Under the pieces are notes generated by a model that worked only from the letters and a program-made list of their open reading frames with translations, searched no databases and was not told the origin of the DNA. From assembly GCF_022865125.1 (NCBI RefSeq), contig NZ_CP094828.1:930001-994000 (forward strand): a stretch of DNA of 64,000 nt, given 5' to 3'. Below, piece after piece: positions 1 to 64,000 of the stretch (positions are counted from its first letter, which is position 1; the number at the start of each line of letters is the position of its first letter). The position numbers and the translations under genes are program-made. This DNA comes from Acuticoccus sp. I52.16.1 (GTDB lineage Bacteria > Pseudomonadota > Alphaproteobacteria > Rhizobiales > Amorphaceae).

Positions 1-126
1 TCGGGCACGCGAGGGTCCATCGTGGCGCCTGCGCGGTCGCGCACGAGCCGACGCGTCGTGCGGCAGGGCATTCCGCCCCACGGCACGACGGGCCGACGCC
101 GCGGGATCACGCCCCGCCGGGTCGGC

Positions 127-477
127 TCATGTGCGGCAGGATCGCGGTGGGGGCGGGTCGGTGAGTGCCGTATGGACGGTGCAGCCGGTCTGCTCCACCG
201 CGACCGCCGGGGCGCCGAGACGCGGCTGCAGGGCCGGGACGCTGGCGGGCAGGATCGCCGACAGCGCGGAGGCGCAGTAGGCGACGGCCGCCAGACATTC
301 GAGCTTGGCGCGCGTGGGGGGCGGGGTACATTCGCCGTCCGCACAGTCGACCGCGGCGGCCGCGACGGCGCGCTGGACCTTGGCGATCTTGCCGGAGATG
401 GTGGACGCCGACAGCGGCGCCGCCGCGATGAGCGCCGCCAGCAACACGAACTTCACAAACCACGACACCAACTGCAT
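127..477 (-). CDS. small putative secreted protein, unknown function
   Basis: Encodes about 116 residues. The chosen ATG at 477 gives a hydrophobic N-terminus (FVKFVLLAALIAAAPLSAS) that looks like a Sec signal peptide ending near residue 25; the same frame stays open to 579 but that extension is not hydrophobic. The mature part is Ala- and Cys-containing with no motif I recognise, and the C-terminal end is Pro-rich low complexity. It lies downstream of the sugar operon on the same strand after a gap of about 125 bp and need not belong to it. Coding status is moderately supported only. Confidence 0.4.
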   Translation of the reverse strand: MQLVSWFVKFVLLAALIAAAPLSASTISGKIAKVQRAVAAAAVDCADGECTPPPTRAKLECLAAVAYCASALSAILPASVPALQPRLGAPAVAVEQTGCTVHTALTDPPPPRSCRT

Positions 478-601
478 GACGCTCGAATATGCGTCAGGCA
501 TGAATCGTGTCAACGCGTTGACGGCGATGTGATCGGCCGCAGTCGCATCGTCCGCGCCGCGCCATGGCACGTACGCCACACCGCCGGCCGGCCGCGCCGC
601 C

Positions 602-1300
602 TCACGCGGCCAGGTAGCCGCCGTCCACCGGCAGGATCGCGCCGTGCACGTAGGACGCCTCGGCCGAGAGGAGGAAGGCGACCACCTTGGCGATCTCCTC
701 CGTCGCCGCCCAGCGCCCCAGCGGGATGCGCGCGTCGATCCGCGCGCGCCGCTCCGGGTCGTTGCGCGCGCCGGCGGAGATGCGCGTCTCCACCCACCCC
801 GGCGCCACCGCGTTGACGCGGATGCCGCGCGGCCCCCAGGCGACTGCCTGCGCCCGCGTCAATGCCGCCACCGCGCCCTTGCTGGCCCCGTAAGCCGGCG
901 CCGCGCTGGAGCCGAAGAAGGTCCACATGGAGGCGATGTTGACCACCGAGCCGCCGCCCCGTTCCAACGCGTCCGCCGCCGCGTTGGCCGAGGCGAGCAC
1001 CGCCGTCACGTTCACGCCCATCACCTTGTCGAAGGTCTCGGGGTTCCATTCCTCGGCGTACCGGATGACGCCGGCGCAGGTGACGAGCCCGCCCAGCGTG
1101 TCGAGCGGGGCGAAGACGGCGCCGAGCGCGGCGGCGTCGGTGACGTCGCATTCCACGAAGGTCGCCGCGTCCGGGAAGGTGTCTTCCCGCTCCAGGCCGG
1201 CGGCGATCACCTGCCAGCCGCGCGCGGCGAGGAGCGTCGTCGTCGCGAGGCCGATCCCCGTGCCGCCGCCGGTGACGACGACGTGCCGCGCCTCGCTCAT
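602..1300 (-). CDS. SDR-family NAD(P)-dependent oxidoreductase
   Basis: A 232-residue classical short-chain dehydrogenase, last gene of the operon starting near 9562. The cofactor loop TGGGTGIG is at residues 10-17, the NAG-equivalent is CAG near 75-77, and the catalytic set is S124, Y137, K141 (YGASK). The C-terminal PVDGGYLAA is typical of the 3-oxoacyl-reductase/sugar-alcohol dehydrogenase type. Its ATG overlaps the TGA of the GldA-like gene (ATGA), indicating translational coupling. In this context it probably interconverts a hydroxyl and keto group of the transported polyol or sugar; the substrate cannot be read from sequence. Confidence 0.9.
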   Translation of the reverse strand: MSEARHVVVTGGGTGIGLATTTLLAARGWQVIAAGLEREDTFPDAATFVECDVTDAAALGAVFAPLDTLGGLVTCAGVIRYAEEWNPETFDKVMGVNVTAVLASANAAADALERGGGSVVNIASMWTFFGSSAAPAYGASKGAVAALTRAQAVAWGPRGIRVNAVAPGWVETRISAGARNDPERRARIDARIPLGRWAATEEIAKVVAFLLSAEASYVHGAILPVDGGYLAA

Positions 1301-2349
1301 GGCGCCACCTCGTCGACCAGGCGCATCGCGGCGACGAGGTCGGACGCGGTCAGCGGGCGCAGGTAGTGCGTGGCGTAGGGCGCGGTGAGCGAGGGCACGG
1401 CCATCTTCAGGAGGTCCGCCTCGTCGGTGATGCCGAAGGCGGCGAACGAGGTCGGCAGGCCGAGGCGCTGGAAGTAGGCGGCGAGGTCGGCCACCTCCTG
1501 GCGGGTGCCCTGCCCGGCCGCCAGCTGCGTCAGCGTGCCCAGCGCCACCATCTCGCCGTGCAGCAGCTCGGCGAGCTGCGGCATGACGGAGAAGCCGCGC
1601 GTCATGGAATGGGCGATCGACAGGCCGCCGCTCTCGAAGGCGAGGCCGCTGAGGAGGATCGACGCTTCGACGACGCGCTCGAACGCGTCGTCCGGCTCCG
1701 TCGCCGCCATCGCCGCCTCGCCGTCGTCGAGGAGGATGCGGTGCGCGCGCTCGACGATCGCCTTGGTGAGCTCCGTCGGCACGCCGCCGAAGAAGTTGCG
1801 CCCGCCGCCCGCCAGCGTGCCGGCCAGCTCGTAGGGCTTGGACATCGCGTCGCCGATCCCGGCCGCCAGGAAGCGCCGCGGCGCCCCGGCGATCACGGCG
1901 GTGTCGACCAGCACCAGCGCCGGGTTCACCCGCATGCGCAGGACGTGCGAGATCTCGTGGTTCGGCGTGTAGACCACCGCGATGTGGCTTGTCGGGCTGT
2001 CGTTCGAGGCGATCGTCGGCACGATCCCCACCGCCGCGCCGACCGCGTGCGCGGCGCCCTTGGCGGTGTCGATCGCCTTGCCGCCGCCGACGCCGAGGAC
2101 GAAGCGCGCGTCCCCCAGCTCTGCGGCGCGGGCGGCGATCTCCTCGTCGGTGCACTCGCCGCCGAACATCACCATGCGGATGCCGGGGACCTGTGCCTCG
2201 ATCTCGGCGCCCACGAGGTCGCGTGCCACGGGGTCGATCACCGCGGCGACCGGGCCGCCGCCGGCGATCGCCACCTCCTCGGCCAGGCGGCCGATCACGC
2301 CCGGTCCCTGCACGTAGCGCTGCGGCGCGCCCAGAATGCGCATCGTCAT
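1297..2349 (-). CDS. GldA-like metal-dependent alcohol dehydrogenase
   Basis: A protein of 350 residues from the glycerol-dehydrogenase branch of the iron-containing alcohol dehydrogenases. The NAD-binding GGGK is at residues 88-91. Likely metal ligands are D167 (in GIGDAMSK) and the two histidines in AHSMTRGF and LHGEMVALG, matching the Asp-His-His set of GldA. The start is at 2349 (M-T-M) or the ATG at 2343. It is flanked by an ABC permease gene 5 bp upstream and an SDR gene overlapping its stop. By family it would oxidise a polyol such as glycerol or a related diol; glycerol-1-phosphate dehydrogenase activity is a less likely alternative. Substrate is inference. Confidence 0.85.
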   Translation of the reverse strand: MTMRILGAPQRYVQGPGVIGRLAEEVAIAGGGPVAAVIDPVARDLVGAEIEAQVPGIRMVMFGGECTDEEIAARAAELGDARFVLGVGGGKAIDTAKGAAHAVGAAVGIVPTIASNDSPTSHIAVVYTPNHEISHVLRMRVNPALVLVDTAVIAGAPRRFLAAGIGDAMSKPYELAGTLAGGGRNFFGGVPTELTKAIVERAHRILLDDGEAAMAATEPDDAFERVVEASILLSGLAFESGGLSIAHSMTRGFSVMPQLAELLHGEMVALGTLTQLAAGQGTRQEVADLAAYFQRLGLPTSFAAFGITDEADLLKMAVPSLTAPYATHYLRPLTASDLVAAMRLVDEVAP

Positions 2350-2354
2350 TCGTC

Positions 2355-3185
2355 CTATCCCTTCACCGCGCCGGCCGTCAGGCCCTGCACGAAATAGCGC
2401 GACAGCATCACGAACGCCGCGAACAACGGCAACGCGATCAATGTCGAACCGGCCATCACGTCGCCCCATCTGAGGTCGAACGCGCCCACCATGGAGGCGA
2501 GACCGAGCGGCACCGTCTTGTTGGCGTCCGAGCCGATCATCACCAGGGCGAAGGTGTAGTCGGTCCACGACAGCAGGAAGGCGAAGATCGCCACCGTCAC
2601 CAGCCCCGGCACCGACAGCGGCAGCACCACCCGCAGGAAAGCGCCGAGCCGGGTGCAACCGTCGACCATCGCCGCCTCTTCCAGCTCGAACGGCATCGTC
2701 TTGAAGAAGCCCCACAGGAACCACACGCCGAGCGGCATGGTGATCGTCAGGTGCGAGATGACGAGCGAGAGCAGCGTGTCGTTGAGGCCGATGCGCGTGA
2801 ACATCGCATAGAGCGGGATCGCGAGCAGCAGCGGCGGGAACATGTAGGCGTAGAGCATGCCGCCGATGATCATCTGCTTGCCGCGGATGCGCTGGCGGGT
2901 GACGCCGTAGGCGATCATGACCGACAGCACCATCGTCAGCGCCACCGTCGCCAGCGCCACGATGAGGCTGTTGAGGAACTGGCGCGGATAGTCGGTCTGC
3001 GCGAGCAGGCTGTAATAGTAGTCGAACGTGATCTTCGTCGGGATCAGCGTCGGGTTCATCAGCATTTCCTGCGTCGGCCGCAGGGAGGATGCAATCATCC
3101 AGTAGATCGGAAACGCGCTGTAGACGGCGAGGACGACAGCGGCGATGTAGACGCCCGCCCGGCCGGCGATCTTGGTGCCGCTCAT
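2355..3185 (-). CDS. ABC sugar transporter permease, MalG type
   Basis: A 276-residue inner-membrane protein with about six transmembrane helices. The cytoplasmic EAA loop that docks the ATPase is visible as EEAAMVDGCTRLGAFLRVVL, about residues 185-205. It is the second permease of a carbohydrate-uptake (CUT1-like) importer; ATG at 3185 overlaps the stop of the first permease (ATGA), as expected for stoichiometric translation. The C-terminal end RYFVQGLTAGAVKG is typical of MalG/UgpE-like permeases. Cargo is presumably the substrate of the adjacent kinase and dehydrogenases. Confidence 0.93.
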   Translation of the reverse strand: MSGTKIAGRAGVYIAAVVLAVYSAFPIYWMIASSLRPTQEMLMNPTLIPTKITFDYYYSLLAQTDYPRQFLNSLIVALATVALTMVLSVMIAYGVTRQRIRGKQMIIGGMLYAYMFPPLLLAIPLYAMFTRIGLNDTLLSLVISHLTITMPLGVWFLWGFFKTMPFELEEAAMVDGCTRLGAFLRVVLPLSVPGLVTVAIFAFLLSWTDYTFALVMIGSDANKTVPLGLASMVGAFDLRWGDVMAGSTLIALPLFAAFVMLSRYFVQGLTAGAVKG

Positions 3186-4042
3186 TTGGCCTTCTCCATC
3201 GGGAAGAGCAGGAAGTAGAGCGTCACCGCCACCATCAGCACGAGGAAGGAGAGCGTCGCCACCGCCGCGCCGCTGCCGATGTCGTAGAGCGCGAACGCCT
3301 TGCGGTAGGACAGGATCGGCAGGTGCTCGGTCGCGCCCAGCGGACCGCCCTGCGTGGTGAGCCAGATCACGTCGAACTTGTTGAACATCCACACGCTGCG
3401 CAGGAGGATGATGACGGTCAGGATCGGCCGCAGCGACGGCAGCGTGACGTGGAAGAACCGCCGGACCGGCCCCGCCCCGTCGACGCGGGCCGCCTCGTAG
3501 AGCTGCTGCGGCACGGTCTGCAGGCCGGCGAGGAAGGTCGTCGTCACGAACGGCGTCCACAGCCAGACCGAGATCATGATGACCGAGATCATCGAGGCGG
3601 TCTCGGTCTCGAACCAGTAGATCGGCGGCAGGCCGAGGTCGGCCATGGTGATGGTGACGATGCCGAGCGAGCCGTCGACCATCCACTTGAACGTCAGCAC
3701 CGCGATGACGGTGGGCAGAAGGTACGGCAGGAAGGCCAGCCCGCGCAGCAGCGTGCGGCCGAAGAAGCGCTGATTGAGCAGCAGCGCGAAGCCGATCCCC
3801 AGCACCACCTGCAGGAAGATGGCGAGCCCGGCGTAGACGAAGCCGTTCCGCAGCGCGTTCCAGAACTCGGCGCTGACGAGCAGCTCGCCATACTTGGCAA
3901 AGCCCACCCACACGGGTTCCGACGTTAGCGAGGGCGCATCGTAGAAGCTCAGCGAGACGGCGTAGATCGCGGGGCCGACGATCAGCACCAGCGTCGCGAT
4001 GACGCCGACGGCGAGAAAGCCAGGCAACATCCACCGGGTCAT
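3182..4042 (-). CDS. ABC sugar transporter permease, MalF type
   Basis: A 286-residue permease with six predicted membrane spans and an EAA loop reading YEAARVDGAGPVRRFFHVTL near residues 185-205. The ATG at 4042 is preceded by AAAGG at a normal distance, so the longer open frame reaching 4405 is not used. It forms a heterodimeric channel with the following permease, fed by the binding protein encoded immediately upstream (116-bp gap). Subfamily: UgpA/MalF-like. Confidence 0.92.
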   Translation of the reverse strand: MTRWMLPGFLAVGVIATLVLIVGPAIYAVSLSFYDAPSLTSEPVWVGFAKYGELLVSAEFWNALRNGFVYAGLAIFLQVVLGIGFALLLNQRFFGRTLLRGLAFLPYLLPTVIAVLTFKWMVDGSLGIVTITMADLGLPPIYWFETETASMISVIMISVWLWTPFVTTTFLAGLQTVPQQLYEAARVDGAGPVRRFFHVTLPSLRPILTVIILLRSVWMFNKFDVIWLTTQGGPLGATEHLPILSYRKAFALYDIGSGAAVATLSFLVLMVAVTLYFLLFPMEKAK

Positions 4043-4158
4043 GCACAACCTTTCGTGGCGGGACGGGACGCAGCGCGCGCCGGCTCGGCCGGGGCGCGCA
4101 CGCTCGAAGGGGCCGGGGCGGCCCGCCGCGGGAGGAGACGGGCGGCGGGCCGGATGCG

Positions 4159-5484
4159 TCAGTCGATGAGCTGGCGCATCGTCTGCGCGGCGAGGTCCAC
4201 CGCTTCGCCCGAGTCCATGCCGCGCAGGATCTTGTTCTGCAACATCTCCGGCAGGGTGAACGCCTCGAAGACGGTTCCCGGCCGCACGTCCGGCTCCGGC
4301 CCCTGCGTGTCGATCGAGGTGAGCACGACCGACGGGTCGGTGATGAGGCCGCGTGTGACCTCGATCGCCTCGCCGTACTTCTGCACCAGCGGGTTCGCCT
4401 GCCACTCCTCGTTCTCATAGATGTCGAGACGGGCGGGCTGGAAGTGGACCGGCGCGGTGTGCAGGAACTCGACCATGCGCTCGGTCGTCAGCCAGCGCAT
4501 GAACTCCATGGCGGGGCCGGTATTGTCGGTCTTGAGCACCACCCAGCCGTCGTAGCCGTGGCTGACGGCCTTCTGCTCGCCGGCCGAATCCATGTACGGC
4601 ATCACGCCGAAGTTGGCGGCCATCTCCGGGTTCTCGCGCTCGGCGACCTCGTAGACGCGGCCCGCGTAGGAGCCGTGCGCGACCGCACCGGCGACGAGGT
4701 TGGTCAGCATCTCGCCATAGCTCGCCTGGAGCGCACCGGGGGGCATCATCGGGTAGAGCTTGGCCATGAAGTCCAGGTAGGCGGCGGCCTTCGGCTTCAT
4801 TTCCTCGTTGTCGAGGAGGACGTTCCACTGATCGTCGAAGAGCTTCACGCCCTCGGCCCACATGAAGCCGAACGACATCCAGTTGGTGGCGCTGTTGGAG
4901 CCGATCGGGAACAGACATCCCTTGCGGCGCCCTTCCATCAACGCCTCGCAGTTGCCGGCGAACGCGTCCCAGGTGTTCGGGATCTCGAGGCCATGCTCCT
5001 CGTAGAGGTCCTTGCGGTAGTAGACGAGGGCGAGGTTGTAGTCGAACGGGTACCAGTAGACCTTGTCGTCGATGGGGAAGAGGATGTTGTTGCCCCACTC
5101 GTACTCGTCGGTCAGCTCGTTCAGCGGGACGATCTGGTCCTGCTCGGCCAGCAAGAGCACGTGGCCGATGAAGCCGACGTTGGCGACGTCATAGGGCTGG
5201 CCGGCGCGGATGGCGTTGGTGATCTTGGTGAAGGTCTCGGCGAGGGGGACCGAATCGACGATCACCTCGGTCCCGGTCTTCTCCTGGTACTCCTGCGCGG
5301 CCTTGGCGAAGAAGGCCAGGCTGTCCTTGCCGGTCTCGCAATTGAGGAAGCGGATCGGCCGGTTCTGCGCCCGCAGCGCCGGTGCCCCCAGGCCCGACAG
5401 CGCCAGGCCCGCACCCAGCGCACTCGCGCCCAGCAGCGTCTGGCGGCGGGTGATCACTCCGTTGTTCGACGTCCATTTCGTCAT
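4159..5484 (-). CDS. extracellular solute-binding protein of ABC sugar importer
   Basis: A 441-residue periplasmic binding protein of the bacterial family 1 type. The N-terminus has a Tat-like signal (TRRQTLLGASALGAGLALSG) with cleavage probably after ALRA near residue 39. The mature domain begins with IRFLNCETGKDSL and has the alternating lobes of this family. It collects the substrate for the two downstream permeases and the upstream ATPase. The Tat signal suggests export in folded form. It resembles binding proteins for sugars, polyols or glycerophosphodiesters, but the ligand cannot be assigned. Confidence 0.92.
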   Translation of the reverse strand: MTKWTSNNGVITRRQTLLGASALGAGLALSGLGAPALRAQNRPIRFLNCETGKDSLAFFAKAAQEYQEKTGTEVIVDSVPLAETFTKITNAIRAGQPYDVANVGFIGHVLLLAEQDQIVPLNELTDEYEWGNNILFPIDDKVYWYPFDYNLALVYYRKDLYEEHGLEIPNTWDAFAGNCEALMEGRRKGCLFPIGSNSATNWMSFGFMWAEGVKLFDDQWNVLLDNEEMKPKAAAYLDFMAKLYPMMPPGALQASYGEMLTNLVAGAVAHGSYAGRVYEVAERENPEMAANFGVMPYMDSAGEQKAVSHGYDGWVVLKTDNTGPAMEFMRWLTTERMVEFLHTAPVHFQPARLDIYENEEWQANPLVQKYGEAIEVTRGLITDPSVVLTSIDTQGPEPDVRPGTVFEAFTLPEMLQNKILRGMDSGEAVDLAAQTMRQLID

Positions 5485-5548
5485 GTTTTGTCCTCCCGTT
5501 CGTTCCGCGTGGTCCGCGGTCTTCGTTGTTCGTTCAGGCGGCGTGTCG

Positions 5549-6610
5549 TCAGTCGGTCGGCGCCGTGCCGAGCCTTTCGCCGCTGCTTTGGTCGAAGAGG
5601 TGGATCGCGGCGGGCTTCGCCGAGACCAGGATCGTGTCGCCGAGGGCGATATCGTCGCGGCGTTCGGTCATCGAGCGCACGCGGTGGCCGCCGAGTTCGC
5701 CGATGAAGAGCGTCTGCGAGCCGAGTTGCTCGATGCCGCGCACCTCGAGCGGGGCGCCCTCCTCGCCCGGCGTCAGCGCCTCCGGGCGAACGCCGGCGGT
5801 GACCGGGCCGCCGGCCGCCCCCGCGGGCGCGGCCAATGTCACGCCGTCCCCCAGCACGAGGCGCCCGTCCACGATCTCGGCCGGGACGAGGTTCATCTCC
5901 GGCGAGCCGATGAAGCCGGCGACGAAGGCGTTGGCCGGCCGGTCGTAGACGGCGAGCGGCGAACCGATCTGCTGCACGTGACCGTCGCGCATGATGACGA
6001 TGCGGTCGGCCAGCGTCATCGCCTCGGTCTGGTCGTGGGTGACGTAGAGCATCGCCTTGCCGATCCGCCGTTGCAGCAGCGCGATCTCCTCGCGCATGCG
6101 GGCTCTCAGCTTGGCATCGAGGTTGGAGAGCGGCTCGTCGAGGAGGAAGATCGCCGGATCGCGCACCAGCGCACGGCCGAGGGCGACGCGCTGCATCTGC
6201 CCGCCGGAGAGCTGGCCGGGCTTTCGCTCCAGAAGGTGCGTGATGTCCAGCATCTCGGCCGCGGCGTCGACCCGCCGCGCGATCTCGTCCTTCGCCATGC
6301 CGCGCATCTTGAGGCCGAAGGCGAGGTTGTTGCGGATCGTCTTGTGCGGATAGAGCGCGTAGTTCTGGAACACCATCGCGATGTCCCGGTCCTTCGGCTC
6401 CAGCCGGGTGACGTCCCGCCCCTCGATGAAGAGCTGGCCGGCGGTGATGGTCTCCAGCCCCGCCACCATTCTGAGCGTCGTCGACTTGCCGCAGCCGGAG
6501 GGCCCGAGGAGCACGATCAGCTCCCCCTTGGCGATCTCGAGATCGACCCCCTCCACTGCGACGACACGGCCGTAGGCTTTGCGCAGGCTCTTGAGAACGA
6601 CGTCGGCCAT
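5549..6610 (-). CDS. ABC transporter ATPase, UgpC/MalK type
   Basis: A 353-residue ATPase. Walker A GPSGCGKST is at residues 36-44, the signature LSGGQ at 134-138, Walker B FLLDEP at 155-160, and the switch His in YVTHDQTE. The C-terminal third (from about 240) is the regulatory TOBE region of the MalK/UgpC subfamily. It energises the importer encoded downstream. The start ATG shares one base with the stop of the kinase gene (TGATG). A single ATPase serves both permeases. Confidence 0.95.
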   Translation of the reverse strand: MADVVLKSLRKAYGRVVAVEGVDLEIAKGELIVLLGPSGCGKSTTLRMVAGLETITAGQLFIEGRDVTRLEPKDRDIAMVFQNYALYPHKTIRNNLAFGLKMRGMAKDEIARRVDAAAEMLDITHLLERKPGQLSGGQMQRVALGRALVRDPAIFLLDEPLSNLDAKLRARMREEIALLQRRIGKAMLYVTHDQTEAMTLADRIVIMRDGHVQQIGSPLAVYDRPANAFVAGFIGSPEMNLVPAEIVDGRLVLGDGVTLAAPAGAAGGPVTAGVRPEALTPGEEGAPLEVRGIEQLGSQTLFIGELGGHRVRSMTERRDDIALGDTILVSAKPAAIHLFDQSSGERLGTAPTD

Positions 6611-8106
6611 CAGCGAGCCCCCCGCGCGGCGGCGACGAGGCCGTGGTTGACCGGGGTCAGCGCCTGTGCCGCCTCGCGGAACAGCGCGAAGCCGGCATCG
6701 TAGACGGCGGCGTCGGCGGCGTTCGGCTGCAACGTCTCGTCGACGCGGATCGCCTTGGCGGCGTCGTCCGTATCCGCGAAGACGCCGGCGCCGATCCCCG
6801 CGATCAGCGCCGCCCCGAACGAGGCGTCCCCCTCAGCCGGCACCTCGATGGTGAGGCCGGTGACGTCGGCGATGATCTGCCGCCACAGCGCCGAGCGGGT
6901 CCCCCCGCCGACGAGCCGCGCCGTGGTGAAGCCGATGCCGCGCCCCCGCAGCACCTCGAGGCAGTCGCGCAGCGAATAGGCGACGCCCTCGTAGAGCGCA
7001 CGGCAGATGTGGCTCGCCTTGTGCGCGAATCCGAGGCCGACGAACGACGCGCGCAGGTCCGGATCCCAATAGGGGCTGCGCTCGCCGGAAAGGTAGGGAT
7101 GGAAGAGCAGCCCGTCCGAGCCCGCGGGCGCGGCCTGCGCCTTCCTGTCCATGCCGTCGAAGCCGATGTCCTCGAACAGGGCGTCGCGCAGCCAGCGGTG
7201 CGCCGAGGCGCAGGAGTTGGTCGCAGTGATCGCGTAGGCGTGGCCGGGTACGAGGTGCGGATAGTGGATGACGTCGTCGGAGAAGGCCGGCGTCGTCGTC
7301 AGGGTCGACACGGTGGCCGCGGTGGCGAGCTTCAGCGCGCCGATGCCGGGCCGCGTCATCCCCGCCGAATAGGTCTCGGCGTTGGTGTCGGACGTGCCGC
7401 AGATGACCGTGGTTCCGGCCCTGAGCCCCGTCTGCGCGGCGGCCGCGGCGGTGACGGTGCCGGTGACATCGGTCGAGCCGACGATGGCGGGGAGCACCGC
7501 CGGGTCGATGCCGGCGAGCGCGCACAGCCGGGGCGACCAGCCGCCGGACGTCGCGTCGGCCAGCATGATACCCCAGGCGTCGGTGATATCGGTCGCGGTG
7601 CTGCCGTCGAGCTTGCGGCGCAGCCAGTCCTTGGCCGGCAGCAGGCGGGCGATCCGTTCATGCACACGCGGTTCCTCGTCGGCCAGCCACATGAGCTGGG
7701 GCAAGGTCCACGTGGCGCTGATGCGGTTGCCGGACAGGGCGAGGATCTCCGCCCCCGCCGCCTCGCGGCCGCGCGTGACCTGGGCGCCGGAACGCGCGTC
7801 GTTCCACATGATCGCCGGACGCAGCACGGCCCCGGACGCATCCTCCAGCACGGAGGTGTGCGCGCCCGCGGTGAGCGACAGGGCGACGACGCGGTCGGGG
7901 TCGACGCCCTCCGCCCACAGCGCCGCGAGCGTGGTGACGAGCGCCGCCCACCAGCCGGCGGGATCCTGTTCGCTGTGACCGGGCCTGGGCGTCAGCGTCT
8001 CTACCGGGGCGGAGGCGTTGGCCACCACCTCGCCGCGGGCGGTAATCACCGTCGACTTGAGCGACCCGGCCCCGAGATCGATGCCGAGGAGCAGCGCGTC
8101 AGACAT
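6610..8106 (-). CDS. FGGY-family carbohydrate kinase
   Basis: About 498 residues with the FGGY fold: the N-terminal phosphate motif GIDLGAGSLKST, a central segment CGTSDTNAETYSAG, and the C-terminal FGGY signature region around GERSPYWDPDLRASFVGL and RLVGGGTRSALWRQIIADVTG. Overall it is closest in pattern to xylulokinases, but this family also phosphorylates glycerol, erythritol, ribulose and others. ATG at 8106 is used here; a GTG at 8112 is also possible. It sits between the FAD oxidase and the ABC ATPase gene, with an 8-bp overlap with the oxidase. It should trap the imported sugar or polyol, or a product of the dehydrogenases, as a phosphate ester. Confidence 0.9.
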   Translation of the reverse strand: MSDALLLGIDLGAGSLKSTVITARGEVVANASAPVETLTPRPGHSEQDPAGWWAALVTTLAALWAEGVDPDRVVALSLTAGAHTSVLEDASGAVLRPAIMWNDARSGAQVTRGREAAGAEILALSGNRISATWTLPQLMWLADEEPRVHERIARLLPAKDWLRRKLDGSTATDITDAWGIMLADATSGGWSPRLCALAGIDPAVLPAIVGSTDVTGTVTAAAAAQTGLRAGTTVICGTSDTNAETYSAGMTRPGIGALKLATAATVSTLTTTPAFSDDVIHYPHLVPGHAYAITATNSCASAHRWLRDALFEDIGFDGMDRKAQAAPAGSDGLLFHPYLSGERSPYWDPDLRASFVGLGFAHKASHICRALYEGVAYSLRDCLEVLRGRGIGFTTARLVGGGTRSALWRQIIADVTGLTIEVPAEGDASFGAALIAGIGAGVFADTDDAAKAIRVDETLQPNAADAAVYDAGFALFREAAQALTPVNHGLVAAARGAR

Positions 8107-9562
8107 TGGCACGCCGGTCCCTGTACGGATCGACCGCGCCCGGCCGCGGCGGCAGGCCCAGCTTGCCGGGGTTGAAGAGGTTCTGCGGGTCGATCGCCTT
8201 CTTGACGAGGCGCAGGAGATCCATGCCGACGCCGTGCTCGCCGTCCATCCACGGACCGCGGAAGAGGCCGCTGCCGTGGTGGTGGGCGATGGAGCCGCCG
8301 TGGGCCAGCGTCTCGCCGGTGGCGATCGCCCACATCTTCTCGTGGATCGGCAGCGCCTCGGCCTGGGGCATCGGCGGCAGGCGCAGCGTCATGTACTGGC
8401 ACACGCCCTCCGGGTAGACGTGGCTCCAGTGGGCGCTGAAGTGCGCCTCCGGATGCAGCGCGGCGACCTGATTGGCGATGGTGTCGTAGAGCGCCGCCGC
8501 CTCGGTCCAGTTCACCGTCACTTCGATGGTGTCGTTGTAGTAGCCCTTGTCGAGCCACTGCTTGGTGATCGACGTGTAGCGGTGGTCGCGCCAGGCGTCG
8601 AAGGGTGCGCGCACGGTCTCCACCGCGCCCACGTCGCGGGCGAAGCTGCGCACCACCTCCGCCTCGGCGGCGACGATCGGCGCCTCGCCGGCGAGCACGA
8701 TGTTGGCCATCACCGGACGCTCGACGAATTCACCGATGCCGACGACGCGGCCCTTGGTCTCCTTCTCGTCGTAGAGGCGCACGATGCGCGGGTGGAGCCC
8801 CGCCTGCATGACCCGCTTGGCCAGCCCCAGCGCGGCGGCGCGGTCCGGCAGCGCGAAGACCAGCGCCTCCTCCGCCTCCGGCAGCGCCCAGATCCGCAAG
8901 GTCAGCTCGGTGATGACCGCGAGCGTCCCCTCGTTGCCGACGATGAGGTCGAGGATCGAGGGGCCTGTGGCGCGCTTGGGGAGCGGGCGCACCTCCATCA
9001 CACGCCCGTCCGGCAACACCGCCTTGAGGCCGACGACGATGTTCTCGATCTTGCCGTAGCGGCTCGATTCCTGGCCGCCGCCGCGGCACGCCGCCCAGCC
9101 GCCGACGGTCGAGATGGTGAGCGACTGCGGCAGGTGCCCGGAGGTGAAGCCTTGCGCGTTGAGCGCCTCCTCGAAGGCGCCGCCGTTCATCCCCGCCTCG
9201 ACGGTGACGAGGCGGTTCTCGGTATCCACCTCGAGGATGCGGTCCATGCGCTGCATGTCGAGCATAACTTCGCCGCCGAGCGGGATGATCCCGCCCAACA
9301 CGCCCGAGCCGCTGCCGTAGGGGATGACCGGCTGGTCGGCCTCAGCGGCGAGGCGCACGAGGCCGGCGACCTCCTCGGTGGTGCGCGGCCGCAGGACCAT
9401 GCCCGGCAGCGTGCCGACGCGGGCCCCTTCGCGAGCCCGGAAGTTGGCATACGGCAGGCGGTCGTGGGCGTAGCCGTCGCGCGCGGTCTCGTCGGTCAGG
9501 ACATGGTCCGCGCCGATCAGTGCGGCGCATGCGGCGGCGAGGTTGTGATCCTTCAACGCCAA
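8099..9562 (-). CDS. FAD-linked oxidase, alkylglycerone-phosphate-synthase-like
   Basis: A 487-residue flavoprotein and first gene of the operon. The PCMH-type FAD-binding stretch is PVIPYGSGSGVLGG (about residues 98-111), followed by STVGGW and GKIENIVVGLKAVLPDG. The C-terminal domain ends with SIAHHHGSG, the multi-His motif of alkyldihydroxyacetonephosphate synthase and its bacterial oxidase relatives, then DPQNLFNPGKLG. Both candidate starts are TTG (9562, or 9556, which has better spacing from the GGAGG at 9564-9570). Bacterial homologues include glycolate or D-2-hydroxyacid oxidases; here it probably oxidises a 2-hydroxyacid or keto-sugar derivative. Exact reaction unknown. Confidence 0.85.
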   Translation of the reverse strand: MALKDHNLAAACAALIGADHVLTDETARDGYAHDRLPYANFRAREGARVGTLPGMVLRPRTTEEVAGLVRLAAEADQPVIPYGSGSGVLGGIIPLGGEVMLDMQRMDRILEVDTENRLVTVEAGMNGGAFEEALNAQGFTSGHLPQSLTISTVGGWAACRGGGQESSRYGKIENIVVGLKAVLPDGRVMEVRPLPKRATGPSILDLIVGNEGTLAVITELTLRIWALPEAEEALVFALPDRAAALGLAKRVMQAGLHPRIVRLYDEKETKGRVVGIGEFVERPVMANIVLAGEAPIVAAEAEVVRSFARDVGAVETVRAPFDAWRDHRYTSITKQWLDKGYYNDTIEVTVNWTEAAALYDTIANQVAALHPEAHFSAHWSHVYPEGVCQYMTLRLPPMPQAEALPIHEKMWAIATGETLAHGGSIAHHHGSGLFRGPWMDGEHGVGMDLLRLVKKAIDPQNLFNPGKLGLPPRPGAVDPYRDRRANV

Positions 9563-9628
9563 ACTCCTCCCTGCGCCCTTTACGAGCGTCGATTGTCTCT
9601 CGAGCGTGCAACGTCCGGGCGATCATCG

Positions 9629-9650
9629 CTTGCGCAAACGTTTGCTCAAG
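9629..9650. promoter_or_regulatory. LacI-family operator (22-bp near-palindrome)
   Basis: The 12-bp core GCAAACGTTTGC at 9634-9645 is a perfect palindrome, and outer arms CTTG (9629-9632) and CAAG (9647-9650) also pair, with one mismatch between. The central AAACGTTT is a common LacI/GalR operator core. It lies between the lacI-type gene and the FAD-oxidase operon, 67-88 bp upstream of the operon start, immediately after a putative -10 element. Binding there would block transcription initiation. Confidence 0.8.
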
Positions 9651-9654
9651 GCGG

Positions 9655-9683
9655 TTGATGCCGTCACACGGCGTTCATGTCAA
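9655..9683 (-). promoter_or_regulatory. putative sigma70 promoter of the sugar operon
   Basis: On the minus strand a consensus -35 TTGACA (9683-9678) is followed after 17 bp by CATCAA (9660-9655) as a weak -10. The LacI-type operator begins 5 bp downstream, overlapping the expected transcription start, the usual arrangement for repression. The -10 is poor, so the exact start is uncertain. Confidence 0.5.
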
Positions 9684-9691
9684 CCCTCGTT

Positions 9692-10717
9692 CTAGGACTT
9701 CGGCGGTGCGGCGGACCCGCGCACGATCAGCTCGCCCGGCGCCAGCAGGACGACGCCCTCCCCCTCCCCGGCGGTGCCCTCGATCTGCCCGACGAGCCGC
9801 TTCACCGCGGCGCGGCCCATCTCCTCGGTGGGCAGCGCGACGGTGGTGACGTCGGGGTAGACGACGCGAGCGAGGAGGTCGTCGTGCATGGTGACGACCG
9901 AGACGTCGTCCGGCACGCGCAGGCCCAGCGTGTGCAGCCGGGCGATGGCGGCGGCACCGGTGAGGAGCGTCGCGGCGTGGATCGCGGTGGCACCGGCGGC
10001 CAGCAGCGCGTCCACCGCAGCCGGCACCCGGTCGGGGTCGTAGCGCGCCTCGGCGACGAGGTCCTCCTCGGCCGCGAGCCCCGCCGCCGCCATCGCGTCG
10101 GCCCAGCCGCGGCGGCGCGATTCGCCGTTGAACCGCCCCAGCCGGCCCGCGAGGTGCCCGATCCGCCGGTGACCCAGGCCGATCAGATGCGCGGTGCCGA
10201 TGCGCGCCGCGCTCTGCGTGTCCATGGCGATGCAGTGGGCGTCGCCCGGCAGCACGCGGTTGATGATGACGTGCGGGCGGTCCGTGCTCGCCAAGGTCTG
10301 GCGCATGCGGTCGTCGTCGTCGTAGCTGGCGATGACGACGCCCTCGATCATCGATGAGCGCGAGATGTCCTCGATGATCTTCGCCCCCGCGCCGCCCTGG
10401 TCGTAGGCCACCAGCAGCGCATAACCGGAGACGCGCGCCTCGATCTCGGCGTTGATGATGGCGGAGGCGAAGATCGGGTTCTCGATCTGTGGCACCACCA
10501 TGAGGATGGTGGAGGAGCGCGCCGTCTTCAGCGCCCGCGCCACGGGGTTGCCCTGGTAGCCCAGCTCACCCGCGACGGCGAGGATGCGCGCGCGCGTCTC
10601 CGCACCGACGCGGCCCTTGTTCTGCAGCACGCGCGACACAGTCGAGACGTCGCACCCCACCGCGGCGGCGACGTCCCGCAGGGTGGTGGGACCGGAGGCG
10701 GGCTTCTTGGTGTTCAA
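9692..10717 (-). CDS. LacI-family transcriptional regulator
   Basis: About 341 residues if translation starts at the TTG at 10717 (L-N-T-K-K); no ATG or GTG is near the HTH, and the frame is open further upstream. The N-terminal helix-turn-helix and hinge read TTLRDVAAAVGCDVSTVSRV and VARALKTARSSTI. The remainder is the periplasmic-binding-like ligand domain (VVPQIENPIFASAIINAEIE onward). It lies directly upstream of the FAD-oxidase operon on the same strand, separated by the operator at 9629-9650. By family it is a repressor released by the pathway sugar or a phosphorylated intermediate. Confidence 0.9.
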   Translation of the reverse strand: MNTKKPASGPTTLRDVAAAVGCDVSTVSRVLQNKGRVGAETRARILAVAGELGYQGNPVARALKTARSSTILMVVPQIENPIFASAIINAEIEARVSGYALLVAYDQGGAGAKIIEDISRSSMIEGVVIASYDDDDRMRQTLASTDRPHVIINRVLPGDAHCIAMDTQSAARIGTAHLIGLGHRRIGHLAGRLGRFNGESRRRGWADAMAAAGLAAEEDLVAEARYDPDRVPAAVDALLAAGATAIHAATLLTGAAAIARLHTLGLRVPDDVSVVTMHDDLLARVVYPDVTTVALPTEEMGRAAVKRLVGQIEGTAGEGEGVVLLAPGELIVRGSAAPPKS

Positions 10718-10820
10718 TGGCGCGGTCCAGCAACTTCGTGCCGAGCTTGTGGCGCCATAACATTGGGCAATGCGGCGGGGGCCGCAACATTGCGCCGCCG
10801 GTTTCCCCGCCGCGACCGTC

Positions 10821-11846
10821 TCAACCGGCGACGGCGGGCAGCACCTGCGCGGCGACGAGGCGGTTGAGGTCGCCCACATGGCCCTCGGAGCGGGCCGGTC
10901 GCGTGGGGTCGGAGGTGATCGCCACCGTCAGCGCGGCGTCGGGCAGGATGTAGATCATCTGTCCGCCGTAGCCGCGGGCGTAAGCGGCGCGCGTGCCGCC
11001 GAGCGCGGTCAGGAACCATCCGTAGCCGTAGGCGTCACCCGAGAAGGGCGAACGGGTGCGCGGCACCATCGACGCCTCGATCCACGCCGCCGGGACGACG
11101 TCCACCTCGCCGACGGTGCCCCGCAGGCGGACCGCTTCGCCGATCTGCGCCATCGCGCGGGGTGTCAGCGCCATGTTGTTGCCACCCATGTAGCGGCCCT
11201 GCGGATCGCGCGTCCACGGCGGGATCTCGATGCCGAGCGGCGCGCCCAGCCACGCGCGGGCGAGCGCCAGCAGGCTCTCGCCGGTGACCTGGGACAACAC
11301 CGCGCCGAGGATGTGGTAGCTGCCGGTCGAGTACTGGAACGTCGTTCCGGGGTCGACCACCACGGGCCGTGCGAGTGCGTCGCGCAGCCAGTCGCCGCTG
11401 CCGACCCAGGCGCCGTAGTTGGGGCCGGAGGTGCGCTCCAACCCCGCCCGCATGGTGAGGAGGTCCGCCACCGTGATGTCCGGCACCCGCGCATCGGCTT
11501 CGGCCGGGATGAGCGCCGCGATGAGCTCGCCCAGGCGCGCCTCGGGGCCGGCGATGTGGCCTCGGTCGATGGCGATGCCGACGAGCAGCGCGACGATCGA
11601 CTTGGAGACGGACTTGACGTTGGCGAGCCGCTCCAGCCCCGGCCCGCGGAAGGCCCGGGCGAACCGCGTCACCCCCTCGTGGACCACGACGATGCTGTGC
11701 AGCTGGTCCAGCTCGGCCGCCGCCACGGCGAGGCCGGCGAAGGCCTCGTCGTCGGCCTGCCCGGCGCCGAGGGCGAGGTGCGGCGCGGCGAGGCTGCCGG
11801 CGAGACCGGCCAGCACGGTGCGACGGTCGAAGGCGAGGACGCTCAT
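10821..11846 (-). CDS. beta-lactamase-fold serine hydrolase (class C-like)
   Basis: A 341-residue protein with a Tat-like leader (FDRRTVLAGLAGSLAAPHLA). The SxxK nucleophile motif is S79-V-S-K82 in NVKSVSKSIVALL; the second-motif Tyr is probably in QYSTGSYH, and YGYGWFLTAL with GYGGQMIYI matches the third region of this family. Such proteins act as esterases, DD-peptidases or amidases in the periplasm. ATG at 11846 gives a normal signal peptide; the frame upstream to 11996 is Arg-rich and unlikely to be translated. It is upstream of the lacI-type gene on the same strand, about 100 bp away, with no clear functional link. Confidence 0.85.
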   Translation of the reverse strand: MSVLAFDRRTVLAGLAGSLAAPHLALGAGQADDEAFAGLAVAAAELDQLHSIVVVHEGVTRFARAFRGPGLERLANVKSVSKSIVALLVGIAIDRGHIAGPEARLGELIAALIPAEADARVPDITVADLLTMRAGLERTSGPNYGAWVGSGDWLRDALARPVVVDPGTTFQYSTGSYHILGAVLSQVTGESLLALARAWLGAPLGIEIPPWTRDPQGRYMGGNNMALTPRAMAQIGEAVRLRGTVGEVDVVPAAWIEASMVPRTRSPFSGDAYGYGWFLTALGGTRAAYARGYGGQMIYILPDAALTVAITSDPTRPARSEGHVGDLNRLVAAQVLPAVAG

Positions 11847-11992
11847 GGGACACTCCGGGGCGGGACGGCGAGGCGCCCCGGCAGGGGCCGGCGCATCATA
11901 GCGCGCCCGTCCCCCGGCCTTGACGCGACACGCGCGCACGGTCTCGCGCCGCGCCGGCCGCCTGACGGGCTGCCCGGCCCGTCCGCCGTCGC

Positions 11993-12880
11993 TCACATCT
12001 CGTCGAGGATGCGGCCGGCGCGCTGCGCCACGTCCGCCTCGCCGCCGTCGAGCCCCAGCGTGCCGACCTTCTCCTGCCAGCCGATCGTCGCCTGGACCAT
12101 GTCGCTCGGCATGCCGAGCGCCTCCAGCGTCTTGGCGACCTCGCGCATTTCGGCGGCGCGGCGCCTGCCGTGCACCATCATGCGCTCGAGGTTAAAGGCC
12201 GCGCGCGCCGGCCAGTTCCGGCCCTGGTCCGACTTGCCGAGCGATTCGAGCACCTGGTCGGCGACGCCGGCCTTGGTGGCGGCGAGCACGCACTCGGCCG
12301 TCAGCGCCTCCATGCCCTTCATCATCACCGAGCGGATCATCTTGATGGTCGACGCGTCGCCCACCGTCTCACCGGCGACGGTGGCGCGCATGTCGAGCGC
12401 GGCGAGCACGTCGGCGGCGGCGTCGGCGGAGGCTCCGGCCAGAAGCAGCGGCGTGTGGTGACGCTTGGGAAAGACGGCGTCCATGATCGCGACGTCCACA
12501 TACCGACCGCCCGCCGCGTCGATCGCCTCGGCCGCGGTGCGCTTGGTGGTCGGCGCGCAGGAATTGCCGTCGAGGTAGAAGGTGCCGGGGGCGATGGTGC
12601 GGGCCGCGGCCTGCGCGGCATCGAGCGCGCGGTCCGCCGTCACCAGCGAGAAGACGAGATCGGCGCCTTCGAGCGCATCGGCCAGCGTGTCCGCGCCCAG
12701 CGCGCCGGCGGCGGTGTAGTGGGCGCGCATTTTGGGCGAGGTCGCGGGGTCTTCGGTCTTGATGTCGAAGGCGCGGACGCGGCCGCTGCCACCAAGGCCC
12801 CAACCGGCGAGAAACGCGTTGGCCGCCTCGCCGAAGCCGACGAGCGCGATAACGGCGTCGTTCGTGTCGTGGTCTAGCAT
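11993..12880 (-). CDS. NAD(P)-dependent 6-phosphogluconate-dehydrogenase-like protein (DUF1932 type)
   Basis: A 295-residue two-domain oxidoreductase. The N-terminal Rossmann motif is IALVGFGEAANAFLAGWG (residues 10-27) and the beta-hydroxyacid dehydrogenase region reads FYLDGNSCAPTTKRTAA. The C-terminal helical domain, with STIKMIRSVMMKGMEALTAE, is the DUF1932 type, whose conserved Lys is in the IKMIRS segment. GGGAG six bases before the ATG at 12880 supports this start over 12892. Relatives act on small hydroxyacids; the substrate here is unknown. Its stop lies 146 bp upstream of the serine-hydrolase start on the same strand. Confidence 0.85.
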   Translation of the reverse strand: MLDHDTNDAVIALVGFGEAANAFLAGWGLGGSGRVRAFDIKTEDPATSPKMRAHYTAAGALGADTLADALEGADLVFSLVTADRALDAAQAAARTIAPGTFYLDGNSCAPTTKRTAAEAIDAAGGRYVDVAIMDAVFPKRHHTPLLLAGASADAAADVLAALDMRATVAGETVGDASTIKMIRSVMMKGMEALTAECVLAATKAGVADQVLESLGKSDQGRNWPARAAFNLERMMVHGRRRAAEMREVAKTLEALGMPSDMVQATIGWQEKVGTLGLDGGEADVAQRAGRILDEM

Positions 12881-13111
12881 GTTGGCTCCCATTGATGCCG
12901 GAGCGGGGCCGCCACGCACCCGCCCGGGCCGCCGCCACCCAGGCGACGGTACTGCCCCGACCGGAACCAAGCTGCCGGCCGCGGGAGGGGTGATAGCGCA
13001 ATTTGCGCCCGCACGGCGATGGCCCGCTCCCGGCCGCACAGGTTTCGCCGCGCCGGACCATGGTCGCCGCAGCGCCCTCCCGCGCCCGCTCGCCCCCGCT
13101 CGCGCCGCCGC

Positions 13112-14257
13112 CTACTCGGCCGGCGCGCCCGCCCCGTCCCTCACCTCGCGGCGGACCGCCTCGGTGTGGGCGCCCAGCGCCGGCACCGCGCCGGCGGCCG
13201 CCACCTCGCCGTCGACCGTTGCCCCCGGCGCCAGCAGACGCACGGGGCCAGCCGGCGTCTCCACCGTCACGTAGCGGTTCTGCGGATGGGCGGCGAGGTC
13301 GTCCATGGCGTTGACGCGGCCGTTGGCGATGTTCGCGGTCGTCAGCCGCGCGGCCAGTTCGTCCCGGTCGGCGGCGCCGAACACCGCGTCGATCACAGCG
13401 TTCAGCGCGGCGCGGTTCTCCACCCGCGCCGAGTTGTTGTCGAACCGCGGGTCGACCGCGATCTCGGGCCGGCCGAGCACCTCCTCGCACAGCCGCACCC
13501 ACTCGCGCTCGTTCTGGATCGCGAACAGCACCTCCTTGCCGTCGCGCCCGGCATAGGCGCCGTAAGGGGCGATGGTCGGGTGGTGCAGGCCGTCGCGCCG
13601 GGGGGTCACGCCACCGTAGACGTATTGCAGGTACGGCACGTTCATCCAGTCGGCGAGTGCGTGGTAGAGGCTGACGGCGATGTGCCGCCCCTCGCCCGTC
13701 CGCTCGCGCGCGAAGAGGCCTTGCAGCACGGCCTGGTGCGCCGTCATCCCGCAGGAGATGTCGCACACCGAAACGCCGACGCGGGCCGGGCCGGCGGGGT
13801 TGCCGGTGATCGTCACCAGCCCCGTCTCGGCCTGGACGAGGAGATCGTAGGCGCGAGCCTTGCGCATTTCGCCTTCGTCGCCGTAGCCGGAGATCGAGAC
13901 GGTGATCAGGCGCGGATAGGCCGCGCGCAGCCGCGCCGGCGCGAAGCCCAGCCGATCGATCGCATCGGGCGCGAGGTTCTGGATGAAGACGTCCGCCTTC
14001 GCGATCAGCGCCTCGAGGACGGCTTTGTCCGCGTCCTGGCGCAGGTCCAGGCACACCGATTCCTTGCCGCGGTTGAGCCAGACGAAATAGGCGCTCTGCC
14101 CCTCGACCAGCCGGTCGTAGCCGCGCGCGAAGTCGCCCTCGGGGCGCTCCACCTTGATGACCCGCGCGCCCGCCTCCGCCAGCCGTGACGACAGATACGG
14201 CGCCGCCACCGCCTGCTCGACCGACACGACCAGAAGGCCATCCAGATCCCCCGCCAT
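13112..14257 (-). CDS. CaiB/BaiF family III CoA-transferase
   Basis: A 381-residue family III CoA-transferase. Recognisable blocks are VKVERPEGDFARGYD (N-terminal Rossmann part), SVCLDLRQ, and VGVSVCDISCGMTAHQAVLQ, where the Asp before ISCG aligns with the nucleophilic Asp of formyl-CoA transferase. ATG at 14257 has GAGGGGAAG upstream. It is divergent from an acyl-CoA dehydrogenase gene with a shared 191-bp promoter region, so the pair probably activates and then oxidises one carboxylic acid. Possible acids include carnitine-like, succinyl/itaconate-like or bile-acid-like compounds; not resolvable here. Confidence 0.9.
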   Translation of the reverse strand: MAGDLDGLLVVSVEQAVAAPYLSSRLAEAGARVIKVERPEGDFARGYDRLVEGQSAYFVWLNRGKESVCLDLRQDADKAVLEALIAKADVFIQNLAPDAIDRLGFAPARLRAAYPRLITVSISGYGDEGEMRKARAYDLLVQAETGLVTITGNPAGPARVGVSVCDISCGMTAHQAVLQGLFARERTGEGRHIAVSLYHALADWMNVPYLQYVYGGVTPRRDGLHHPTIAPYGAYAGRDGKEVLFAIQNEREWVRLCEEVLGRPEIAVDPRFDNNSARVENRAALNAVIDAVFGAADRDELAARLTTANIANGRVNAMDDLAAHPQNRYVTVETPAGPVRLLAPGATVDGEVAAAGAVPALGAHTEAVRREVRDGAGAPAE

Positions 14258-14448
14258 ATGACGCTTCCCCTCTTCGCCGACGTGCGGAGAACTTGGCACA
14301 CGCCGGCGTGCGGCCGGAAGGGGACGGGCCCCGCGCGCTGCTATAGACCCACGCTATGGCAGCAAGCATGCCGCCCAGGCTTCTGGGGCGGCGGCAGGGC
14401 TGCCACATACGCCCCGCGCCAGCAGCCCAGCACCCGAGCAGGAACGAG

Positions 14449-15624
14449 ATGGACGAGTTTGACCCCACCGCCGCCTATGCCGACATCCGCGAAGGTGTCG
14501 CCAGCGTCTGCGCCGGCTTCCCCGGCCCCTACTGGCAGGAGCTGGACCGCAACCGCGCCTACCCGAAGGACTTCGTCGACGCGCTGATCCGCGAGGGATA
14601 CCTCGCCGCGATGATTCCGGAGGAGTACGGCGGCTCGGGCCTGCCGCTGACGGCCGCCGCCGTCATCCTGGAGGAGATTCACAAGAACGGCTGCAACGCC
14701 GCCGCCTGCCACGCGCAGATGTACACCATGGGCACCGTCCTGCGGCACGGCAGCGACGCCCAGAAGGCGCAGTACCTCCCCGGCATCGCCGACGGGTCGC
14801 TGCGCCTACAAGCGTTCGGCGTGACCGAGCCGACGAGCGGCACCAACACGCTGGCGCTGAAGACCACCGCCCGGCGTGAAGGCGACAACTACATCGTCAA
14901 CGGCCAGAAGATCTGGATCAGCCGGGCCGAGCATTCCGACCTGATGGTGCTCCTCGCCCGCACGACCCCGGCCGATCAGGTCGAGAAGCGCACCGACGGG
15001 CTGTCGGTTTTCCTCATCGACCTGCGCGAGCTGCGCGGCAACGGGGTCGACATCCGCCCGATCCGCACGATGATCAACCACGCCACGACCGAGATCTTCT
15101 TCGACAATGCGGTGATCCCGGCGTCGAGCCTGATCGGCGAGGAGGGCAAAGGTTTTCGCTATATCCTCTCCGGCATGAATTCCGAGCGGATCCTGATCGC
15201 CGCCGAGTGCATCGGCGACGCCAAGTGGTTCCTGAAAACCGGGTCGGACTATGCGCGCGAGCGGGTCGTCTTCGGGACGCCCATCGGCGCCAACCAGGGG
15301 GTGCAGTTCCCCCTCGCCAAGGCCCACGCGCACCTGATGGGGGCGGAGGCGATCGTCTACCGCGCCGCCGCCATGTACGACGCGGGCCACAATCCGGGGG
15401 TGGAGGCCAACACCGCCAAGATGCTGGCCGCGGACGCCAGCTGGGAGGCGGCCGAGGCATGCCTTCAGCTCCACGGCGGCTTCGGCTTCGCCGAGGAATA
15501 TGACGTGGAGCGCAAGTTCCGCGAGACGCGCCTCTACCAGATCGCGCCGATCTCCACGAACCTCATCCTCTGCTTCATCGCCGAGCAGGTGCTGGGGTTG
15601 CCGAAGTCGTACGGGAAGGGCTGA
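14449..15624 (+). CDS. acyl-CoA dehydrogenase
   Basis: A 391-residue FAD flavoenzyme. The usual acyl-CoA dehydrogenase blocks are present: MIPEEYGGSGLPLTAAAVIL, AFGVTEPTSGTNTLALKTTA (flavin/substrate region), GQKIWISRAEHSDLMVLLART, and the C-terminal LHGGFGFAEEYDVERKFRET. ATG at 14449 is preceded by AGGAACG. The catalytic-base region DASWEAAEACLQLHGG is short-chain/branched-chain-like. It is divergently transcribed from the CoA-transferase gene, which probably supplies the CoA thioester. Its last 50 bases overlap the convergent PACE gene. Confidence 0.93.
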   Translation: MDEFDPTAAYADIREGVASVCAGFPGPYWQELDRNRAYPKDFVDALIREGYLAAMIPEEYGGSGLPLTAAAVILEEIHKNGCNAAACHAQMYTMGTVLRHGSDAQKAQYLPGIADGSLRLQAFGVTEPTSGTNTLALKTTARREGDNYIVNGQKIWISRAEHSDLMVLLARTTPADQVEKRTDGLSVFLIDLRELRGNGVDIRPIRTMINHATTEIFFDNAVIPASSLIGEEGKGFRYILSGMNSERILIAAECIGDAKWFLKTGSDYARERVVFGTPIGANQGVQFPLAKAHAHLMGAEAIVYRAAAMYDAGHNPGVEANTAKMLAADASWEAAEACLQLHGGFGFAEEYDVERKFRETRLYQIAPISTNLILCFIAEQVLGLPKSYGKG

Positions 15625-16069
15625 GCGGGGCGGCATCGGGCCGGCCCGGCTGCGCGCGGGGGGCGACCGGGAACACCCGGTCGTAGCCCCAATTGTAGAC
15701 GAACGCGTAGACCATGTAGAAGCCGGAGAAGGCGAGGTCCATGACGAACGCCTCCCACAGCGAGACGCCGAGATAGGACGCGATGTATGGCATCAGCATC
15801 GCCACCAGACCGACCTCGAACAGGATGGTGTGGCCGACGCGGATGGCGATGTTCTTCTGCGTCGTCCCGCGAATCTTCTGCATCGCGACGTCGAACAGGT
15901 AGTTGAAGACGAAGACCCACGCCATCGCGATCAGCGCGCAGACGAGCGTCACGACACCCATCTGGTGCAGCGGCAGGCCGAACGCGAGCGCGCCCAGCGG
16001 CGTGACGATGACGAGACCGAGAATTTCGAAGAGGATCGCGTGCCGGACACGATCGGCAAGAGTTCGCAT
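15575..16069 (-). CDS. PACE-family multidrug efflux transporter
   Basis: A 164-residue inner-membrane protein with four predicted helices arranged as two similar halves. Each half starts with R-V-R/G-H-x-I-L-F-E (RVRHAILFEILGL; RVGHTILFEVGLV) and the halves end in FNYLFDVAMQKIR and YNWGYDRVFP, the signature of the chlorhexidine-type PACE exporters. The C-terminal tail after residue 135 is Pro/Ala-rich. Family members export biocides; natural substrates may be short diamines. The gene converges on and overlaps the acyl-CoA dehydrogenase 3' end, and lies 114 bp downstream of a LysR gene that may regulate it. Confidence 0.88.
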   Translation of the reverse strand: MRTLADRVRHAILFEILGLVIVTPLGALAFGLPLHQMGVVTLVCALIAMAWVFVFNYLFDVAMQKIRGTTQKNIAIRVGHTILFEVGLVAMLMPYIASYLGVSLWEAFVMDLAFSGFYMVYAFVYNWGYDRVFPVAPRAQPGRPDAAPLSPSRTTSATPAPARR

Positions 16070-16183
16070 GTTGACCTTCCACTGGGCTCGGGTCGTCCCG
16101 AGCTCGCCGACCCGCGATGGGGAGGTCGTCCTCGCCGGGGCTCTACCTAGGCGGGCCGGCCGCCCCGTTCAAGGACGGGCGGC

Positions 16184-17110
16184 TTAGGGAACGCTCCCCT
16201 CCCACAGCCCGCGGCTGACCAGCTCGCGCACCACCTTCAGTGTGATCGCCTCGACCGCGCGGCCGGCGCGGCTCAGCACCACGTCGCGGTGGTTGACGAG
16301 GTGGACCGGGCGCGTCAGCACCGGGTCGACGATGCGCGCGCGCACCAGGTCGCCGCGCAGCACCAGGTCCTGCGTCGCCGCCGGGGCGAAGATCGCGTAG
16401 CCCGAGCCGCGCGCCACCAGCTCCTTGATCTGCGTCATCGCGTCCATGTCCATGACGACGTTCAGCGTCACGCCGTGCTCGCGGGCGTAGCGCTCGATGG
16501 TGCGGCGGAGGCCGTTGGAGGGCAGAATCATCTCCACGTTCTCCAGCATCTTGAACGGGACCGGGGTGCCGGGAGCGGTATCGAACGGCCAGCTGTCGGG
16601 CGCCGAGATGAAATCGAGCTCCTCGCTGACGAGGTGCGTCGCCTTCAGGTGGTCGGCGTTCTCCAGGTCGTAGACGATGGCGAGGTCGACCGTGCGGTCG
16701 TCGATCCACGACTTGATGTAGGTGCTCATCGATTCGATCGCTCGCAGGCGCACGTGCGGCAGCTCCAACCGCACCGTTTCGGCCAGCGGGACCGACATCG
16801 CCATCGCAGCGGACGGCGGGATGCCGAACGCCACCGTGCCGCGCACCTCGCCCGACAGGCTGCGCATCTCCTCGATACAGTCGTCCAGCATGCCGCAGAT
16901 GCGCCGCGCATGCTCGACCAGCACCTCGCCCTCCTCGGTCAGCATCGTGCCGCGGGGAGACCGCTCGACCAGGCGCACGCCCAGCTCCTCCTCCATGCGG
17001 CGCAGATGCTGCGACAGCGACGGCTGCGCGACGCCGATCGTGTGCGCGGCCACCGAGATCGAGCGCGACTCGGCGATCGCCAGGAAGTATTTCAGGTGCC
17101 TGAGGTCCAA
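16184..17110 (-). CDS. LysR-family transcriptional regulator
   Basis: A 308-residue LysR protein. The winged HTH is at residues 1-60 (MDLRHLKYFLAIAESRSIS, then VAQPSLSQHLRRMEEELGVRL), followed by an inducer-binding domain from about 90. The effector domain resembles those of Nac/Cbl-like regulators with GIPPSAAMAMSVPLAETV. It is upstream of and codirectional with the PACE gene. Possible targets are that gene or the acyl-CoA dehydrogenase/CoA-transferase pair; no divergent partner identifies the regulon. Confidence 0.92.
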   Translation of the reverse strand: MDLRHLKYFLAIAESRSISVAAHTIGVAQPSLSQHLRRMEEELGVRLVERSPRGTMLTEEGEVLVEHARRICGMLDDCIEEMRSLSGEVRGTVAFGIPPSAAMAMSVPLAETVRLELPHVRLRAIESMSTYIKSWIDDRTVDLAIVYDLENADHLKATHLVSEELDFISAPDSWPFDTAPGTPVPFKMLENVEMILPSNGLRRTIERYAREHGVTLNVVMDMDAMTQIKELVARGSGYAIFAPAATQDLVLRGDLVRARIVDPVLTRPVHLVNHRDVVLSRAGRAVEAITLKVVRELVSRGLWEGSVP

Positions 17111-17248
17111 GGAGTCCGCCCTACGTTCGCGGGGCCGTGCGCCCCGTTCTGGATGGCCGCACCGTCGGCGGCGGCGGCGCGGCGATCTTATTCCCTTTAT
17201 ACGCCCGCCGCACCTGTCGCACGCCGCAAGGCCGTCGGCGCGGCCGCC

Positions 17249-18199
17249 TCAGCCCCCTTCGGGCGACAGGCCAAGCACCGTCAGGCTCTGCCTGAAATGC
17301 GGCGAAACCGGCGCAGTCACGCTGAGCGTGCCGCCCGCCGGGTGCGGCAACTCGATGTGGCGGGCGTGGAGGTGCAGGCGGTTCTGGATGCCACCGGGCA
17401 GCGCCCAGTTCTCGATGTTGAAATATTTCGGGTCGCCGATGATCGGCACGCCCATGTGCATGCAGTGGACACGCAGCTGATGGGTGCGGCCCGTCACCGG
17501 CGAGAGGCGCAGCAGCGAGAGTTGGCCGGAGCGGTCGAGCGTCTCGTAGAGGCTGGTGGCGCGCACCGCCTCTTTCGTCTTCTGCGGCAGGACGGCCATC
17601 TTTTCGCCGTCGTTCGGATCGCGGCCGAGCCAGGTGGAGATGCGACCCTCCTCCGGCACCGGGTGGCCCCGCACCAGCGCCCAATAGGTCTTGTGCGCGT
17701 CGCGGCCCTTGAAGGACTCGGCGAGCGCGGCGGCCGCACTGCGGGTCAGCGCCACAACGAGGAGGCCGGTCGTGTCACGGTCGAGCCGGTGGACGAGGCG
17801 GGGCTTGCGGCCCTTGCGGTCGCGCCAGGCCTCCAGCATCCCGTCGATATGGCGCGACAGGCCCGAACCGCCCTGCACGGCGAGGCCGTAGGGCTTGTTC
17901 AGCACCACGACATGATCGTCGCGGTGGATCACCATCGCCTCCAACGCCGCCGCCTCCCCGCCCAGGGAGCCGGCCGGTGCCGGCATCGTCATCTGCGGCG
18001 GAAGGCGCACGCTCTGCCCGGCGGCGAGGCGAGTGTCGAGCTTGGCACGCGCCCCGTCGACCCTCAGCTGGCCTGTGCGCACGATCTTCGAGAGCGCGCC
18101 GAGCGGCACTTCGGGGAACGAGCGGCGCAGCCAGCGGTCGAGCCGCATCCCCTCGTCGTCGGGGTCCACCTCGACGTGGGATACCTGCGCCTCGGCCAT
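17249..18199 (-). CDS. RluA-family 23S rRNA pseudouridine synthase (RluC-like)
   Basis: A 316-residue pseudouridine synthase. An N-terminal S4 RNA-binding domain (EGMRLDRWLRRSFPEVPLGAL, residues 17-37, then IVRTGQLRVDGARAK) precedes the catalytic domain with HRLDRDTTGLLVVALT, where the Asp of RLDRDT is the catalytic residue. The C-terminal block SPVTGRTHQLRVHCMHMG is the RluA-family motif III. GGAGG precedes the ATG at 18199. Architecture and length fit RluC/RluD; target uridines cannot be told from sequence. Confidence 0.93.
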   Translation of the reverse strand: MAEAQVSHVEVDPDDEGMRLDRWLRRSFPEVPLGALSKIVRTGQLRVDGARAKLDTRLAAGQSVRLPPQMTMPAPAGSLGGEAAALEAMVIHRDDHVVVLNKPYGLAVQGGSGLSRHIDGMLEAWRDRKGRKPRLVHRLDRDTTGLLVVALTRSAAAALAESFKGRDAHKTYWALVRGHPVPEEGRISTWLGRDPNDGEKMAVLPQKTKEAVRATSLYETLDRSGQLSLLRLSPVTGRTHQLRVHCMHMGVPIIGDPKYFNIENWALPGGIQNRLHLHARHIELPHPAGGTLSVTAPVSPHFRQSLTVLGLSPEGG

Positions 18200-18316
18200 T
18201 GAATACCTCCTCGAGAGCCCGCAACCGGGCGTCGCGGTGACGCGGCACGTCACATCGCATAGGGTCCATGCAACATGGTGGCCCGCGCGGCCACCGTCGA
18301 TAGCAGGAGGTCAACC

Positions 18317-18946
18317 ATGCGATCGATGCACAGGCGCGCCCTCGCCGCGCTGGTGATTGCCGCCCTCGTCCCCCTCGCCCATCCGGTCACAGCGCAAAAG
18401 GCCGCCGGGCCGATGGGCGCCCTCACCACCATCCTGCCCGAGGCGCAGACCGACGGGCCGTGGACCGCCCGGTCCACCGCGACCGGCTTCACCATGACCA
18501 ACCGCACCGAAGAGAACGCGGTGCGCTATTTCTACGTCAATGCAGGCGAGGCCAAGGGCGCCCGCACCGTCGAGGTCGACGTCAGCGTCGAGCCGCGCGG
18601 CACGGGGCCGGCATTGGCGGGTCTCCTCTACGGGTTCGACCCCGAGACCAAGACCTATTTCATGCTGGTGATCGAGAGCGGCGAGCGCATCGGCCTCTAT
18701 CGCCGCAGCACCGGGGGGATGAAGCGCCTGGCGCAGATCGCCGCGTCCAAATTCGGCCGAGGCCCCTATCGCCTCGCACTCGAGGAAGAGGGCGCCACGG
18801 TGACGATGGTCGTCAACGGCAAGCGGCTCGGCACCATGCAGGCCGACATGGCCGGCGACGGCGCCACCGGCATCATCGCCGCCGGCATCGGCACCTTCGC
18901 GTTCACGGGGTTCTCGGTCACCTCGCAGCGGGCGGACGCCCGGTAG
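18317..18946 (+). CDS. secreted protein with a LamG/jelly-roll-like domain, unknown function
   Basis: A 209-residue exported protein starting at ATG 18317 with a strong AGGAGG 6 bp upstream. The signal peptide is residues 1-26 (ALAALVIAALVPLAHPVTAQ). The mature part alternates beta-strands, with RTVEVDVSVEPRGTGPALAGLLYGFD, TYFMLVIESGERIGLYRR and ATVTMVVNGKRLGT, a pattern seen in concanavalin-like/DUF1080-type sandwich domains. It is divergent from the pseudouridine synthase gene and converges on crcB, with 3 bp between. No specific function is assigned. Confidence 0.75.
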   Translation: MRSMHRRALAALVIAALVPLAHPVTAQKAAGPMGALTTILPEAQTDGPWTARSTATGFTMTNRTEENAVRYFYVNAGEAKGARTVEVDVSVEPRGTGPALAGLLYGFDPETKTYFMLVIESGERIGLYRRSTGGMKRLAQIAASKFGRGPYRLALEEEGATVTMVVNGKRLGTMQADMAGDGATGIIAAGIGTFAFTGFSVTSQRADAR

Positions 18947-18949
18947 GCC

Positions 18950-19324
18950 TCAGAGGGCGGCGCGCACCGCGGCGATCCCCGCAGCCGCCGCCACCACGCA
19001 CGCGACGAGGCTCGCCAGCGCGTAGCCCAGCCCCGCGACCCAGCGGCCGTCCTCGATGAGCCGCACGGTCTCGATCGAGAAGGTGGAGAAGGTGGTGAAG
19101 CCGCCGAGCGCGCCCGTCACCACCAGCGCCGTCAGCGCCATGCGGCCCGACAGCAGCGTCGCCAGCACGCCGATCAGGAACGAGCCGAGGACGTTGACGG
19201 CAAAGGTCGCATAGGGGAGCGCGGCGCCGGCGAACCCGGTGATCAGGATATTGGCCCAGAAGCGGCCGAGCGCCCCCGTCGCCCCGCCGATCGCGACGCA
19301 GAGACTGGCCGCGAGCGGGCTCAT
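18950..19324 (-). CDS. crcB: fluoride ion channel CrcB/Fluc
   Basis: A 124-residue four-helix protein. Fluc hallmarks are visible: GGATGALGRFW near the N-terminus, the FAVNVLGSFLIGVLA helix, and GGFTTFSTFSIETV with the TTFSTF break that lines the pore. It works as a dual-topology homodimer in the inner membrane to expel fluoride. ATG at 19324 overlaps the stop of the sterol-desaturase-like gene (ATGA). No fluoride riboswitch precedes it because it is translationally coupled to that gene. Confidence 0.95.
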   Translation of the reverse strand: MSPLAASLCVAIGGATGALGRFWANILITGFAGAALPYATFAVNVLGSFLIGVLATLLSGRMALTALVVTGALGGFTTFSTFSIETVRLIEDGRWVAGLGYALASLVACVVAAAAGIAAVRAAL

Positions 19325-20151
19325 TCGGCCGGCGTCGCCGCCGCGCCGACGCCCGGTGCCGAGGCGCCCACCGCCGCGCGCTCCGCCTTGGACTTGCGCT
19401 CCGGCACGCCGCCGTCCGGCAGCGTCTCCCACCGCTCCACGCCCGCGTCGTAGCCGGTGTGCAGCGTGCCGCAGACGCGATCCCAGAAGGAGAAGAAGTT
19501 GGCGTAGTTGTAGTTGAACTTGGAGTGGTGCAGGTCGTGGAACAGCGTGCACACCATCGGCGACGGGATCCGGGTCCACTTCGAGGCGGCGAACTCGAAC
19601 CCCGAGTGGCCGATCATGCCGTTGAAATGGTCGTAGACGCGGTGGCCGATCAGCACCAGCGGCGGGATCGGCAGGATCAGCGGCGCGAACAGGTAGTAAC
19701 TCTGCATCGCCAGCGCATCCAGCATCGAGTCGGAGTAGTTGGACCAGACCGTCGGCGCGACCGAGCGGTGGTGGTACTGGTGGTGCTTGTAGAGCGGGCC
19801 CCAATGCATCAGCCGGTGGCCCCAGTAGAACCACGTGTCGAACGCACAGATCGACACCGCCGCCATCAGCGGCACCGACCACCACGACAATTCGAGCGGC
19901 GCAAACAGCGTCCACCCGCGATACTGCGCATAGAGCCCGCCCGCCAGGCAGAAGCAGGTGCCCAACAGCGACCACGCCGACTGGCGGATCTCCTTGCCGC
20001 GGCGTTTCAGCCCGTCGCGGTTCTTCTGGATGCGCCGCTCGGGGTGGCGGAAGGCATACCAATTGAAGATCGCCCCGAACGCCAGATAGGCGCCGAAGGT
20101 GGTCGCGTAGACGGCTGCCCAAACGGCAAGAAACTCCAAGACAGTACGCAT
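19321..20151 (-). CDS. sterol desaturase/fatty acid hydroxylase family protein
   Basis: A 276-residue integral membrane di-iron enzyme. The His clusters are HRLMH, HQYHH, and HDLHH with the following FNYNYANFFSFWDRVCGTLH, the eight-His pattern of this family. Several hydrophobic segments lie in the first 180 residues. Family members hydroxylate or desaturate sterols, carotenoids or lipid chains using O2. Translationally coupled to crcB downstream. The substrate is not predictable; ornithine-lipid, hopanoid or carotenoid modification are options. Confidence 0.88.
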   Translation of the reverse strand: MRTVLEFLAVWAAVYATTFGAYLAFGAIFNWYAFRHPERRIQKNRDGLKRRGKEIRQSAWSLLGTCFCLAGGLYAQYRGWTLFAPLELSWWSVPLMAAVSICAFDTWFYWGHRLMHWGPLYKHHQYHHRSVAPTVWSNYSDSMLDALAMQSYYLFAPLILPIPPLVLIGHRVYDHFNGMIGHSGFEFAASKWTRIPSPMVCTLFHDLHHSKFNYNYANFFSFWDRVCGTLHTGYDAGVERWETLPDGGVPERKSKAERAAVGASAPGVGAAATPAE

Positions 20152-20241
20152 CGCGTTACACCTTTCTTGCTGCCGCTACCGGCTTAAGTCCAACCACGCG
20201 CCGAACGCAACCGCGCCGGCGCCGATCAGAGTTGCGTCAGT

Positions 20242-20473
20242 TCAAGCCTGGATGATTTGCGCGGCATCAATTTCGCCCGGAACCAGCGCCGCCCGTGCCG
20301 CGACGGGCGCGCGCGGGAGGATCACCGGGCGGTAGCCCGCGGCGGGATAGGCGCGCACGAGCCGCCGATATTCCGCGACCGCGTACCGGGAAATCGTGGC
20401 GCCGCTCCGGATCGCACGCGGCGAGCGCCGCCAGCAGGGTCGCCTTTCCCCCGTCCGAGCAGCCGGAGATCAC
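20242..20473 (-). pseudogene. frameshifted remnant of an AAA_28-like P-loop ATPase
   Basis: A GTG at 20473, 12 bp after the rarA stop, opens a frame beginning VISGCSDGGKATLLAALAA, a Walker A-like start. After about 30 codons the similarity continues in another frame as ISRYAVAEYRRLVRAY and GYRPVILPRAPVAARA, ending at TGA 20244-20242. Such ATPases usually run GCSGGGKSTLL at the N-terminus and YxxVxLPxxxVxxRA near the C-terminus, about 100 residues apart. Here they are almost adjacent, so both an internal deletion and a frameshift are inferred. The Walker Ser is also replaced by Ala (GKAT). Probably non-functional. Confidence 0.55.
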
Positions 20474-20485
20474 GGATGCGGCGCA

Positions 20486-21796
20486 TCACTCCTCCTCGCG
20501 GCGACGCCGGCGCATGGCGCTCAGCTCCTCCATCCGCGCGCGCAGCGCCGCCTCGCGGCCACGCTCGGTCGGCTGGTAGAAGCGCTGCGGCTCCAGCGCC
20601 TCGGGGAAGTAGTTCTGGCCGGACACGCCGCCGGGAACGTCGTGATCGTACTCGTAGCCGTCGCCATATCCCTCGGTGCGCATCAGCTTGGTGGGCGCGT
20701 TCATGATGATCTTCGGCGGGTTGAGCGAGGGCGTCTCGGCGACGTAGCGGCGGGCGGCCTTGAACGCCTTGTAGAGCGCGTTCGATTTCGGCGCGAGGGC
20801 GAGATAGACGGTGATCTCGGCCAGCGCCAGCTCACCCTCGGGCGTGCCCAGGAAATCGTAGGTGTCGCGCGCGGCGATCGCCAGCGTCAGCGCGTGCGGG
20901 TCGGCCAGACCGATGTCCTCGGCCGCCATCCGCACCAGCCGGCGCGCCAGGAACATCGGGTCCTCGCCGCCCTCGATCATCCGCATCAGATAGTAGAGTG
21001 CGGCGTCCGGGTCGGACCCGCGGACCGATTTGTGCAGCGCGGAAATGAGGTTGTAGTGCCCGTCGCGGTCCTTGTCGTAGGCCGGGGCGCGGCGCTGGAG
21101 GATCTGCTGCACCTCCGCGGCCGACAGCGTCTCGCCCGGCTCGGCGACGCGGTAGACCTCCTCGGCCAGGGTCAGGATGGCGCGCCCGTCCCCGTCGGCC
21201 ATGCGGATGAGGCTGGTGCGCGCATCCTCCTCGACCGGCAGCGGCCCCCGCTCGGCCTCGGCGCGGGCCAGCAGCGTCTCCAGCGCCCCGTCCTCCAGCG
21301 GCTCGAAGACGAGGACCTGCGCCCGCGACAGGAGCGCCGAGTTCAACTCGAACGAGGGGTTCTCCGTCGTCGCGCCGACGAGGGTGATGGTGCCGTCCTC
21401 GACCACCGGCAGGAAGGCGTCCTGCTGCGCGCGGTTGAAGCGGTGGATCTCGTCCACGAAGAGCAGCGTGCCGCGGCCGACGCTGCGCGCCCCCCGCGCC
21501 GTCTCGAACACCTTCTTCAGGTCGGCGACGCCGGAGAAGATCGCCGAGATCTGTACGAACTCGAGGCGGACATGGTGCGCCAGCAGGCGGGCGAGCGTGG
21601 TCTTGCCGGTGCCCGGCGGGCCCCACAGGATCAGCGAGCCGATCCGCTCGCCCTTCAGCATGCGCGTCAGCCGCCCGTCCTCGCCCAGAAGGTGCGGCTG
21701 GCCGACGATGTCGCCGAGCTTCTGCGGGCGAAGCGCGTCGGCGAGCGGTCGCGGCGCGGCCTTCTCGAGCCCGGAGGCGGCGAACAGATCGGTCAA
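20486..21796 (-). CDS. rarA: replication-associated recombination protein A (RarA/MgsA)
   Basis: A 436-residue AAA+ ATPase of the clamp-loader clade. Walker A GPPGTGKTT is at residues 59-67, Walker B LLFVDEIHRFN follows, then sensor 1 VGATTENPSFELN and the C-terminal MgsA tetramerisation domain (YYLMRMIEGGEDPMFLARRL). It acts at stalled replication forks. The last residues are Arg/Glu-rich. The htrA gene lies 109 bp upstream on the same strand and an ATPase remnant follows 12 bp downstream. Confidence 0.96.
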   Translation of the reverse strand: MTDLFAASGLEKAAPRPLADALRPQKLGDIVGQPHLLGEDGRLTRMLKGERIGSLILWGPPGTGKTTLARLLAHHVRLEFVQISAIFSGVADLKKVFETARGARSVGRGTLLFVDEIHRFNRAQQDAFLPVVEDGTITLVGATTENPSFELNSALLSRAQVLVFEPLEDGALETLLARAEAERGPLPVEEDARTSLIRMADGDGRAILTLAEEVYRVAEPGETLSAAEVQQILQRRAPAYDKDRDGHYNLISALHKSVRGSDPDAALYYLMRMIEGGEDPMFLARRLVRMAAEDIGLADPHALTLAIAARDTYDFLGTPEGELALAEITVYLALAPKSNALYKAFKAARRYVAETPSLNPPKIIMNAPTKLMRTEGYGDGYEYDHDVPGGVSGQNYFPEALEPQRFYQPTERGREAALRARMEELSAMRRRRREEE

Positions 21797-21905
21797 AGGG
21801 TCACTTTCCGTATGCGCAGGGCGGACGGGACGTCGCCGGCCGGCCTCGTGAACAATAGGGCAACCTCGGGATCGGATGAAGAGGCGGTCGCGGGCCGCCG
21901 GCGCA

Positions 21906-23348
21906 TCAGCCGCCCAGCATCACGCTCAGGCGGCGGCCGTCGCGCTCGATGGCGAGGTCCCAATAGCGCAGGCGGCGCCGCGCCACGCGCTCGAGGTCGG
22001 CGGTGGTCTCCACCGCCGCGTCGTTGACTCTCAAGACGATGTCGCCCGGACGCAGTCCCAGCCGCTGGGCCGGCGAGCGCGCACGGACCCGCGCGATCAC
22101 AACCCCCGTCGTCGTGACATCGAGGTTCAGCTCGTCGGCCACCGCCGGCGACAGGTTCTCCACCGTCGCCCCCGCGAAGGGCGAGCGGCCGGCGATGCGC
22201 CGCGTGTCGCGCGGCTCGGTCTCCGGCGGGCGCTCCAGCGTCAGCGTCACGGTGCGAGCCTTGGCGGCGCGCTGGAAGGTGATCTCGGCCTCGCCCTCCG
22301 TCCCGCGGGTGGCGAGCGCGTAGGCGAAGCTGTCGGTATCGGTCACGGGCAGGCCGTCGACCGCGGTCACCACGTCGGCGACGCGGATGCCGGCGCGCTC
22401 GGCGGGGCCGCCGTCGACCAGCCCCACCACCACCGCGCCCGCAGGCCGGTCGAGCCCCAGCTGGCGCGACAGCTCGCGCGTCACCGTCTCCAGCTTGGCG
22501 CCGAACCAGGGGCGCCGCACCACACCGTCGTCCTTGGCCGAGGAGACGACCAGCTCCACCATCTCCGCCGGAATCGCGAAGCCGATGCCGATGGACCCGC
22601 CCGAGCGCGAGTAGATCGCGGTGTTGATGCCGACGAGCCGGCCCGCCATGTCGATCAGCGCGCCGCCGGAATTGCCGGGGTTGATGGCCGCATCCGTCTG
22701 GATGAAGAAGCGCTGGTCGGCGATCCCGACCTGGGTGCGCGCGGTCGCCGAGACGATCCCTTGCGTCACCGTCTGCCCCACGCCGAAAGGGTTGCCGATG
22801 GCCAGCACCAGGTCGCCGGTCTCCAGCGAGGCGGGCGGCGCGAAGGGGAGCACCGGGAACGGCCCCTCCCCCTCGATCTGCAGCACCGCGAGGTCGGTAC
22901 GGGTGTCGCGCAGGAGGAGCTTGGCGGCCGCCTCGCGCCGGTCGTTGAAGCCGACGCGGATCTCGCTCGCGTTCTTGATGACGTGCGCGTTGGTGACCAT
23001 GATCCCGGACGGGTCGACGATCACGCCCGAACCGAGCGCGGAGCCGCCGCGCGGCTGCTGCCGGCCGAAGAAACGGCGCAGGATCGGGTCGTTCGAATAG
23101 AACGGGTCCACCTCCTTCTGCAGCGAGTAGACGTTCACCACCGCCGGCGCCGCCTCACGCACCACCGGCGCGAAGGACAGCGCGATCTCGGCCCGCGATT
23201 GCGGGACGGCGGGGGTCGCGGCCTCCCGGCCGCCGGCCGGCTGGGCATGGCCGTTGGAGAGGCCGGACCCGGTGACGGCCGCGATCACGATGGCGGGAAG
23301 GACGACCTTCGGCAGGACGAGGGTCGGGAGGAACCGGTTGAACCGCAT
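21906..23348 (-). CDS. HtrA/DegP-like periplasmic serine protease
   Basis: A 480-residue protease with a hydrophobic N-terminal signal (VVLPAIVIAAVTG). The catalytic triad is H122 (TNAHVI), D152 (RTDLAVL) and S227 (GNSGGAL). Two PDZ domains follow, roughly residues 285-375 and 390-475. AAGGTG before the ATG at 23348 supports this start, although the frame is open to 23621. Likely role: quality control of envelope proteins, either degradative or chaperone-like. The second PDZ ends directly at the C-terminus (RDGRRLSVMLGG). Confidence 0.93.
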   Translation of the reverse strand: MRFNRFLPTLVLPKVVLPAIVIAAVTGSGLSNGHAQPAGGREAATPAVPQSRAEIALSFAPVVREAAPAVVNVYSLQKEVDPFYSNDPILRRFFGRQQPRGGSALGSGVIVDPSGIMVTNAHVIKNASEIRVGFNDRREAAAKLLLRDTRTDLAVLQIEGEGPFPVLPFAPPASLETGDLVLAIGNPFGVGQTVTQGIVSATARTQVGIADQRFFIQTDAAINPGNSGGALIDMAGRLVGINTAIYSRSGGSIGIGFAIPAEMVELVVSSAKDDGVVRRPWFGAKLETVTRELSRQLGLDRPAGAVVVGLVDGGPAERAGIRVADVVTAVDGLPVTDTDSFAYALATRGTEGEAEITFQRAAKARTVTLTLERPPETEPRDTRRIAGRSPFAGATVENLSPAVADELNLDVTTTGVVIARVRARSPAQRLGLRPGDIVLRVNDAAVETTADLERVARRRLRYWDLAIERDGRRLSVMLGG

Positions 23349-23684
23349 CGGGCACCTTCGGCTGGACCAAACGCATGCGGGGGCGCGACCGGCGCCCGCA
23401 CGAGGGGAAGAATGGGAAAGCCGCGCCCGGCAGGCAAGGCACGGCCGCGGTGGGCGAATACCCACCCGTTCCGCCGCGATCGCCGGCACACCGCCCATCC
23501 GTGCCGGCGGCACGCCGCAAATCCGTGCCAGCGGCACGCCGCAAATCCGAGCCGGCGGCACGCCGTAAATCCGAGCCGGAGGCGCTGCGATCGCATCGCC
23601 GCGCCATCGGCAGCGGCGCACCGCGTCGCTGCGGGGCCGACCGCCATCGCCTCTTCCGAAGGGGCGGGCGATGCCGCCCCCGGC
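23349..23684. other. 336-bp gap between htrA and topA
   Basis: No convincing gene. It contains the htrA ribosome-binding site, a four-copy 24-bp direct repeat (23485-23580), and G+C-rich sequence. No strong bidirectional promoter or hairpin with a T-tract was seen at the topA 3' end. Confidence 0.5.
23485..23580. repeat. four tandem copies of a 24-bp direct repeat
   Basis: Units at 23485-23508, 23509-23532, 23533-23556 and 23557-23580 share the pattern GGCACGCCGCAAATCCG followed by TGCCAGC or AGCCGGC. The first copy is the most diverged and adjacent copies differ by one to four bases. The 24-bp period is a multiple of three, so in the htrA frame each copy would encode an eight-residue unit of the type PPARICGV. 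It lies 137 bp and more upstream of the htrA start. Confidence 0.85.
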
Positions 23685-26498
23685 CTACTCTTCCCAGGGC
23701 GGCGTGTCGTCCTTGCCGCTGCTCTTGGCCGCACCGCCGGTGGACTTGGCGGCCGCGGCCTTCGTCCCGACGTTCTTCTTCGCGGGCGTCGCCTTCGCGG
23801 CGGCCGACTTCGCGGGGGCCTTCTTCGCCGTGGCCTTCGGCTTGGCCGGCTCGGCGTCGTCCTCCACGAGCGCGTCGTCGGCTTTCGCCTTGGTCGTCTT
23901 CGCCTTGGCGGCGCTCGTCTTGGTCCCGGCCTTCGCCTTCGTCGTCTTGGTCGCCGTCTTCGCCTTGGAGGCCGTCTTCGCTTTGGCCTTCGGCGCCTTG
24001 CCGGCCCGCTCCTCGATCAGCTTCAGCGCCTCTTCGAGGGTAACGGCCTGCGGGTCGGTCCCCTTCGGCAGCGTCGCATTGACCTTGCCGTGGTTGACGT
24101 ACGGCCCGTAGCGGCCCTCGCGCACGGTGACCTCACCGCCCGAAGGGTGGGCGCCGAGCGTCTTCAGCGCGGCGGGCGTGCGGCCGAAGCCCTTGCCCTC
24201 CTTGCGCTCGGCGATCATCGCGACGGCCCGGTTGAGGCCGATCTCGAACACGTCGTCGATCGATTCGAGCTTGGAGTATTTGCCGCCGTAGAGGAGGTAG
24301 GGCCCATAGCGCCCGAGGCCGGCCTGGATCGGCTCCTGCGTCTCCGGATGCTGGCCGACGTCACGCGGCAACGACAGCAGCGCGATCGCCTTCTCCAGCG
24401 TGATCTCCTCCGGCGCCCACCCCTTCGGCAGCGAGGAGCGCGGCGGCTTCTCGCCCTCGTCGCTCGCCAACTCGATGTAGGGCCCGAAGCGGCCGGTCTT
24501 GAGGTGGATTTCCTTGCCGGTGTCCGGATGGACGCCCAGAACCTGCGGGCCGGTCGGCTTCGGGTCGGCATTCGGATCGTCGCCGAACTCGCGGGTGTAG
24601 TTGCACTCCGGGTAGTTGGAGCAGCCGATGAAGGCGCCGTAGCGCGAGGTCTTCAGCGACAGGTTGCCCGAGCCGCACACCGGGCAGATGCGCGGGTCCG
24701 AACCGTCCGGCCGCGGCGGGTAGATGAGCGGGGCGAGGTCCTCGTTCAGCGCGTCGAGCACCGCCGCGGTGCGCACTTCCAGCACCTCGCCGATCTGCTT
24801 GGAGAAGTCCGCCCAGAACTCGCGCAGCACCTGGCGCCAGTCGAGCCGGCCGTCGGAGATCGCGTCGAGCTTCTCCTCGAGGTCGGCGGTGAAGCCGTAC
24901 TCGACGTAGCGCTCGAAGAAGCTCTCCAGGAAGGCCGTGACCATCCGCCCCTTGGATCCGGGCACGAGCCGCTTCTTGTCGAGTTCGACGTACTCGCGGT
25001 CGCGCAGGGTGGACAGGGTGGCGGTGTAGGTGGAGGGGCGGCCGATGCCCAGCTCCTCCATCTTCTTGATGAGCGTCGCCTCGGTGTAGCGGGGCGGCGG
25101 CTCGGTGAAGTGCTGTGCCGGCTTTACCGCCTCGCGGCGGAGCGCGTCGCCCTGAGCGATCTTCGGCAGGCGGCCGCCGTCGTCGTCGTCCGAGTCGTCG
25201 TCCCGGCCCTCCATGTAGACCGACAGGAAGCCGTCGAACAGCATGACCGAGCCCGTTGCGCGCAGGCCGATCGTCTTGCCGCCGGCCTTGGCGTCGATGT
25301 CGACCGTGGTGCGCTCGAACTCGGCCGACTGCATCTGGCTCGCCATCGCGCGCTTCCAGACGAGATCATAAAGACGGAACTCGTCGTCGCCGAGATAGCG
25401 CTTCATCTGCGCGGGGCGGCGGAACGGGTCGGTCGGGCGGATTGCCTCGTGGGCCTCCTGCGCGTTCTTCGCCTTGGTGGCGTAATAGCGCGGCTTCTCG
25501 GGCAGGTAGGTCTCGGCGTAGTCCTTGCCGACGAGGCGGCGGATCGCGCTGATCCCCTCGGGCGCCATCTGCACGCCGTCGGTTCGCATGTAGGTGATGA
25601 GACCCACCGTCTCACCGCCGAGGTCGATGCCCTCGTAGAGCTTCTGCGCCACCTGCATGGTGCGCGCCGAAGAGAAGCCGAGCTTGCGGCTCGCCTCCTG
25701 CTGCAGGGTCGACGTGGTGAACGGCGGGGCCGGATTGCGCTTCTGCGGCTTGGCCTCGACCGAGACGGCGTCGAAGTCCGCCACCTTGAGGTGGTCGACG
25801 ATCGCCGTCGCGTCGGCCTCGCTCTTGATGGCGAGGCGATCGACCCGCTTGCCGTCGAGCACGGCGACGCGGGCGTCGAAGGTGTCGCCCGCCGGGTTGG
25901 CGAGCGTCGTGATAACGGACCAATATTCCTGGGCGACGAACCGCTCGATCTCGGCCTCGCGGTCGCACACCAGGCGCAGCGCCACGGACTGCACGCGGCC
26001 CGCCGACCGCGAGCCCGGCAGCTTGCGCCACAGGACCGGCGACAGGTTGAAGCCGACGAGATAGTCCAGCGCGCGGCGAGCACGGTAGGCGTCGACGAGG
26101 TGCTCCTCGATGTCGCGCGGGGCGGCCATCGCGTCGAGCACGGCCTGCTTGGTGATGGCGTTGAACACCACCCGCTGCACCGTCTGCGACTTGAGCGCCT
26201 TCTTGTCCTTTAGCACCTGCAGGACGTGCCAGGAGATCGCCTCGCCCTCGCGATCCGGGTCGGTCGCGAGGATCAGGCGGTCGGCGTCCTTTACGGCCTT
26301 GGCGAGGTCGTTGAGGCGCTTGGCGGCTTTCGCGTCGACCTGCCACAGCATGAAGAAGTCGTTGTCGGGGTCGACCGACCCGTCCTTCGGCGGCAGATCG
26401 CGCACGTGACCGTAGGACGCGACCACGTGGTAGTCGGACCCCAGGTACTTGTTGATAGTCTTCGCCTTGGCCGGAGACTCGACGACAACGACGTTCAT
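23685..26498 (-). CDS. topA: DNA topoisomerase I
   Basis: A 937-residue type IA topoisomerase. The Toprim domain opens with VVVESPAKAKTINKYLG and has the acidic ATDPDREGEAI (residues 78-88). The active-site Tyr is Y303 in LITYMRTDG. One four-Cys zinc finger (CPVCGSGN and CSNYPEC) is near residue 615, followed by repeated GRFGPYIEL, GRYGPYLLY and GRYGPYVNH modules typical of alphaproteobacterial TopA. The last 110 residues are Lys/Ala-rich low complexity, a DNA-binding tail. It relaxes negative supercoils in the cytoplasm. Confidence 0.98.
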   Translation of the reverse strand: MNVVVVESPAKAKTINKYLGSDYHVVASYGHVRDLPPKDGSVDPDNDFFMLWQVDAKAAKRLNDLAKAVKDADRLILATDPDREGEAISWHVLQVLKDKKALKSQTVQRVVFNAITKQAVLDAMAAPRDIEEHLVDAYRARRALDYLVGFNLSPVLWRKLPGSRSAGRVQSVALRLVCDREAEIERFVAQEYWSVITTLANPAGDTFDARVAVLDGKRVDRLAIKSEADATAIVDHLKVADFDAVSVEAKPQKRNPAPPFTTSTLQQEASRKLGFSSARTMQVAQKLYEGIDLGGETVGLITYMRTDGVQMAPEGISAIRRLVGKDYAETYLPEKPRYYATKAKNAQEAHEAIRPTDPFRRPAQMKRYLGDDEFRLYDLVWKRAMASQMQSAEFERTTVDIDAKAGGKTIGLRATGSVMLFDGFLSVYMEGRDDDSDDDDGGRLPKIAQGDALRREAVKPAQHFTEPPPRYTEATLIKKMEELGIGRPSTYTATLSTLRDREYVELDKKRLVPGSKGRMVTAFLESFFERYVEYGFTADLEEKLDAISDGRLDWRQVLREFWADFSKQIGEVLEVRTAAVLDALNEDLAPLIYPPRPDGSDPRICPVCGSGNLSLKTSRYGAFIGCSNYPECNYTREFGDDPNADPKPTGPQVLGVHPDTGKEIHLKTGRFGPYIELASDEGEKPPRSSLPKGWAPEEITLEKAIALLSLPRDVGQHPETQEPIQAGLGRYGPYLLYGGKYSKLESIDDVFEIGLNRAVAMIAERKEGKGFGRTPAALKTLGAHPSGGEVTVREGRYGPYVNHGKVNATLPKGTDPQAVTLEEALKLIEERAGKAPKAKAKTASKAKTATKTTKAKAGTKTSAAKAKTTKAKADDALVEDDAEPAKPKATAKKAPAKSAAAKATPAKKNVGTKAAAAKSTGGAAKSSGKDDTPPWEE

Positions 26499-26702
26499 TC
26501 GGTGGCCCCCCTCAAGCCGTCCCGCACATAGAGGCGGTTGGCCGTCGACGCAAAGGGGCAGAGCCCAACTTCCTGCTCAGCGATGACGATGTCTCCCCAA
26601 TATCACAACTCAAGAAAGCGCTTCAGAACCCGGCAAGGTTGAGGCCAGCCACCCGGTGCAGTGTGAGCGTGCCACCGATTCTTCACGATGAAGGAGAGCA
26701 CC

Positions 26703-26963
26703 ATGCCAGCCTTGAGCGAACAGATGGCCGCCGCGAAGACGGTTATCCCGGCCAAGGAACTCGGCCACTCACCGCGCGAAGCCGCGGATTATATCGAACA
26801 GATGTCCGGCGAACTCGTCGCGCTCGCCGAACAGAGCGGGCTGGGCTTCCTCGCCTACCTTCTCGAGGTAGCGCGTGAGGAGGCCGCGTTGCATCGTGCC
26901 CCGCAGCAGCCGCCCCGCACCGCCGAGTTCCACGGCGAGCTGCCCCCGTCGCACGCCCGCTGA
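26703..26963 (+). CDS. small conserved-looking cytoplasmic protein, unknown function
   Basis: An 86-residue protein with GAAGGAGAG just before the ATG at 26703. It is mainly helical: ELGHSPREAADYIEQMSGEL, then VALAEQSGLGFLAYLLEVA, with a Pro-rich C-terminus. No signal peptide and no cysteine. The pattern resembles small rhizobial proteins of unknown role found as single genes. Divergent from topA. Codon use looks genuine. Confidence 0.65.
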   Translation: MPALSEQMAAAKTVIPAKELGHSPREAADYIEQMSGELVALAEQSGLGFLAYLLEVAREEAALHRAPQQPPRTAEFHGELPPSHAR

Positions 26964-27024
26964 TCGTCCGATCTCGCCCACATGGCGTCATGTGGCGGGC
27001 CCTGTCAAAGGCCGTGCGCGGCCG

Positions 27025-27516
27025 TCACTCGACCCAGAGCCCCCTGGCGCGATGCCAATCGTCGAGGCTCTCCTGCGGGTATCGTTCGAAGCAGCCGTCG
27101 CCCGGCTTGAGTTGCAGCTCGACCCAATCGGGCTTGAACGCCAGCATGATATGGGTCTGCTCCGGTGCGATGGGCAGGGGCGTGTCGATCGCCGAGGCGA
27201 AGGGATGGACCAGCTCCGGCCATGTAGGGTCGTAGAGCCAGAGCGCCGTCCCGCAATGTTTACAGAAGTTGCGTTGCCCCGAGGACGTGCGGCACACGCC
27301 CCCGTCCTCGATCCGGGCCTGGTAGACGCCGAGCGCATCCGCGCCGGTCACGTCGAGACTGTCGGCCTGACCGCCGAGGTTGATGGCGTAGCCGCCTCCG
27401 CCTTGCGTCTTGCGGCAGATCGCGCAGTAGCACCGCTGGTAGGGCACCGGGGTGTGGCTGACGAGCGTGAAACGCACCGCGCCGCACCGGCAGGATCCGT
27501 CGAGTGTCATGGGCAT
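27025..27516 (-). CDS. GFA-family (glutathione-dependent formaldehyde-activating-like) zinc protein
   Basis: A 163-residue protein with the GFA zinc motifs: C9-x-C11 in GSCRCGAVRF, C29-x-C31-x2-C34 in CYCAICRK, and C85-x2-C88 in FCKHCGTALW. The start ATG at 27516 follows GGAGG by ten bases. Despite the family name, most members are uncharacterised zinc proteins and catalysis of S-hydroxymethylglutathione formation is disputed. A link to the formaldehyde genes at 40-42 kb is possible but not shown by context. The 5' region faces the RNase R gene. Confidence 0.85.
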   Translation of the reverse strand: MPMTLDGSCRCGAVRFTLVSHTPVPYQRCYCAICRKTQGGGGYAINLGGQADSLDVTGADALGVYQARIEDGGVCRTSSGQRNFCKHCGTALWLYDPTWPELVHPFASAIDTPLPIAPEQTHIMLAFKPDWVELQLKPGDGCFERYPQESLDDWHRARGLWVE

Positions 27517-27730
27517 GATGGGGTGTCCTCCGGTTGTGCCGGCCATCCCGCGGCGCGGTCCGCGGGGCGAGGCGGGCCACGCCGTGAAGAGGCATAGGCC
27601 ACGCCGGGGTAGAAGTGGGACGCCGGAACGCGCATAAGAGGGTGTATATACCACCCCCCGGTGAGTTGGCTCGTCGGCGACCTCACCGACCCACCTCGAC
27701 GGGCGCAGCCGGCGACCTCACATAGAACGA

Positions 27731-29908
27731 ATGTCCAAAGCCCCCGTTCCCACGCGCGATGAGATCCTGCGCTTCGTCGCCGACAGCCCGGGTCGTGTCG
27801 GCAAGCGCGAGATCGCCAAGGCCTTCAACGTCAAGGGCGCCGGCCGCGTCGAGTTGAAGGCGCTGCTGGCCGATATGGCCGAGGAAGGCCTGATCGCCAA
27901 GGCCGGCAAGCGCCTGTCCCGCCCCGGCGAGCTGCCGCGCGTCGCACTCCTGTCGGTCACCGGCCGCACCGGCGACGGCGACCTGATCGCCGAGCCGACG
28001 AGCTGGGAGCACGACGAGCCGCGCCCCAAGGTCGTCCTCATCGGCACCAAGCCGGCGCCCGGCATGGGCGACCGCCTGCTGGCCCGCATCTCCTACGACG
28101 AGGACGACGGGCGCCCCGTCGGCAAGGTCATCAAGGTGATCGAGCGGCGCCCGGCCTCGACGCTGGCGGTGCTGGAGCGCTTCGGCGACAAGCCGCAGCT
28201 CTCGCCCACCACCAAGAAGGAACGGGACACCTACTTCGTCCACCCGGACGCGGTGAAGGACATCCCCAACGACACGCTGGTGCGCATCGAGGTCGACCGC
28301 GGCCGCTCGGCCCGCATCGTCGAGGTCATCGGCCCCGTCGGCTCCGAGCAGGCGGTGTCGCTGCTGGCGATCCACGCCCACGGTATCCCCAACCAGTTCC
28401 CCGAGCGCGTGCTCGCCGCCGCCGCGGCGGCCGAGCCCGCGAACCTCGAAGGCCGCGAGGACTGGCGCGACATCCCCTTCCTCACCATCGACCCGGCGGA
28501 CGCCAAGGACCACGACGACGCCGTCTTCGCCGAGCCGGACCCGCACAACGAAGGCGGCCACGTCGTCACCGTCGCCATCGCCGACGTCGCCTATTATGTG
28601 ACCGCCGGCTCGCCGATGGATACCGAGGCTCGGCTGCGCGGCAACTCCACCTACTTCCCCGATCGCGTCGTGCCGATGCTGCCGGAGCGCATCTCCAACG
28701 ACCTGTGCTCGCTGCGCGAGGGCGAGGTGCGGCCGGCGATGGCGGTTCGCATGGTGTTCGCCGGCGACGGACGCAAACAGCGCCACTCCTTCCATCGCGT
28801 GCTGATGCGCTCCGAGCGCCGCCTCGCCTACCAGGAGGCGCAGAAGATCGCGGAGGGTCAGCCGTCCGACGTCGCCCCGCTGATCGAGAACCTGTGGGCG
28901 GCGTACCGCTGTCTGATGAAGGGGCGCGACGCGCGCGACCCTCTGGAACTCGACCTGCCCGAGCGCAAGATCCTGCTGACCCCCGATGGCCAGGTCGACC
29001 GGGTGATCGTCCCCGAGCGGCTCGATGCGCACAAGCTCATCGAAGAGTTCATGATCCAGTCGAACGTCGCCGCGGCGGAGACGTGCGAGAAGGCCGGCAT
29101 CCCCCTCCTCTACCGGATCCACGATCAGCCGAGCCTGGAGAAGATCGACCTCCTGAAGGAGTTTCTGGCCACGCTGGAGCTGAAGCTGGCGCGCGCCGTC
29201 GGCGTGCGGCCGAGCGACTTCAACGGCATCCTCGCCAAGGTCGCGGGGACGCAGAACGCCCAGCTCGTCAACGAGGTGATCCTGCGCAGCCAGGCGCAAG
29301 CCGAGTACGCGCCGGACAATATCGGCCACTTCGGCCTGTCGCTGCGGCGCTACGCGCACTTCACCTCTCCCATCCGCCGCTATGCCGACCTCGTCGTCCA
29401 CCGCGCGCTGATCCGCGCCGAAGGACTCGGCAAGGACGGACTGACGGACGAGGCGATCGAGGAGCTGGGGCAGATCGGCACCGAGATCTCGCAGACCGAG
29501 CGCCGCTCGATGGTGGCCGAGCGCGAGACGACGGATCGCCTGATCGCCCAGTGGCTGGTGGACAAGGTCGGCGCCACGTTCGAGGGGCGCATCGGCGGCG
29601 TCACCAAGGCGGGGCTCTTCGTCAAGCTGAACGACACCGGAGCGGACGGGTTCGTGCCGATCTCCACCCTCGGCAACGAGTTCATGATCTACGACGAAGC
29701 GGCGCAGGCCCTCATCGGCGAGGCGACGGGCACGACCTTCCGCCTCGGCGACGACGTCACCGTGCGGCTGATGGAGGCGGCCCCCTTCTCCGGCGCGCTG
29801 CGGTTCGACGTGATCGACCATCAGCCCACCGCCAAGCTGCAGCGCAAAGGCCGTCGCCCCGCCCGCCCCGCGCGCGACCGGCGTCCGGTCCGCCGTGGCC
29901 GCCGATGA
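27731..29908 (+). CDS. rnr: ribonuclease R
   Basis: A 725-residue 3'-5' exoribonuclease. An N-terminal winged-helix region (TRDEILRFVADSPGRVGKREIAK) and a cold-shock-like domain precede the RNB catalytic domain, whose acidic metal site is in FLTIDPADAKDHDDAVF (about 252-268). A C-terminal S1 domain is GATFEGRIGGVTKAGLFVKL, and the tail is Arg/Lys-rich. It degrades structured RNA and is involved in quality control. Followed after about 30 bp by two DUF983 genes and a NUDIX gene, probably one transcript. Confidence 0.97.
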   Translation: MSKAPVPTRDEILRFVADSPGRVGKREIAKAFNVKGAGRVELKALLADMAEEGLIAKAGKRLSRPGELPRVALLSVTGRTGDGDLIAEPTSWEHDEPRPKVVLIGTKPAPGMGDRLLARISYDEDDGRPVGKVIKVIERRPASTLAVLERFGDKPQLSPTTKKERDTYFVHPDAVKDIPNDTLVRIEVDRGRSARIVEVIGPVGSEQAVSLLAIHAHGIPNQFPERVLAAAAAAEPANLEGREDWRDIPFLTIDPADAKDHDDAVFAEPDPHNEGGHVVTVAIADVAYYVTAGSPMDTEARLRGNSTYFPDRVVPMLPERISNDLCSLREGEVRPAMAVRMVFAGDGRKQRHSFHRVLMRSERRLAYQEAQKIAEGQPSDVAPLIENLWAAYRCLMKGRDARDPLELDLPERKILLTPDGQVDRVIVPERLDAHKLIEEFMIQSNVAAAETCEKAGIPLLYRIHDQPSLEKIDLLKEFLATLELKLARAVGVRPSDFNGILAKVAGTQNAQLVNEVILRSQAQAEYAPDNIGHFGLSLRRYAHFTSPIRRYADLVVHRALIRAEGLGKDGLTDEAIEELGQIGTEISQTERRSMVAERETTDRLIAQWLVDKVGATFEGRIGGVTKAGLFVKLNDTGADGFVPISTLGNEFMIYDEAAQALIGEATGTTFRLGDDVTVRLMEAAPFSGALRFDVIDHQPTAKLQRKGRRPARPARDRRPVRRGRR

Positions 29909-29938
29909 CACGGGACCAGCGATGAGAGGGTGCCAGCG

Positions 29939-30322
29939 ATGAACGACCGCCCGCTCTTCGAGGCGATGACGCGAGGCATGATGGGCCGCTGCCCCAACTG
30001 CGGCACCGGTGCGCTGTTCAACGGATTCCTGGCGGTGAACGATCATTGCCCGGTCTGCGGCGAGGCGCTCTACCACCACCGCGCCGACGATGCGCCGCCT
30101 TACATCGTGATGTCGTTCGTCGGCATCTTCGTGATCGGCGTGATGTTCTACGTCGAGATCGCCTACGAGCCGGCGCTATGGGTGCATGCGGTGATCTTCC
30201 TGCCGATGACGGTGATCCTGTCGCTGGTTCTGCTGCGCCCCACCAAGGGCGTCATGATCGGGTTGCAGTGGGCCAAGCGCATGCACGGTTTCAATCCCAA
30301 CAGCCCAGGGGGGGACGCATGA
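29939..30322 (+). CDS. DUF983 membrane zinc-ribbon protein (first copy)
   Basis: A 127-residue protein with an N-terminal zinc ribbon, CPNCG and CPVCG, then HHRADDAPPY and two transmembrane helices. The same architecture is repeated in the next gene. GAGAGG precedes the ATG at 29939. Family function is unknown. Its stop overlaps the next start (ATGA). Confidence 0.88.
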   Translation: MNDRPLFEAMTRGMMGRCPNCGTGALFNGFLAVNDHCPVCGEALYHHRADDAPPYIVMSFVGIFVIGVMFYVEIAYEPALWVHAVIFLPMTVILSLVLLRPTKGVMIGLQWAKRMHGFNPNSPGGDA

Positions 30323-30771
30323 GCCAACGCATGGCCGGGCGACCGGCCGATCCCAGCGCGGACTTCGCCATCGACCGCGACGACCTGCTGGCGACCCGTT
30401 CGGTCTGGCGGGCGATGTGGAACGGGACGAAGGCGCGCTGCCCCGCATGCGGCGACGGCGGCCTCTACGACGGCTTCATCAAGGTCGCCGATGCCTGCCC
30501 GACCTGTGGCGAGGCGCTCCACCACCACCGCGCCGACGATGCGCCGCCCTACATCGTGATGATGATCGTCGGCCACGTCGTGATCGCGATCATGCTGCTC
30601 TACGAGATGATGATGACCCCCCAGCTGTGGCTGCACGCCGCCATCTTCCTGCCGATGACGGTGGTGATGTCCCTCCTCCTGATGCGCCCGGTGAAAGGTA
30701 TGCTCGTCGGCCTGCAATGGGCCAACCTGATGCACGGGTTCGACCCGGACTACGCGGGGGGCGACGCGTGA
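30319..30771 (+). CDS. DUF983 membrane zinc-ribbon protein (second copy)
   Basis: A 150-residue paralogue of the preceding gene product. It has a longer N-terminus of about 25 residues, then CPACG, CPTCG, the identical HHRADDAPPYIVM and two membrane helices. The two copies clearly arose by tandem duplication. Its TGA overlaps the GTG of the NUDIX gene (GTGA). Role unknown; a heteromeric membrane complex is one possibility. Confidence 0.88.
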   Translation: MSQRMAGRPADPSADFAIDRDDLLATRSVWRAMWNGTKARCPACGDGGLYDGFIKVADACPTCGEALHHHRADDAPPYIVMMIVGHVVIAIMLLYEMMMTPQLWLHAAIFLPMTVVMSLLLMRPVKGMLVGLQWANLMHGFDPDYAGGDA

Positions 30772-31514
30772 GCGAGGCGACCGCCGCCGAGCGGCTGAAG
30801 CGCGACGCAGCCGCCGGCAAGGCCGAGGGCCACCGCCGCGTCACGATCCGCGACGCCGCCACCCTCATCCTGATCGACCGTGAGGGTCCCTCGGTGCTGA
30901 TGGGGCGGCGCTCGATGAGGCACGTGTTCATGCCCGGCCGGTTCGTCTTCCCCGGCGGCCGCGTGGACCCGACCGACGCGCGCGTGAAGCTCGAAGCCAC
31001 GTTCGATCCGGCGACGCTCGGCAAGCTGACCACCGCGATGCGCTCCAGCCACGGCGAGGCTCGAGCGCGCGCGCTCGGCGCGGCGGCGATCCGCGAGGTC
31101 TACGAGGAGACCGGCGTTCTCGTCGGCACCAAGGGCGCGGCGACGCTGCCCAACGGCCCGGCCTGGCAGGCCTTCCGCGACCGCGGGATCGGGCTCGACT
31201 TCTCGGCCCTGCGCTATGTCTTCCGCGCGGTGACCCCGCCCGGCCGGCCGCGCCGATTCGATACCCGCTTCTTCGCCATCCCCCGCGAGGCGATCGCCGA
31301 GATCGACCCGACGCGCGTCGGCGAGGACGCGGAGCTGGAGGAGATCGCCTGGGTGACGCTGGACGAGGCGCGCAAGCTGGAGCTTCCCGGCATCACCCAC
31401 ATCGTGATCGACAGTCTGGCCGAACGGCTGGCCGCCGGCCCGGACCTCGCCGCCGGCGGCGACGTGCCCTTCTTCCGCATGGTCCGCGGCGAGCGAAAGA
31501 TGGTGGTTCTCTAG
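30768..31514 (+). CDS. NUDIX hydrolase
   Basis: A 248-residue protein beginning at GTG 30768. FMPGRFVFPGGRVD is the family entry loop and the NUDIX box helix is AAAIREVYEETGVLVG (about residues 106-121), with the REVYEE metal-binding glutamates. This longer type resembles hydrolases of CoA or dinucleoside compounds; the substrate is unknown. It is translationally coupled to the DUF983 gene and probably cotranscribed with rnr. Confidence 0.9.
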   Translation: MSEATAAERLKRDAAAGKAEGHRRVTIRDAATLILIDREGPSVLMGRRSMRHVFMPGRFVFPGGRVDPTDARVKLEATFDPATLGKLTTAMRSSHGEARARALGAAAIREVYEETGVLVGTKGAATLPNGPAWQAFRDRGIGLDFSALRYVFRAVTPPGRPRRFDTRFFAIPREAIAEIDPTRVGEDAELEEIAWVTLDEARKLELPGITHIVIDSLAERLAAGPDLAAGGDVPFFRMVRGERKMVVL

Positions 31515-31718
31515 GCCGCCGGTCTGCGCGGGGGCGACCGGTGCCCCGCGCCGGCGAGACGGGGCGCGCCGGCCCCCGCCCCGCCGGCCGAAGTGCGACG
31601 CTGGCGCATCACCGATGCCCCCCGCCGTTCACACACCTGCATTGCGCCACCGATAGCCGCTGGCGCTCGCCGGAATTTTCGGCCAAAGACAACGCGTAGC
31701 GCGTACCCCGTCGGAGCC

Positions 31719-32978
31719 ATGGACCAGACGTCTCGCCAGACTGTGGCCTCGATGTCGCACTCGATCGCCGCCGATCCCTTCGCTGCGACGCCCGGCCGCC
31801 CCTTGCCCAAGGACTCCCGCCGGCCGCCCAAGGGACCGACCGATCTGTGGGCGCTCGTGGCCGTGATCAGCGGCATCACCGGCGTGGGCGCGGCGTTGTC
31901 GCTGAGCCTGCCGTTGTTGTCGATCGTGCTGGAGCGGCGCGGCATCTCGCCGTCGCTGGTCGGCGTCAACACCGCCGTCGCCGGCATCGCGGCGATCATG
32001 GTGCTCCCCTTCGTCACCACGCTGGCGCGCCGCTTCGGCACCGCGCGGGTGATCGTGCTCGCCTTCGTCGCCATGTCGGTCACGTTGATGGGCTTCTTCG
32101 TGGTGAAGCCGTTCGTCCTGTGGTTTCCGCTGCGGTTCGTCTTCTCCGCCTCCATTACGCTGATCTTCGCGCTGACGGAGTTCTGGATCGGCTGCCTCGC
32201 GCCGCCCGACCGGCGGGGCTTCGTGGTGGGGATCTACACCGCGTTCCTGTCCATCGGCATCTCCATCGGCCCGCTGATCCTGGCGCTGGTCGGCACCGAG
32301 GGGGTCCTCCCCTTCGCCATCGGCGCGACGGCGATCCTGGCGGCCACCGTGCCGGTGCTCTTCGTCTCCGGGCGGGAGCCGCTGCTGCCGGACGGCGGGC
32401 AGAAGAACCTCCTGCGTTACGTCGCGCTCGCCCCGCTGGCGCTGTTCGCGGCGCTGGTGTTCGGCGCGGTCGAGTCCGGCGGCACGGCGATCCTGCCGCT
32501 CTACGGCACCGCGATCGGCCTGGCGGCGAGCCACTCGGTCGTGCTGGTCAGCGCGGTGGCGGTCGGCAACATCCTTTCGCAGATCCCCATCGGCTACCTC
32601 GCCGACAAGGTGAACAAGCGCGTCCTGCTGCTCGGCTCGGCGGCGGTCGGCGCGGTGGGGGCATTGCTGATCCCGCTGGTGCATGACCATTTCGTGCTGC
32701 TGCTGGCCGTGCTCTTCGTCACCGGCGGCATCGTCACCGGCCTCTATACGATCGGCCTGACGCAGCTCGGCGAGCGCTACCACGGCGCCGACCTCGCCTC
32801 GGCCAACGCCGCCTTCGTGATGATGTACGCGTTCGGCATGCTGATCGGCCCGATTTCGTTGGGTGCCGGGCTCGATCTCTTCCCGCCGCATGGATTTGCC
32901 ATTGCCATCGCGGTGATTTTCGCCATCTACGTGATCTTGGGCTCGCTCAGGATCCTGTCCGATGGGGTGGGCGATTGA
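31719..32978 (+). CDS. MFS transporter
   Basis: A 419-residue major facilitator with twelve predicted helices. The frame is open upstream to 31593; ATG at 31719 or 31752 is more likely. The motif A-like loop after helix 2 is TTLARRFGTARVIV, and the second-half counterpart is IGYLADKVNKRVLLLG. The type resembles the YcaD/UMF1-like drug or sugar efflux group (ISPSLVGVNTAVAGIAAI). Substrate not assigned. Confidence 0.88.
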   Translation: MDQTSRQTVASMSHSIAADPFAATPGRPLPKDSRRPPKGPTDLWALVAVISGITGVGAALSLSLPLLSIVLERRGISPSLVGVNTAVAGIAAIMVLPFVTTLARRFGTARVIVLAFVAMSVTLMGFFVVKPFVLWFPLRFVFSASITLIFALTEFWIGCLAPPDRRGFVVGIYTAFLSIGISIGPLILALVGTEGVLPFAIGATAILAATVPVLFVSGREPLLPDGGQKNLLRYVALAPLALFAALVFGAVESGGTAILPLYGTAIGLAASHSVVLVSAVAVGNILSQIPIGYLADKVNKRVLLLGSAAVGAVGALLIPLVHDHFVLLLAVLFVTGGIVTGLYTIGLTQLGERYHGADLASANAAFVMMYAFGMLIGPISLGAGLDLFPPHGFAIAIAVIFAIYVILGSLRILSDGVGD

Positions 32979-32996
32979 CTGTCGCGCCCCGAAGGC

Positions 32997-33025
32997 TTGA
33001 CAGGGGCGCATCCGCCCCCCATCAG
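32997..33025 (+). promoter_or_regulatory. putative promoter of rpmG
   Basis: A perfect -35 TTGACA at 32997-33002 is followed after 17 bp by CATCAG (33020-33025) as a weak -10. The spacer contains GGGGCG-CATC-CGCCCC, which could also form a short hairpin at the MFS gene 3' end. The rpmG ATG is 56 bp downstream. Confidence 0.35.
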
Positions 33026-33080
33026 CAAGGTTTGTTCAGCTCACTTCAGTTTGCGCCGCGGGGCGGCGTCGGAGGCTCCT

Positions 33081-33248
33081 ATGGCGAAGGCCAACACCAT
33101 CAAAGTCAAGCTCGTGTCGACCGCGGACACCGGCTACTTCTACGTCACCAAAAAGAACACGCGGACCATGACCGAGAAGATGGCCAAGACCAAGTACGAC
33201 CCGGTCGCCAAGAAGCACGTCGAATTCCGCGAAGCGAAAATCAAATAA
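33081..33248 (+). CDS. rpmG: 50S ribosomal protein L33
   Basis: A 55-residue basic protein, [20 protein letters not shown] then [19 protein letters not shown], typical of alphaproteobacterial L33. It lacks the CxxC zinc pairs of the zinc-containing L33 form. GGAGG sits 6 bp before the ATG. It converges on divK with no bases between the two stops. Confidence 0.97.
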
Positions 33249-33617
33249 TCACTTCGGCAGGAACGACTTGATCGTCGAGATGAAGCGATCGATCGAGATG
33301 GGCTTCGACAGGTAGGCCTCACAACCGGCGGCGCGGATGCGTTCCTCGTCGCCCTTCATCGCAAATGCCGTCACCGCGATGACGGGGATCGGCTTCAAGT
33401 CGGGGTCCGACTTGATCTGCTCCGTCACCTCCAGGCCGGACATCTCGGGAAGCTGGATGTCCATCACGATGAGATCCGGCCGCTCTGCTTTGGCCACCTT
33501 CAAGGCGTCGATCCCGTTGCGCGTTTCCAGGATTTCCATCCCGCTCGCCTCGAGCAGATCGTGGAAGAGCTTCATATTCAGCTCGTTGTCTTCCACGATG
33601 AGCACCCTGTGGGCCAT
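33249..33617 (-). CDS. divK: single-domain response regulator DivK
   Basis: A 122-residue receiver-only protein. Phosphoacceptor D53 ([12 protein letters not shown]), acidic pair E9-D10, the conserved Thr in AVTAFA and Lys in YLSKPIS are all present. ATG at 33617 has GGAG six bases upstream. Length and sequence match DivK, which in alphaproteobacteria controls cell-cycle kinases and polarity. No pleD follows; it ends against rpmG. Confidence 0.92.
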
Positions 33618-33677
33618 GCGCACTCCATTTGTGACCACGCCACAGCGGCGTCCTCGCCTGTGTGTGGGGCGTTGACC

Positions 33678-34061
33678 GTGCCGTCAAGTCGATCGCCGCG
33701 CCACCCCGTGACGAGGTCCCGCCGCAACGCGGACGACCCCGACGCCGGCACCATCGCCATCGCCGCTCTATCCTACTTTGCGACGGAACCGAAGACGATG
33801 AGCCGCTTCTTCGCGCTCACGGGCCTGGATCCGACCACCCTGCGCGATGCGGCGTCATCCCCGACCTTCATCGCGGGCCTTCTCGACTTCGTGCTGGCCG
33901 ACGAACGGGTGCTCATCGCCGTCGCCGAAGCCCAGGAAACCACGCCCGACGCCATCGTGCGCGCCCGCCAGGCGCTCGAGCGGCGCGTCGGCGGCGACCC
34001 TGTCGCCGGCTCGGTCGCCGACGACGGCTGGCCGCCCCGCCCCCACGACGACTGGGCCTAG
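33678..34061 (+). CDS. DUF3572 family protein
   Basis: About 127 residues if it starts at GTG 33678; GTG 33708 is an alternative since no ATG lies before the conserved part. The core is [20 protein letters not shown] then [20 protein letters not shown], the DUF3572 pattern. It lies divergent from divK and 45 bp upstream of dinB, the common alphaproteobacterial order. Function unknown. Start choice is the weak point. Confidence 0.8.
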
Positions 34062-34106
34062 GATGCCCGCGCTGCCGGGCGCTCCCTCCCCGTTCGGCGC
34101 CGCACG

Positions 34107-35483
34107 ATGAGCGCCGCCGCCGCGCTCTGCCGGGACTGCGCGGCGATTCTTCCCATCGACGCGCCGACCCGTTGCCCGCGCTGCCGCAGCCCGCGCTTGG
34201 TGCGACACGCCGAACTGACCGCGCTCGTCATCGCCCATGTCGACTGTGACGCCTTCTTCGCGGCTGTGGAAAAGCGCGACGACCCGTCGCTGCGCGATGT
34301 GCCGGTGATCGTCGGCGGCGGCCGGCGCGGGGTGGTCTCCACCTGCTGCTACCTCGCCCGCATCCACGGCGTTCGCTCGGCGATGCCGATGTTCAAGGCG
34401 TTGCAGGCCTGCCCCGACGCGGTGGTGGTCCGCCCCAACTTCGAGAAATATGTCGCCGCGGGGCGCGAGGTGCGCGACCGGATGAAGGCGCTGACGCCCC
34501 TGGTTCAGCCGCTGTCGATCGACGAGGCCTTCCTCGACCTGTCCGGCACCGAGCGGCTGCACGGGGCGCCACCCGCCGCCGTCATGGCCCGTTTCGCCAA
34601 GCGCGTGGAGGACGAGATCGGCATCACCGTCTCGGTCGGTCTCGCGCCCAACAAGTTCCTGGCCAAGTTCGCCTCGGACGCCGACAAGCCGCGCGGCTAC
34701 ACGGTGGTCGGCCAGGTCGATGCCGAGGCACGCCTCGCGGACGAGCCGGTGACGCGCCTGCCGGGGGTCGGTCCCGCCGCGGCACGCAAGCTGGAGGCCG
34801 GCGGCGTGCGTCTTGTGCGCGACGTGCAGCGCGCCAACCTGACCGACCTGATGCGGCGCTTCGGTGAAACCGGGCAGCGCCTGAAGCGCCTCGCGCACGG
34901 CAAGGACGACCGTGCCGTCGACCCGTCGAGCGAACGGAAATCGGTCTCCGCCGAGGAGACTTTCGAGGCGGACATCGCCGACCGGCACACGCTGCTCGCC
35001 CTGCTGCGCCACCTGTCGGAGAAAGTCTCGACGCGGGCGAAGGCGGCCGAGATCGGCGGGCGCACCATCACGCTGAAGCTGAAGACGCCGCAGTTCCGCA
35101 CGATCTCCCGCTCCGAGAGTCTCGAGGGGCCGACCGCGATGGCGCACCGCATCTTCGCCGTCGGCAAGGCGCTGCTGCTCGCCGAGCCCGAGGGGCAGCC
35201 CTACCGCCTCATCGGCATCGGCATCAGCGGCCTGGTGCCCGCCGGCGAGGCCGACGGCGAGGAGCTGTTCGACCCCGCCCGCACCCGCCTCGGCAAGGCC
35301 GAGCGCGCCATGGACGCGCTGCGCGCCCGCTTCGGCGACGACGCCGTGGTGACCGGCCTCTCGCTCTCGCGCCCGCAGCGGCATTCCCGGCCGGACGTCC
35401 CGCGCACGGACGACCACCGCGCCGCAGAGCCCGGACCCGGCGCTCCGACCGCCGGCCGCCGGCCGCGAGGTCAGAGCGAGTAA
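34107..35483 (+). CDS. dinB: DNA polymerase IV with N-terminal zinc finger
   Basis: A 458-residue Y-family polymerase. Residues 8-26 contain two CxxC pairs (C8, C11, C23, C26), a zinc ribbon added in front of the polymerase. The catalytic acids are D46 (AHVDCDAFF) and D139-E140 (SIDEAFLDLSG). Helix-hairpin-helix LPGVGPAAARKL and the little-finger domain follow. The C-terminus lacks an obvious beta-clamp peptide and ends in a Pro/Arg-rich tail. It performs translesion synthesis. Its 3' end overlaps the RTX gene by 13 bp. Confidence 0.95.
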   Translation: MSAAAALCRDCAAILPIDAPTRCPRCRSPRLVRHAELTALVIAHVDCDAFFAAVEKRDDPSLRDVPVIVGGGRRGVVSTCCYLARIHGVRSAMPMFKALQACPDAVVVRPNFEKYVAAGREVRDRMKALTPLVQPLSIDEAFLDLSGTERLHGAPPAAVMARFAKRVEDEIGITVSVGLAPNKFLAKFASDADKPRGYTVVGQVDAEARLADEPVTRLPGVGPAAARKLEAGGVRLVRDVQRANLTDLMRRFGETGQRLKRLAHGKDDRAVDPSSERKSVSAEETFEADIADRHTLLALLRHLSEKVSTRAKAAEIGGRTITLKLKTPQFRTISRSESLEGPTAMAHRIFAVGKALLLAEPEGQPYRLIGIGISGLVPAGEADGEELFDPARTRLGKAERAMDALRARFGDDAVVTGLSLSRPQRHSRPDVPRTDDHRAAEPGPGAPTAGRRPRGQSE

Positions 35484-37312
35484 AAGGGGTCCGGGCCGAA
35501 CACCATCGCGTCGAGGTCGACCTCCTCCGGCTGGACGCCGAGGAGCACGACCGAGGAATCGCCCACCTTCACCAGAGTGTCCCGCGCGCCGATACCGCGC
35601 ACCGCGACCCGCGGGTCTGCGCCCGGATCGTCGATGCCGAAGGTCGAGAAGTCGAGCGTGTCGCGGCCGGGTTGAAAGTCGGTCACCGTGTCGCGCGCGC
35701 CCTGGGGGAGGAACCGGAAGACGTCCGCGCCGGCGCCGCCGGTCAGCGTATCCGCGCCCGCACCGCCGCAGAGCGTATCCGCCCCGGCGCCGCCCCACAG
35801 CCTGTCGTCGCCGCGAGCGTCCGACAGGTGATCGTGACCGTCCCCGCCGACGAGCGTGTCGTCGCCCCCTTCGCCGGAGAGGACGTCGTGACCGCCGCCG
35901 CCCCACAACATGTCGCCGCCGCGATCGCCCTCGATCGCGTCGGCGCCCTCCTGGCCGTGCAGCGTGTCGTCGCCGCCCTGCCCGTGCAGCGTGTCCGCGC
36001 CACGCCCGCCGAAGATCGCGTCGTCGCCGCGCCCCCCGCCCAGCACGTCGGCGCCGAGGCGGCCGGAGATTCGGTCCGCCCCGTCAAGCCCCGCGACGGT
36101 ATCGGCGCCGGCCAACGCGTCGATCACGTCGCCGCCGGCGGTGCCGGCGGTGCCGTCGAGGTCGTCGTCGCCTTCCGTGGGGGCTCCGTCCAGCGTGAGG
36201 CCGTCGATGCGATAGAAGAGGACCTCCTCGTCCCCTCCGAACGGCCAGACCGGATCCTCGGACGGGTCCATGATGGAGCTGAACACGACGTGCAGCCCGC
36301 CGCCGGCGTAGGCCAGCACGAGGCCGCCCTCGGTGTAGGCCGACAGATCCACCTCGTGCGTCGTGGTGGCGAGCTCGGTGAGCGTGCCGGTGCCCGACAC
36401 CTCGTAGAGCGTCAGGCGCTCGTCTTCACCGGGCGCACCGACCGAGAGCGTGACGAGGAAGCTCTGCCCCCAGACCGTCCCGCTCCCCATGTCGACGATA
36501 CCCGACACGTCGACACCCGTGTCGAAGGTGCCGATCGCGCCGTTGCGGCGCACGATGAGCCCCCCCAGCGCCCCCGCGCCCGCCGACGCGGTGAAGAGAT
36601 GATCGAGGCCACCGAATTCGAGGACTTCGATCTGTTCGTAGGATGTCGCCGGCGCGTCGAAGGTCACCGTGGGGCCGAACGCACCGTCGGCCCGCAGCGT
36701 CTCGTAGGTGTTGCCTCCGCGGAAAATCAGCGCCCGGTCGCGCAGCTCGGCCACAGCGATTTCGCTGCCGATGGCGCCGCCAAGGTCCACCGTGTCCGTT
36801 ACCGTGAGGGAGCCATCGTCGGCGACCCGGCTCGAGACGAGCGCCGGCGGCCCGTTGCGCGGCTCGCGTGCGGAGATCAGGTAGGCCTCGCCGCCGATCT
36901 GGGCGACCGCCACGTCGGGAAGGCTCACGCTGGCGAGGTGCTGGGTCGGGCCCGCGATGCGGTCCAGCGTCCCGCCGATGTCATAGGCCAGGTCGCTGCC
37001 GTGCACGGACCCGGCATAAGGCGGCTGGTGGTAGAGGAGCAACGGTCCGTCCGACGTCTCGACCGTCACGAAAGAACCATGCCAGGACAGACCGTCGACG
37101 ATATCCTCTGAGACCCGATCGAGGGCGCCGTCGGCCTGGAGCGCGAACTCGTCGATGCGTCCCCCGCCCACGTCGCTGAAACCGGCAACGAAGATCCGCG
37201 CGCTGTTCCCGGCCCCCACGACTTCGACGGATCCGACCCCAGAAAACGGTGGCGGCCCCCAAAGGCGCGCGACTTCGTCAAAAACCACGTCGGTCACAAG
37301 TCCTCCCGCCAC
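35471..37312 (-). CDS. RTX-type calcium-binding repeat protein
   Basis: A 613-residue protein. Residues 1-380 are beta-rich, of beta-propeller-like character, without a signal peptide. From about 400 to 545 there are many GGxGxDxL/I/U nonapeptides (GGRGDDAIFGGRGADTLHGQ and similar), the calcium-binding RTX roll. The C-terminus FRFLPQGARDTVTDF and FQPGRDTLDFSTFG is the typical cap and signal for type I secretion. No transporter genes are adjacent. It is probably exported to the medium or cell surface; function of the N-terminal part unknown. Confidence 0.88.
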   Translation of the reverse strand: MAGGLVTDVVFDEVARLWGPPPFSGVGSVEVVGAGNSARIFVAGFSDVGGGRIDEFALQADGALDRVSEDIVDGLSWHGSFVTVETSDGPLLLYHQPPYAGSVHGSDLAYDIGGTLDRIAGPTQHLASVSLPDVAVAQIGGEAYLISAREPRNGPPALVSSRVADDGSLTVTDTVDLGGAIGSEIAVAELRDRALIFRGGNTYETLRADGAFGPTVTFDAPATSYEQIEVLEFGGLDHLFTASAGAGALGGLIVRRNGAIGTFDTGVDVSGIVDMGSGTVWGQSFLVTLSVGAPGEDERLTLYEVSGTGTLTELATTTHEVDLSAYTEGGLVLAYAGGGLHVVFSSIMDPSEDPVWPFGGDEEVLFYRIDGLTLDGAPTEGDDDLDGTAGTAGGDVIDALAGADTVAGLDGADRISGRLGADVLGGGRGDDAIFGGRGADTLHGQGGDDTLHGQEGADAIEGDRGGDMLWGGGGHDVLSGEGGDDTLVGGDGHDHLSDARGDDRLWGGAGADTLCGGAGADTLTGGAGADVFRFLPQGARDTVTDFQPGRDTLDFSTFGIDDPGADPRVAVRGIGARDTLVKVGDSSVVLLGVQPEEVDLDAMVFGPDPFYSL

Positions 37313-37379
37313 ATGCCCGCGATCTTACCGCCGCGGTCTGACACGCGACAGCATTTAAGATCAAAGTTCAGGAATAGTG

Positions 37380-37410
37380 GATATAGAAAAGGCCGCCCCG
37401 GAGGGCGGCC
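37380..37410 (-). terminator. rho-independent terminator of ilvC
   Basis: On the minus strand GGCCGCCC pairs with GGGCGGCC around a TCCG loop (37410-37391), followed by TTTTCTATAT (37390-37381). It starts about 30 bp after the ilvC stop. It is an 8-bp perfect G+C stem with a T-tract. Confidence 0.85.
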
Positions 37411-37440
37411 CATCGTGTCGGTCGTGAACAGCGCGGGCGC

Positions 37441-38493
<1,053 letters not shown>

Positions 38494-38604
38494 TCACCTC
38501 CCGTCGCGGACCGTCATAGACGGTTTGCAACGGGATTGTGAATGGCTTAGGCGCACTGCATAGAAGATCGCCCCGAATTGCCGACCGGAAGGTCAGCGGC
38601 GGGC

Positions 38605-39183
38605 TCAGTTGGCGCGCAGCTCGGGCTGGCCCGCCATCGCCTGCGAGCTCGCTTCGGAGAGCATGTGCGGCGCGAGACAGGCCGCGAGCGCGTCGCAGTG
38701 CTCGGTCTTTGTGCGGCGCGTGACCGGCTCGCCCAACACGTCGGCGACGATGAGCTGCAGTTCGGCGATGCGGATCTTCTTGTCCTTGCCGAGCCGGTCG
38801 ATCAGCTCGCCGGCCTCCGCGGACGAAGCCTCGGAAAACTGCTCGATGTAGCGCATGACGAGATCGCCCCGCACGCCCACCGGCATCGTCTCCATGGTGA
38901 TCAGCGTCTTGGTGGCCGGCGCCCGCACGGGGACCGGCTTCTCGGACAGCGGCCCGACCTCGGCGGCGACGGGGGCGGCGGCCGGGGCGGCGCGGCGCTC
39001 GGAGACCGCATGGGCCGGCACGTTGGCCGACCGCTCGGGCAGGATCATCGCGTTGCGGTCGCGCGCCAGACCGATCCCGGAGATCGCTCTCTGGTTGGCT
39101 TCCATCTCGGCCGCAGCAACTCGCATGACGGAGCGCGCGATATTGCGGGTATAGCGCTCCAGAAACTCAGCTAGAAACCACAT
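38605..39183 (-). CDS. hypothetical protein, possibly regulatory
   Basis: A 192-residue protein. ATG at 39183 has GGAGGTGG upstream. The N-terminus WFLAEFLERYTRNIARSVMR is amphipathic, residues 60-95 are Ala/Pro-rich linker, and the C-terminal part (DLVMRYIEQFSEASSAEAGEL to AACLAPHML) is helical. No family recognised with confidence; it slightly resembles alphaproteobacterial DUF2336-like segments. It stands alone 145 bp upstream of ilvC, with a 379-bp G+C-rich gap behind it. Confidence 0.65.
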   Translation of the reverse strand: MWFLAEFLERYTRNIARSVMRVAAAEMEANQRAISGIGLARDRNAMILPERSANVPAHAVSERRAAPAAAPVAAEVGPLSEKPVPVRAPATKTLITMETMPVGVRGDLVMRYIEQFSEASSAEAGELIDRLGKDKKIRIAELQLIVADVLGEPVTRRTKTEHCDALAACLAPHMLSEASSQAMAGQPELRAN

Positions 39184-39562
39184 TGTTGTCCACCTCCACT
39201 GGAGTGGGCGAGGACGTTCGTTGCCCTCCGACGCGGCACACAATGGAGCGAAAGTGTTGACGACTCCTAAAGCATGTTCGCCTAGTCGATTTTTACCGTA
39301 CTTCCGCTGAGGTTCGAGTAGATCGCAGGTGATCGCCACGGCCCGTCGGGCGATCATCTGTTCCAATTCCGTTCTCCACCGCCCCCTCCGCAGCGCGGGC
39401 CGGGCCGGCGGCGCGGCACGCCCGTCAGAAGCGCCCGCGCCCCGCAGGACGCCGCGCATTCTCTGCGGTTTCGGCGGCCGGAGGGCGCGGCCCGGCCTCG
39501 CCCCGGCGCGAGACGCCGGTGGGGCGGGCGGTGGGGCGCCCCGGCGGGCGGGGCGCGGCGCG
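39184..39562. other. 379-bp intergenic region
   Basis: The left part (39184-39330) is less G+C-rich and probably holds the promoter of the hypothetical gene at 39183. The right part is very G+C-rich with no convincing gene, terminator T-tract or repeat. It separates housekeeping genes from the C1-oxidation island. Confidence 0.4.
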
Positions 39563-39943
39563 CTACTCGGAGAAGGTGGCGAGATAGGCGATGATGTCGG
39601 CCCGCTGTTCCTCGCGGCGCAGGCCGCCGAAGGCCATCTTCGTGCCCTTCACGGACTTGCGCGGCGATTCCAGGAACGAATCGAGCAACGCCTCGTCCCA
39701 CACTTTGCCTTCGCCGAACTCGACCATGCCCGGTGAATACTTGAACCCTTCCAGCGTCCCCGGCTGCCGGCCGATGACCCCGTTGAGCTGCGGGCCGATC
39801 TTGTTCTGAGCGCCCTCGCCGACCGCGTGGCAGGCCATGCACATCCGGAAGACCTTCTCACCGGCGGCCGGGTCCTGGGCCAGCGCCGGCGCGGCGGTGG
39901 CGAGGGTGACGGCGGCGGCCACCGCCAGCACGAGCTTTGTCAT
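39563..39943 (-). CDS. class I cytochrome c
   Basis: A 126-residue periplasmic cytochrome with a signal peptide ending at ALAQ (residue 23). Heme attachment is C35-x-x-C38-H39 (CMACH). The sixth ligand is probably the Met of KGTKMAFGGL. It is of the c2/c550 (mitochondrial-like) type. GGAGG precedes the ATG at 39943. It lies 160 bp downstream of the formaldehyde genes and could carry electrons from XoxG to the terminal oxidase. That link is inference from context. Confidence 0.9.
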   Translation of the reverse strand: MTKLVLAVAAAVTLATAAPALAQDPAAGEKVFRMCMACHAVGEGAQNKIGPQLNGVIGRQPGTLEGFKYSPGMVEFGEGKVWDEALLDSFLESPRKSVKGTKMAFGGLRREEQRADIIAYLATFSE

Positions 39944-40106
39944 TGCGTTCCTCCAAACTAGACGAGTTATTGTTTTAGAGCAGCCGCGGTCCGGCGCGAT
40001 ACGGCCGGCACGCATCCGATGGTCGTGATTGTCGCGAAATCGGGACGCGCCAGGCCGGCGCGACCGCCCGCGATCCCGGCACGCCCGGCATCCGTCATCG
40101 CGCCCG

Positions 40107-40946
40107 TCAGACGCCCAGGCGCTCGGCGTGCCAGGCGATGTGGTCGGGCATGAAGGTGGAGATGAAGTAGTAGGAGTGATCGTAGCCCGGCCGCATCCGC
40201 AGGGTGAGGTCGATGCCGGCGTCGGCGCAGGCTTTCGCCAGCAGCTCCGGCTTGAGCTGATCGGCGAGGAAATTGTCCGCCTCGCCCTGGTCGACGAGGA
40301 TGTCCTTCACGCGCGCCCCGTCCTCGATCAGCGCCACGGCGTCGTGCCGGCGCCATCGGGAGGTGTCGCCCCCAAGATAGGCGGGGAAAGCCTTCTGCCC
40401 CCAGGGCACCTGCGCCGGGGCCACGATGGGCGCGAAGGCGGAGACCGAGGCGAACCGCTCGGGATGGCGCAGCGCGATCGTCAACGCGCCATGTCCTCCC
40501 ATCGAATGACCGAAGATCCCCTGCCGCCCCAGGTCGGCGGGGACGTTCGCAGCCACCACCTCCGGCAGCTCCTCCTCGATATAGGTGCGCATCTTGAAGT
40601 GCGGCGAGAAGGGCGGCTGCGTCGCGTCGACGTAGAAGCCCGCGCCCTGGCCGAGATCGTAGGCCTCGTCATCGGCCACGCCCTCGCCGCGGGGGCTGGT
40701 ATCGGGGCACACGACGATGATGCCCGCCTCGGCCGCCGCCTTGCGATACTCGCCCTTCTCCATGACGTTGGCATGGGTGCACGTGAGCCCGGATAGGTAC
40801 CACAGCACCGGCCGCGGCCCGGCTTCCGCCTGCGGCGGCAGGTAGACGGCGAAGGTCATCTCCGTGCCGGTGGCGCGCGAGGTGTGCTTGGCGACGAGCT
40901 GCTGGCCGCCGTGCGCGGCGAAACGCGAGACGATGTCCATCGTCAT
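40107..40946 (-). CDS. fghA: S-formylglutathione hydrolase
   Basis: A 279-residue alpha/beta hydrolase. The nucleophile is S148 in GHSMGGHGALT; Asp and His are in VDQGEADNF and PGYDHSYYF. It has the human-ESD-like family features LWYLSGLTCTHANV and PDTSPRG. It hydrolyses S-formylglutathione to formate and glutathione, step two after class III alcohol dehydrogenase. Its ATG overlaps the upstream gene stop (ATGA), placing it in one operon with adhC. ATG at 40940 is an alternative start. Confidence 0.96.
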   Translation of the reverse strand: MTMDIVSRFAAHGGQQLVAKHTSRATGTEMTFAVYLPPQAEAGPRPVLWYLSGLTCTHANVMEKGEYRKAAAEAGIIVVCPDTSPRGEGVADDEAYDLGQGAGFYVDATQPPFSPHFKMRTYIEEELPEVVAANVPADLGRQGIFGHSMGGHGALTIALRHPERFASVSAFAPIVAPAQVPWGQKAFPAYLGGDTSRWRRHDAVALIEDGARVKDILVDQGEADNFLADQLKPELLAKACADAGIDLTLRMRPGYDHSYYFISTFMPDHIAWHAERLGV

Positions 40947-41349
40947 TGCGCGCTCGCCTCTTCGCCCAGCAGCATGCGGCGGTAGTTCTCGGCGACCTTC
41001 GGGTGCAGCGGCCAGTTGATGCAGCCACCGTCGTACGGGGTGACGATCTTCAGGTGGGTGACGTTGGTCTCGCCGATGGAGATCGCCACCGTCTCACCGG
41101 TGTGGCTGGCGGTGAAGGCCGACAGCGCCTTCTCCGCGCCCGGGGCGAGGCAGAAGGTGAGCCCCTCCTTCTGCTCGACGCTGACGATGTCTCCGTCCGG
41201 CACGACGTAGGAGTCGGCATCGACGGTGAAGGCGAGCGGCTCGGGCGTGGCGGCGAGCGCGCGCCCCAGGAGCGCCCCGCCGAGCGCGCCGAGGCCGAAG
41301 AGCGTGACGCCGAGCGCCACCACCGCGGCCATACGGGTCAATGCCGCCA

Positions 41350-41350
<1 letters not shown>
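40943..41350 (-). CDS. SecDF P1-head-like secreted protein
   Basis: A 135-residue protein with a signal or anchor helix (MAAVVALGVTLFGLGALGGA). The C-terminal region EKALSAFTASHTGETVAISI then THLKIVTPYDGGCINWPLH resembles the P1 head subdomain of SecDF-type proteins, as a free-standing unit. Its start overlaps the adhC stop (TGATG) and its stop overlaps the fghA start, so it is translated with the formaldehyde genes. No role in C1 metabolism is established for such a protein; it may be an accessory factor in the periplasm. Two Cys residues are present. Confidence 0.7.
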
Positions 41351-43777
<2,427 letters not shown>

Positions 43778-43831
43778 GCGAGCCTCCATTCTCTCTTGAT
43801 GCGCCCGCTGCGTGACGGGGTCGTTGGTCGC

Positions 43832-44815
43832 CTATTCCCACTCCAGCTCGGCATAGGCGGCGGTGACGTTGCGGCGGTGGAACGCGTCGACCAGCACCCA
43901 GCCGGCGGCCGGCTCCGGCGCATCGGCCACCGCACGCGCGAGCGGCGTCCCCTCCGCGATGGCGCGGCGCACCTCGGCGGCGACCCCCTCCAGATAGCGC
44001 CGCTGCGGGGCGAGCGCGGCCGGCCACGGAACCGCCGCCGGCCCGTGGCCCGGAACCACCCGCGTGGCGGAAAGCTCTGCCAGACGCGGGTGAACGGCCA
44101 GCCAGCCGGCGATGCTGCCATCCACCACAGGTAGATGATGCACGAAGACGAGGTCGCCGGCAAACAGCGTCCCGGTGGCGAGATCGAGCACGGTGAGGTC
44201 GTTGTCGGTGTGGGCGGTGGGCCAGGCGGTGAGCCGCAGCACGCGCCCGCCGAGGTCGATCTCGCCGCCTTCGGCGACGTCGCGGTCCGGCAGCACGATC
44301 TCCTCCGGCCCGGCGCCGGCGTCGCCCATCGCCAGCGAGGTGCTCGCGCGGTAGTGCCCGGCGCGCACCGCCAGCGCGCGGCCCAGCTTGGCGTGGGCGA
44401 AGAAGGCCGGGTCCGCCCCCTGCGGCCCGGCACCGCGAAAGGCGGCATTGCCGAAGGTGTGGTCGGGATGCATGTGGGTGTTGATCACGGCGAGGACCGG
44501 CAGCGCCGTCACCTCGCGTATCGCGGCCAGCAGCGCCCGCCCGATGGCGACGCTGCCGCCGGTGTCGATGACCGCCACGCCCTCGGCGCCGACGACGAAG
44601 CCGAGATTGGCGATGTCGCCCCGGTTGTCCGGTGCGGCGAGCGCCTCAGCCCCTTCGTGGACGTAGACGCCGGGGGCGATCTCGACGGTCGTCAGCGCGT
44701 CGCCGGCCGCCTCCCCGACCGCCCGCGGCGGCTGGGCGAGGACCTCCTGGTGCGCCTGGGCGAGCACCGTCACGGCCAGCAGCCCCAGGGCGAAGGCGGC
44801 CGGGGCCAGCCTCAT
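43832..44815 (-). CDS. quinoprotein relay system zinc metallohydrolase (SoxH-like)
   Basis: A 327-residue MBL-fold hydrolase with a signal peptide (residues 1-22). Zinc motif HMHPDH gives H114, H116, D118, H119; further ligands are in TAHTDNDL and VPGHGP. It is of the SoxH-like type associated with PQQ dehydrogenases. It probably acts on thiol conjugates carried by the SoxYZ-like protein encoded next. ATG at 44815 overlaps the pentapeptide gene stop (ATGA), indicating coupling. Confidence 0.9.
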   Translation of the reverse strand: MRLAPAAFALGLLAVTVLAQAHQEVLAQPPRAVGEAAGDALTTVEIAPGVYVHEGAEALAAPDNRGDIANLGFVVGAEGVAVIDTGGSVAIGRALLAAIREVTALPVLAVINTHMHPDHTFGNAAFRGAGPQGADPAFFAHAKLGRALAVRAGHYRASTSLAMGDAGAGPEEIVLPDRDVAEGGEIDLGGRVLRLTAWPTAHTDNDLTVLDLATGTLFAGDLVFVHHLPVVDGSIAGWLAVHPRLAELSATRVVPGHGPAAVPWPAALAPQRRYLEGVAAEVRRAIAEGTPLARAVADAPEPAAGWVLVDAFHRRNVTAAYAELEWE

Positions 44816-45732
44816 TTGCGCCGCACCCGGCCAAGACCGGTGGCGCCGGTCCAGTCGGCCTCCGCCTCGCCGATCACGTCCACCAGGCGGGCCGAGGCGA
44901 GCGCCGCACCGGCGAGGCGGGCGCCGGTGAGGGTCGCGCCGGTGAGGTCCGCACCGGAAAGATCGGCTCGGGTGAGGTCCGCCCCGCTCAGGTCCGCTCC
45001 CTTCAGCGAGGCGAAGGCGAAGTCGACGCGGTTGAGGTCGGCGCCGCTGAGGTCGGCCGCGTCGAGTCGCGCCGAGCGCAGGACCGCCCGCACCAACCCC
45101 ATCGACTGGTTCTTCATGTCCGCTCCCAGCACCGCGCCCCTCAGGTTCGCCTCTGTCAGGTCCGCGCCTGACAGGTCGGCGGTGATGCGCGCGCCGCTGA
45201 GGTTCGCCCGCACCAGGGCGGCCTTCTGCATCTGCGACGAGCGGAGGCTGGCGCCCGTCAGGTCGGAGCCGGTGAGGTCGGCCTCCATCAACCATGCCTG
45301 ATCGAGGATCGCGCCCGAGAGGTCGGCCCCGGAGAGCACGGCGCGGTTGAGGTAGGCCGCCCGCAGCCGCGCGCCCGGCAAGGCGAGGCCGCCGAGATCG
45401 AGCGTGGCGAGGCGCGCCTTGGTCAGTTCGGCCGGCCCGTGCGCCGCCGCCGCGACGACGGCCTCGCGCGTCATCGCCGGAACGGTCATCGCCTCGGACT
45501 CGAGGTCGACGTGCGCGAGGGGGGATTGCGCGCGCAGAGGCGCCACGGACGCCATGAGGACGCACAGCGCGACCGCGGCTAGCCCTCCCGCGCGCCTTTG
45601 GCAAGCCCCGCCTTTAGTCGCAATAGAACACCCCGGCGACGGTCGCGCGGCGGTGAGAAGAACAGACCATCGGCCTCTGCCGGTCGACATCGCAAGTCGC
45701 CTGTGGTCACATGCGGCGAAGTTATAGCGCAA
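44812..45732 (-). CDS. pentapeptide-repeat protein, periplasmic
   Basis: Up to 306 residues. Residues from about 110 to 290 are tandem A(D/N)LXX pentapeptides (DLSGADLNRVDFAFASLKGA and similar), forming a right-handed quadrilateral beta-helix. A hydrophobic segment GGLAAVALCVLMASVAPLRAQ (about 50-70) looks like a signal sequence but lies unusually far from both ATG candidates (45732, 45690), so the true start is uncertain. It is the first gene of the minus-strand set running to the SoxYZ gene and is divergent from xoxF. Role unknown. Confidence 0.82.
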   Translation of the reverse strand: MRYNFAACDHRRLAMSTGRGRWSVLLTAARPSPGCSIATKGGACQRRAGGLAAVALCVLMASVAPLRAQSPLAHVDLESEAMTVPAMTREAVVAAAAHGPAELTKARLATLDLGGLALPGARLRAAYLNRAVLSGADLSGAILDQAWLMEADLTGSDLTGASLRSSQMQKAALVRANLSGARITADLSGADLTEANLRGAVLGADMKNQSMGLVRAVLRSARLDAADLSGADLNRVDFAFASLKGADLSGADLTRADLSGADLTGATLTGARLAGAALASARLVDVIGEAEADWTGATGLGRVRRK

Positions 45733-45896
45733 GTGAAGTATTTGCGGACCAATCCTTTAGCAGCGGGACTTTGGTCGTATGCGCTGGAACGTTGTTCAGA
45801 CTTCGAATGGCATTGCAATCTCTGGCGAGATCATGATGGGATACCGCATCGAACCGCGGGGTCTCACTCGTGGGAAAAAACGCTAGGGAGGTGCTG

Positions 45897-47738
45897 ATGA
45901 AGCGATTGATCTTGACTTCGGCTTGCAGCGCGCTGGCCCTCGGCCTCGCCGCAACGGTGGCCGTCGCCAACGACAAGCTGACCGAAATGGAAGGCAACGC
46001 CGCCGACTGGGTGATGCCGACCGGAAACTACGCCAACTGGCGATATTCCGAGCTCGACCAGATCACCAAGGACAATGTCGGCCAGCTCCAGGTCGCCTGG
46101 ACCATGTCGACCGGCGTGCTGCGCGGCCACGAAGGCTCGCCGCTCGTCATCGGCAACATGATGTACTTCGCCACCCCGTTCCCCAACAACGTGTTCGCCC
46201 TGGACCTGTCCAAGGACGGCACGATCAAGTGGAAGTACGAGCCCAAGCAGGACCCCAACGTCATCGGCGTGATGTGCTGCGACACGGTGTATCGCGGCGT
46301 GTCCTACGCCCCGGCCAACGGTGACACCCCTGCCCTCGTCCTTCTCCAGCAGGCCGACACCACCCTCGTCGCCCTGAATGCCGAGGACGGCTCGGTCGTC
46401 TGGGAGGTCCAGAACGGCGACCCGACCAAGGGCGAGACGGCGACGATGGCGCCGATGGTCGTCAAGGACAAGGTCATCACCGGCATCTCCGGCGGCGAAT
46501 ACGGCGTCCAGGGCCACGTCACGGCCTACAGCCTCGCCGATGGCAGCCAGGCCTGGCGCGCCTTCTCCACCGGTCCCGACGATCAGACCCTGATGGACCC
46601 GGAGAACACGACCCACCTCGGCAAGCCGGTGGGCAAGGACTCCGGCACCGCCACCTGGGAAGGCGACCAGTGGAAGATCGGCGGCGGCACCACCTGGGGC
46701 TGGTACTCCTACGATCCCAAGCTCGACCTCGTCTATTACGGCACCGGCAACCCCTCCACCTGGAACCCCGCCCAGCGCCCCGGTGACAACCGCTGGTCGA
46801 TGACCATCTTCGCCCGCGATCCGGACGACGGCATGGCCAAGTGGGTCTACCAGATGACCCCGCACGACGAGTGGGACTTCGACGGCGTCAACGAGATGAT
46901 GCTCGCCGACCTCGAGTTCGACGGTCAGACCGTCCCCGCTCTCGTCCACCCCGACCGCAACGGCTTCACCTACACGATGAACCGCGAGACCGGTGAACTC
47001 CTCGTCGCCGAGAAGTTCGACCCGGCGGTGAACTGGGCCACCCACGTCGAGATGGACAAGAACAGCGACCAGTACGGTCGCCCGCAAGTCGTCTCCGACT
47101 ATTCGACCGAGCAGAACGGCGAAGACGTCAACACCACCGGCATCTGCCCGGCCGCGCTCGGAACCAAGGACCAGCAGCCCTCGGCCTACTCGCCGAAGAC
47201 GGGTCTATTCTACATCCCGACCAACCACGTCTGCATGGACTACGAGCCGTTCCGCGTCTCCTACACCGCGGGCCAGCCCTATGTCGGCGCGACGTTGTCC
47301 ATGTATCCCGCGCCCAACAGCCACGGCGGCATGGGCAACTTCATCGCCTGGGACGCGACGAAGGGCGAGATCGTGTGGTCGATCCCCGAGCAGTTCTCGG
47401 TGTGGTCGGGCGCTTTGGCGACGGCCGGCGACGTGGTCTTCTACGGCACGCTCGAAGGCTACCTGAAGGCGGTCGACATCGAGACCGGCGACGAGCTGTA
47501 CCGCTTCCGCACCCCGTCGGGCATCATCGGCAACGTGATGACCTACGAGCATGAGGGCAAGCAGTACGTGGCGGTGCTCTCGGGCATCGGCGGCTGGGCC
47601 GGCATCGGTCTGGCGGCCGGCCTCACCGACCCCAACGCGGGCCTCGGTGCCGTGGGCGGCTATGCGGGCCTGAAGCAGTACACCGACCTCGGCGGCCAGC
47701 TGACGGTGTTCGCCCTGCCCGACAGCGCGACGAAGTAA
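45897..47738 (+). CDS. xoxF: lanthanide-type PQQ-dependent methanol dehydrogenase XoxF
   Basis: A 613-residue periplasmic quinoprotein with signal peptide residues 1-24. Eight-bladed propeller with W-motifs. The vicinal disulfide is C127-C128 (VMCCDTV). Metal and catalytic residues are E201, N285, D327 and D329; D329 in [11 protein letters not shown] is the extra Asp that marks lanthanide enzymes, where calcium MxaF has Ala. GGGAGG precedes the ATG at 45897. No MxaI gene is present nearby, consistent with a Xox homodimer. It oxidises methanol to formaldehyde or formate and passes electrons to XoxG. Two hairpins follow the gene. Confidence 0.97.
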
Positions 47739-47743
47739 CTGGC

Positions 47744-47832
47744 CGGCCGGCTCCGCGCCGGCCGCGCCCCTCGCGCCATCCAACCACGACGCATCAGACG
47801 GGGCGGCCCTCCACGAGCGGCCGCCCCGTTTG
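47744..47832 (+). terminator. two hairpins between xoxF and xoxG (partial terminator or mRNA stabiliser)
   Basis: The first hairpin CGGCCGGC-TCCGC-GCCGGCCG is at 47744-47764, directly after the xoxF stop. The second has a perfect 11-bp stem, ACGGGGCGGCC (47798-47808) with GGCCGCCCCGT (47819-47829), followed by only TTT. The short T-run suggests leaky termination or a 3' end stabiliser, giving more xoxF than xoxG transcript. Confidence 0.65.
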
Positions 47833-47863
47833 CCACGCACATAGCGCTTAAAAGGTGCAACCT

Positions 47864-48376
47864 ATGATAAGACGCGTACTGATCGGGGCCGCCCTCATCG
47901 CTGTATCGACGGCTGCGTTCGCCGTTGGCCCCGGCGACCCCGCCTCCGTAGAGAATGTCGACGGCCGCAACTACGACGCCGACGGTGTTCCCACCTACAC
48001 GATCGCCGAAGACGGCACGGTCGACTGGCCCACCTACTCCGGCTTCCGCCGCTACCACGCGGAGTGCCACGTGTGCCACGGGCCGGACGGGATGGGGTCG
48101 AGCTACGCACCCGCGCTCGTCGAAAGCGCCGCCAACATCGACTATTACCAGTTCTACGAGGTGGTCGTGAACGGCAAGCAGGATGTCGGCACCGGGCAGG
48201 CCAACCAGGTCATGCCGGCGTTCGGCACCAACCCCAACGTCATGTGCTACCTGGACGACATCTACACCTACCTCCGGGCGCGCGCCCAGGGGGGCCTGCC
48301 GCGCGGCCGTCCGGCCAAGAAGGAGGCGAAGACCGATGCGTTCGTCGAGGCTGAGAATGCCTGCATGGGCGGCTGA
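47864..48376 (+). CDS. xoxG: methanol-metabolism c-type cytochrome XoxG
   Basis: A 170-residue periplasmic cytochrome, signal residues 1-22. The heme site is C68-x-x-C71-H72 (CHVCHGPDGMG). It contains NQVMPAFGTNPNVMCYLDDI with a Met ligand candidate and extra cysteines, as in the methanol-related family that accepts electrons from XoxF. ATG at 47864, downstream of AAAGG. The xoxJ start lies inside its 3' end (41-bp overlap). Confidence 0.93.
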   Translation: MIRRVLIGAALIAVSTAAFAVGPGDPASVENVDGRNYDADGVPTYTIAEDGTVDWPTYSGFRRYHAECHVCHGPDGMGSSYAPALVESAANIDYYQFYEVVVNGKQDVGTGQANQVMPAFGTNPNVMCYLDDIYTYLRARAQGGLPRGRPAKKEAKTDAFVEAENACMGG

Positions 48377-49235
48377 CCGCAGCCCGCGGCGCGCGCTGAC
48401 GGGCGCCCTCGCCGCGGCGCTGACCCTCGCGGTGGGCGGCGCGGCCGCCCAGCAGACGGGCTTCGGGGCCGACCTCGAGCTCGTCGACCAGACGGTGCTG
48501 CGCGTGTGCGCCGACCCCAGCAACCTCCCCCTCTCCAACGAGGCCGGCGAAGGCTACGAGAACAAGCTCGCCGAGCTGATCGCCGCCAAGCTGGGCCGGG
48601 AGGGCGTCACCTACGCCTACTTCCCCCAGGGGGTCGGCTTCGTGCGCAACACGCTGCGCGCCTTCCAGTGCGACGTCATCATGGGGTTCGCCCAGGGCAA
48701 CGAGCTGGTGCAGAGCACCAACCCCTACTTCCGTACCGCCTACGCGCTGGTGGTGCCGCAGTCCTCCCCGCTCGCCGACGTCACCAGCCTCTCCGATCCC
48801 CGCCTCGCGGACGCACGGCTCGGCGTCGTCGCCGGGACGCCGCCCGCCACCACGCTGGCGCGCAACGGTCTCATCGGCAAGGCCCGTCCCTACCAGCTCA
48901 TGGTGGACACCCGGATCGACCATCCGATCGAGGACATGTTCGCCGACATGGAAGCCGGCGAGATCGACGGGGCGCTGGCCTGGGGGCCGATGGCCGGCTG
49001 GTACGCCGAACAGGCCGACCCGCCGCACGTGGTGATCCCGCTCGTCCACGAGGACGGGGGGCCGCGCATGACCTACCGCATCACGATGGGTGTGCGCCCC
49101 TCGGACCAGGAGTGGAAGCGCACTCTCAACCGGGTCATCCGTGAGAACCAGGACGAGATCAACGCCATCCTCCTCGATTTTGGCGTCCCGCTGCTCGACG
49201 AGCACGACCAGCCGATCACCGGGAGTGCGGATTGA
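48336..49235 (+). CDS. xoxJ: XoxJ/MoxJ-like periplasmic binding protein
   Basis: A 299-residue periplasmic binding-fold protein. Signal region RRALTGALAAALTLAVGG. The domain begins VLRVCADPSNLPLSNEAGEG and YENKLAELIAAKL, the family of quinoprotein-dehydrogenase-associated ABC-type binding proteins. AGGAGG lies before the ATG at 48336 inside xoxG, so it is translationally coupled in a different frame. It is thought to assist XoxF maturation or activation. Third gene of xoxF-xoxG-xoxJ. Confidence 0.93.
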   Translation: MRSSRLRMPAWAADRSPRRALTGALAAALTLAVGGAAAQQTGFGADLELVDQTVLRVCADPSNLPLSNEAGEGYENKLAELIAAKLGREGVTYAYFPQGVGFVRNTLRAFQCDVIMGFAQGNELVQSTNPYFRTAYALVVPQSSPLADVTSLSDPRLADARLGVVAGTPPATTLARNGLIGKARPYQLMVDTRIDHPIEDMFADMEAGEIDGALAWGPMAGWYAEQADPPHVVIPLVHEDGGPRMTYRITMGVRPSDQEWKRTLNRVIRENQDEINAILLDFGVPLLDEHDQPITGSAD

Positions 49236-49876
49236 CGCTGCGCCGGAACGCGGCGGCCGCCAACTTGGCGGCCGTCCTCGTCGCGGTGCTGCTCATGGCC
49301 GCCGCCCTCGTCGCGGCCGCGGTGGTCGCGGCCGGCCTCGGCCCCACACCTGCCGCCGCCGAGCCGGCCGCATCGCCGTCCCCGCCCGGCGCCGTCGCCG
49401 AGCCGGCCGGCTACCGCGGCCCGCCCTACCGTGCGCCGGTGCCGTCCACCCTGAGCGGCGCCGAGGTGCTGACGACCGACGCCGCCCGCGCCCTCTGGCA
49501 GCGCAAGGCGGCCACCTTCGTCGACACGCTGCCCACCCCCAGGCGGCCGGACAAACTCCCCGAGGGCACGCTCTGGCGACCGCAGCCGCGCGCGGACATC
49601 CCCGGCAGCGTCTGGCTCGCCAACACCGGCTACGACCGCCTCTCATCCGACATGGAAGCCTACTTCGCGGCGGCCTTGGCGCAGATCACCGGCGGCGACC
49701 CTTCGGCACCGCTCGTCTTCTACTGCCTGGCTGAATGCTGGATGTCGTGGAACGCGGCCAAGCGCGCTCTCGCCGCAGGCTACGACAATGTGCGCTGGTA
49801 TCCCCAGGGCACCGACGGATGGGCCGCCGCCGGCCTCCCCCTGGAGCCCCGCCACCCTTACGAACTGGCGCCTTAG
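49232..49876 (+). CDS. PQQ-catabolism-associated rhodanese-like protein with CxxxCW motif
   Basis: A 214-residue exported protein starting at TTG 49232 that overlaps the xoxJ stop (TTGA), with GGAG six bases upstream. N-terminal helix residues 12-35 is signal or anchor, followed by a Pro/Ala linker. The rhodanese-like fold ends in YCLAECWMSWNAAKRAL, Cys C165 and C169 with W170; the second Cys is at the position of the rhodanese active loop. Found next to quinoprotein dehydrogenases; function unknown. Converges on the hypothetical gene at 49916. Confidence 0.9.
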   Translation: MTLRRNAAAANLAAVLVAVLLMAAALVAAAVVAAGLGPTPAAAEPAASPSPPGAVAEPAGYRGPPYRAPVPSTLSGAEVLTTDAARALWQRKAATFVDTLPTPRRPDKLPEGTLWRPQPRADIPGSVWLANTGYDRLSSDMEAYFAAALAQITGGDPSAPLVFYCLAECWMSWNAAKRALAAGYDNVRWYPQGTDGWAAAGLPLEPRHPYELAP

Positions 49877-49915
49877 CCGCCCGGCGTCACGGCGATGCCG
49901 CGCGCGCCGGCCCCG

Positions 49916-50533
49916 TCAGTCGGGCATCGCGCCGGCGATGGCACGGCCGAGGGCGAAGAGACGCTGCTCGACGAAGCGCGGCACCTCGCACACGTAGGGC
50001 AGCGAGGCGCGGCGCTCGTTGAAGATGCGCGTCTGCCACTCGAGCTGGGTCTGCGCCCGAGCGACGGCGTCGGGGTCGGCGGCCGGGTCGCGCCGCAGCG
50101 CGCCGAACTCGCTGGCCATCGTGCGCACCTGCTGCGCCACCTGCCGCTGGCGGCGGGCATAACGCTCGATGCCCTCGATGATCTCGCCCCGCTCTGCGTT
50201 CATGGTCTCGAAGAGGCCGGCGAAAAGGAGGATCAGGCGCCGGCTCTCGTCCGGCTCCAGCCCCGCGGCGAAGGTGTCGATCTCCGCCTCGGCCTCCTCC
50301 AGCGCAGACCGGCGCTGCGAGAGGCGGCGGACCATGTCCGCCACCTCCGGGTCGTCGCGCCAGTCCGCGCCCGCCGCGTCGAGCGACGGGCCGGTCCACA
50401 CCGCGGCCGGCGTCAGGGCCGGCACTTTGCGCTGCACGCAGGGCCAATCGGTATCCCCGCCATCGGCCGCCGACACCGGGACGGCGGCGCACGCGGTGGC
50501 GAGGGACAGGGCGAGGACGAGGACACGGCGCAT
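49916..50533 (-). CDS. helical periplasmic protein of the quinoprotein cluster
   Basis: A 205-residue protein with signal peptide residues 1-22 (LALSLATACAAVPVSA). The mature part is mostly long amphipathic helices, MVRRLSQRRSALEEAEAEID and IIEGIERYARRQRQVAQQVR, with Cys in WPCVQRK and PYVCEVPR that could form a disulfide. No known family identified. Its gene follows the cupredoxin-like gene after 5 bp, so the two are cotranscribed. Confidence 0.8.
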   Translation of the reverse strand: MRRVLVLALSLATACAAVPVSAADGGDTDWPCVQRKVPALTPAAVWTGPSLDAAGADWRDDPEVADMVRRLSQRRSALEEAEAEIDTFAAGLEPDESRRLILLFAGLFETMNAERGEIIEGIERYARRQRQVAQQVRTMASEFGALRRDPAADPDAVARAQTQLEWQTRIFNERRASLPYVCEVPRFVEQRLFALGRAIAGAMPD

Positions 50534-50538
50534 GGCGG

Positions 50539-50967
50539 TCAGTCCGTCACGTTGAAGATCGCCTGCTGCGACTCGCCGGTGGTGCCGGGGATGCGCAACA
50601 CGAAGCGGCCGGGGCGGATCGGGATGAAGTCCATCTCCAACTCGCCCTCGTCGTCGAACTCGAAGGAGTCGATGCCGAGCGGGCGGATCTCGATGTCGTT
50701 GATGACGATCTCGTTGATCCACACGTTGCGGAAGAACTCCGCACCGGAGATGGCGAGCTCGGCCGAGCCGTCGGCCTCGATGGTGAGCTCGTAGAACTTG
50801 CCCGCCTTCAGCTCGTACGGCTTTTCCGCAAGTGGCTGGCCGGAGGAGAGTTTGATCGGCGGCAGCTCCTCCGCCCCGCCGGTGAGGAGACCGGCCTGAC
50901 CGAATGCGGGCCCGGCGGCGAGAGCGGCGGCGAGGCCGAGCGCAGCGGTCAATCGAAGTGCCTTCAT
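50539..50967 (-). CDS. cupredoxin-like periplasmic protein
   Basis: A 142-residue exported protein, signal residues 1-23. Beta-rich with the pattern PYELKAGKFYELTIEADGSA, then AEFFRNVWINEIVINDIEIR and the C-terminal RPGRFVLRIPG, as in cupredoxin folds. It lacks the Cys-His-Met copper ligands in the expected C-terminal loop, so copper binding is doubtful. Located between the beta-propeller gene and a helical protein gene in the quinoprotein set. Confidence 0.75.
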   Translation of the reverse strand: MKALRLTAALGLAAALAAGPAFGQAGLLTGGAEELPPIKLSSGQPLAEKPYELKAGKFYELTIEADGSAELAISGAEFFRNVWINEIVINDIEIRPLGIDSFEFDDEGELEMDFIPIRPGRFVLRIPGTTGESQQAIFNVTD

Positions 50968-50996
50968 GGGTGTTTTCCTTCTTCTGTCAGGCCAAA

Positions 50997-51968
50997 TTAT
51001 TCGGGCCGTGCCACGACGCCCCAGGGGAACTGCCCCACCTGGACATTGTCGACGACTTCGCGCTTCGCGACGTCGATCACGGACACGTCGTTGGAAACGC
51101 CGTTGGTGGAAAAGATGAAATCCTGGTCCGGCGAGAAGCCGAGCTGCCAGACCCGCTGGCCGACCAGGAGATAATCGAGCACCTCGTAGGTCGCCGGGTC
51201 GATGACCGCGACGCGATTGGCCGGGCCGAGCGCCACGAACGCGACGGTCATGTCGTCGGAAATGCGGATCCCGACGGGTTGGATCGCCTCCGGGCGCAGG
51301 CCCGGGATCTCGAAGGTGATCTTGTGCGTCACCTTGCGTGTGTCGGTATCGATCACGCTCACCGTGCCGCCGATTTCGGACGAGACCCAGACCTCCGAGC
51401 CGTCCTTCTTGAACTCGGCGAAGCGGGGGCGCTGGTCGACGAGCACGTTGTCGGTGATCTCGTGCGTCTCGGTGTCGATGAAGTGGGCCATGTTCGTCGT
51501 CTCGGACGTGTTGACGATGAACTTGCCGTCGGGCGAGACGCCCATCCCCTCCGGCTCCACGCCGACCGGGATCTCGCTCACCATGGAGCGGCTCTTCAGG
51601 TCCACCACGGTGACGAGGTTGTCGTCCTCGTTGGCGATGTAGAGGTGGACGCCGTCCGGATGGAGCACGAAGAGCTCGGGGTCGGGGCCGGACGGCAGCG
51701 TATGGACACGCTCGAAGGTGTCCGTGTCGTAGACCTCGACGGTGTCGTCGTCGCCGACGGCCACCAGAAGGTGCTTGCCGTTCTCGGCGAGCGTGATGCC
51801 GCGGGGGCGCTGGCCGACGTCGATGGTGTCGGTCACCGCCATGGTCTCCGAGTCGATGACGGAGACGGTGTTCCCCTTCTCGTTGGAGACGAAGATCTTG
51901 TAGGCGGCGGCCTCGCCGACCGAGGCCATCAAGGCCACGATCGCGAGCCCGCTCAATAGCGTGCGCAT
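50997..51968 (-). CDS. PQQ-dependent catabolism-associated beta-propeller protein (YVTN)
   Basis: A 323-residue protein with signal residues 1-22 and about seven YVTN-type blades: KIFVSNEKGNTVSVIDSETM, LYIANEDDNLVTVVDLKS, VWVSSEIGGTVSVIDTDT and others. GGAGGAG precedes the ATG at 51968. Members of this family accompany PQQ alcohol dehydrogenase ABC genes; the role is unknown. It lacks PQQ-binding features. Confidence 0.92.
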   Translation of the reverse strand: MRTLLSGLAIVALMASVGEAAAYKIFVSNEKGNTVSVIDSETMAVTDTIDVGQRPRGITLAENGKHLLVAVGDDDTVEVYDTDTFERVHTLPSGPDPELFVLHPDGVHLYIANEDDNLVTVVDLKSRSMVSEIPVGVEPEGMGVSPDGKFIVNTSETTNMAHFIDTETHEITDNVLVDQRPRFAEFKKDGSEVWVSSEIGGTVSVIDTDTRKVTHKITFEIPGLRPEAIQPVGIRISDDMTVAFVALGPANRVAVIDPATYEVLDYLLVGQRVWQLGFSPDQDFIFSTNGVSNDVSVIDVAKREVVDNVQVGQFPWGVVARPE

Positions 51969-52077
51969 GCGCTCCTCCCTGTCGAAGCGTGATGAGGCCC
52001 GCGGCATCTGGTGCGCCGCTCCGGCCGGTGTGGCGCCGCCGGCCCCTCCTCGTGAAGGAGCGGTCCGGCGGCGAAGG

Positions 52078-53304
52078 TCAGGACCCGCAGCGGCTCTCCG
52101 CGCGGTCGTAGCCGAGGGTGTCGAGGAACGAGGTCGGATGCAGGAAGCCCTCCTGCGGCGAGACCGAGACCACCGACTTGTCGCTCGCGAGCAGGATCGG
52201 CTGGCGCAGCTGACGGTTCCAATCACGGATCGACAGCGCCTCGCCCTTGAAGGCGGCGAGTTCGAAGTCGGGGCCGAGGATGTAGTCGCGGATGGCGGCG
52301 GGCTCGGCGCTGGCGGCGCGCGTCGCCGCCTCGCCCACGGCCCGCACCGCCATCCAGGCGAGCATGTCCTCCACCTGCATGCGGCGCCGGTAGGCGTCGC
52401 GGAAGCGGTTCTGCACCTGGACGCCGGCCCATTGCTCGTGCGCCGGGCTCCATGCCGTCGGCACCAGGCCGGCGGTGCCGACCACGGGGCGCGGCTCCCA
52501 GGTGTGATAGGGAACGTAGGTGCCGAACACCTCGCTCTCGTCCGCCACGACGACGACGTCGTGCTCGCGCGCGTCCTGCAGGAAGACGGGCATGCGTTGC
52601 TGCACCTGGACGTGGCCGGAATCGGTCGTGCGGGCGCCGCCTGTATCCTCGAAGGTGCGCTCCTCGACGATCCTGGCGCCGAAGCGTGCGGCGGCGCGCT
52701 TCACCGCGGCCGCGAACGCCGCGTCCTCGGGGTGCGAGCCGGTGACGAGGAACCAGCGCGTCCACTTCTTCCAGGCGAGATATTGGGCCAGCGCATCGGC
52801 CAGCATCGCGCGGCTGGGCACGATGTGGACGACGTTGGCGGGGCAGGTCTCGGTGCGCAGGCGGTCGTCGCGCGCGCCGACGTTGAAGACGAGAAGGCCA
52901 TGCTCCGCGGCCGCTTCGGCCAAAGCAAGCAGCGCATCGGCCGGCATGTCGACCACGGCGGCGACGGCGCCCGCGGCGGCAAAGGCGTCGATCGCGGCGA
53001 AGGCGTCTTCCTCGTTGTCGACGGGGGTCGGCAGGAGGCGATAGTCCTGCCCGGTGAAGCGGCCGGTGGTGTTGTTGTCGGCGATGGCGAGTTCGGCGCC
53101 GGCGAGGCCGAAGTCGTCCGTCGGCCGGTCCATGATGGACAGCGTGAGCCGGCGCTCCTGGGGGTAGATATAGCCGATCGCGATCCGCTCGGCGTCGGCC
53201 GCGGCGGCGTCCCAGGGCGCGGCGAGCGACAGGCCCAGCCACCCGGCTGCGGCGAGGCTGACGCCCGCGATCGCCCGGCTCCAACGGCGTCTCAATTTTT
53301 CCAC
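52078..53304 (-). CDS. type I periplasmic binding protein of PQQ-dependent alcohol system
   Basis: A 408-residue branched-chain-amino-acid-type binding fold protein. Start is GTG 53304; TTG 53295 is possible. Signal region RAIAGVSLAAAGWLGLSLA. The fold begins RIAIGYIYPQERRLTLSIMD and continues with GLAGAELAIADNNTTGRFTG. This family sits beside PQQ alcohol dehydrogenases and works with the exporter-like ABC pair encoded divergently at 54 kb, although that pair lacks importer permeases. Cargo unknown. Confidence 0.9.
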   Translation of the reverse strand: MEKLRRRWSRAIAGVSLAAAGWLGLSLAAPWDAAAADAERIAIGYIYPQERRLTLSIMDRPTDDFGLAGAELAIADNNTTGRFTGQDYRLLPTPVDNEEDAFAAIDAFAAAGAVAAVVDMPADALLALAEAAAEHGLLVFNVGARDDRLRTETCPANVVHIVPSRAMLADALAQYLAWKKWTRWFLVTGSHPEDAAFAAAVKRAAARFGARIVEERTFEDTGGARTTDSGHVQVQQRMPVFLQDAREHDVVVVADESEVFGTYVPYHTWEPRPVVGTAGLVPTAWSPAHEQWAGVQVQNRFRDAYRRRMQVEDMLAWMAVRAVGEAATRAASAEPAAIRDYILGPDFELAAFKGEALSIRDWNRQLRQPILLASDKSVVSVSPQEGFLHPTSFLDTLGYDRAESRCGS

Positions 53305-53861
53305 CCTAAGTTACGAACTTGTTTTTGTTCCGCGTATGCGGTTCGGTCGAGCCGACGAAAAATTAGACTTTAAGTCAACAGTTTTACGGTGCGACCATAG
53401 TATAGGTACAGTCGCGGGGTGACGTTTTAGTCCTGAACGACGAAAATACCGCCCGGGAGGATGGCGTGACACCAAAAAACACCGCGCCGGGCGCTCATCG
53501 GGACCGGCGCGATGCTTACGGCGCCGCCCGAAGGTGACGGCGAGACGGGCACCCGTCCCGTCGGGCTGCGACCCCCTGCCGCGCCGGCCGGCGCCGGGTG
53601 GCGCGACTTTGGTCGGCCCGTCGGGCGGTTGCGCCGGCAGCAATCGACGCGCCTCGTACACAAAACAGCTAGATCGTCGACGTGGGGAGGAATGAGATGG
53701 TCGAAAACGTTCGGGATGGCCCAAAAGCGACAGTGCGACACGATCTTGCATGGCAGACCCGCATTCGGCTGCAACCCAAAATACTCGGGTAAGCCAAAAC
53801 GGGCATTCCCTTTGCACTGGAGGACGCGTCAACCGAGACTTTAGTGCAAAGGGAAACCAAC
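53305..53861. other. 557-bp divergent regulatory region
   Basis: Between the type I binding protein gene and the small Cys protein gene. Its first 110 bp are the most A+T-rich stretch of the island (runs such as TTTTTGTT and GACTTTAAGTC) and probably contain promoters for both directions. No convincing gene. The right end carries a perfect 13-bp inverted repeat covering the downstream ribosome-binding site. Confidence 0.5.
53806..53855 (+). promoter_or_regulatory. inverted repeat sequestering a ribosome-binding site
   Basis: TTCCCTTTGCACT (53806-53818) and AGTGCAAAGGGAA (53843-53855) are perfectly complementary 13-base arms with a 24-base loop. The right arm contains AAAGGGAA, the Shine-Dalgarno sequence of the small gene that starts at 53862. 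A folded transcript would hide the start; another state or a binding factor would be needed to expose it. Confidence 0.75.
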
Positions 53862-54074
53862 ATGCCGATCATTCAACTCGTGGTCGCCGTCTGCCTCAAT
53901 GCGAATCCCTCGGCTTGCACCGAGGAGCGGATTTCGTTCCTGGAGAATACGACGCCCACGTCCTGCACAATGCGGGCCATGCCCTACCTCGCCCAATGGG
54001 CCGGGGAGCATCCGCAGTATAAGATCATGAGCTGGAAGTGCAGCTATCCGAACGTGGACGAGCAGGACGCCTGA
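53862..54074 (+). CDS. small Cys-containing protein
   Basis: A 70-residue protein, ATG 53862 with AAAGGGAA upstream. Cysteines C11, C19, C35 and C60 are spaced as in small alphaproteobacterial proteins with SCTMRAMPYLAQWA and a final Trp-Lys-Cys (MSWKC). It has no clear signal peptide, but the first 12 residues are hydrophobic. It precedes the ABC exporter genes, and its 3' end overlaps their proposed GTG start by 37 bp. Function unknown. Confidence 0.72.
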   Translation: MPIIQLVVAVCLNANPSACTEERISFLENTTPTSCTMRAMPYLAQWAGEHPQYKIMSWKCSYPNVDEQDA

Positions 54075-54856
54075 CACCCGCCCAGCCTGCGCTGACGGTG
54101 GATGAGGTTCATCACGCCTACGGACGCAAGGCGGCGCTGAAGGGCGTTTCCTTCACCATCGAGCCGGGGCGGTTCACTGCCCTGCTCGGACCCAACGGAG
54201 CCGGCAAGACGACGCTGTTCGGTCTCCTGACGCGGCTGATCGCGCTGCAATCCGGCACGATCCGGATCGAGGGGGTCGACATCGGCGCCGGCGCGGCCGC
54301 GCTTGCACCGCTCGGCCTGGTGTTCCAGCAACCGACGCTCGACCTCGACCTGAGCGTGCGGCAGAACCTCGCCTACTTCGCCGCCCTGCGCGGCATCGGC
54401 CGGCGCGAGGCGAAGGCGCGCATCGCCGCCGAGTTGACGCGCCTCGAGATGGCGGACCGGGCGCGCGAGAGTGTGCGCGCCCTCAACGGCGGCCACCGAC
54501 GCCGCGTGGAGCTGGCGCGGGCCCTGCTGCACGAGCCCAGCGTCCTCCTGCTCGACGAGCCGACCGTCGGCCTCGACGTCGAGGCGCGGTCGCGGATCTG
54601 CCGGCATGTCCACGCCCTGGCGCACGAGCGCGGGCTGGCCGTCCTGTGGTCGACCCACCTGATCGACGAGGTGTGGCCGGACGACGACCTCGTCGTGCTG
54701 GGCGAGGGCGCGGTGCTGGCGACCGGCACCGGCCGCGACATCGTCGCCCGGACCGGTGCGGCGGACCTTGCCGAGGCGTTCACCCGGCTGACCGGCGTCC
54801 CGTCCACCCGCGCGCCGTCGCCGGGTGCCGCGCTCGAACCGGCGGGCCGCGCATGA
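54038..54856 (+). CDS. ABC transporter ATPase, PQQ-dependent alcohol system type
   Basis: Up to 272 residues from GTG 54038; a later start is possible since the conserved part begins at LTVDEVHHAYGRKAALKGVS. Walker A GPNGAGKTT, Walker B VLLLDEPTVGLD, and a signature region reading LNGGHRRRVELARALL, where LSGGQ is altered to LNGGH. It pairs with the ABC-2 permease that follows (ATGA overlap). Substrate unknown. Confidence 0.9.
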   Translation: MQLSERGRAGRLTPAQPALTVDEVHHAYGRKAALKGVSFTIEPGRFTALLGPNGAGKTTLFGLLTRLIALQSGTIRIEGVDIGAGAAALAPLGLVFQQPTLDLDLSVRQNLAYFAALRGIGRREAKARIAAELTRLEMADRARESVRALNGGHRRRVELARALLHEPSVLLLDEPTVGLDVEARSRICRHVHALAHERGLAVLWSTHLIDEVWPDDDLVVLGEGAVLATGTGRDIVARTGAADLAEAFTRLTGVPSTRAPSPGAALEPAGRA

Positions 54857-55791
54857 GCCCCTCCGGCCCCCTCACAGCCGCGCCCCCCGCGCCCTCCTCC
54901 GCCGGCACGCCCGCGCCCGGCCCCGCCGGCACGCCCGCGCCGGACAGCGTGGCGCCGGTCGGCCCGCGCCCGCCGACGCCGCCGCTCGGCGCACGCGCCT
55001 ACCTGCGCGCCGGCCTCGGCATCGCCACGCGCGAGCTTCTGCGCTTCGTGCAACAGCGGGGGCGCTTCATCGCCGCCCTGGTGCGGCCGCTGGTGTGGCT
55101 CATCGTCTTCGCCGCGGGGTTCCGCGCGGTCCTCGGCATCGCCATCCAGCCGCCTTATCAGACCTACATCACCTACGACGTCTACATCGTCCCCGGCCTG
55201 ATCGGCATGATCCAGCTCTTCAACGGCATGCAATCCTCGCTGTCGATGGTCTACGACCGCGAGATGGGGTCGATGCGCGTGCTGATGACGACACCGCTGC
55301 CGCGCGCGTTCCTGCTGTCGGCCAAGCTGATGGCCGGCGTCATCGTCTCCATCGTCCAGGTCTATGCCTTCCTCGCCGTCGCCGCCGCGTTCGGCATCGT
55401 GCTGCCGTGGGAGGGCTATATCGCCGTCTTCCCGGCGCTGGTGCTGTCGGGCATGATGCTGGGGGCGATCGGGATGTTCCTGTCGTCGACCATCAGCCAG
55501 CTTGAAAACTTCGCCGGGGTGATGAACTTCGTCATCTTTCCGAGCTTCTTCCTGTCCTCGGCGCTCTACCCGCTGTGGCGCATGAAGGAGTCGAGCGTGA
55601 TCCTGTGGCAGATCTCCTCGGCGAACCCGTTCACCCACGCCGTCGAGATGATCCGCTTCGCGCTCTACGCCCAGGCCGACTGGATGGCGACGGGTATCGT
55701 GGCGGCGGTCCTCGTGGTGTTTCTCGTCCTGGGGCTGCGGGGGTACGACCCGTCCAAGGGCTTGCGCGTGCGGGGCCGCCCGTCGGACTGA
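54853..55791 (+). CDS. ABC-2 type permease (PedC-like)
   Basis: A 312-residue membrane protein. The first 45 residues are Pro/Ala-rich, followed by about six helices of the ABC-2 exporter fold (ELLRFVQQRGRFIAALVRPL, then LSMVYDREMGSMRVLMTTPL). The pattern matches the PedC-type permease found beside PQQ alcohol dehydrogenases. Its 3' end lies 90 bp before the next binding protein gene. Export of a substrate or a cofactor are both possible. Confidence 0.9.
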   Translation: MSPSGPLTAAPPAPSSAGTPAPGPAGTPAPDSVAPVGPRPPTPPLGARAYLRAGLGIATRELLRFVQQRGRFIAALVRPLVWLIVFAAGFRAVLGIAIQPPYQTYITYDVYIVPGLIGMIQLFNGMQSSLSMVYDREMGSMRVLMTTPLPRAFLLSAKLMAGVIVSIVQVYAFLAVAAAFGIVLPWEGYIAVFPALVLSGMMLGAIGMFLSSTISQLENFAGVMNFVIFPSFFLSSALYPLWRMKESSVILWQISSANPFTHAVEMIRFALYAQADWMATGIVAAVLVVFLVLGLRGYDPSKGLRVRGRPSD

Positions 55792-55880
55792 ACGAACGGC
55801 CGCCGGCCCGCCGCCGCGGCGACGAAGAGACGCTCCAACGCGTCCATCAATGAGCGCCACCCGCGCTCGGGGAGTGAGAC

Positions 55881-56888
55881 ATGACACGCTTCGGCCGATC
55901 GCTGATCGCCCTGGCCGGCACGCTCGCCGTGCTCGGCTCGTGGCTGCCGTCCGGCCCCGCCGGCGCGGACGAACTGCCCACCGTGCGGCTCGCGCTGCTC
56001 AAGTTCGGCACCGTCAACTGGGAGGCCGACACCATCGTGCGCGAAGGCCTCGACACCGCGAACGGCTTCCACCTCGAGATCGTCCCCTTCGCCGGCGGCA
56101 ACGCCACTCAGGTCGCGCTGCTGTCGGGCGATGTCCACGTGTCGACGGGGGACTGGCTCTTCGCCTCGCGCCAGCGGGCGATGGGGGCGGCGATGACCTT
56201 CGTGCCTTACTCCACCTCCATGGGCGGGGTGGTGGCCCGGTGCGACGCGGGCTACGAAGGACTGGCCGACCTCGCCGGCAAGACCATCGGCGTCGCCGGC
56301 GGCCCGCTCGACAAGAGCTGGCTGATGATCCGCGGCATGGCCGAGGGCGAACTCGGCCTCGATATCGCCGGCGAGACGCGCCAGGTCTTCGGCGCGCCGC
56401 CGCTGCTGGCCGAGAAGCTGCGGCAGGGCGAGCTCGATGCCGCGCTCAACTACTGGCACTACAACGCGCGGCTGGAGACGGAGGGTTACTGCGAGATCGT
56501 CTCCGCCCAGGACGCCGCGGAGGCGCTGGGTGCGCGCGGCGAGCTCTCGGCCATCGGCTACATCTTCGACGAGGAGTGGGCGGACGCCAACCCGCGCGTC
56601 GCAGCCGGATTCGTCGCCGCCTCGCACGCCGCCAAGGCGTTGCTGGCAAAGGACGACGCCGCGTGGGAGCCGTTGCGCGAAGCGATGAACGCCGAGAACG
56701 ACGCGGTCTTCGCGCAATTGGTGAAGCGCTGGCGCGAGGGCGTCCCGACGAGCCCGCCGGCCCAGGAAGAGGCCGACACCGCCGCCGTCTACGCCTACCT
56801 CGCGAAGGTCGGCGGGGAGGCGCTGGTGGGTCCGGCACGCACGATGGCGCCGGGGACCTTCTGGTCCGGCCTCGCCGCCGCCGACTGA
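55881..56888 (+). CDS. NitT/TauT-type ABC substrate-binding protein
   Basis: A 335-residue periplasmic binding protein, signal peptide ending at PAGA (about residue 29). The domain begins TVRLALLKFGTVNWEADTIV and contains GGNATQVALLSGDVHVSTGD, as in the SsuA/TauA/ThiY-like group. GGGGAG precedes the ATG. It opens a three-gene importer with the permease and ATPase genes downstream. In the XoxF setting the ligand may be linked to methanol metabolism, but this is inference. Confidence 0.9.
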   Translation: MTRFGRSLIALAGTLAVLGSWLPSGPAGADELPTVRLALLKFGTVNWEADTIVREGLDTANGFHLEIVPFAGGNATQVALLSGDVHVSTGDWLFASRQRAMGAAMTFVPYSTSMGGVVARCDAGYEGLADLAGKTIGVAGGPLDKSWLMIRGMAEGELGLDIAGETRQVFGAPPLLAEKLRQGELDAALNYWHYNARLETEGYCEIVSAQDAAEALGARGELSAIGYIFDEEWADANPRVAAGFVAASHAAKALLAKDDAAWEPLREAMNAENDAVFAQLVKRWREGVPTSPPAQEEADTAAVYAYLAKVGGEALVGPARTMAPGTFWSGLAAAD

Positions 56889-56892
56889 GCCG

Positions 56893-57744
56893 ATGACCGA
56901 TACCACCGACACCACGCCGGCGGCGAGCGGGCCCGTCTCCACCGGCCGCCCCCGTGCCGCGATTACCGTCCGGCCGGCGCGCCGGGCATGGCTGGGCGGC
57001 CGGGCGATCGCCTCCGCCCTGTCGGTCGCGGCCTTCTTCGCGGTATGGCTGATGGGGACGTGGTGGATGGGGCCGCGCCTGTGTCCGGGCCCGGTCGCGG
57101 TGTTCCAGTTCATCGTCGCCGAGACGGCCTCGGGCGAGCTGCCGACGCAGCTCGGCATCACGCTGGCGCGCGTGGCCGCGGCGTTCGTCATCGCCATGGC
57201 CATCGGCCTGGCGGCGGGGCTCGTAATGGGCCGTTCGCCTCTCGCCAACACCATCGGCGAGCCGTGGCTGATCCTGCTCCTCAATGCGCCGGCGCTGATC
57301 GTCATCGTGCTGGCTTATATCTGGATCGGCCTCACCGAATCGGCGGCCATCCTGGCGGTGGCGATCAACAAGATCCCCAACGTCACGGTCACCATCCGCG
57401 AAGGCGCGCGGGCGACGGATCCGCAGTTGATGGAGATGGCCAGGATCTACCGCTTCTCTCGCGCCAAGACGCTGCGCAACGTCACGTTGCCGCAGCTCCA
57501 GCCCTACGTCGCCGCCGCCGCACGCTCGGGACTGGCGCTGATCTGGAAGATCGTCCTCGTGGTCGAGCTGCTCGGCCGCTCCAACGGCGTCGGCTTCCAG
57601 ATCCACCTTTATTTCCAGATGTTCGACGTGCGCGCCATCCTCGGCTACACGCTGGCCTTCGTCGCGATCATGCTGGTGGTGGAGTTCGCGCTGGTGCAGC
57701 CGCTGGAGGCGCGGGCCAACCGCTGGCGCCCGAGGCCGGCCTGA
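56893..57744 (+). CDS. NitT/TauT-type ABC permease
   Basis: A 283-residue permease with six predicted spans. The region RVAAAFVIAMAIGLAAGLVM and the coupling loop REGARATDPQLMEMARIYRF (EAA-like) are typical of TauC/SsuC. Separated by 4 bp from the binding protein gene and by 1 bp from the ATPase gene, so clearly one operon. Confidence 0.9.
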   Translation: MTDTTDTTPAASGPVSTGRPRAAITVRPARRAWLGGRAIASALSVAAFFAVWLMGTWWMGPRLCPGPVAVFQFIVAETASGELPTQLGITLARVAAAFVIAMAIGLAAGLVMGRSPLANTIGEPWLILLLNAPALIVIVLAYIWIGLTESAAILAVAINKIPNVTVTIREGARATDPQLMEMARIYRFSRAKTLRNVTLPQLQPYVAAAARSGLALIWKIVLVVELLGRSNGVGFQIHLYFQMFDVRAILGYTLAFVAIMLVVEFALVQPLEARANRWRPRPA

Positions 57745-57745
57745 G

Positions 57746-58495
57746 ATGCAGGCGACGAGTGCCCCCGCACCGCCCTTCGCGGTCGACATCGCCGGCAAGT
57801 CCCACCGCGGTGCGGACGGGGCCGAGGTCGCCGTGCTCGACCACGTGTCGTTCACCCTGCCGCGCAACACCTTCACCGCGCTGATCGGCCCCTCCGGCTG
57901 CGGTAAGACGACGACGCTGCGCATCCTCACCGGGCTCGACACCGCCTACACCGGCACGGTCGACCCGGCGCTCGCCGAGGCGCGCATCGCCGTCGCCTTC
58001 CAGGAGCCCCGCCTCCTCCCCTGGCGCACGGTGGCCGACAATGTCGCCCTCGCGCTGCCGGACGGGGCGGACAAGGCGGCCCGCGTCGCCGAGGCGCTGG
58101 CGGACGTCGGCCTCGCGGGGTTGGAGGCCCGTTTCCCGGCGGAACTGTCGCTGGGGCAGGCGCGACGGGCGGCCCTCGCCCGCGCCTTCGCCGTGCGGCC
58201 GGACGTCCTCTATCTGGACGAACCCTTCGTGTCGCTCGACGAGGCGAGTGCGCAGCACCTTCGTGCGCTGCTCCTCGCCTTGTGGCAGCGAGAGCGCGTC
58301 ACCGTCCTGATGGTGACGCACAACGTGCGCGAGGCGGTTCAGCTCGCCGACCGGATCGTCCTGATGAGCGCGCGCCCGGCGCAGGTCGTCGCCGCCATTG
58401 ACGTGCCGCTGCCGAGGGACCAACGAGATCCGGCCGCGGTGACGGAATTTGCCGAGGCCCTCTCGCGGCGGCATCCGACCATAGTCGCGCTCTAA
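57746..58495 (+). CDS. NitT/TauT-type ABC ATPase
   Basis: A 249-residue ATPase. Walker A GPSGCGKTTT, Q-loop VAFQEPRLLPW, signature LSLGQARRAALARAF with one residue change from LSGGQ, Walker B VLYLDEPFVSLD, and switch His in MVTHNVREAV. It powers the importer encoded upstream. It is followed after 94 bp by the formate dehydrogenase genes. Confidence 0.93.
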   Translation: MQATSAPAPPFAVDIAGKSHRGADGAEVAVLDHVSFTLPRNTFTALIGPSGCGKTTTLRILTGLDTAYTGTVDPALAEARIAVAFQEPRLLPWRTVADNVALALPDGADKAARVAEALADVGLAGLEARFPAELSLGQARRAALARAFAVRPDVLYLDEPFVSLDEASAQHLRALLLALWQRERVTVLMVTHNVREAVQLADRIVLMSARPAQVVAAIDVPLPRDQRDPAAVTEFAEALSRRHPTIVAL

Positions 58496-58589
58496 CTTTG
58501 GCCGTCAGGCTTTACCGTTCGAGGCCTATGATCAACACCACGGCCCATACGCCAGCATCGCCATCGCCCGCGATGACCGCGCAGCTCAA

Positions 58590-60305
58590 GTGACGGACAT
58601 GGACGGACGTTCAGCGGACCATCCGCCCGGGCAGGGGCCGCGCTCCCGCCCCGGCCGGCGCAATCCCGCCACCCCGAAGGGCCGCCAGGTCGACGAGGCG
58701 ACCGTCGAGGACGTGCGCGCGATCCTGCGCCCGATGCCCCCGCGGCGTGACCTCTTGATCGAGGCGCTGCACAAGGTGCAGGACCGCATCGGCTACCTGC
58801 ACGCGCGCCACCTCGCCGCCATCGCCGAGATCTTCCGCCTGTCGCAAGCCGAGGTGCACTCGGTCGCCAGCTTCTACCACCACTTCGACATCGTGAAGGA
58901 GGGCGCGCTCCCGCCGCCGCCGGTGACGCTGCGCATCTGCGACGGGATCGCCTGCCAGATGGCCGGCGCCGCGGCGCTGACCGAGGCGATGACCCGCGCC
59001 AGTGACCCGGCGCGCGTGCGCGTGCAGTCCGTCCCCTGCATCGGCCGGTGCGACGGGGCACCCGCGGCCCACATCGGCCGCCGCGCCGTCGACCGGGCGA
59101 CGCCCGAGCTTCTCACCGCGGGCCTCGCCGGCCCCACCACCCCCGTCGTCGCCGACTACGAGCGGCTGGACGCCTACCGTGCGAGCGGCGGCTACCGCGC
59201 GCTCGCCAAGGTGCTGGCCGGCGAGATCGACGCGGACGCGGCCATCGCGACGATGTCCGACGCCAAGTTGCGGGGGCTGGGCGGGGCGGGTTTCCCCGCG
59301 GGGCGCAAGTGGGGCTTCGTGCGCGGTTATCCCGGCCCGCGGCTGATGACCATCAACGGGGACGAGGGCGAGCCCGGCACCTTCAAGGACCGCTACTGGC
59401 TGGAGCGCCACCCGCACCGCATGTTCGAGGGGGCGCTGATCGCCGCCAAAATCGTCGAGGCGGAGCGCATCTATCTCTACATGCGCGACGAGTATCAGGG
59501 CGTCCTGGAGATCCTGCGGCGCGAGATCGCCGCGCTCGACGCGGCCGGGCTGACCCATGTGCCGATCGAGCTGCGGCGCGGCGCGGGCGCCTACATCTGC
59601 GGCGAAGAGTCGGCGATGATCGAGTCGATCGAGGGCAAGCGCGGCCTGCCGCGGCACCGCCCGCCGTACATCGCCGAGGTGGGTCTCTTCGGCCGCCCGA
59701 CGCTCAACCACAACATCGAGACGCTGTTGTGGATCCCCACCATCCTCAACGACGGCGCCGCCGCCTTCGCCTCGCAGGGATGGGACGAGAACCACGCGGG
59801 CCTGCGCTCCTTCTCGGTGTCGGGCCGCGTCGCCGAGCCCGGCGTGAAGCTGGCACCCGCCGGCATCCCGGTCCGCCGTCTCATCGCCGACTATTGCGGC
59901 GGTATGGCGCCAGGGCACGTCTTCAAGGCCTTCTTGCCGGGCGGCGCCTCCGGCGGCATCCTGCCGGCCTCGATGGGCGACCTGCCGCTCGACTTCGGCA
60001 CCTTTGAGAAGCACGGCGGGTTCGTCGGCAGCCATGCGGTGGTGATCCTGTCGGACCAGGATTCGGTGCACGACGTCGCCGTCAACCTGATGCGCTTCTT
60101 CCGCAACGAGAGCTGCGGCCAGTGCACCCCCTGCCGCTCGGGGACCGACAAGATGGTGCGCATGCTGGAAGCCGGCGGCCTCGACCCGTCGCTGGCGCAG
60201 GATCTGATGGTGGTGATGCGCGACAGCTCGATCTGCGGTCTCGGCCAGGCCGCGTCCAACTCGGTCGCCCACCTGTTGCAGCATTTTCCGGAGGACGTCC
60301 TATGA
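58590..60305 (+). CDS. fdh1B: NAD-dependent formate dehydrogenase beta subunit (NuoE-NuoF fusion)
   Basis: A 571-residue diaphorase subunit starting at GTG 58590 or ATG 58599. Residues 36-180 are NuoE-like with 2Fe-2S cysteines C117, C122, C150 and C154. Residues 190-571 are NuoF-like: FMN site GLGGAGFPAGRKWG (229-242), NADH site GDEGEPGTFKDR (257-268) and 4Fe-4S cysteines C509, C512, C515 and C549. Length matches FDH1 beta of Methylorubrum (572 residues by my recollection). It transfers electrons from the alpha subunit to NAD+. The stop overlaps the alpha start (ATGA). Confidence 0.95.
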   Translation: MTDMDGRSADHPPGQGPRSRPGRRNPATPKGRQVDEATVEDVRAILRPMPPRRDLLIEALHKVQDRIGYLHARHLAAIAEIFRLSQAEVHSVASFYHHFDIVKEGALPPPPVTLRICDGIACQMAGAAALTEAMTRASDPARVRVQSVPCIGRCDGAPAAHIGRRAVDRATPELLTAGLAGPTTPVVADYERLDAYRASGGYRALAKVLAGEIDADAAIATMSDAKLRGLGGAGFPAGRKWGFVRGYPGPRLMTINGDEGEPGTFKDRYWLERHPHRMFEGALIAAKIVEAERIYLYMRDEYQGVLEILRREIAALDAAGLTHVPIELRRGAGAYICGEESAMIESIEGKRGLPRHRPPYIAEVGLFGRPTLNHNIETLLWIPTILNDGAAAFASQGWDENHAGLRSFSVSGRVAEPGVKLAPAGIPVRRLIADYCGGMAPGHVFKAFLPGGASGGILPASMGDLPLDFGTFEKHGGFVGSHAVVILSDQDSVHDVAVNLMRFFRNESCGQCTPCRSGTDKMVRMLEAGGLDPSLAQDLMVVMRDSSICGLGQAASNSVAHLLQHFPEDVL

Positions 60306-63106
60306 ACGCGCCTTTGACGGACCTGAAGCCCATCCCCTTCACGCTCGACGGCGAAGAGGTCGAGGCGCTGCCCGGCGAGACGATCTGGGAGGTCGCGACG
60401 CGCCTCGGCAAGTCGATCCCGCATCTGTGCCACCGCCCCAAGCCCGGCTACGCGCCGGACGGCAACTGCCGCGCCTGCATGGTCGAGGTCGAGGGCGAGC
60501 GCACGCTCACCGCCTCGTGCGTGCGCCGCCCGGCCGCGGGAATGGTCGTCGCCTCCACCGGCGAGCGGGTCGAGAAGAACCGCGCCCTGGTGTTCGAGCT
60601 TCTCGCCTCCGACATGCCGGACCGCGCCGCCAGCCCCGACCCGGACGCCGCCTTCTGGACCCAGGCGGCCCTGACCGAGGTCGGCGACCTGCGCCGCTTC
60701 CCCTCCGCGCGCCCCGGCGCCGGCCAGGCGATCCCGGTCGAGAGCATCTTCCGTGACAACTCGCACCCGTCGATCGCGGTGAACCTCGACGCGTGCATCG
60801 CCTGCAACCTTTGCGAACGGGCGTGCGTCGAGGTGCAGGCGAACGACGTCATCGGCATGATGGAGCGCGGCATGGGCGCGCTGCCGGCGTTCGACGTGCA
60901 CGACCCGATGGGCCACTCCACCTGCGTCGCCTGTGGCGAGTGCGTGCAGGCCTGCCCCACCGGCGCCCTAATGGAACGCACCGTCCTCGACGCGGACGCC
61001 ACCCACCGCGCGGTAGTCGCCGACGAGGTGGTGAACAGCGTCTGCCCGTTCTGCGGCGTCGGCTGCCAGACCGAGGTTTCGGTCAAGGACAACCGCATCA
61101 TCAAGGTGGACGGGCGCGACGGTCCGGCCAACCACAACCGCCTGTGCGTGAAAGGCCGCTTCGGGTTCGACTACGTCCTCTCTCCCGAGCGGCTGACCAA
61201 ACCCCTCGTCCGCCGCGACGACGCGCCCAAGACCGCCGACGCCGACATGACCTTCGCGGACATCCCCAAGGTGTTCCGCGAGGCCACCTGGGACGAGGCG
61301 CTGGAGCGCGCGGCGGCCGGCTTCACCGCGATCCGCGATGCCGACGGCGGCGGCGCGCTGTGCGGCTTCGGCTCGGCCAAGGGCACCAACGAGGAGGCCT
61401 ACCTCTTCCAGAAGCTCATCCGCCAGGGGTTCGGCACCAACAACGTCGACCACTGCACGCGGCTGTGCCACGCATCCTCCGTCGCGGCGCTGATGGAGGG
61501 GGTCGGCTCCGGCGCGGTCTCGGCGCCGTTCACCGCCGTCGACGACGCCGACTGCATCATCATCATCGGCGCGCGGCCGGCGCAGAACCACCCCGTCGCG
61601 GCGACCTTCTTCAAGGCGGCGGCCAAGCGCGGCGCCAAGCTGATCGTCATGGATCCGCGCCACCAGGGGCTGATGCGCTACGCCTCGCACCCGGTCATCT
61701 TCACCCCCGGCCGCGACGTCGCTCTCCTCAACGCGATGCTCCACGTGATCGTCACCGAGGACCTCGTCGACCGGCAGTATATCCAGGCCAACGTCGACGG
61801 GTTCGAGGCACTCGCCGCCAAGGTGGCCGACTTTTCGCCCGAGGCGATGGAGCCGGTGTGCGGCGTCCCGGCCGAGACCATCCGCGACATCGCCCGCACC
61901 TACGCCACCGCCGAGCGGTCGATCATCTTCTGGGGCATGGGCGTCTCGCAGCACGTCCACGGGACCGACAATTCGCGCGCCCTCATCGCGCTGGCGCTGG
62001 TGACCGGCCACGTCGGCCGCGAGGGCACCGGCCTGCACCCGCTGCGCGGGCAGAACAACGTGCAGGGCGCGTCGGACGCGGGCCTCATCCCGATGCTCTA
62101 TCCGGACTACATCTCGGTCGAGGATCCGGACGTGCGCGCCCACTACGAGGACGCCTGGGGCCGCACGCTGGACCCCGCCAAGGGCCTCACCGTGGTGGAG
62201 ATCATGGACGCGGTGCACGCCGGCGCGATCCGCGGCATGTACGTCATGGGCGAGAATCCGGCGATGTCGGACCCGGACCAGCACCACGCCCGCGCCGCCC
62301 TCGCGCATCTCGACCATCTCGTCGTGCAGGACATCTTCCTGACCGAGACGGCCTGGTTCGCCGACGTGATCCTCCCCGCCTCGGCCCAGGCCGAGAAGTG
62401 GGGCACCACCACCAACACCAACCGCCAGGTGCAGATGAACCGCCCCGCCATCGCGCCCCCCGGCGAGGCGCGGCAGGACTGGGAGCTGATCGTGGCGCTG
62501 GCGCACGGCGTCGGCCTCGATTGGCGATACGGCGGCGTCGACGAGGTGTACGCCGAGATGGCGAGCCACATGCGCTCGCTCGACAACATCACCTGGGCGC
62601 GGATCGACGCCGAGCACGCCGTCACCTACCCCTGCGCCGGGCCGGACCAGCCGGGTGCCGACATCATCTTCCGCGAGGCCTTCCCCACCCCGTCGGGCCG
62701 GGCCAAGGTCGTGCCGACCGACCTCGTCCCGCCCGACGAGATGCCGGACGCGGACTACCCGCTGGTCCTCACCACCGGGCGGCTGCTGGAGCATTGGCAC
62801 ACCGGGGCGATGACCCGCCGGTCCGCCGCGCTGGAGGCGCAGGAGCCGGTGCCGATCGTCGCCATGCACCCGCGCGACATCGAGGGCGGCGGCCTCCGGC
62901 CCGGGCAGAAGGTGCGCGTCGAGACCCGGCGCGGCGCCATCTCGCTGACCCTGCGGGCCGACCGGGACGTCACCCGCGGGATGATCTTCATCCCGTTCTG
63001 CTACGGCGAGGCGCCGGCCAACTTCCTGACGAACCCGCAGCTCGACCCGTACGGCAAGATCCCGGAGTTCAAGTTCTGCGCGGCGCGGCTGAGCGCGATC
63101 GACTGA
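60302..63106 (+). CDS. fdh1A: formate dehydrogenase alpha subunit, Mo/W bis-MGD
   Basis: A 934-residue subunit. The N-terminal NuoG-like part has 2Fe-2S cysteines C43, C56, C59 and C73, then two 4Fe-4S sets (C165, C168, C171, C175; C208, C211, C214, C218). The molybdopterin domain has 4Fe-4S cysteines C248, C251, C255 and C282, and the metal ligand is C389 in RLCHASSV, so it is a Cys rather than selenocysteine enzyme. No separate gamma or delta (FdsG/FdsD) gene is adjacent, which fits the FDH1 type, where tungsten is used in the best-studied case. It oxidises formate to CO2, the last step of the pathway in this island. Confidence 0.96.
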   Translation: MNAPLTDLKPIPFTLDGEEVEALPGETIWEVATRLGKSIPHLCHRPKPGYAPDGNCRACMVEVEGERTLTASCVRRPAAGMVVASTGERVEKNRALVFELLASDMPDRAASPDPDAAFWTQAALTEVGDLRRFPSARPGAGQAIPVESIFRDNSHPSIAVNLDACIACNLCERACVEVQANDVIGMMERGMGALPAFDVHDPMGHSTCVACGECVQACPTGALMERTVLDADATHRAVVADEVVNSVCPFCGVGCQTEVSVKDNRIIKVDGRDGPANHNRLCVKGRFGFDYVLSPERLTKPLVRRDDAPKTADADMTFADIPKVFREATWDEALERAAAGFTAIRDADGGGALCGFGSAKGTNEEAYLFQKLIRQGFGTNNVDHCTRLCHASSVAALMEGVGSGAVSAPFTAVDDADCIIIIGARPAQNHPVAATFFKAAAKRGAKLIVMDPRHQGLMRYASHPVIFTPGRDVALLNAMLHVIVTEDLVDRQYIQANVDGFEALAAKVADFSPEAMEPVCGVPAETIRDIARTYATAERSIIFWGMGVSQHVHGTDNSRALIALALVTGHVGREGTGLHPLRGQNNVQGASDAGLIPMLYPDYISVEDPDVRAHYEDAWGRTLDPAKGLTVVEIMDAVHAGAIRGMYVMGENPAMSDPDQHHARAALAHLDHLVVQDIFLTETAWFADVILPASAQAEKWGTTTNTNRQVQMNRPAIAPPGEARQDWELIVALAHGVGLDWRYGGVDEVYAEMASHMRSLDNITWARIDAEHAVTYPCAGPDQPGADIIFREAFPTPSGRAKVVPTDLVPPDEMPDADYPLVLTTGRLLEHWHTGAMTRRSAALEAQEPVPIVAMHPRDIEGGGLRPGQKVRVETRRGAISLTLRADRDVTRGMIFIPFCYGEAPANFLTNPQLDPYGKIPEFKFCAARLSAID

Positions 63107-63127
63107 GCGGGTCCGCCCCCGCCCGCC

Positions 63128-63529
63128 TCAGTGCGGGATCGCGCGCATCCGCCGGGCGATATACCGGTCCCAGGTCCGCGTTTCGTCGCCGTGGCGGCAA
63201 TAGGCGGCGACGATGCGGCCTTTGACGAGGCTGGTGTGCTCGGCGATGAAATCGAAACACGCCGCCTCGGTCGCGAGGCAGCCGGAGCGGCGTTTCGCGC
63301 CGCCCGCGCCGCTGCCGTCGAAGTAGGTCAGCACCGCGCTCCAGCCGCCGGGCTCGCCGGCCCGGCAGGTCGCGGACGCCGCCGGTGCCGTGCCGAACGC
63401 GAGGAACGTGCCGACGAGGGCGCCCAGCGCCAGGACGGCGATGCCGACGTCGCCGCGCGGCGCCGCGGGCCGGGACATGCCGGCGCGCTCGGGACGCATC
63501 GGGCCGAGAGCTGTCATGATTCCGCTCAT
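63128..63529 (-). CDS. putative secreted or anchored small protein, unknown function
   Basis: A 133-residue protein from ATG 63529 (TTG 63535 possible). A hydrophobic helix IAVLALGALVGTFLAFGTA (about 32-50) is preceded by a basic N-terminus, suggesting a signal or membrane anchor. The rest has cysteines in ATCRAG, RSGCLATEAACFDF and AAYCRHGDE and ends RTWDRYIARRMRAIPH. No family assigned. It converges on the formate dehydrogenase gene with 21 bp between. Confidence 0.65.
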   Translation of the reverse strand: MSGIMTALGPMRPERAGMSRPAAPRGDVGIAVLALGALVGTFLAFGTAPAASATCRAGEPGGWSAVLTYFDGSGAGGAKRRSGCLATEAACFDFIAEHTSLVKGRIVAAYCRHGDETRTWDRYIARRMRAIPH

Positions 63530-63601
63530 GCTCAATTGTGCTGAGCGTCAATTATCAGCGGTTTATTGCAGCGCGGTGGCGCTCGGTGGCGGCCGCCCGC
63601 C

Positions 63602-64000
63602 TCAGGCCAGCGCCGGGGCGAGGTGGGGCGGCAGGTCGAACTCGGCGGCCATTCGGGCGCGCGCCTCGGGCGACATCTTGCGCGCGGTCTTGGTCAGGAT
63701 GCGCATCACGTCGTCGTCCTGGTGCTTGGCCGCGAACGCCGCGAAATAATGCCGCACGAAGACGAAGCAGATCGTGTCCTCTAGGAGCTGCGTGTCGGGG
63801 TTGCGCTTGATGCCCTCCTTGCGCAGCAGGCTGGAGACGGCGGCCCGTTCGGCCTCGCCGTAGCCGGCGTCCGCCATCAGCTCGGCCACGCGCTCGGCGT
63901 GGAAGCGGCCGAGGTCGGTGCGCCAGGCGAGGTAGCCGGCGCGCCCCTCGGGGTAGCTCTCGCGCGGGCTCTTCCAGCGCTCGATGTGTTGGCCGCGGGC
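63602..64000 (-). CDS. DUF4202 family protein (5' end outside window)
   Basis: Only the C-terminal 132 residues are present; the gene starts beyond the right edge. The visible part reads RGQHIERWKSPRESYPEGRA and GYLAWRTDLGRFHA, then AGYGEAERAAVSSLLRKEGI, and EDTICFVFVRHYF, matching DUF4202, an HD-domain-like family sometimes linked to nucleotide or thiamin metabolism. The C-terminus MSPEARARMAAEFDLPPHLA is typical. Function unknown. Confidence 0.9.
   Translation of the reverse strand, partial: ARGQHIERWKSPRESYPEGRAGYLAWRTDLGRFHAERVAELMADAGYGEAERAAVSSLLRKEGIKRNPDTQLLEDTICFVFVRHYFAAFAAKHQDDDVMRILTKTARKMSPEARARMAAEFDLPPHLAPALA

What the first reader, a model, noticed from the sequence alone, without database searches (positions are those of the whole stretch)
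39563..63106. Contiguous methanol-to-CO2 oxidation island built on XoxF
One 23.5-kb stretch encodes lanthanide-type methanol dehydrogenase with XoxG and XoxJ, glutathione-linked formaldehyde oxidation (adhC, fghA), an extra cytochrome c, a Mo/W NAD formate dehydrogenase and many quinoprotein-associated genes of unknown role. In several model methylotrophs these steps are scattered, so the linkage gives a compact set of candidates for accessory factors. Seen directly: gene order and motifs. Inferred: that they work together.
Basis: partly seen in the sequence, partly recalled or inferred. Interest (0 to 1): 0.75.

Follow-up and report, generated by a model that had tools for sequence, protein, structure and literature searches.

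The report
Lanthanide methanol-to-CO2 oxidation gene island
A stretch of about 23 neighbouring genes encodes rare-earth-dependent oxidation of methanol all the way to CO2, together with likely importers for the rare-earth metal and for the enzyme's PQQ cofactor; the clustering is largely a known pattern, but this version adds formate dehydrogenase, recurs in a distant bacterium, and points to one unknown protein that seems to go with the methanol enzyme alone.

Summary
In detail: 39563-63106 holds a cytochrome c gene, fghA, adhC, lanthanide-type xoxFGJ and an NAD formate dehydrogenase closest to a tungsten enzyme. The 'unknown' genes mostly resolve into a PedA1A2BC/Lut-type lanthanide transporter, a PqqT-type PQQ importer (43% identity) and the SoxYZ/SoxH/CXXCW set. 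Such clustering is published for Sinorhizobium meliloti (PMC12628762), so the linkage itself is not new. This variant adds fdhBA. Nearly the same order recurs in a congener (G003) and in Palleronia marisminoris of another order, whose XoxF groups with this clade, suggesting horizontal transfer; a second congener (G007) has it split between the xox and lut blocks. No Fae and no canonical RuBisCO was found, so the published XoxF-Calvin-cycle pathway is not supported; energy gain is likelier. One lead remains: a 122-aa four-cysteine secreted protein near XoxF in 33 of 42 loci and in 0 of 38 loci without XoxF. Verdict: new variant of a known kind.

The parts
39563..39943 (-). cytochrome c-550-like, secreted
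   Evidence: PF00034, NF043008 below cut-off; same place in G003, G007, Palleronia
40107..40946 (-). fghA, S-formylglutathione hydrolase
   Evidence: TIGR02821
41350..42462 (-). adhC, S-(hydroxymethyl)glutathione dehydrogenase
   Evidence: TIGR02818
42571..42939 (+). orf133 (122 aa from its likely start): secreted, helical, four conserved Cys; XoxF-specific neighbour, no known family
   Evidence: no Pfam match at E<=0.1, no NCBIfam match at E<=0.001; alignments A3, A6; 33/42 XoxF loci vs 0/38 others; no PDB fold match at E<=0.001
42956..43789 (-). quinoprotein-associated SoxYZ-like carrier
   Evidence: TIGR04557
43832..44815 (-). quinoprotein relay zinc metallohydrolase (SoxH-like); start read from the ORF by eye
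   Evidence: TIGR04559
44812..45687 (-). pentapeptide-repeat protein; no hit in the G003, G007 or Palleronia islands
   Evidence: NF052603 below cut-off; no tblastn hit there
45897..47738 (+). xoxF, lanthanide-type methanol dehydrogenase
   Evidence: TIGR03075; best PDB match XoxF 6oc5/6oc6, WDFDG kept
47864..48376 (+). xoxG-type cytochrome c
   Evidence: TIGR03874
48336..49235 (+). xoxJ, periplasmic binding-protein-like; start approximate
   Evidence: TIGR03871
49232..49876 (+). PQQ-dependent catabolism-associated CXXCW (rhodanese-like) protein
   Evidence: TIGR03865
49916..50533 (-). secreted 205-aa protein; follows lutF in Paracoccus and Phyllobacterium, so LutG position (inference)
   Evidence: tblastn in S. 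meliloti, Paracoccus, Phyllobacterium
50539..50967 (-). secreted 142-aa protein; follows the beta-propeller gene in relatives (LutC position, inference)
   Evidence: alignment A7
50997..51971 (-). YVTN beta-propeller, PedA2-type
   Evidence: TIGR03866
52078..53304 (-). LutA/PedA1-type ABC substrate-binding protein
   Evidence: TIGR03863
53862..54074 (+). orf76: 70-aa conserved gene at the head of the transporter operon; no hit in Palleronia
   Evidence: alignment A1; 36 of 80 loci; absent
54038..54856 (+). LutE/PedB-type ABC ATPase (start uncertain)
   Evidence: TIGR03864
54964..55791 (+). LutF/PedC-type ABC permease (start uncertain)
   Evidence: TIGR03861
55881..56888 (+). PqqT-type PQQ-binding protein of an ABC importer
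   Evidence: phmmer 9b1u E 3e-72; model pLDDT 92.9; Foldseek to 9ooz/9b1u/9b1v 43% id, TM by target length 0.90-0.91
56893..57744 (+). permease of the PqqT-type importer
   Evidence: PF00528
57746..58495 (+). ATPase of the PqqT-type importer
   Evidence: PF00005
58590..60305 (+). fdhB, fused gamma/beta subunit of NAD formate dehydrogenase (start uncertain)
   Evidence: PF01257, PF01512, PF10589
60302..63106 (+). fdhA, closest to a tungsten-containing formate dehydrogenase
   Evidence: TIGR01591; best PDB 7vw6/7e5z

Best explanation
A self-contained, probably mobile module for lanthanide-dependent oxidation of methanol to CO2. [quoted passage not shown] formaldehyde is taken to formate through glutathione by AdhC and FghA; FdhAB oxidises formate to CO2 and makes NADH. 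The island also brings the cofactor supply: the LutA/PedA1-PedA2-LutEF set imports lanthanide, and the PqqT-type triad binds and imports PQQ. SoxYZ-like, SoxH-like, CXXCW and orf133 proteins probably mature or protect the quinoprotein (inferred). With no Fae and no canonical RuBisCO found, it most likely serves energy gain or detoxification rather than Calvin-cycle methylotrophy. Shown here: gene content, order, homology, recurrence. Inferred: substrates, co-regulation, electron path, physiological role.
For: Family assignments; XoxF nearest 6oc5; PqqT match by sequence and fold; FDH match. Nearly the same order in G003 and Palleronia; most of the same parts in S. meliloti, Phyllobacterium and Paracoccus. 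Of 397 genomes of the order, the PqqT-type protein in 128, lutA in 132, both in 115. Plus-strand genes from orf76 to fdhA are separated by -37 to 107 bases. PqqE elsewhere in the genome, Fae not found, three PF00016 hits all best to OiaX (67, 88). Passages: PedA1A2BC needed for PedH-dependent growth at low La3+ (PMC6839425); lut mutants (PMC7391723); PqqT binds PQQ with Kd 50 nM (PMC12124388, PMC12828617).
Against: No expression data. G007 carries the two halves on separate contigs, so function may not need contiguity. G000, G003 and G007 each have a second adhC-fghA pair elsewhere, so the island copy need not be the only formaldehyde route. Co-occurrence counts are not corrected for kinship. 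OiaX matches are below that model's cut-off (406-462 of 700). Serine and RuMP cycles, Gfa, LutH and lanmodulin were not searched for in the rest of this genome.
Confidence: 0.8

Rival explanations
1. A full methylotrophy island of the published XoxF-Calvin cycle type, with assimilation encoded elsewhere.
For: Gene set matches the S. meliloti cluster, where this pathway was shown (PMC12628762).
Against: Only OiaX-like RuBisCO homologues in a 97% complete genome.
Confidence: 0.1
2. The second ABC triad imports something other than PQQ (sulfonate, thiamine precursor), its fold being shared by many such binding proteins.
For: NCBIfam gives only weak taurine/SsuA hits; Pfam PF09084; 7 of 80 relatives lie without any of the quinoprotein markers counted, five of them on loci under 14 kb; three of 13 lutA-less loci show no PQQ-type neighbour.
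Against: PqqT is by far the best match by sequence (E 3e-72 against 5e-7 for the next) and fold; an invariant GG-x-x-DKSW stretch; recurrence beside PQQ enzymes, also non-XoxF ones.
Confidence: 0.1
3. Adjacency is incidental: two independent blocks (xox-glutathione and lut-pqqT-fdh) that happen to be neighbours.
For: Split between CXXCW and the lut block in G007; fdhBA beside adhC-fghA without xox in G005; FDH linkage in 1 of 80 loci.
Against: Same gene order across the junction in G003, Palleronia and Lutibaculum.
Confidence: 0.2

Closest known systems
S. meliloti pSymB XoxF-GSH-Ln uptake-CBB-PQQ region (28.5 kb; PMC12628762)
   Same: orf133, soxYZ, soxH, adhC, fghA, cytochrome c, xoxFGJ, CXXCW, lutA, beta-propeller, orf142, PqqT-type triad and lutEF all matched in strain RCAM1750
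   Different: There gfa, CBB and pqq genes follow and no FDH is in the 37-kb stretch seen; here fdhBA follows and canonical RuBisCO is not found
P. putida ped cluster with PedA1A2BC
   Same: Ln ABC transporter, SoxYZ/SoxH-like, rhodanese, pentapeptide genes (PMC12997753)
   Different: PedH/PedE alcohol dehydrogenases; no XoxF or C1 genes in its gene table
M. extorquens xox1 and lut clusters (PMC7391723)
   Same: xoxFGJ; an ABC transporter of the lut kind
   Different: xox (p1740-1742) and lut (p1778-1787) are apart there; lutH and lanM in the lut cluster, not seen in this island
PqqT (PDB 9b1u, 9b1v, 9ooz)
   Same: 43% identity, same fold
   Different: here inside the xox-lut-fdh island; PQQ binding untested
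Tungsten formate dehydrogenase FDH1 (PDB 7vw6; organism M. extorquens recalled)
   Same: best match of FdhA; fused FdhB
   Different: metal untested

Membership tests
XoxF methanol dehydrogenase | closest to XoxF, with the extra Asp (WDFDG) | tested here: met
   6oc5/6oc6 1032 bits and XoxF 6dam 849, against 686 for the next entry (4tqo, methanol dehydrogenase large subunit) and 659 for 1h4i/1w6s; WDFDG aligned
XoxF methanol dehydrogenase | lanthanide-dependent activity | not testable with these tools
   needs enzyme assay
PedA1A2BC/Lut lanthanide importer | binding protein, beta-propeller, ATPase, permease of the four matching families | tested here: met
   TIGR03863, 03866, 03864, 03861 all over cut-off
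PedA1A2BC/Lut lanthanide importer | lutH TonB receptor and lanmodulin in the cluster (M. extorquens form) | tested here: not met
   no such match among the ORFs scanned in 39563-63106; the rest of the genome was not searched; no homologue of that receptor in P. putida either (PMC6839425)
PqqT-type PQQ importer | binding protein homologous to PqqT over its length, with permease and ATPase | tested here: met
PqqT-type PQQ importer | Lys of the PQQ site (PqqT K142) | tested here: inconclusive
   K145 of the window protein is invariant in 60 sequences and aligns to K115 of the 9b1u chain; that this is K142 rests on an assumed 27-residue offset
PqqT-type PQQ importer | binds PQQ | not testable with these tools
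   needs binding assay
XoxF-CBB pathway | form I/II RuBisCO | tested here: not met
   three PF00016 hits in G000, all best to OiaX; genome 97% complete
H4MPT formaldehyde oxidation | Fae | tested here: not met
   PF08714: 0 matches in G000
Glutathione-linked formaldehyde oxidation | adhC and fghA | tested here: met
   Gfa not tested

The most novel reading that the evidence does not exclude
The island is a horizontally moving plug-in that gives a heterotroph complete lanthanide-dependent methanol-to-CO2 energy metabolism without any C1 assimilation, bringing its own metal and cofactor importers, and orf133 is a dedicated, undescribed XoxF-specific maturation or assembly factor, for example a thiol- or metal-handling periplasmic partner.
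Probability: 0.3. Interest if true: 0.6.

Novelty: new variant of a known kind. Interest (0 to 1): 0.4.

Why it matters
It turns a list of unknowns into a short set of tests: two importers get likely substrates, and small conserved genes (orf133 above all, then orf76) remain as candidates for XoxF accessory factors. PqqT-type proteins and lutA occur together in 115 of 397 genomes of the order, which suggests that PQQ uptake often goes with lanthanide alcohol oxidation. The Palleronia case suggests that a whole methanol-to-CO2 module can move between orders. If no assimilation exists, the strain would be a case of methanol as pure energy source.

Tried and rejected
Considered and rejected: sulfonate or thiamine transport for the second ABC triad (PqqT matched far better). 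Strictly lanthanide-linked role of that triad: of 13 genomes with it but no lutA hit, 9 have a PQQ-type or GSDH-type dehydrogenase near it (L147, L149, L150, L151, L152, L153, L155, L156, L158; in L147 the GSDH gene is 8 kb away but a PQQ dehydrogenase is closer), one contig is only 3.6 kb (L148), and three show none with the queries used (L154, L157, L159). L153 and L158 also have lutEF or xoxFGJ, so their lutA may have been missed. That the GSDH (PF07995) genes use PQQ is not shown. In one search two of six extra query ORFs (from L024, L001) were wrong frames; I ignore their hits. A pentapeptide (PedD-like) role: no hit in G003, G007 or Palleronia. Promoter/terminator scan of 44700-58700 was uninformative (0 promoters, 0.7 expected; 6 terminators, 5.0 expected). 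orf133 fold search: 75 matches at E<=10, none at E<=0.001. LutA profile in PDB: one weak hit. My script label 'lutD_prop' is the PedA2-type beta-propeller, by position LutB rather than LutD.

54 of the 80 are at least 20 kb. Bit-score thresholds for a neighbour being 'present' were set by me before counting. For alignment A5 I used 59 of 78 clean ORFs (78 of 80 loci) plus the window. The XoxF tree used 54 of 86 loci plus the window (L068 left out because L165 holds the same gene); for the AU tests 9 of 55 rows were dropped (other PQQ dehydrogenases under 40% identity). The Rhodobacterales grouping was chosen after seeing the tree. orf133 (E<=1e-10) and lutA (E<=1e-60) plasmid counts used different limits.
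Full report
Observation. The window (70% G+C) carries about 23 genes between 39563 and 63106. On the minus strand: cytochrome c-550-like, fghA, adhC, a SoxYZ-like carrier, a SoxH-like zinc metallohydrolase and a pentapeptide-repeat gene; orf133 lies on the plus strand between adhC and soxYZ. On the plus strand: xoxF, xoxG, xoxJ and a CXXCW gene. Then, minus: two small secreted proteins, a beta-propeller and an ABC binding protein; and, plus: orf76, an ABC ATPase and permease, a second ABC triad, and fdhB-fdhA.

What the unknowns are. The binding protein, beta-propeller, ATPase and permease (50997-53304 minus, 54038-55791 plus) match the four NCBIfam models TIGR03863, 03866, 03864 and 03861 over cut-off. 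By description these correspond to PedA1, PedA2, PedB and PedC of P. putida (gene table in PMC12997753, passages). Deletion of those four raised the La3+ need for PedH-dependent growth about 100-fold, and the paper reports them as similar to the M. extorquens transporter (PMC6839425, passages; lut mutants in PMC7391723, passages). So this block is most likely the lanthanide importer.

The second ABC triad (55881-58495) had only weak sulfonate/taurine hits. A profile of 60 relatives found PqqT structures at E 2.5e-104; the single protein found 9b1u at E 3e-72, the next unrelated entry being 5e-7. The AlphaFold model (pLDDT 92.9) matches 9ooz, 9b1u and 9b1v at 43% identity. PqqT is a periplasmic PQQ-binding protein with Kd 50 nM (PMC12124388 and PMC12828617, passages; the original papers were not seen). 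I therefore read the triad as a PQQ importer; binding is not tested.

Recurrence. In 397 genomes of the order, the PqqT-type protein was in 128 (E<=1e-30), lutA in 132 (E<=1e-60), both in 115 and neither in 252 (odds ratio 131, kinship not corrected). Among the 80 best relatives in named genomes, a true XoxF (60% identity or more) lies near in 42, another PQQ dehydrogenase in 14 and none in 24; 7 of 80 have none of the quinoprotein markers counted. Thirteen genomes have the triad without a lutA hit; their neighbourhoods are given under Tried and rejected, three of them against this reading.

orf133. It is a 122-aa secreted protein with four conserved cysteines, no Pfam or NCBIfam family, a helical model (pLDDT 82) and no PDB fold match. 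It lies in 33 of 42 true-XoxF loci and 0 of 38 others. xoxG and xoxJ show the same contrast (41 of 42; 0 of 38), whereas soxYZ, soxH and CXXCW also lie in loci with other PQQ dehydrogenases (7, 9 and 9 of 14). On plasmids, a set not chosen by PqqT, it is in 117 records and lutA in 120, with 75 Sinorhizobium records in each. This makes it a XoxF-specific candidate, by association only. It has no name, so no literature search could aim at it.

Gene order in relatives. Of eight genomes of the genus (G000-G007), three have this xoxF at 90% identity or more. G003 has the whole order, without the pentapeptide gene. G007 has ilvC to CXXCW on contig C23 and the lut-pqqT-fdh block on contig C12, both well inside long contigs. 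G005 has fdhBA next to adhC-fghA without xox. Palleronia marisminoris (Rhodobacterales) has cytochrome c, adhC, orf133, soxYZ, soxH, xoxFGJ, CXXCW, the two small genes, beta-propeller, lutA, lutEF, the triad and fdhBA in the same order. Exceptions there: only a 33-aa match to fghA, no pentapeptide gene, and no orf76; a different open frame lies between lutA and lutE (by eye). Lutibaculum shares the part from xoxF to the triad. S. meliloti, Phyllobacterium and Paracoccus alcaliphilus share most parts in other orders. fdhA is near the triad in 1 of 80 loci, that one being Palleronia.

Which order the window is in: G018, of the same order as the window, carries a contig identical to one titled 'Hyphomicrobiales bacterium' (L148 and L128), so the window is most likely Hyphomicrobiales by the submitter's title.

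Transfer. In a XoxF tree Palleronia groups with Lutibaculum and the window's genus (SH-aLRT 100), apart from other Rhodobacterales. Forcing the five Rhodobacterales rows together is rejected (p-AU 1.65e-42; without Paracoccus 1e-4). I chose this test after seeing the tree. It suggests horizontal transfer; direction is open, and only XoxF was tested.

Metabolic setting. The genome has pqqE and no Fae match. Three RuBisCO-family hits all score best with OiaX (406-462 bits, cut-off 700) and far below the RuBisCO cut-offs. So the published XoxF-CBB pathway (PMC12628762, abstract and passages) is not supported here. The serine and RuMP cycles were not tested. A second adhC-fghA pair lies at 3.33 Mb.

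Verdict. The clustering of XoxF with glutathione-linked genes and lanthanide uptake is known. The variant with an FDH, its recurrence across orders, the PqqT-type importer inside it and the XoxF-specific orf133 go beyond what I saw in print. Literature searches: in an open-licence library only; most listed papers were seen as listings, those cited as passages.

Noticed in passing
window 16088-16137 (-): Guanidine-II (mini-ykkC) riboswitch match, 34.8 bits against a gathering score of 32, just upstream of a small, by eye membrane-protein gene (15575-16069, -).
   Followed up: no
L162, L163, L164 (G000 C1 4.81, 1.60 and 2.32 Mb): Three RuBisCO-like proteins closest to OiaX; beside those of L162 and L164 lie frames that look like sugar-acid kinases (by eye, recalled).
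   Followed up: partly
G000 C1:3333682-3335886: A second adhC-fghA pair, 86% and 78% identical; G003 and G007 also have one.
   Followed up: partly
L147 (G004), L149, L150, L152, L155, L156: PqqT-type triad lies near genes with a glucose/sorbosone dehydrogenase domain (PF07995), in genomes without a lutA hit.
   Followed up: partly
G397 C12:293241-293339 (L165, Palleronia): fghA gives only a short C-terminal match in the otherwise nearly complete island; the 437 bases up to adhC were not examined.
   Followed up: no
G397 C12, end of L165 to start of L166 (Palleronia): A secreted-looking open frame of about 170 aa lies between lutA and lutE where the window has orf76; S. meliloti has a DUF3280 gene beside lutA. 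Whether they are related was not tested.
   Followed up: no
window 44812-45687 (-): Pentapeptide-repeat gene between soxH and xoxF gives no hit at that place in G003 and G007.
   Followed up: partly
window 35471-37312 (-): Protein with RTX-like calcium-binding repeats (matches far below cut-off).
   Followed up: no
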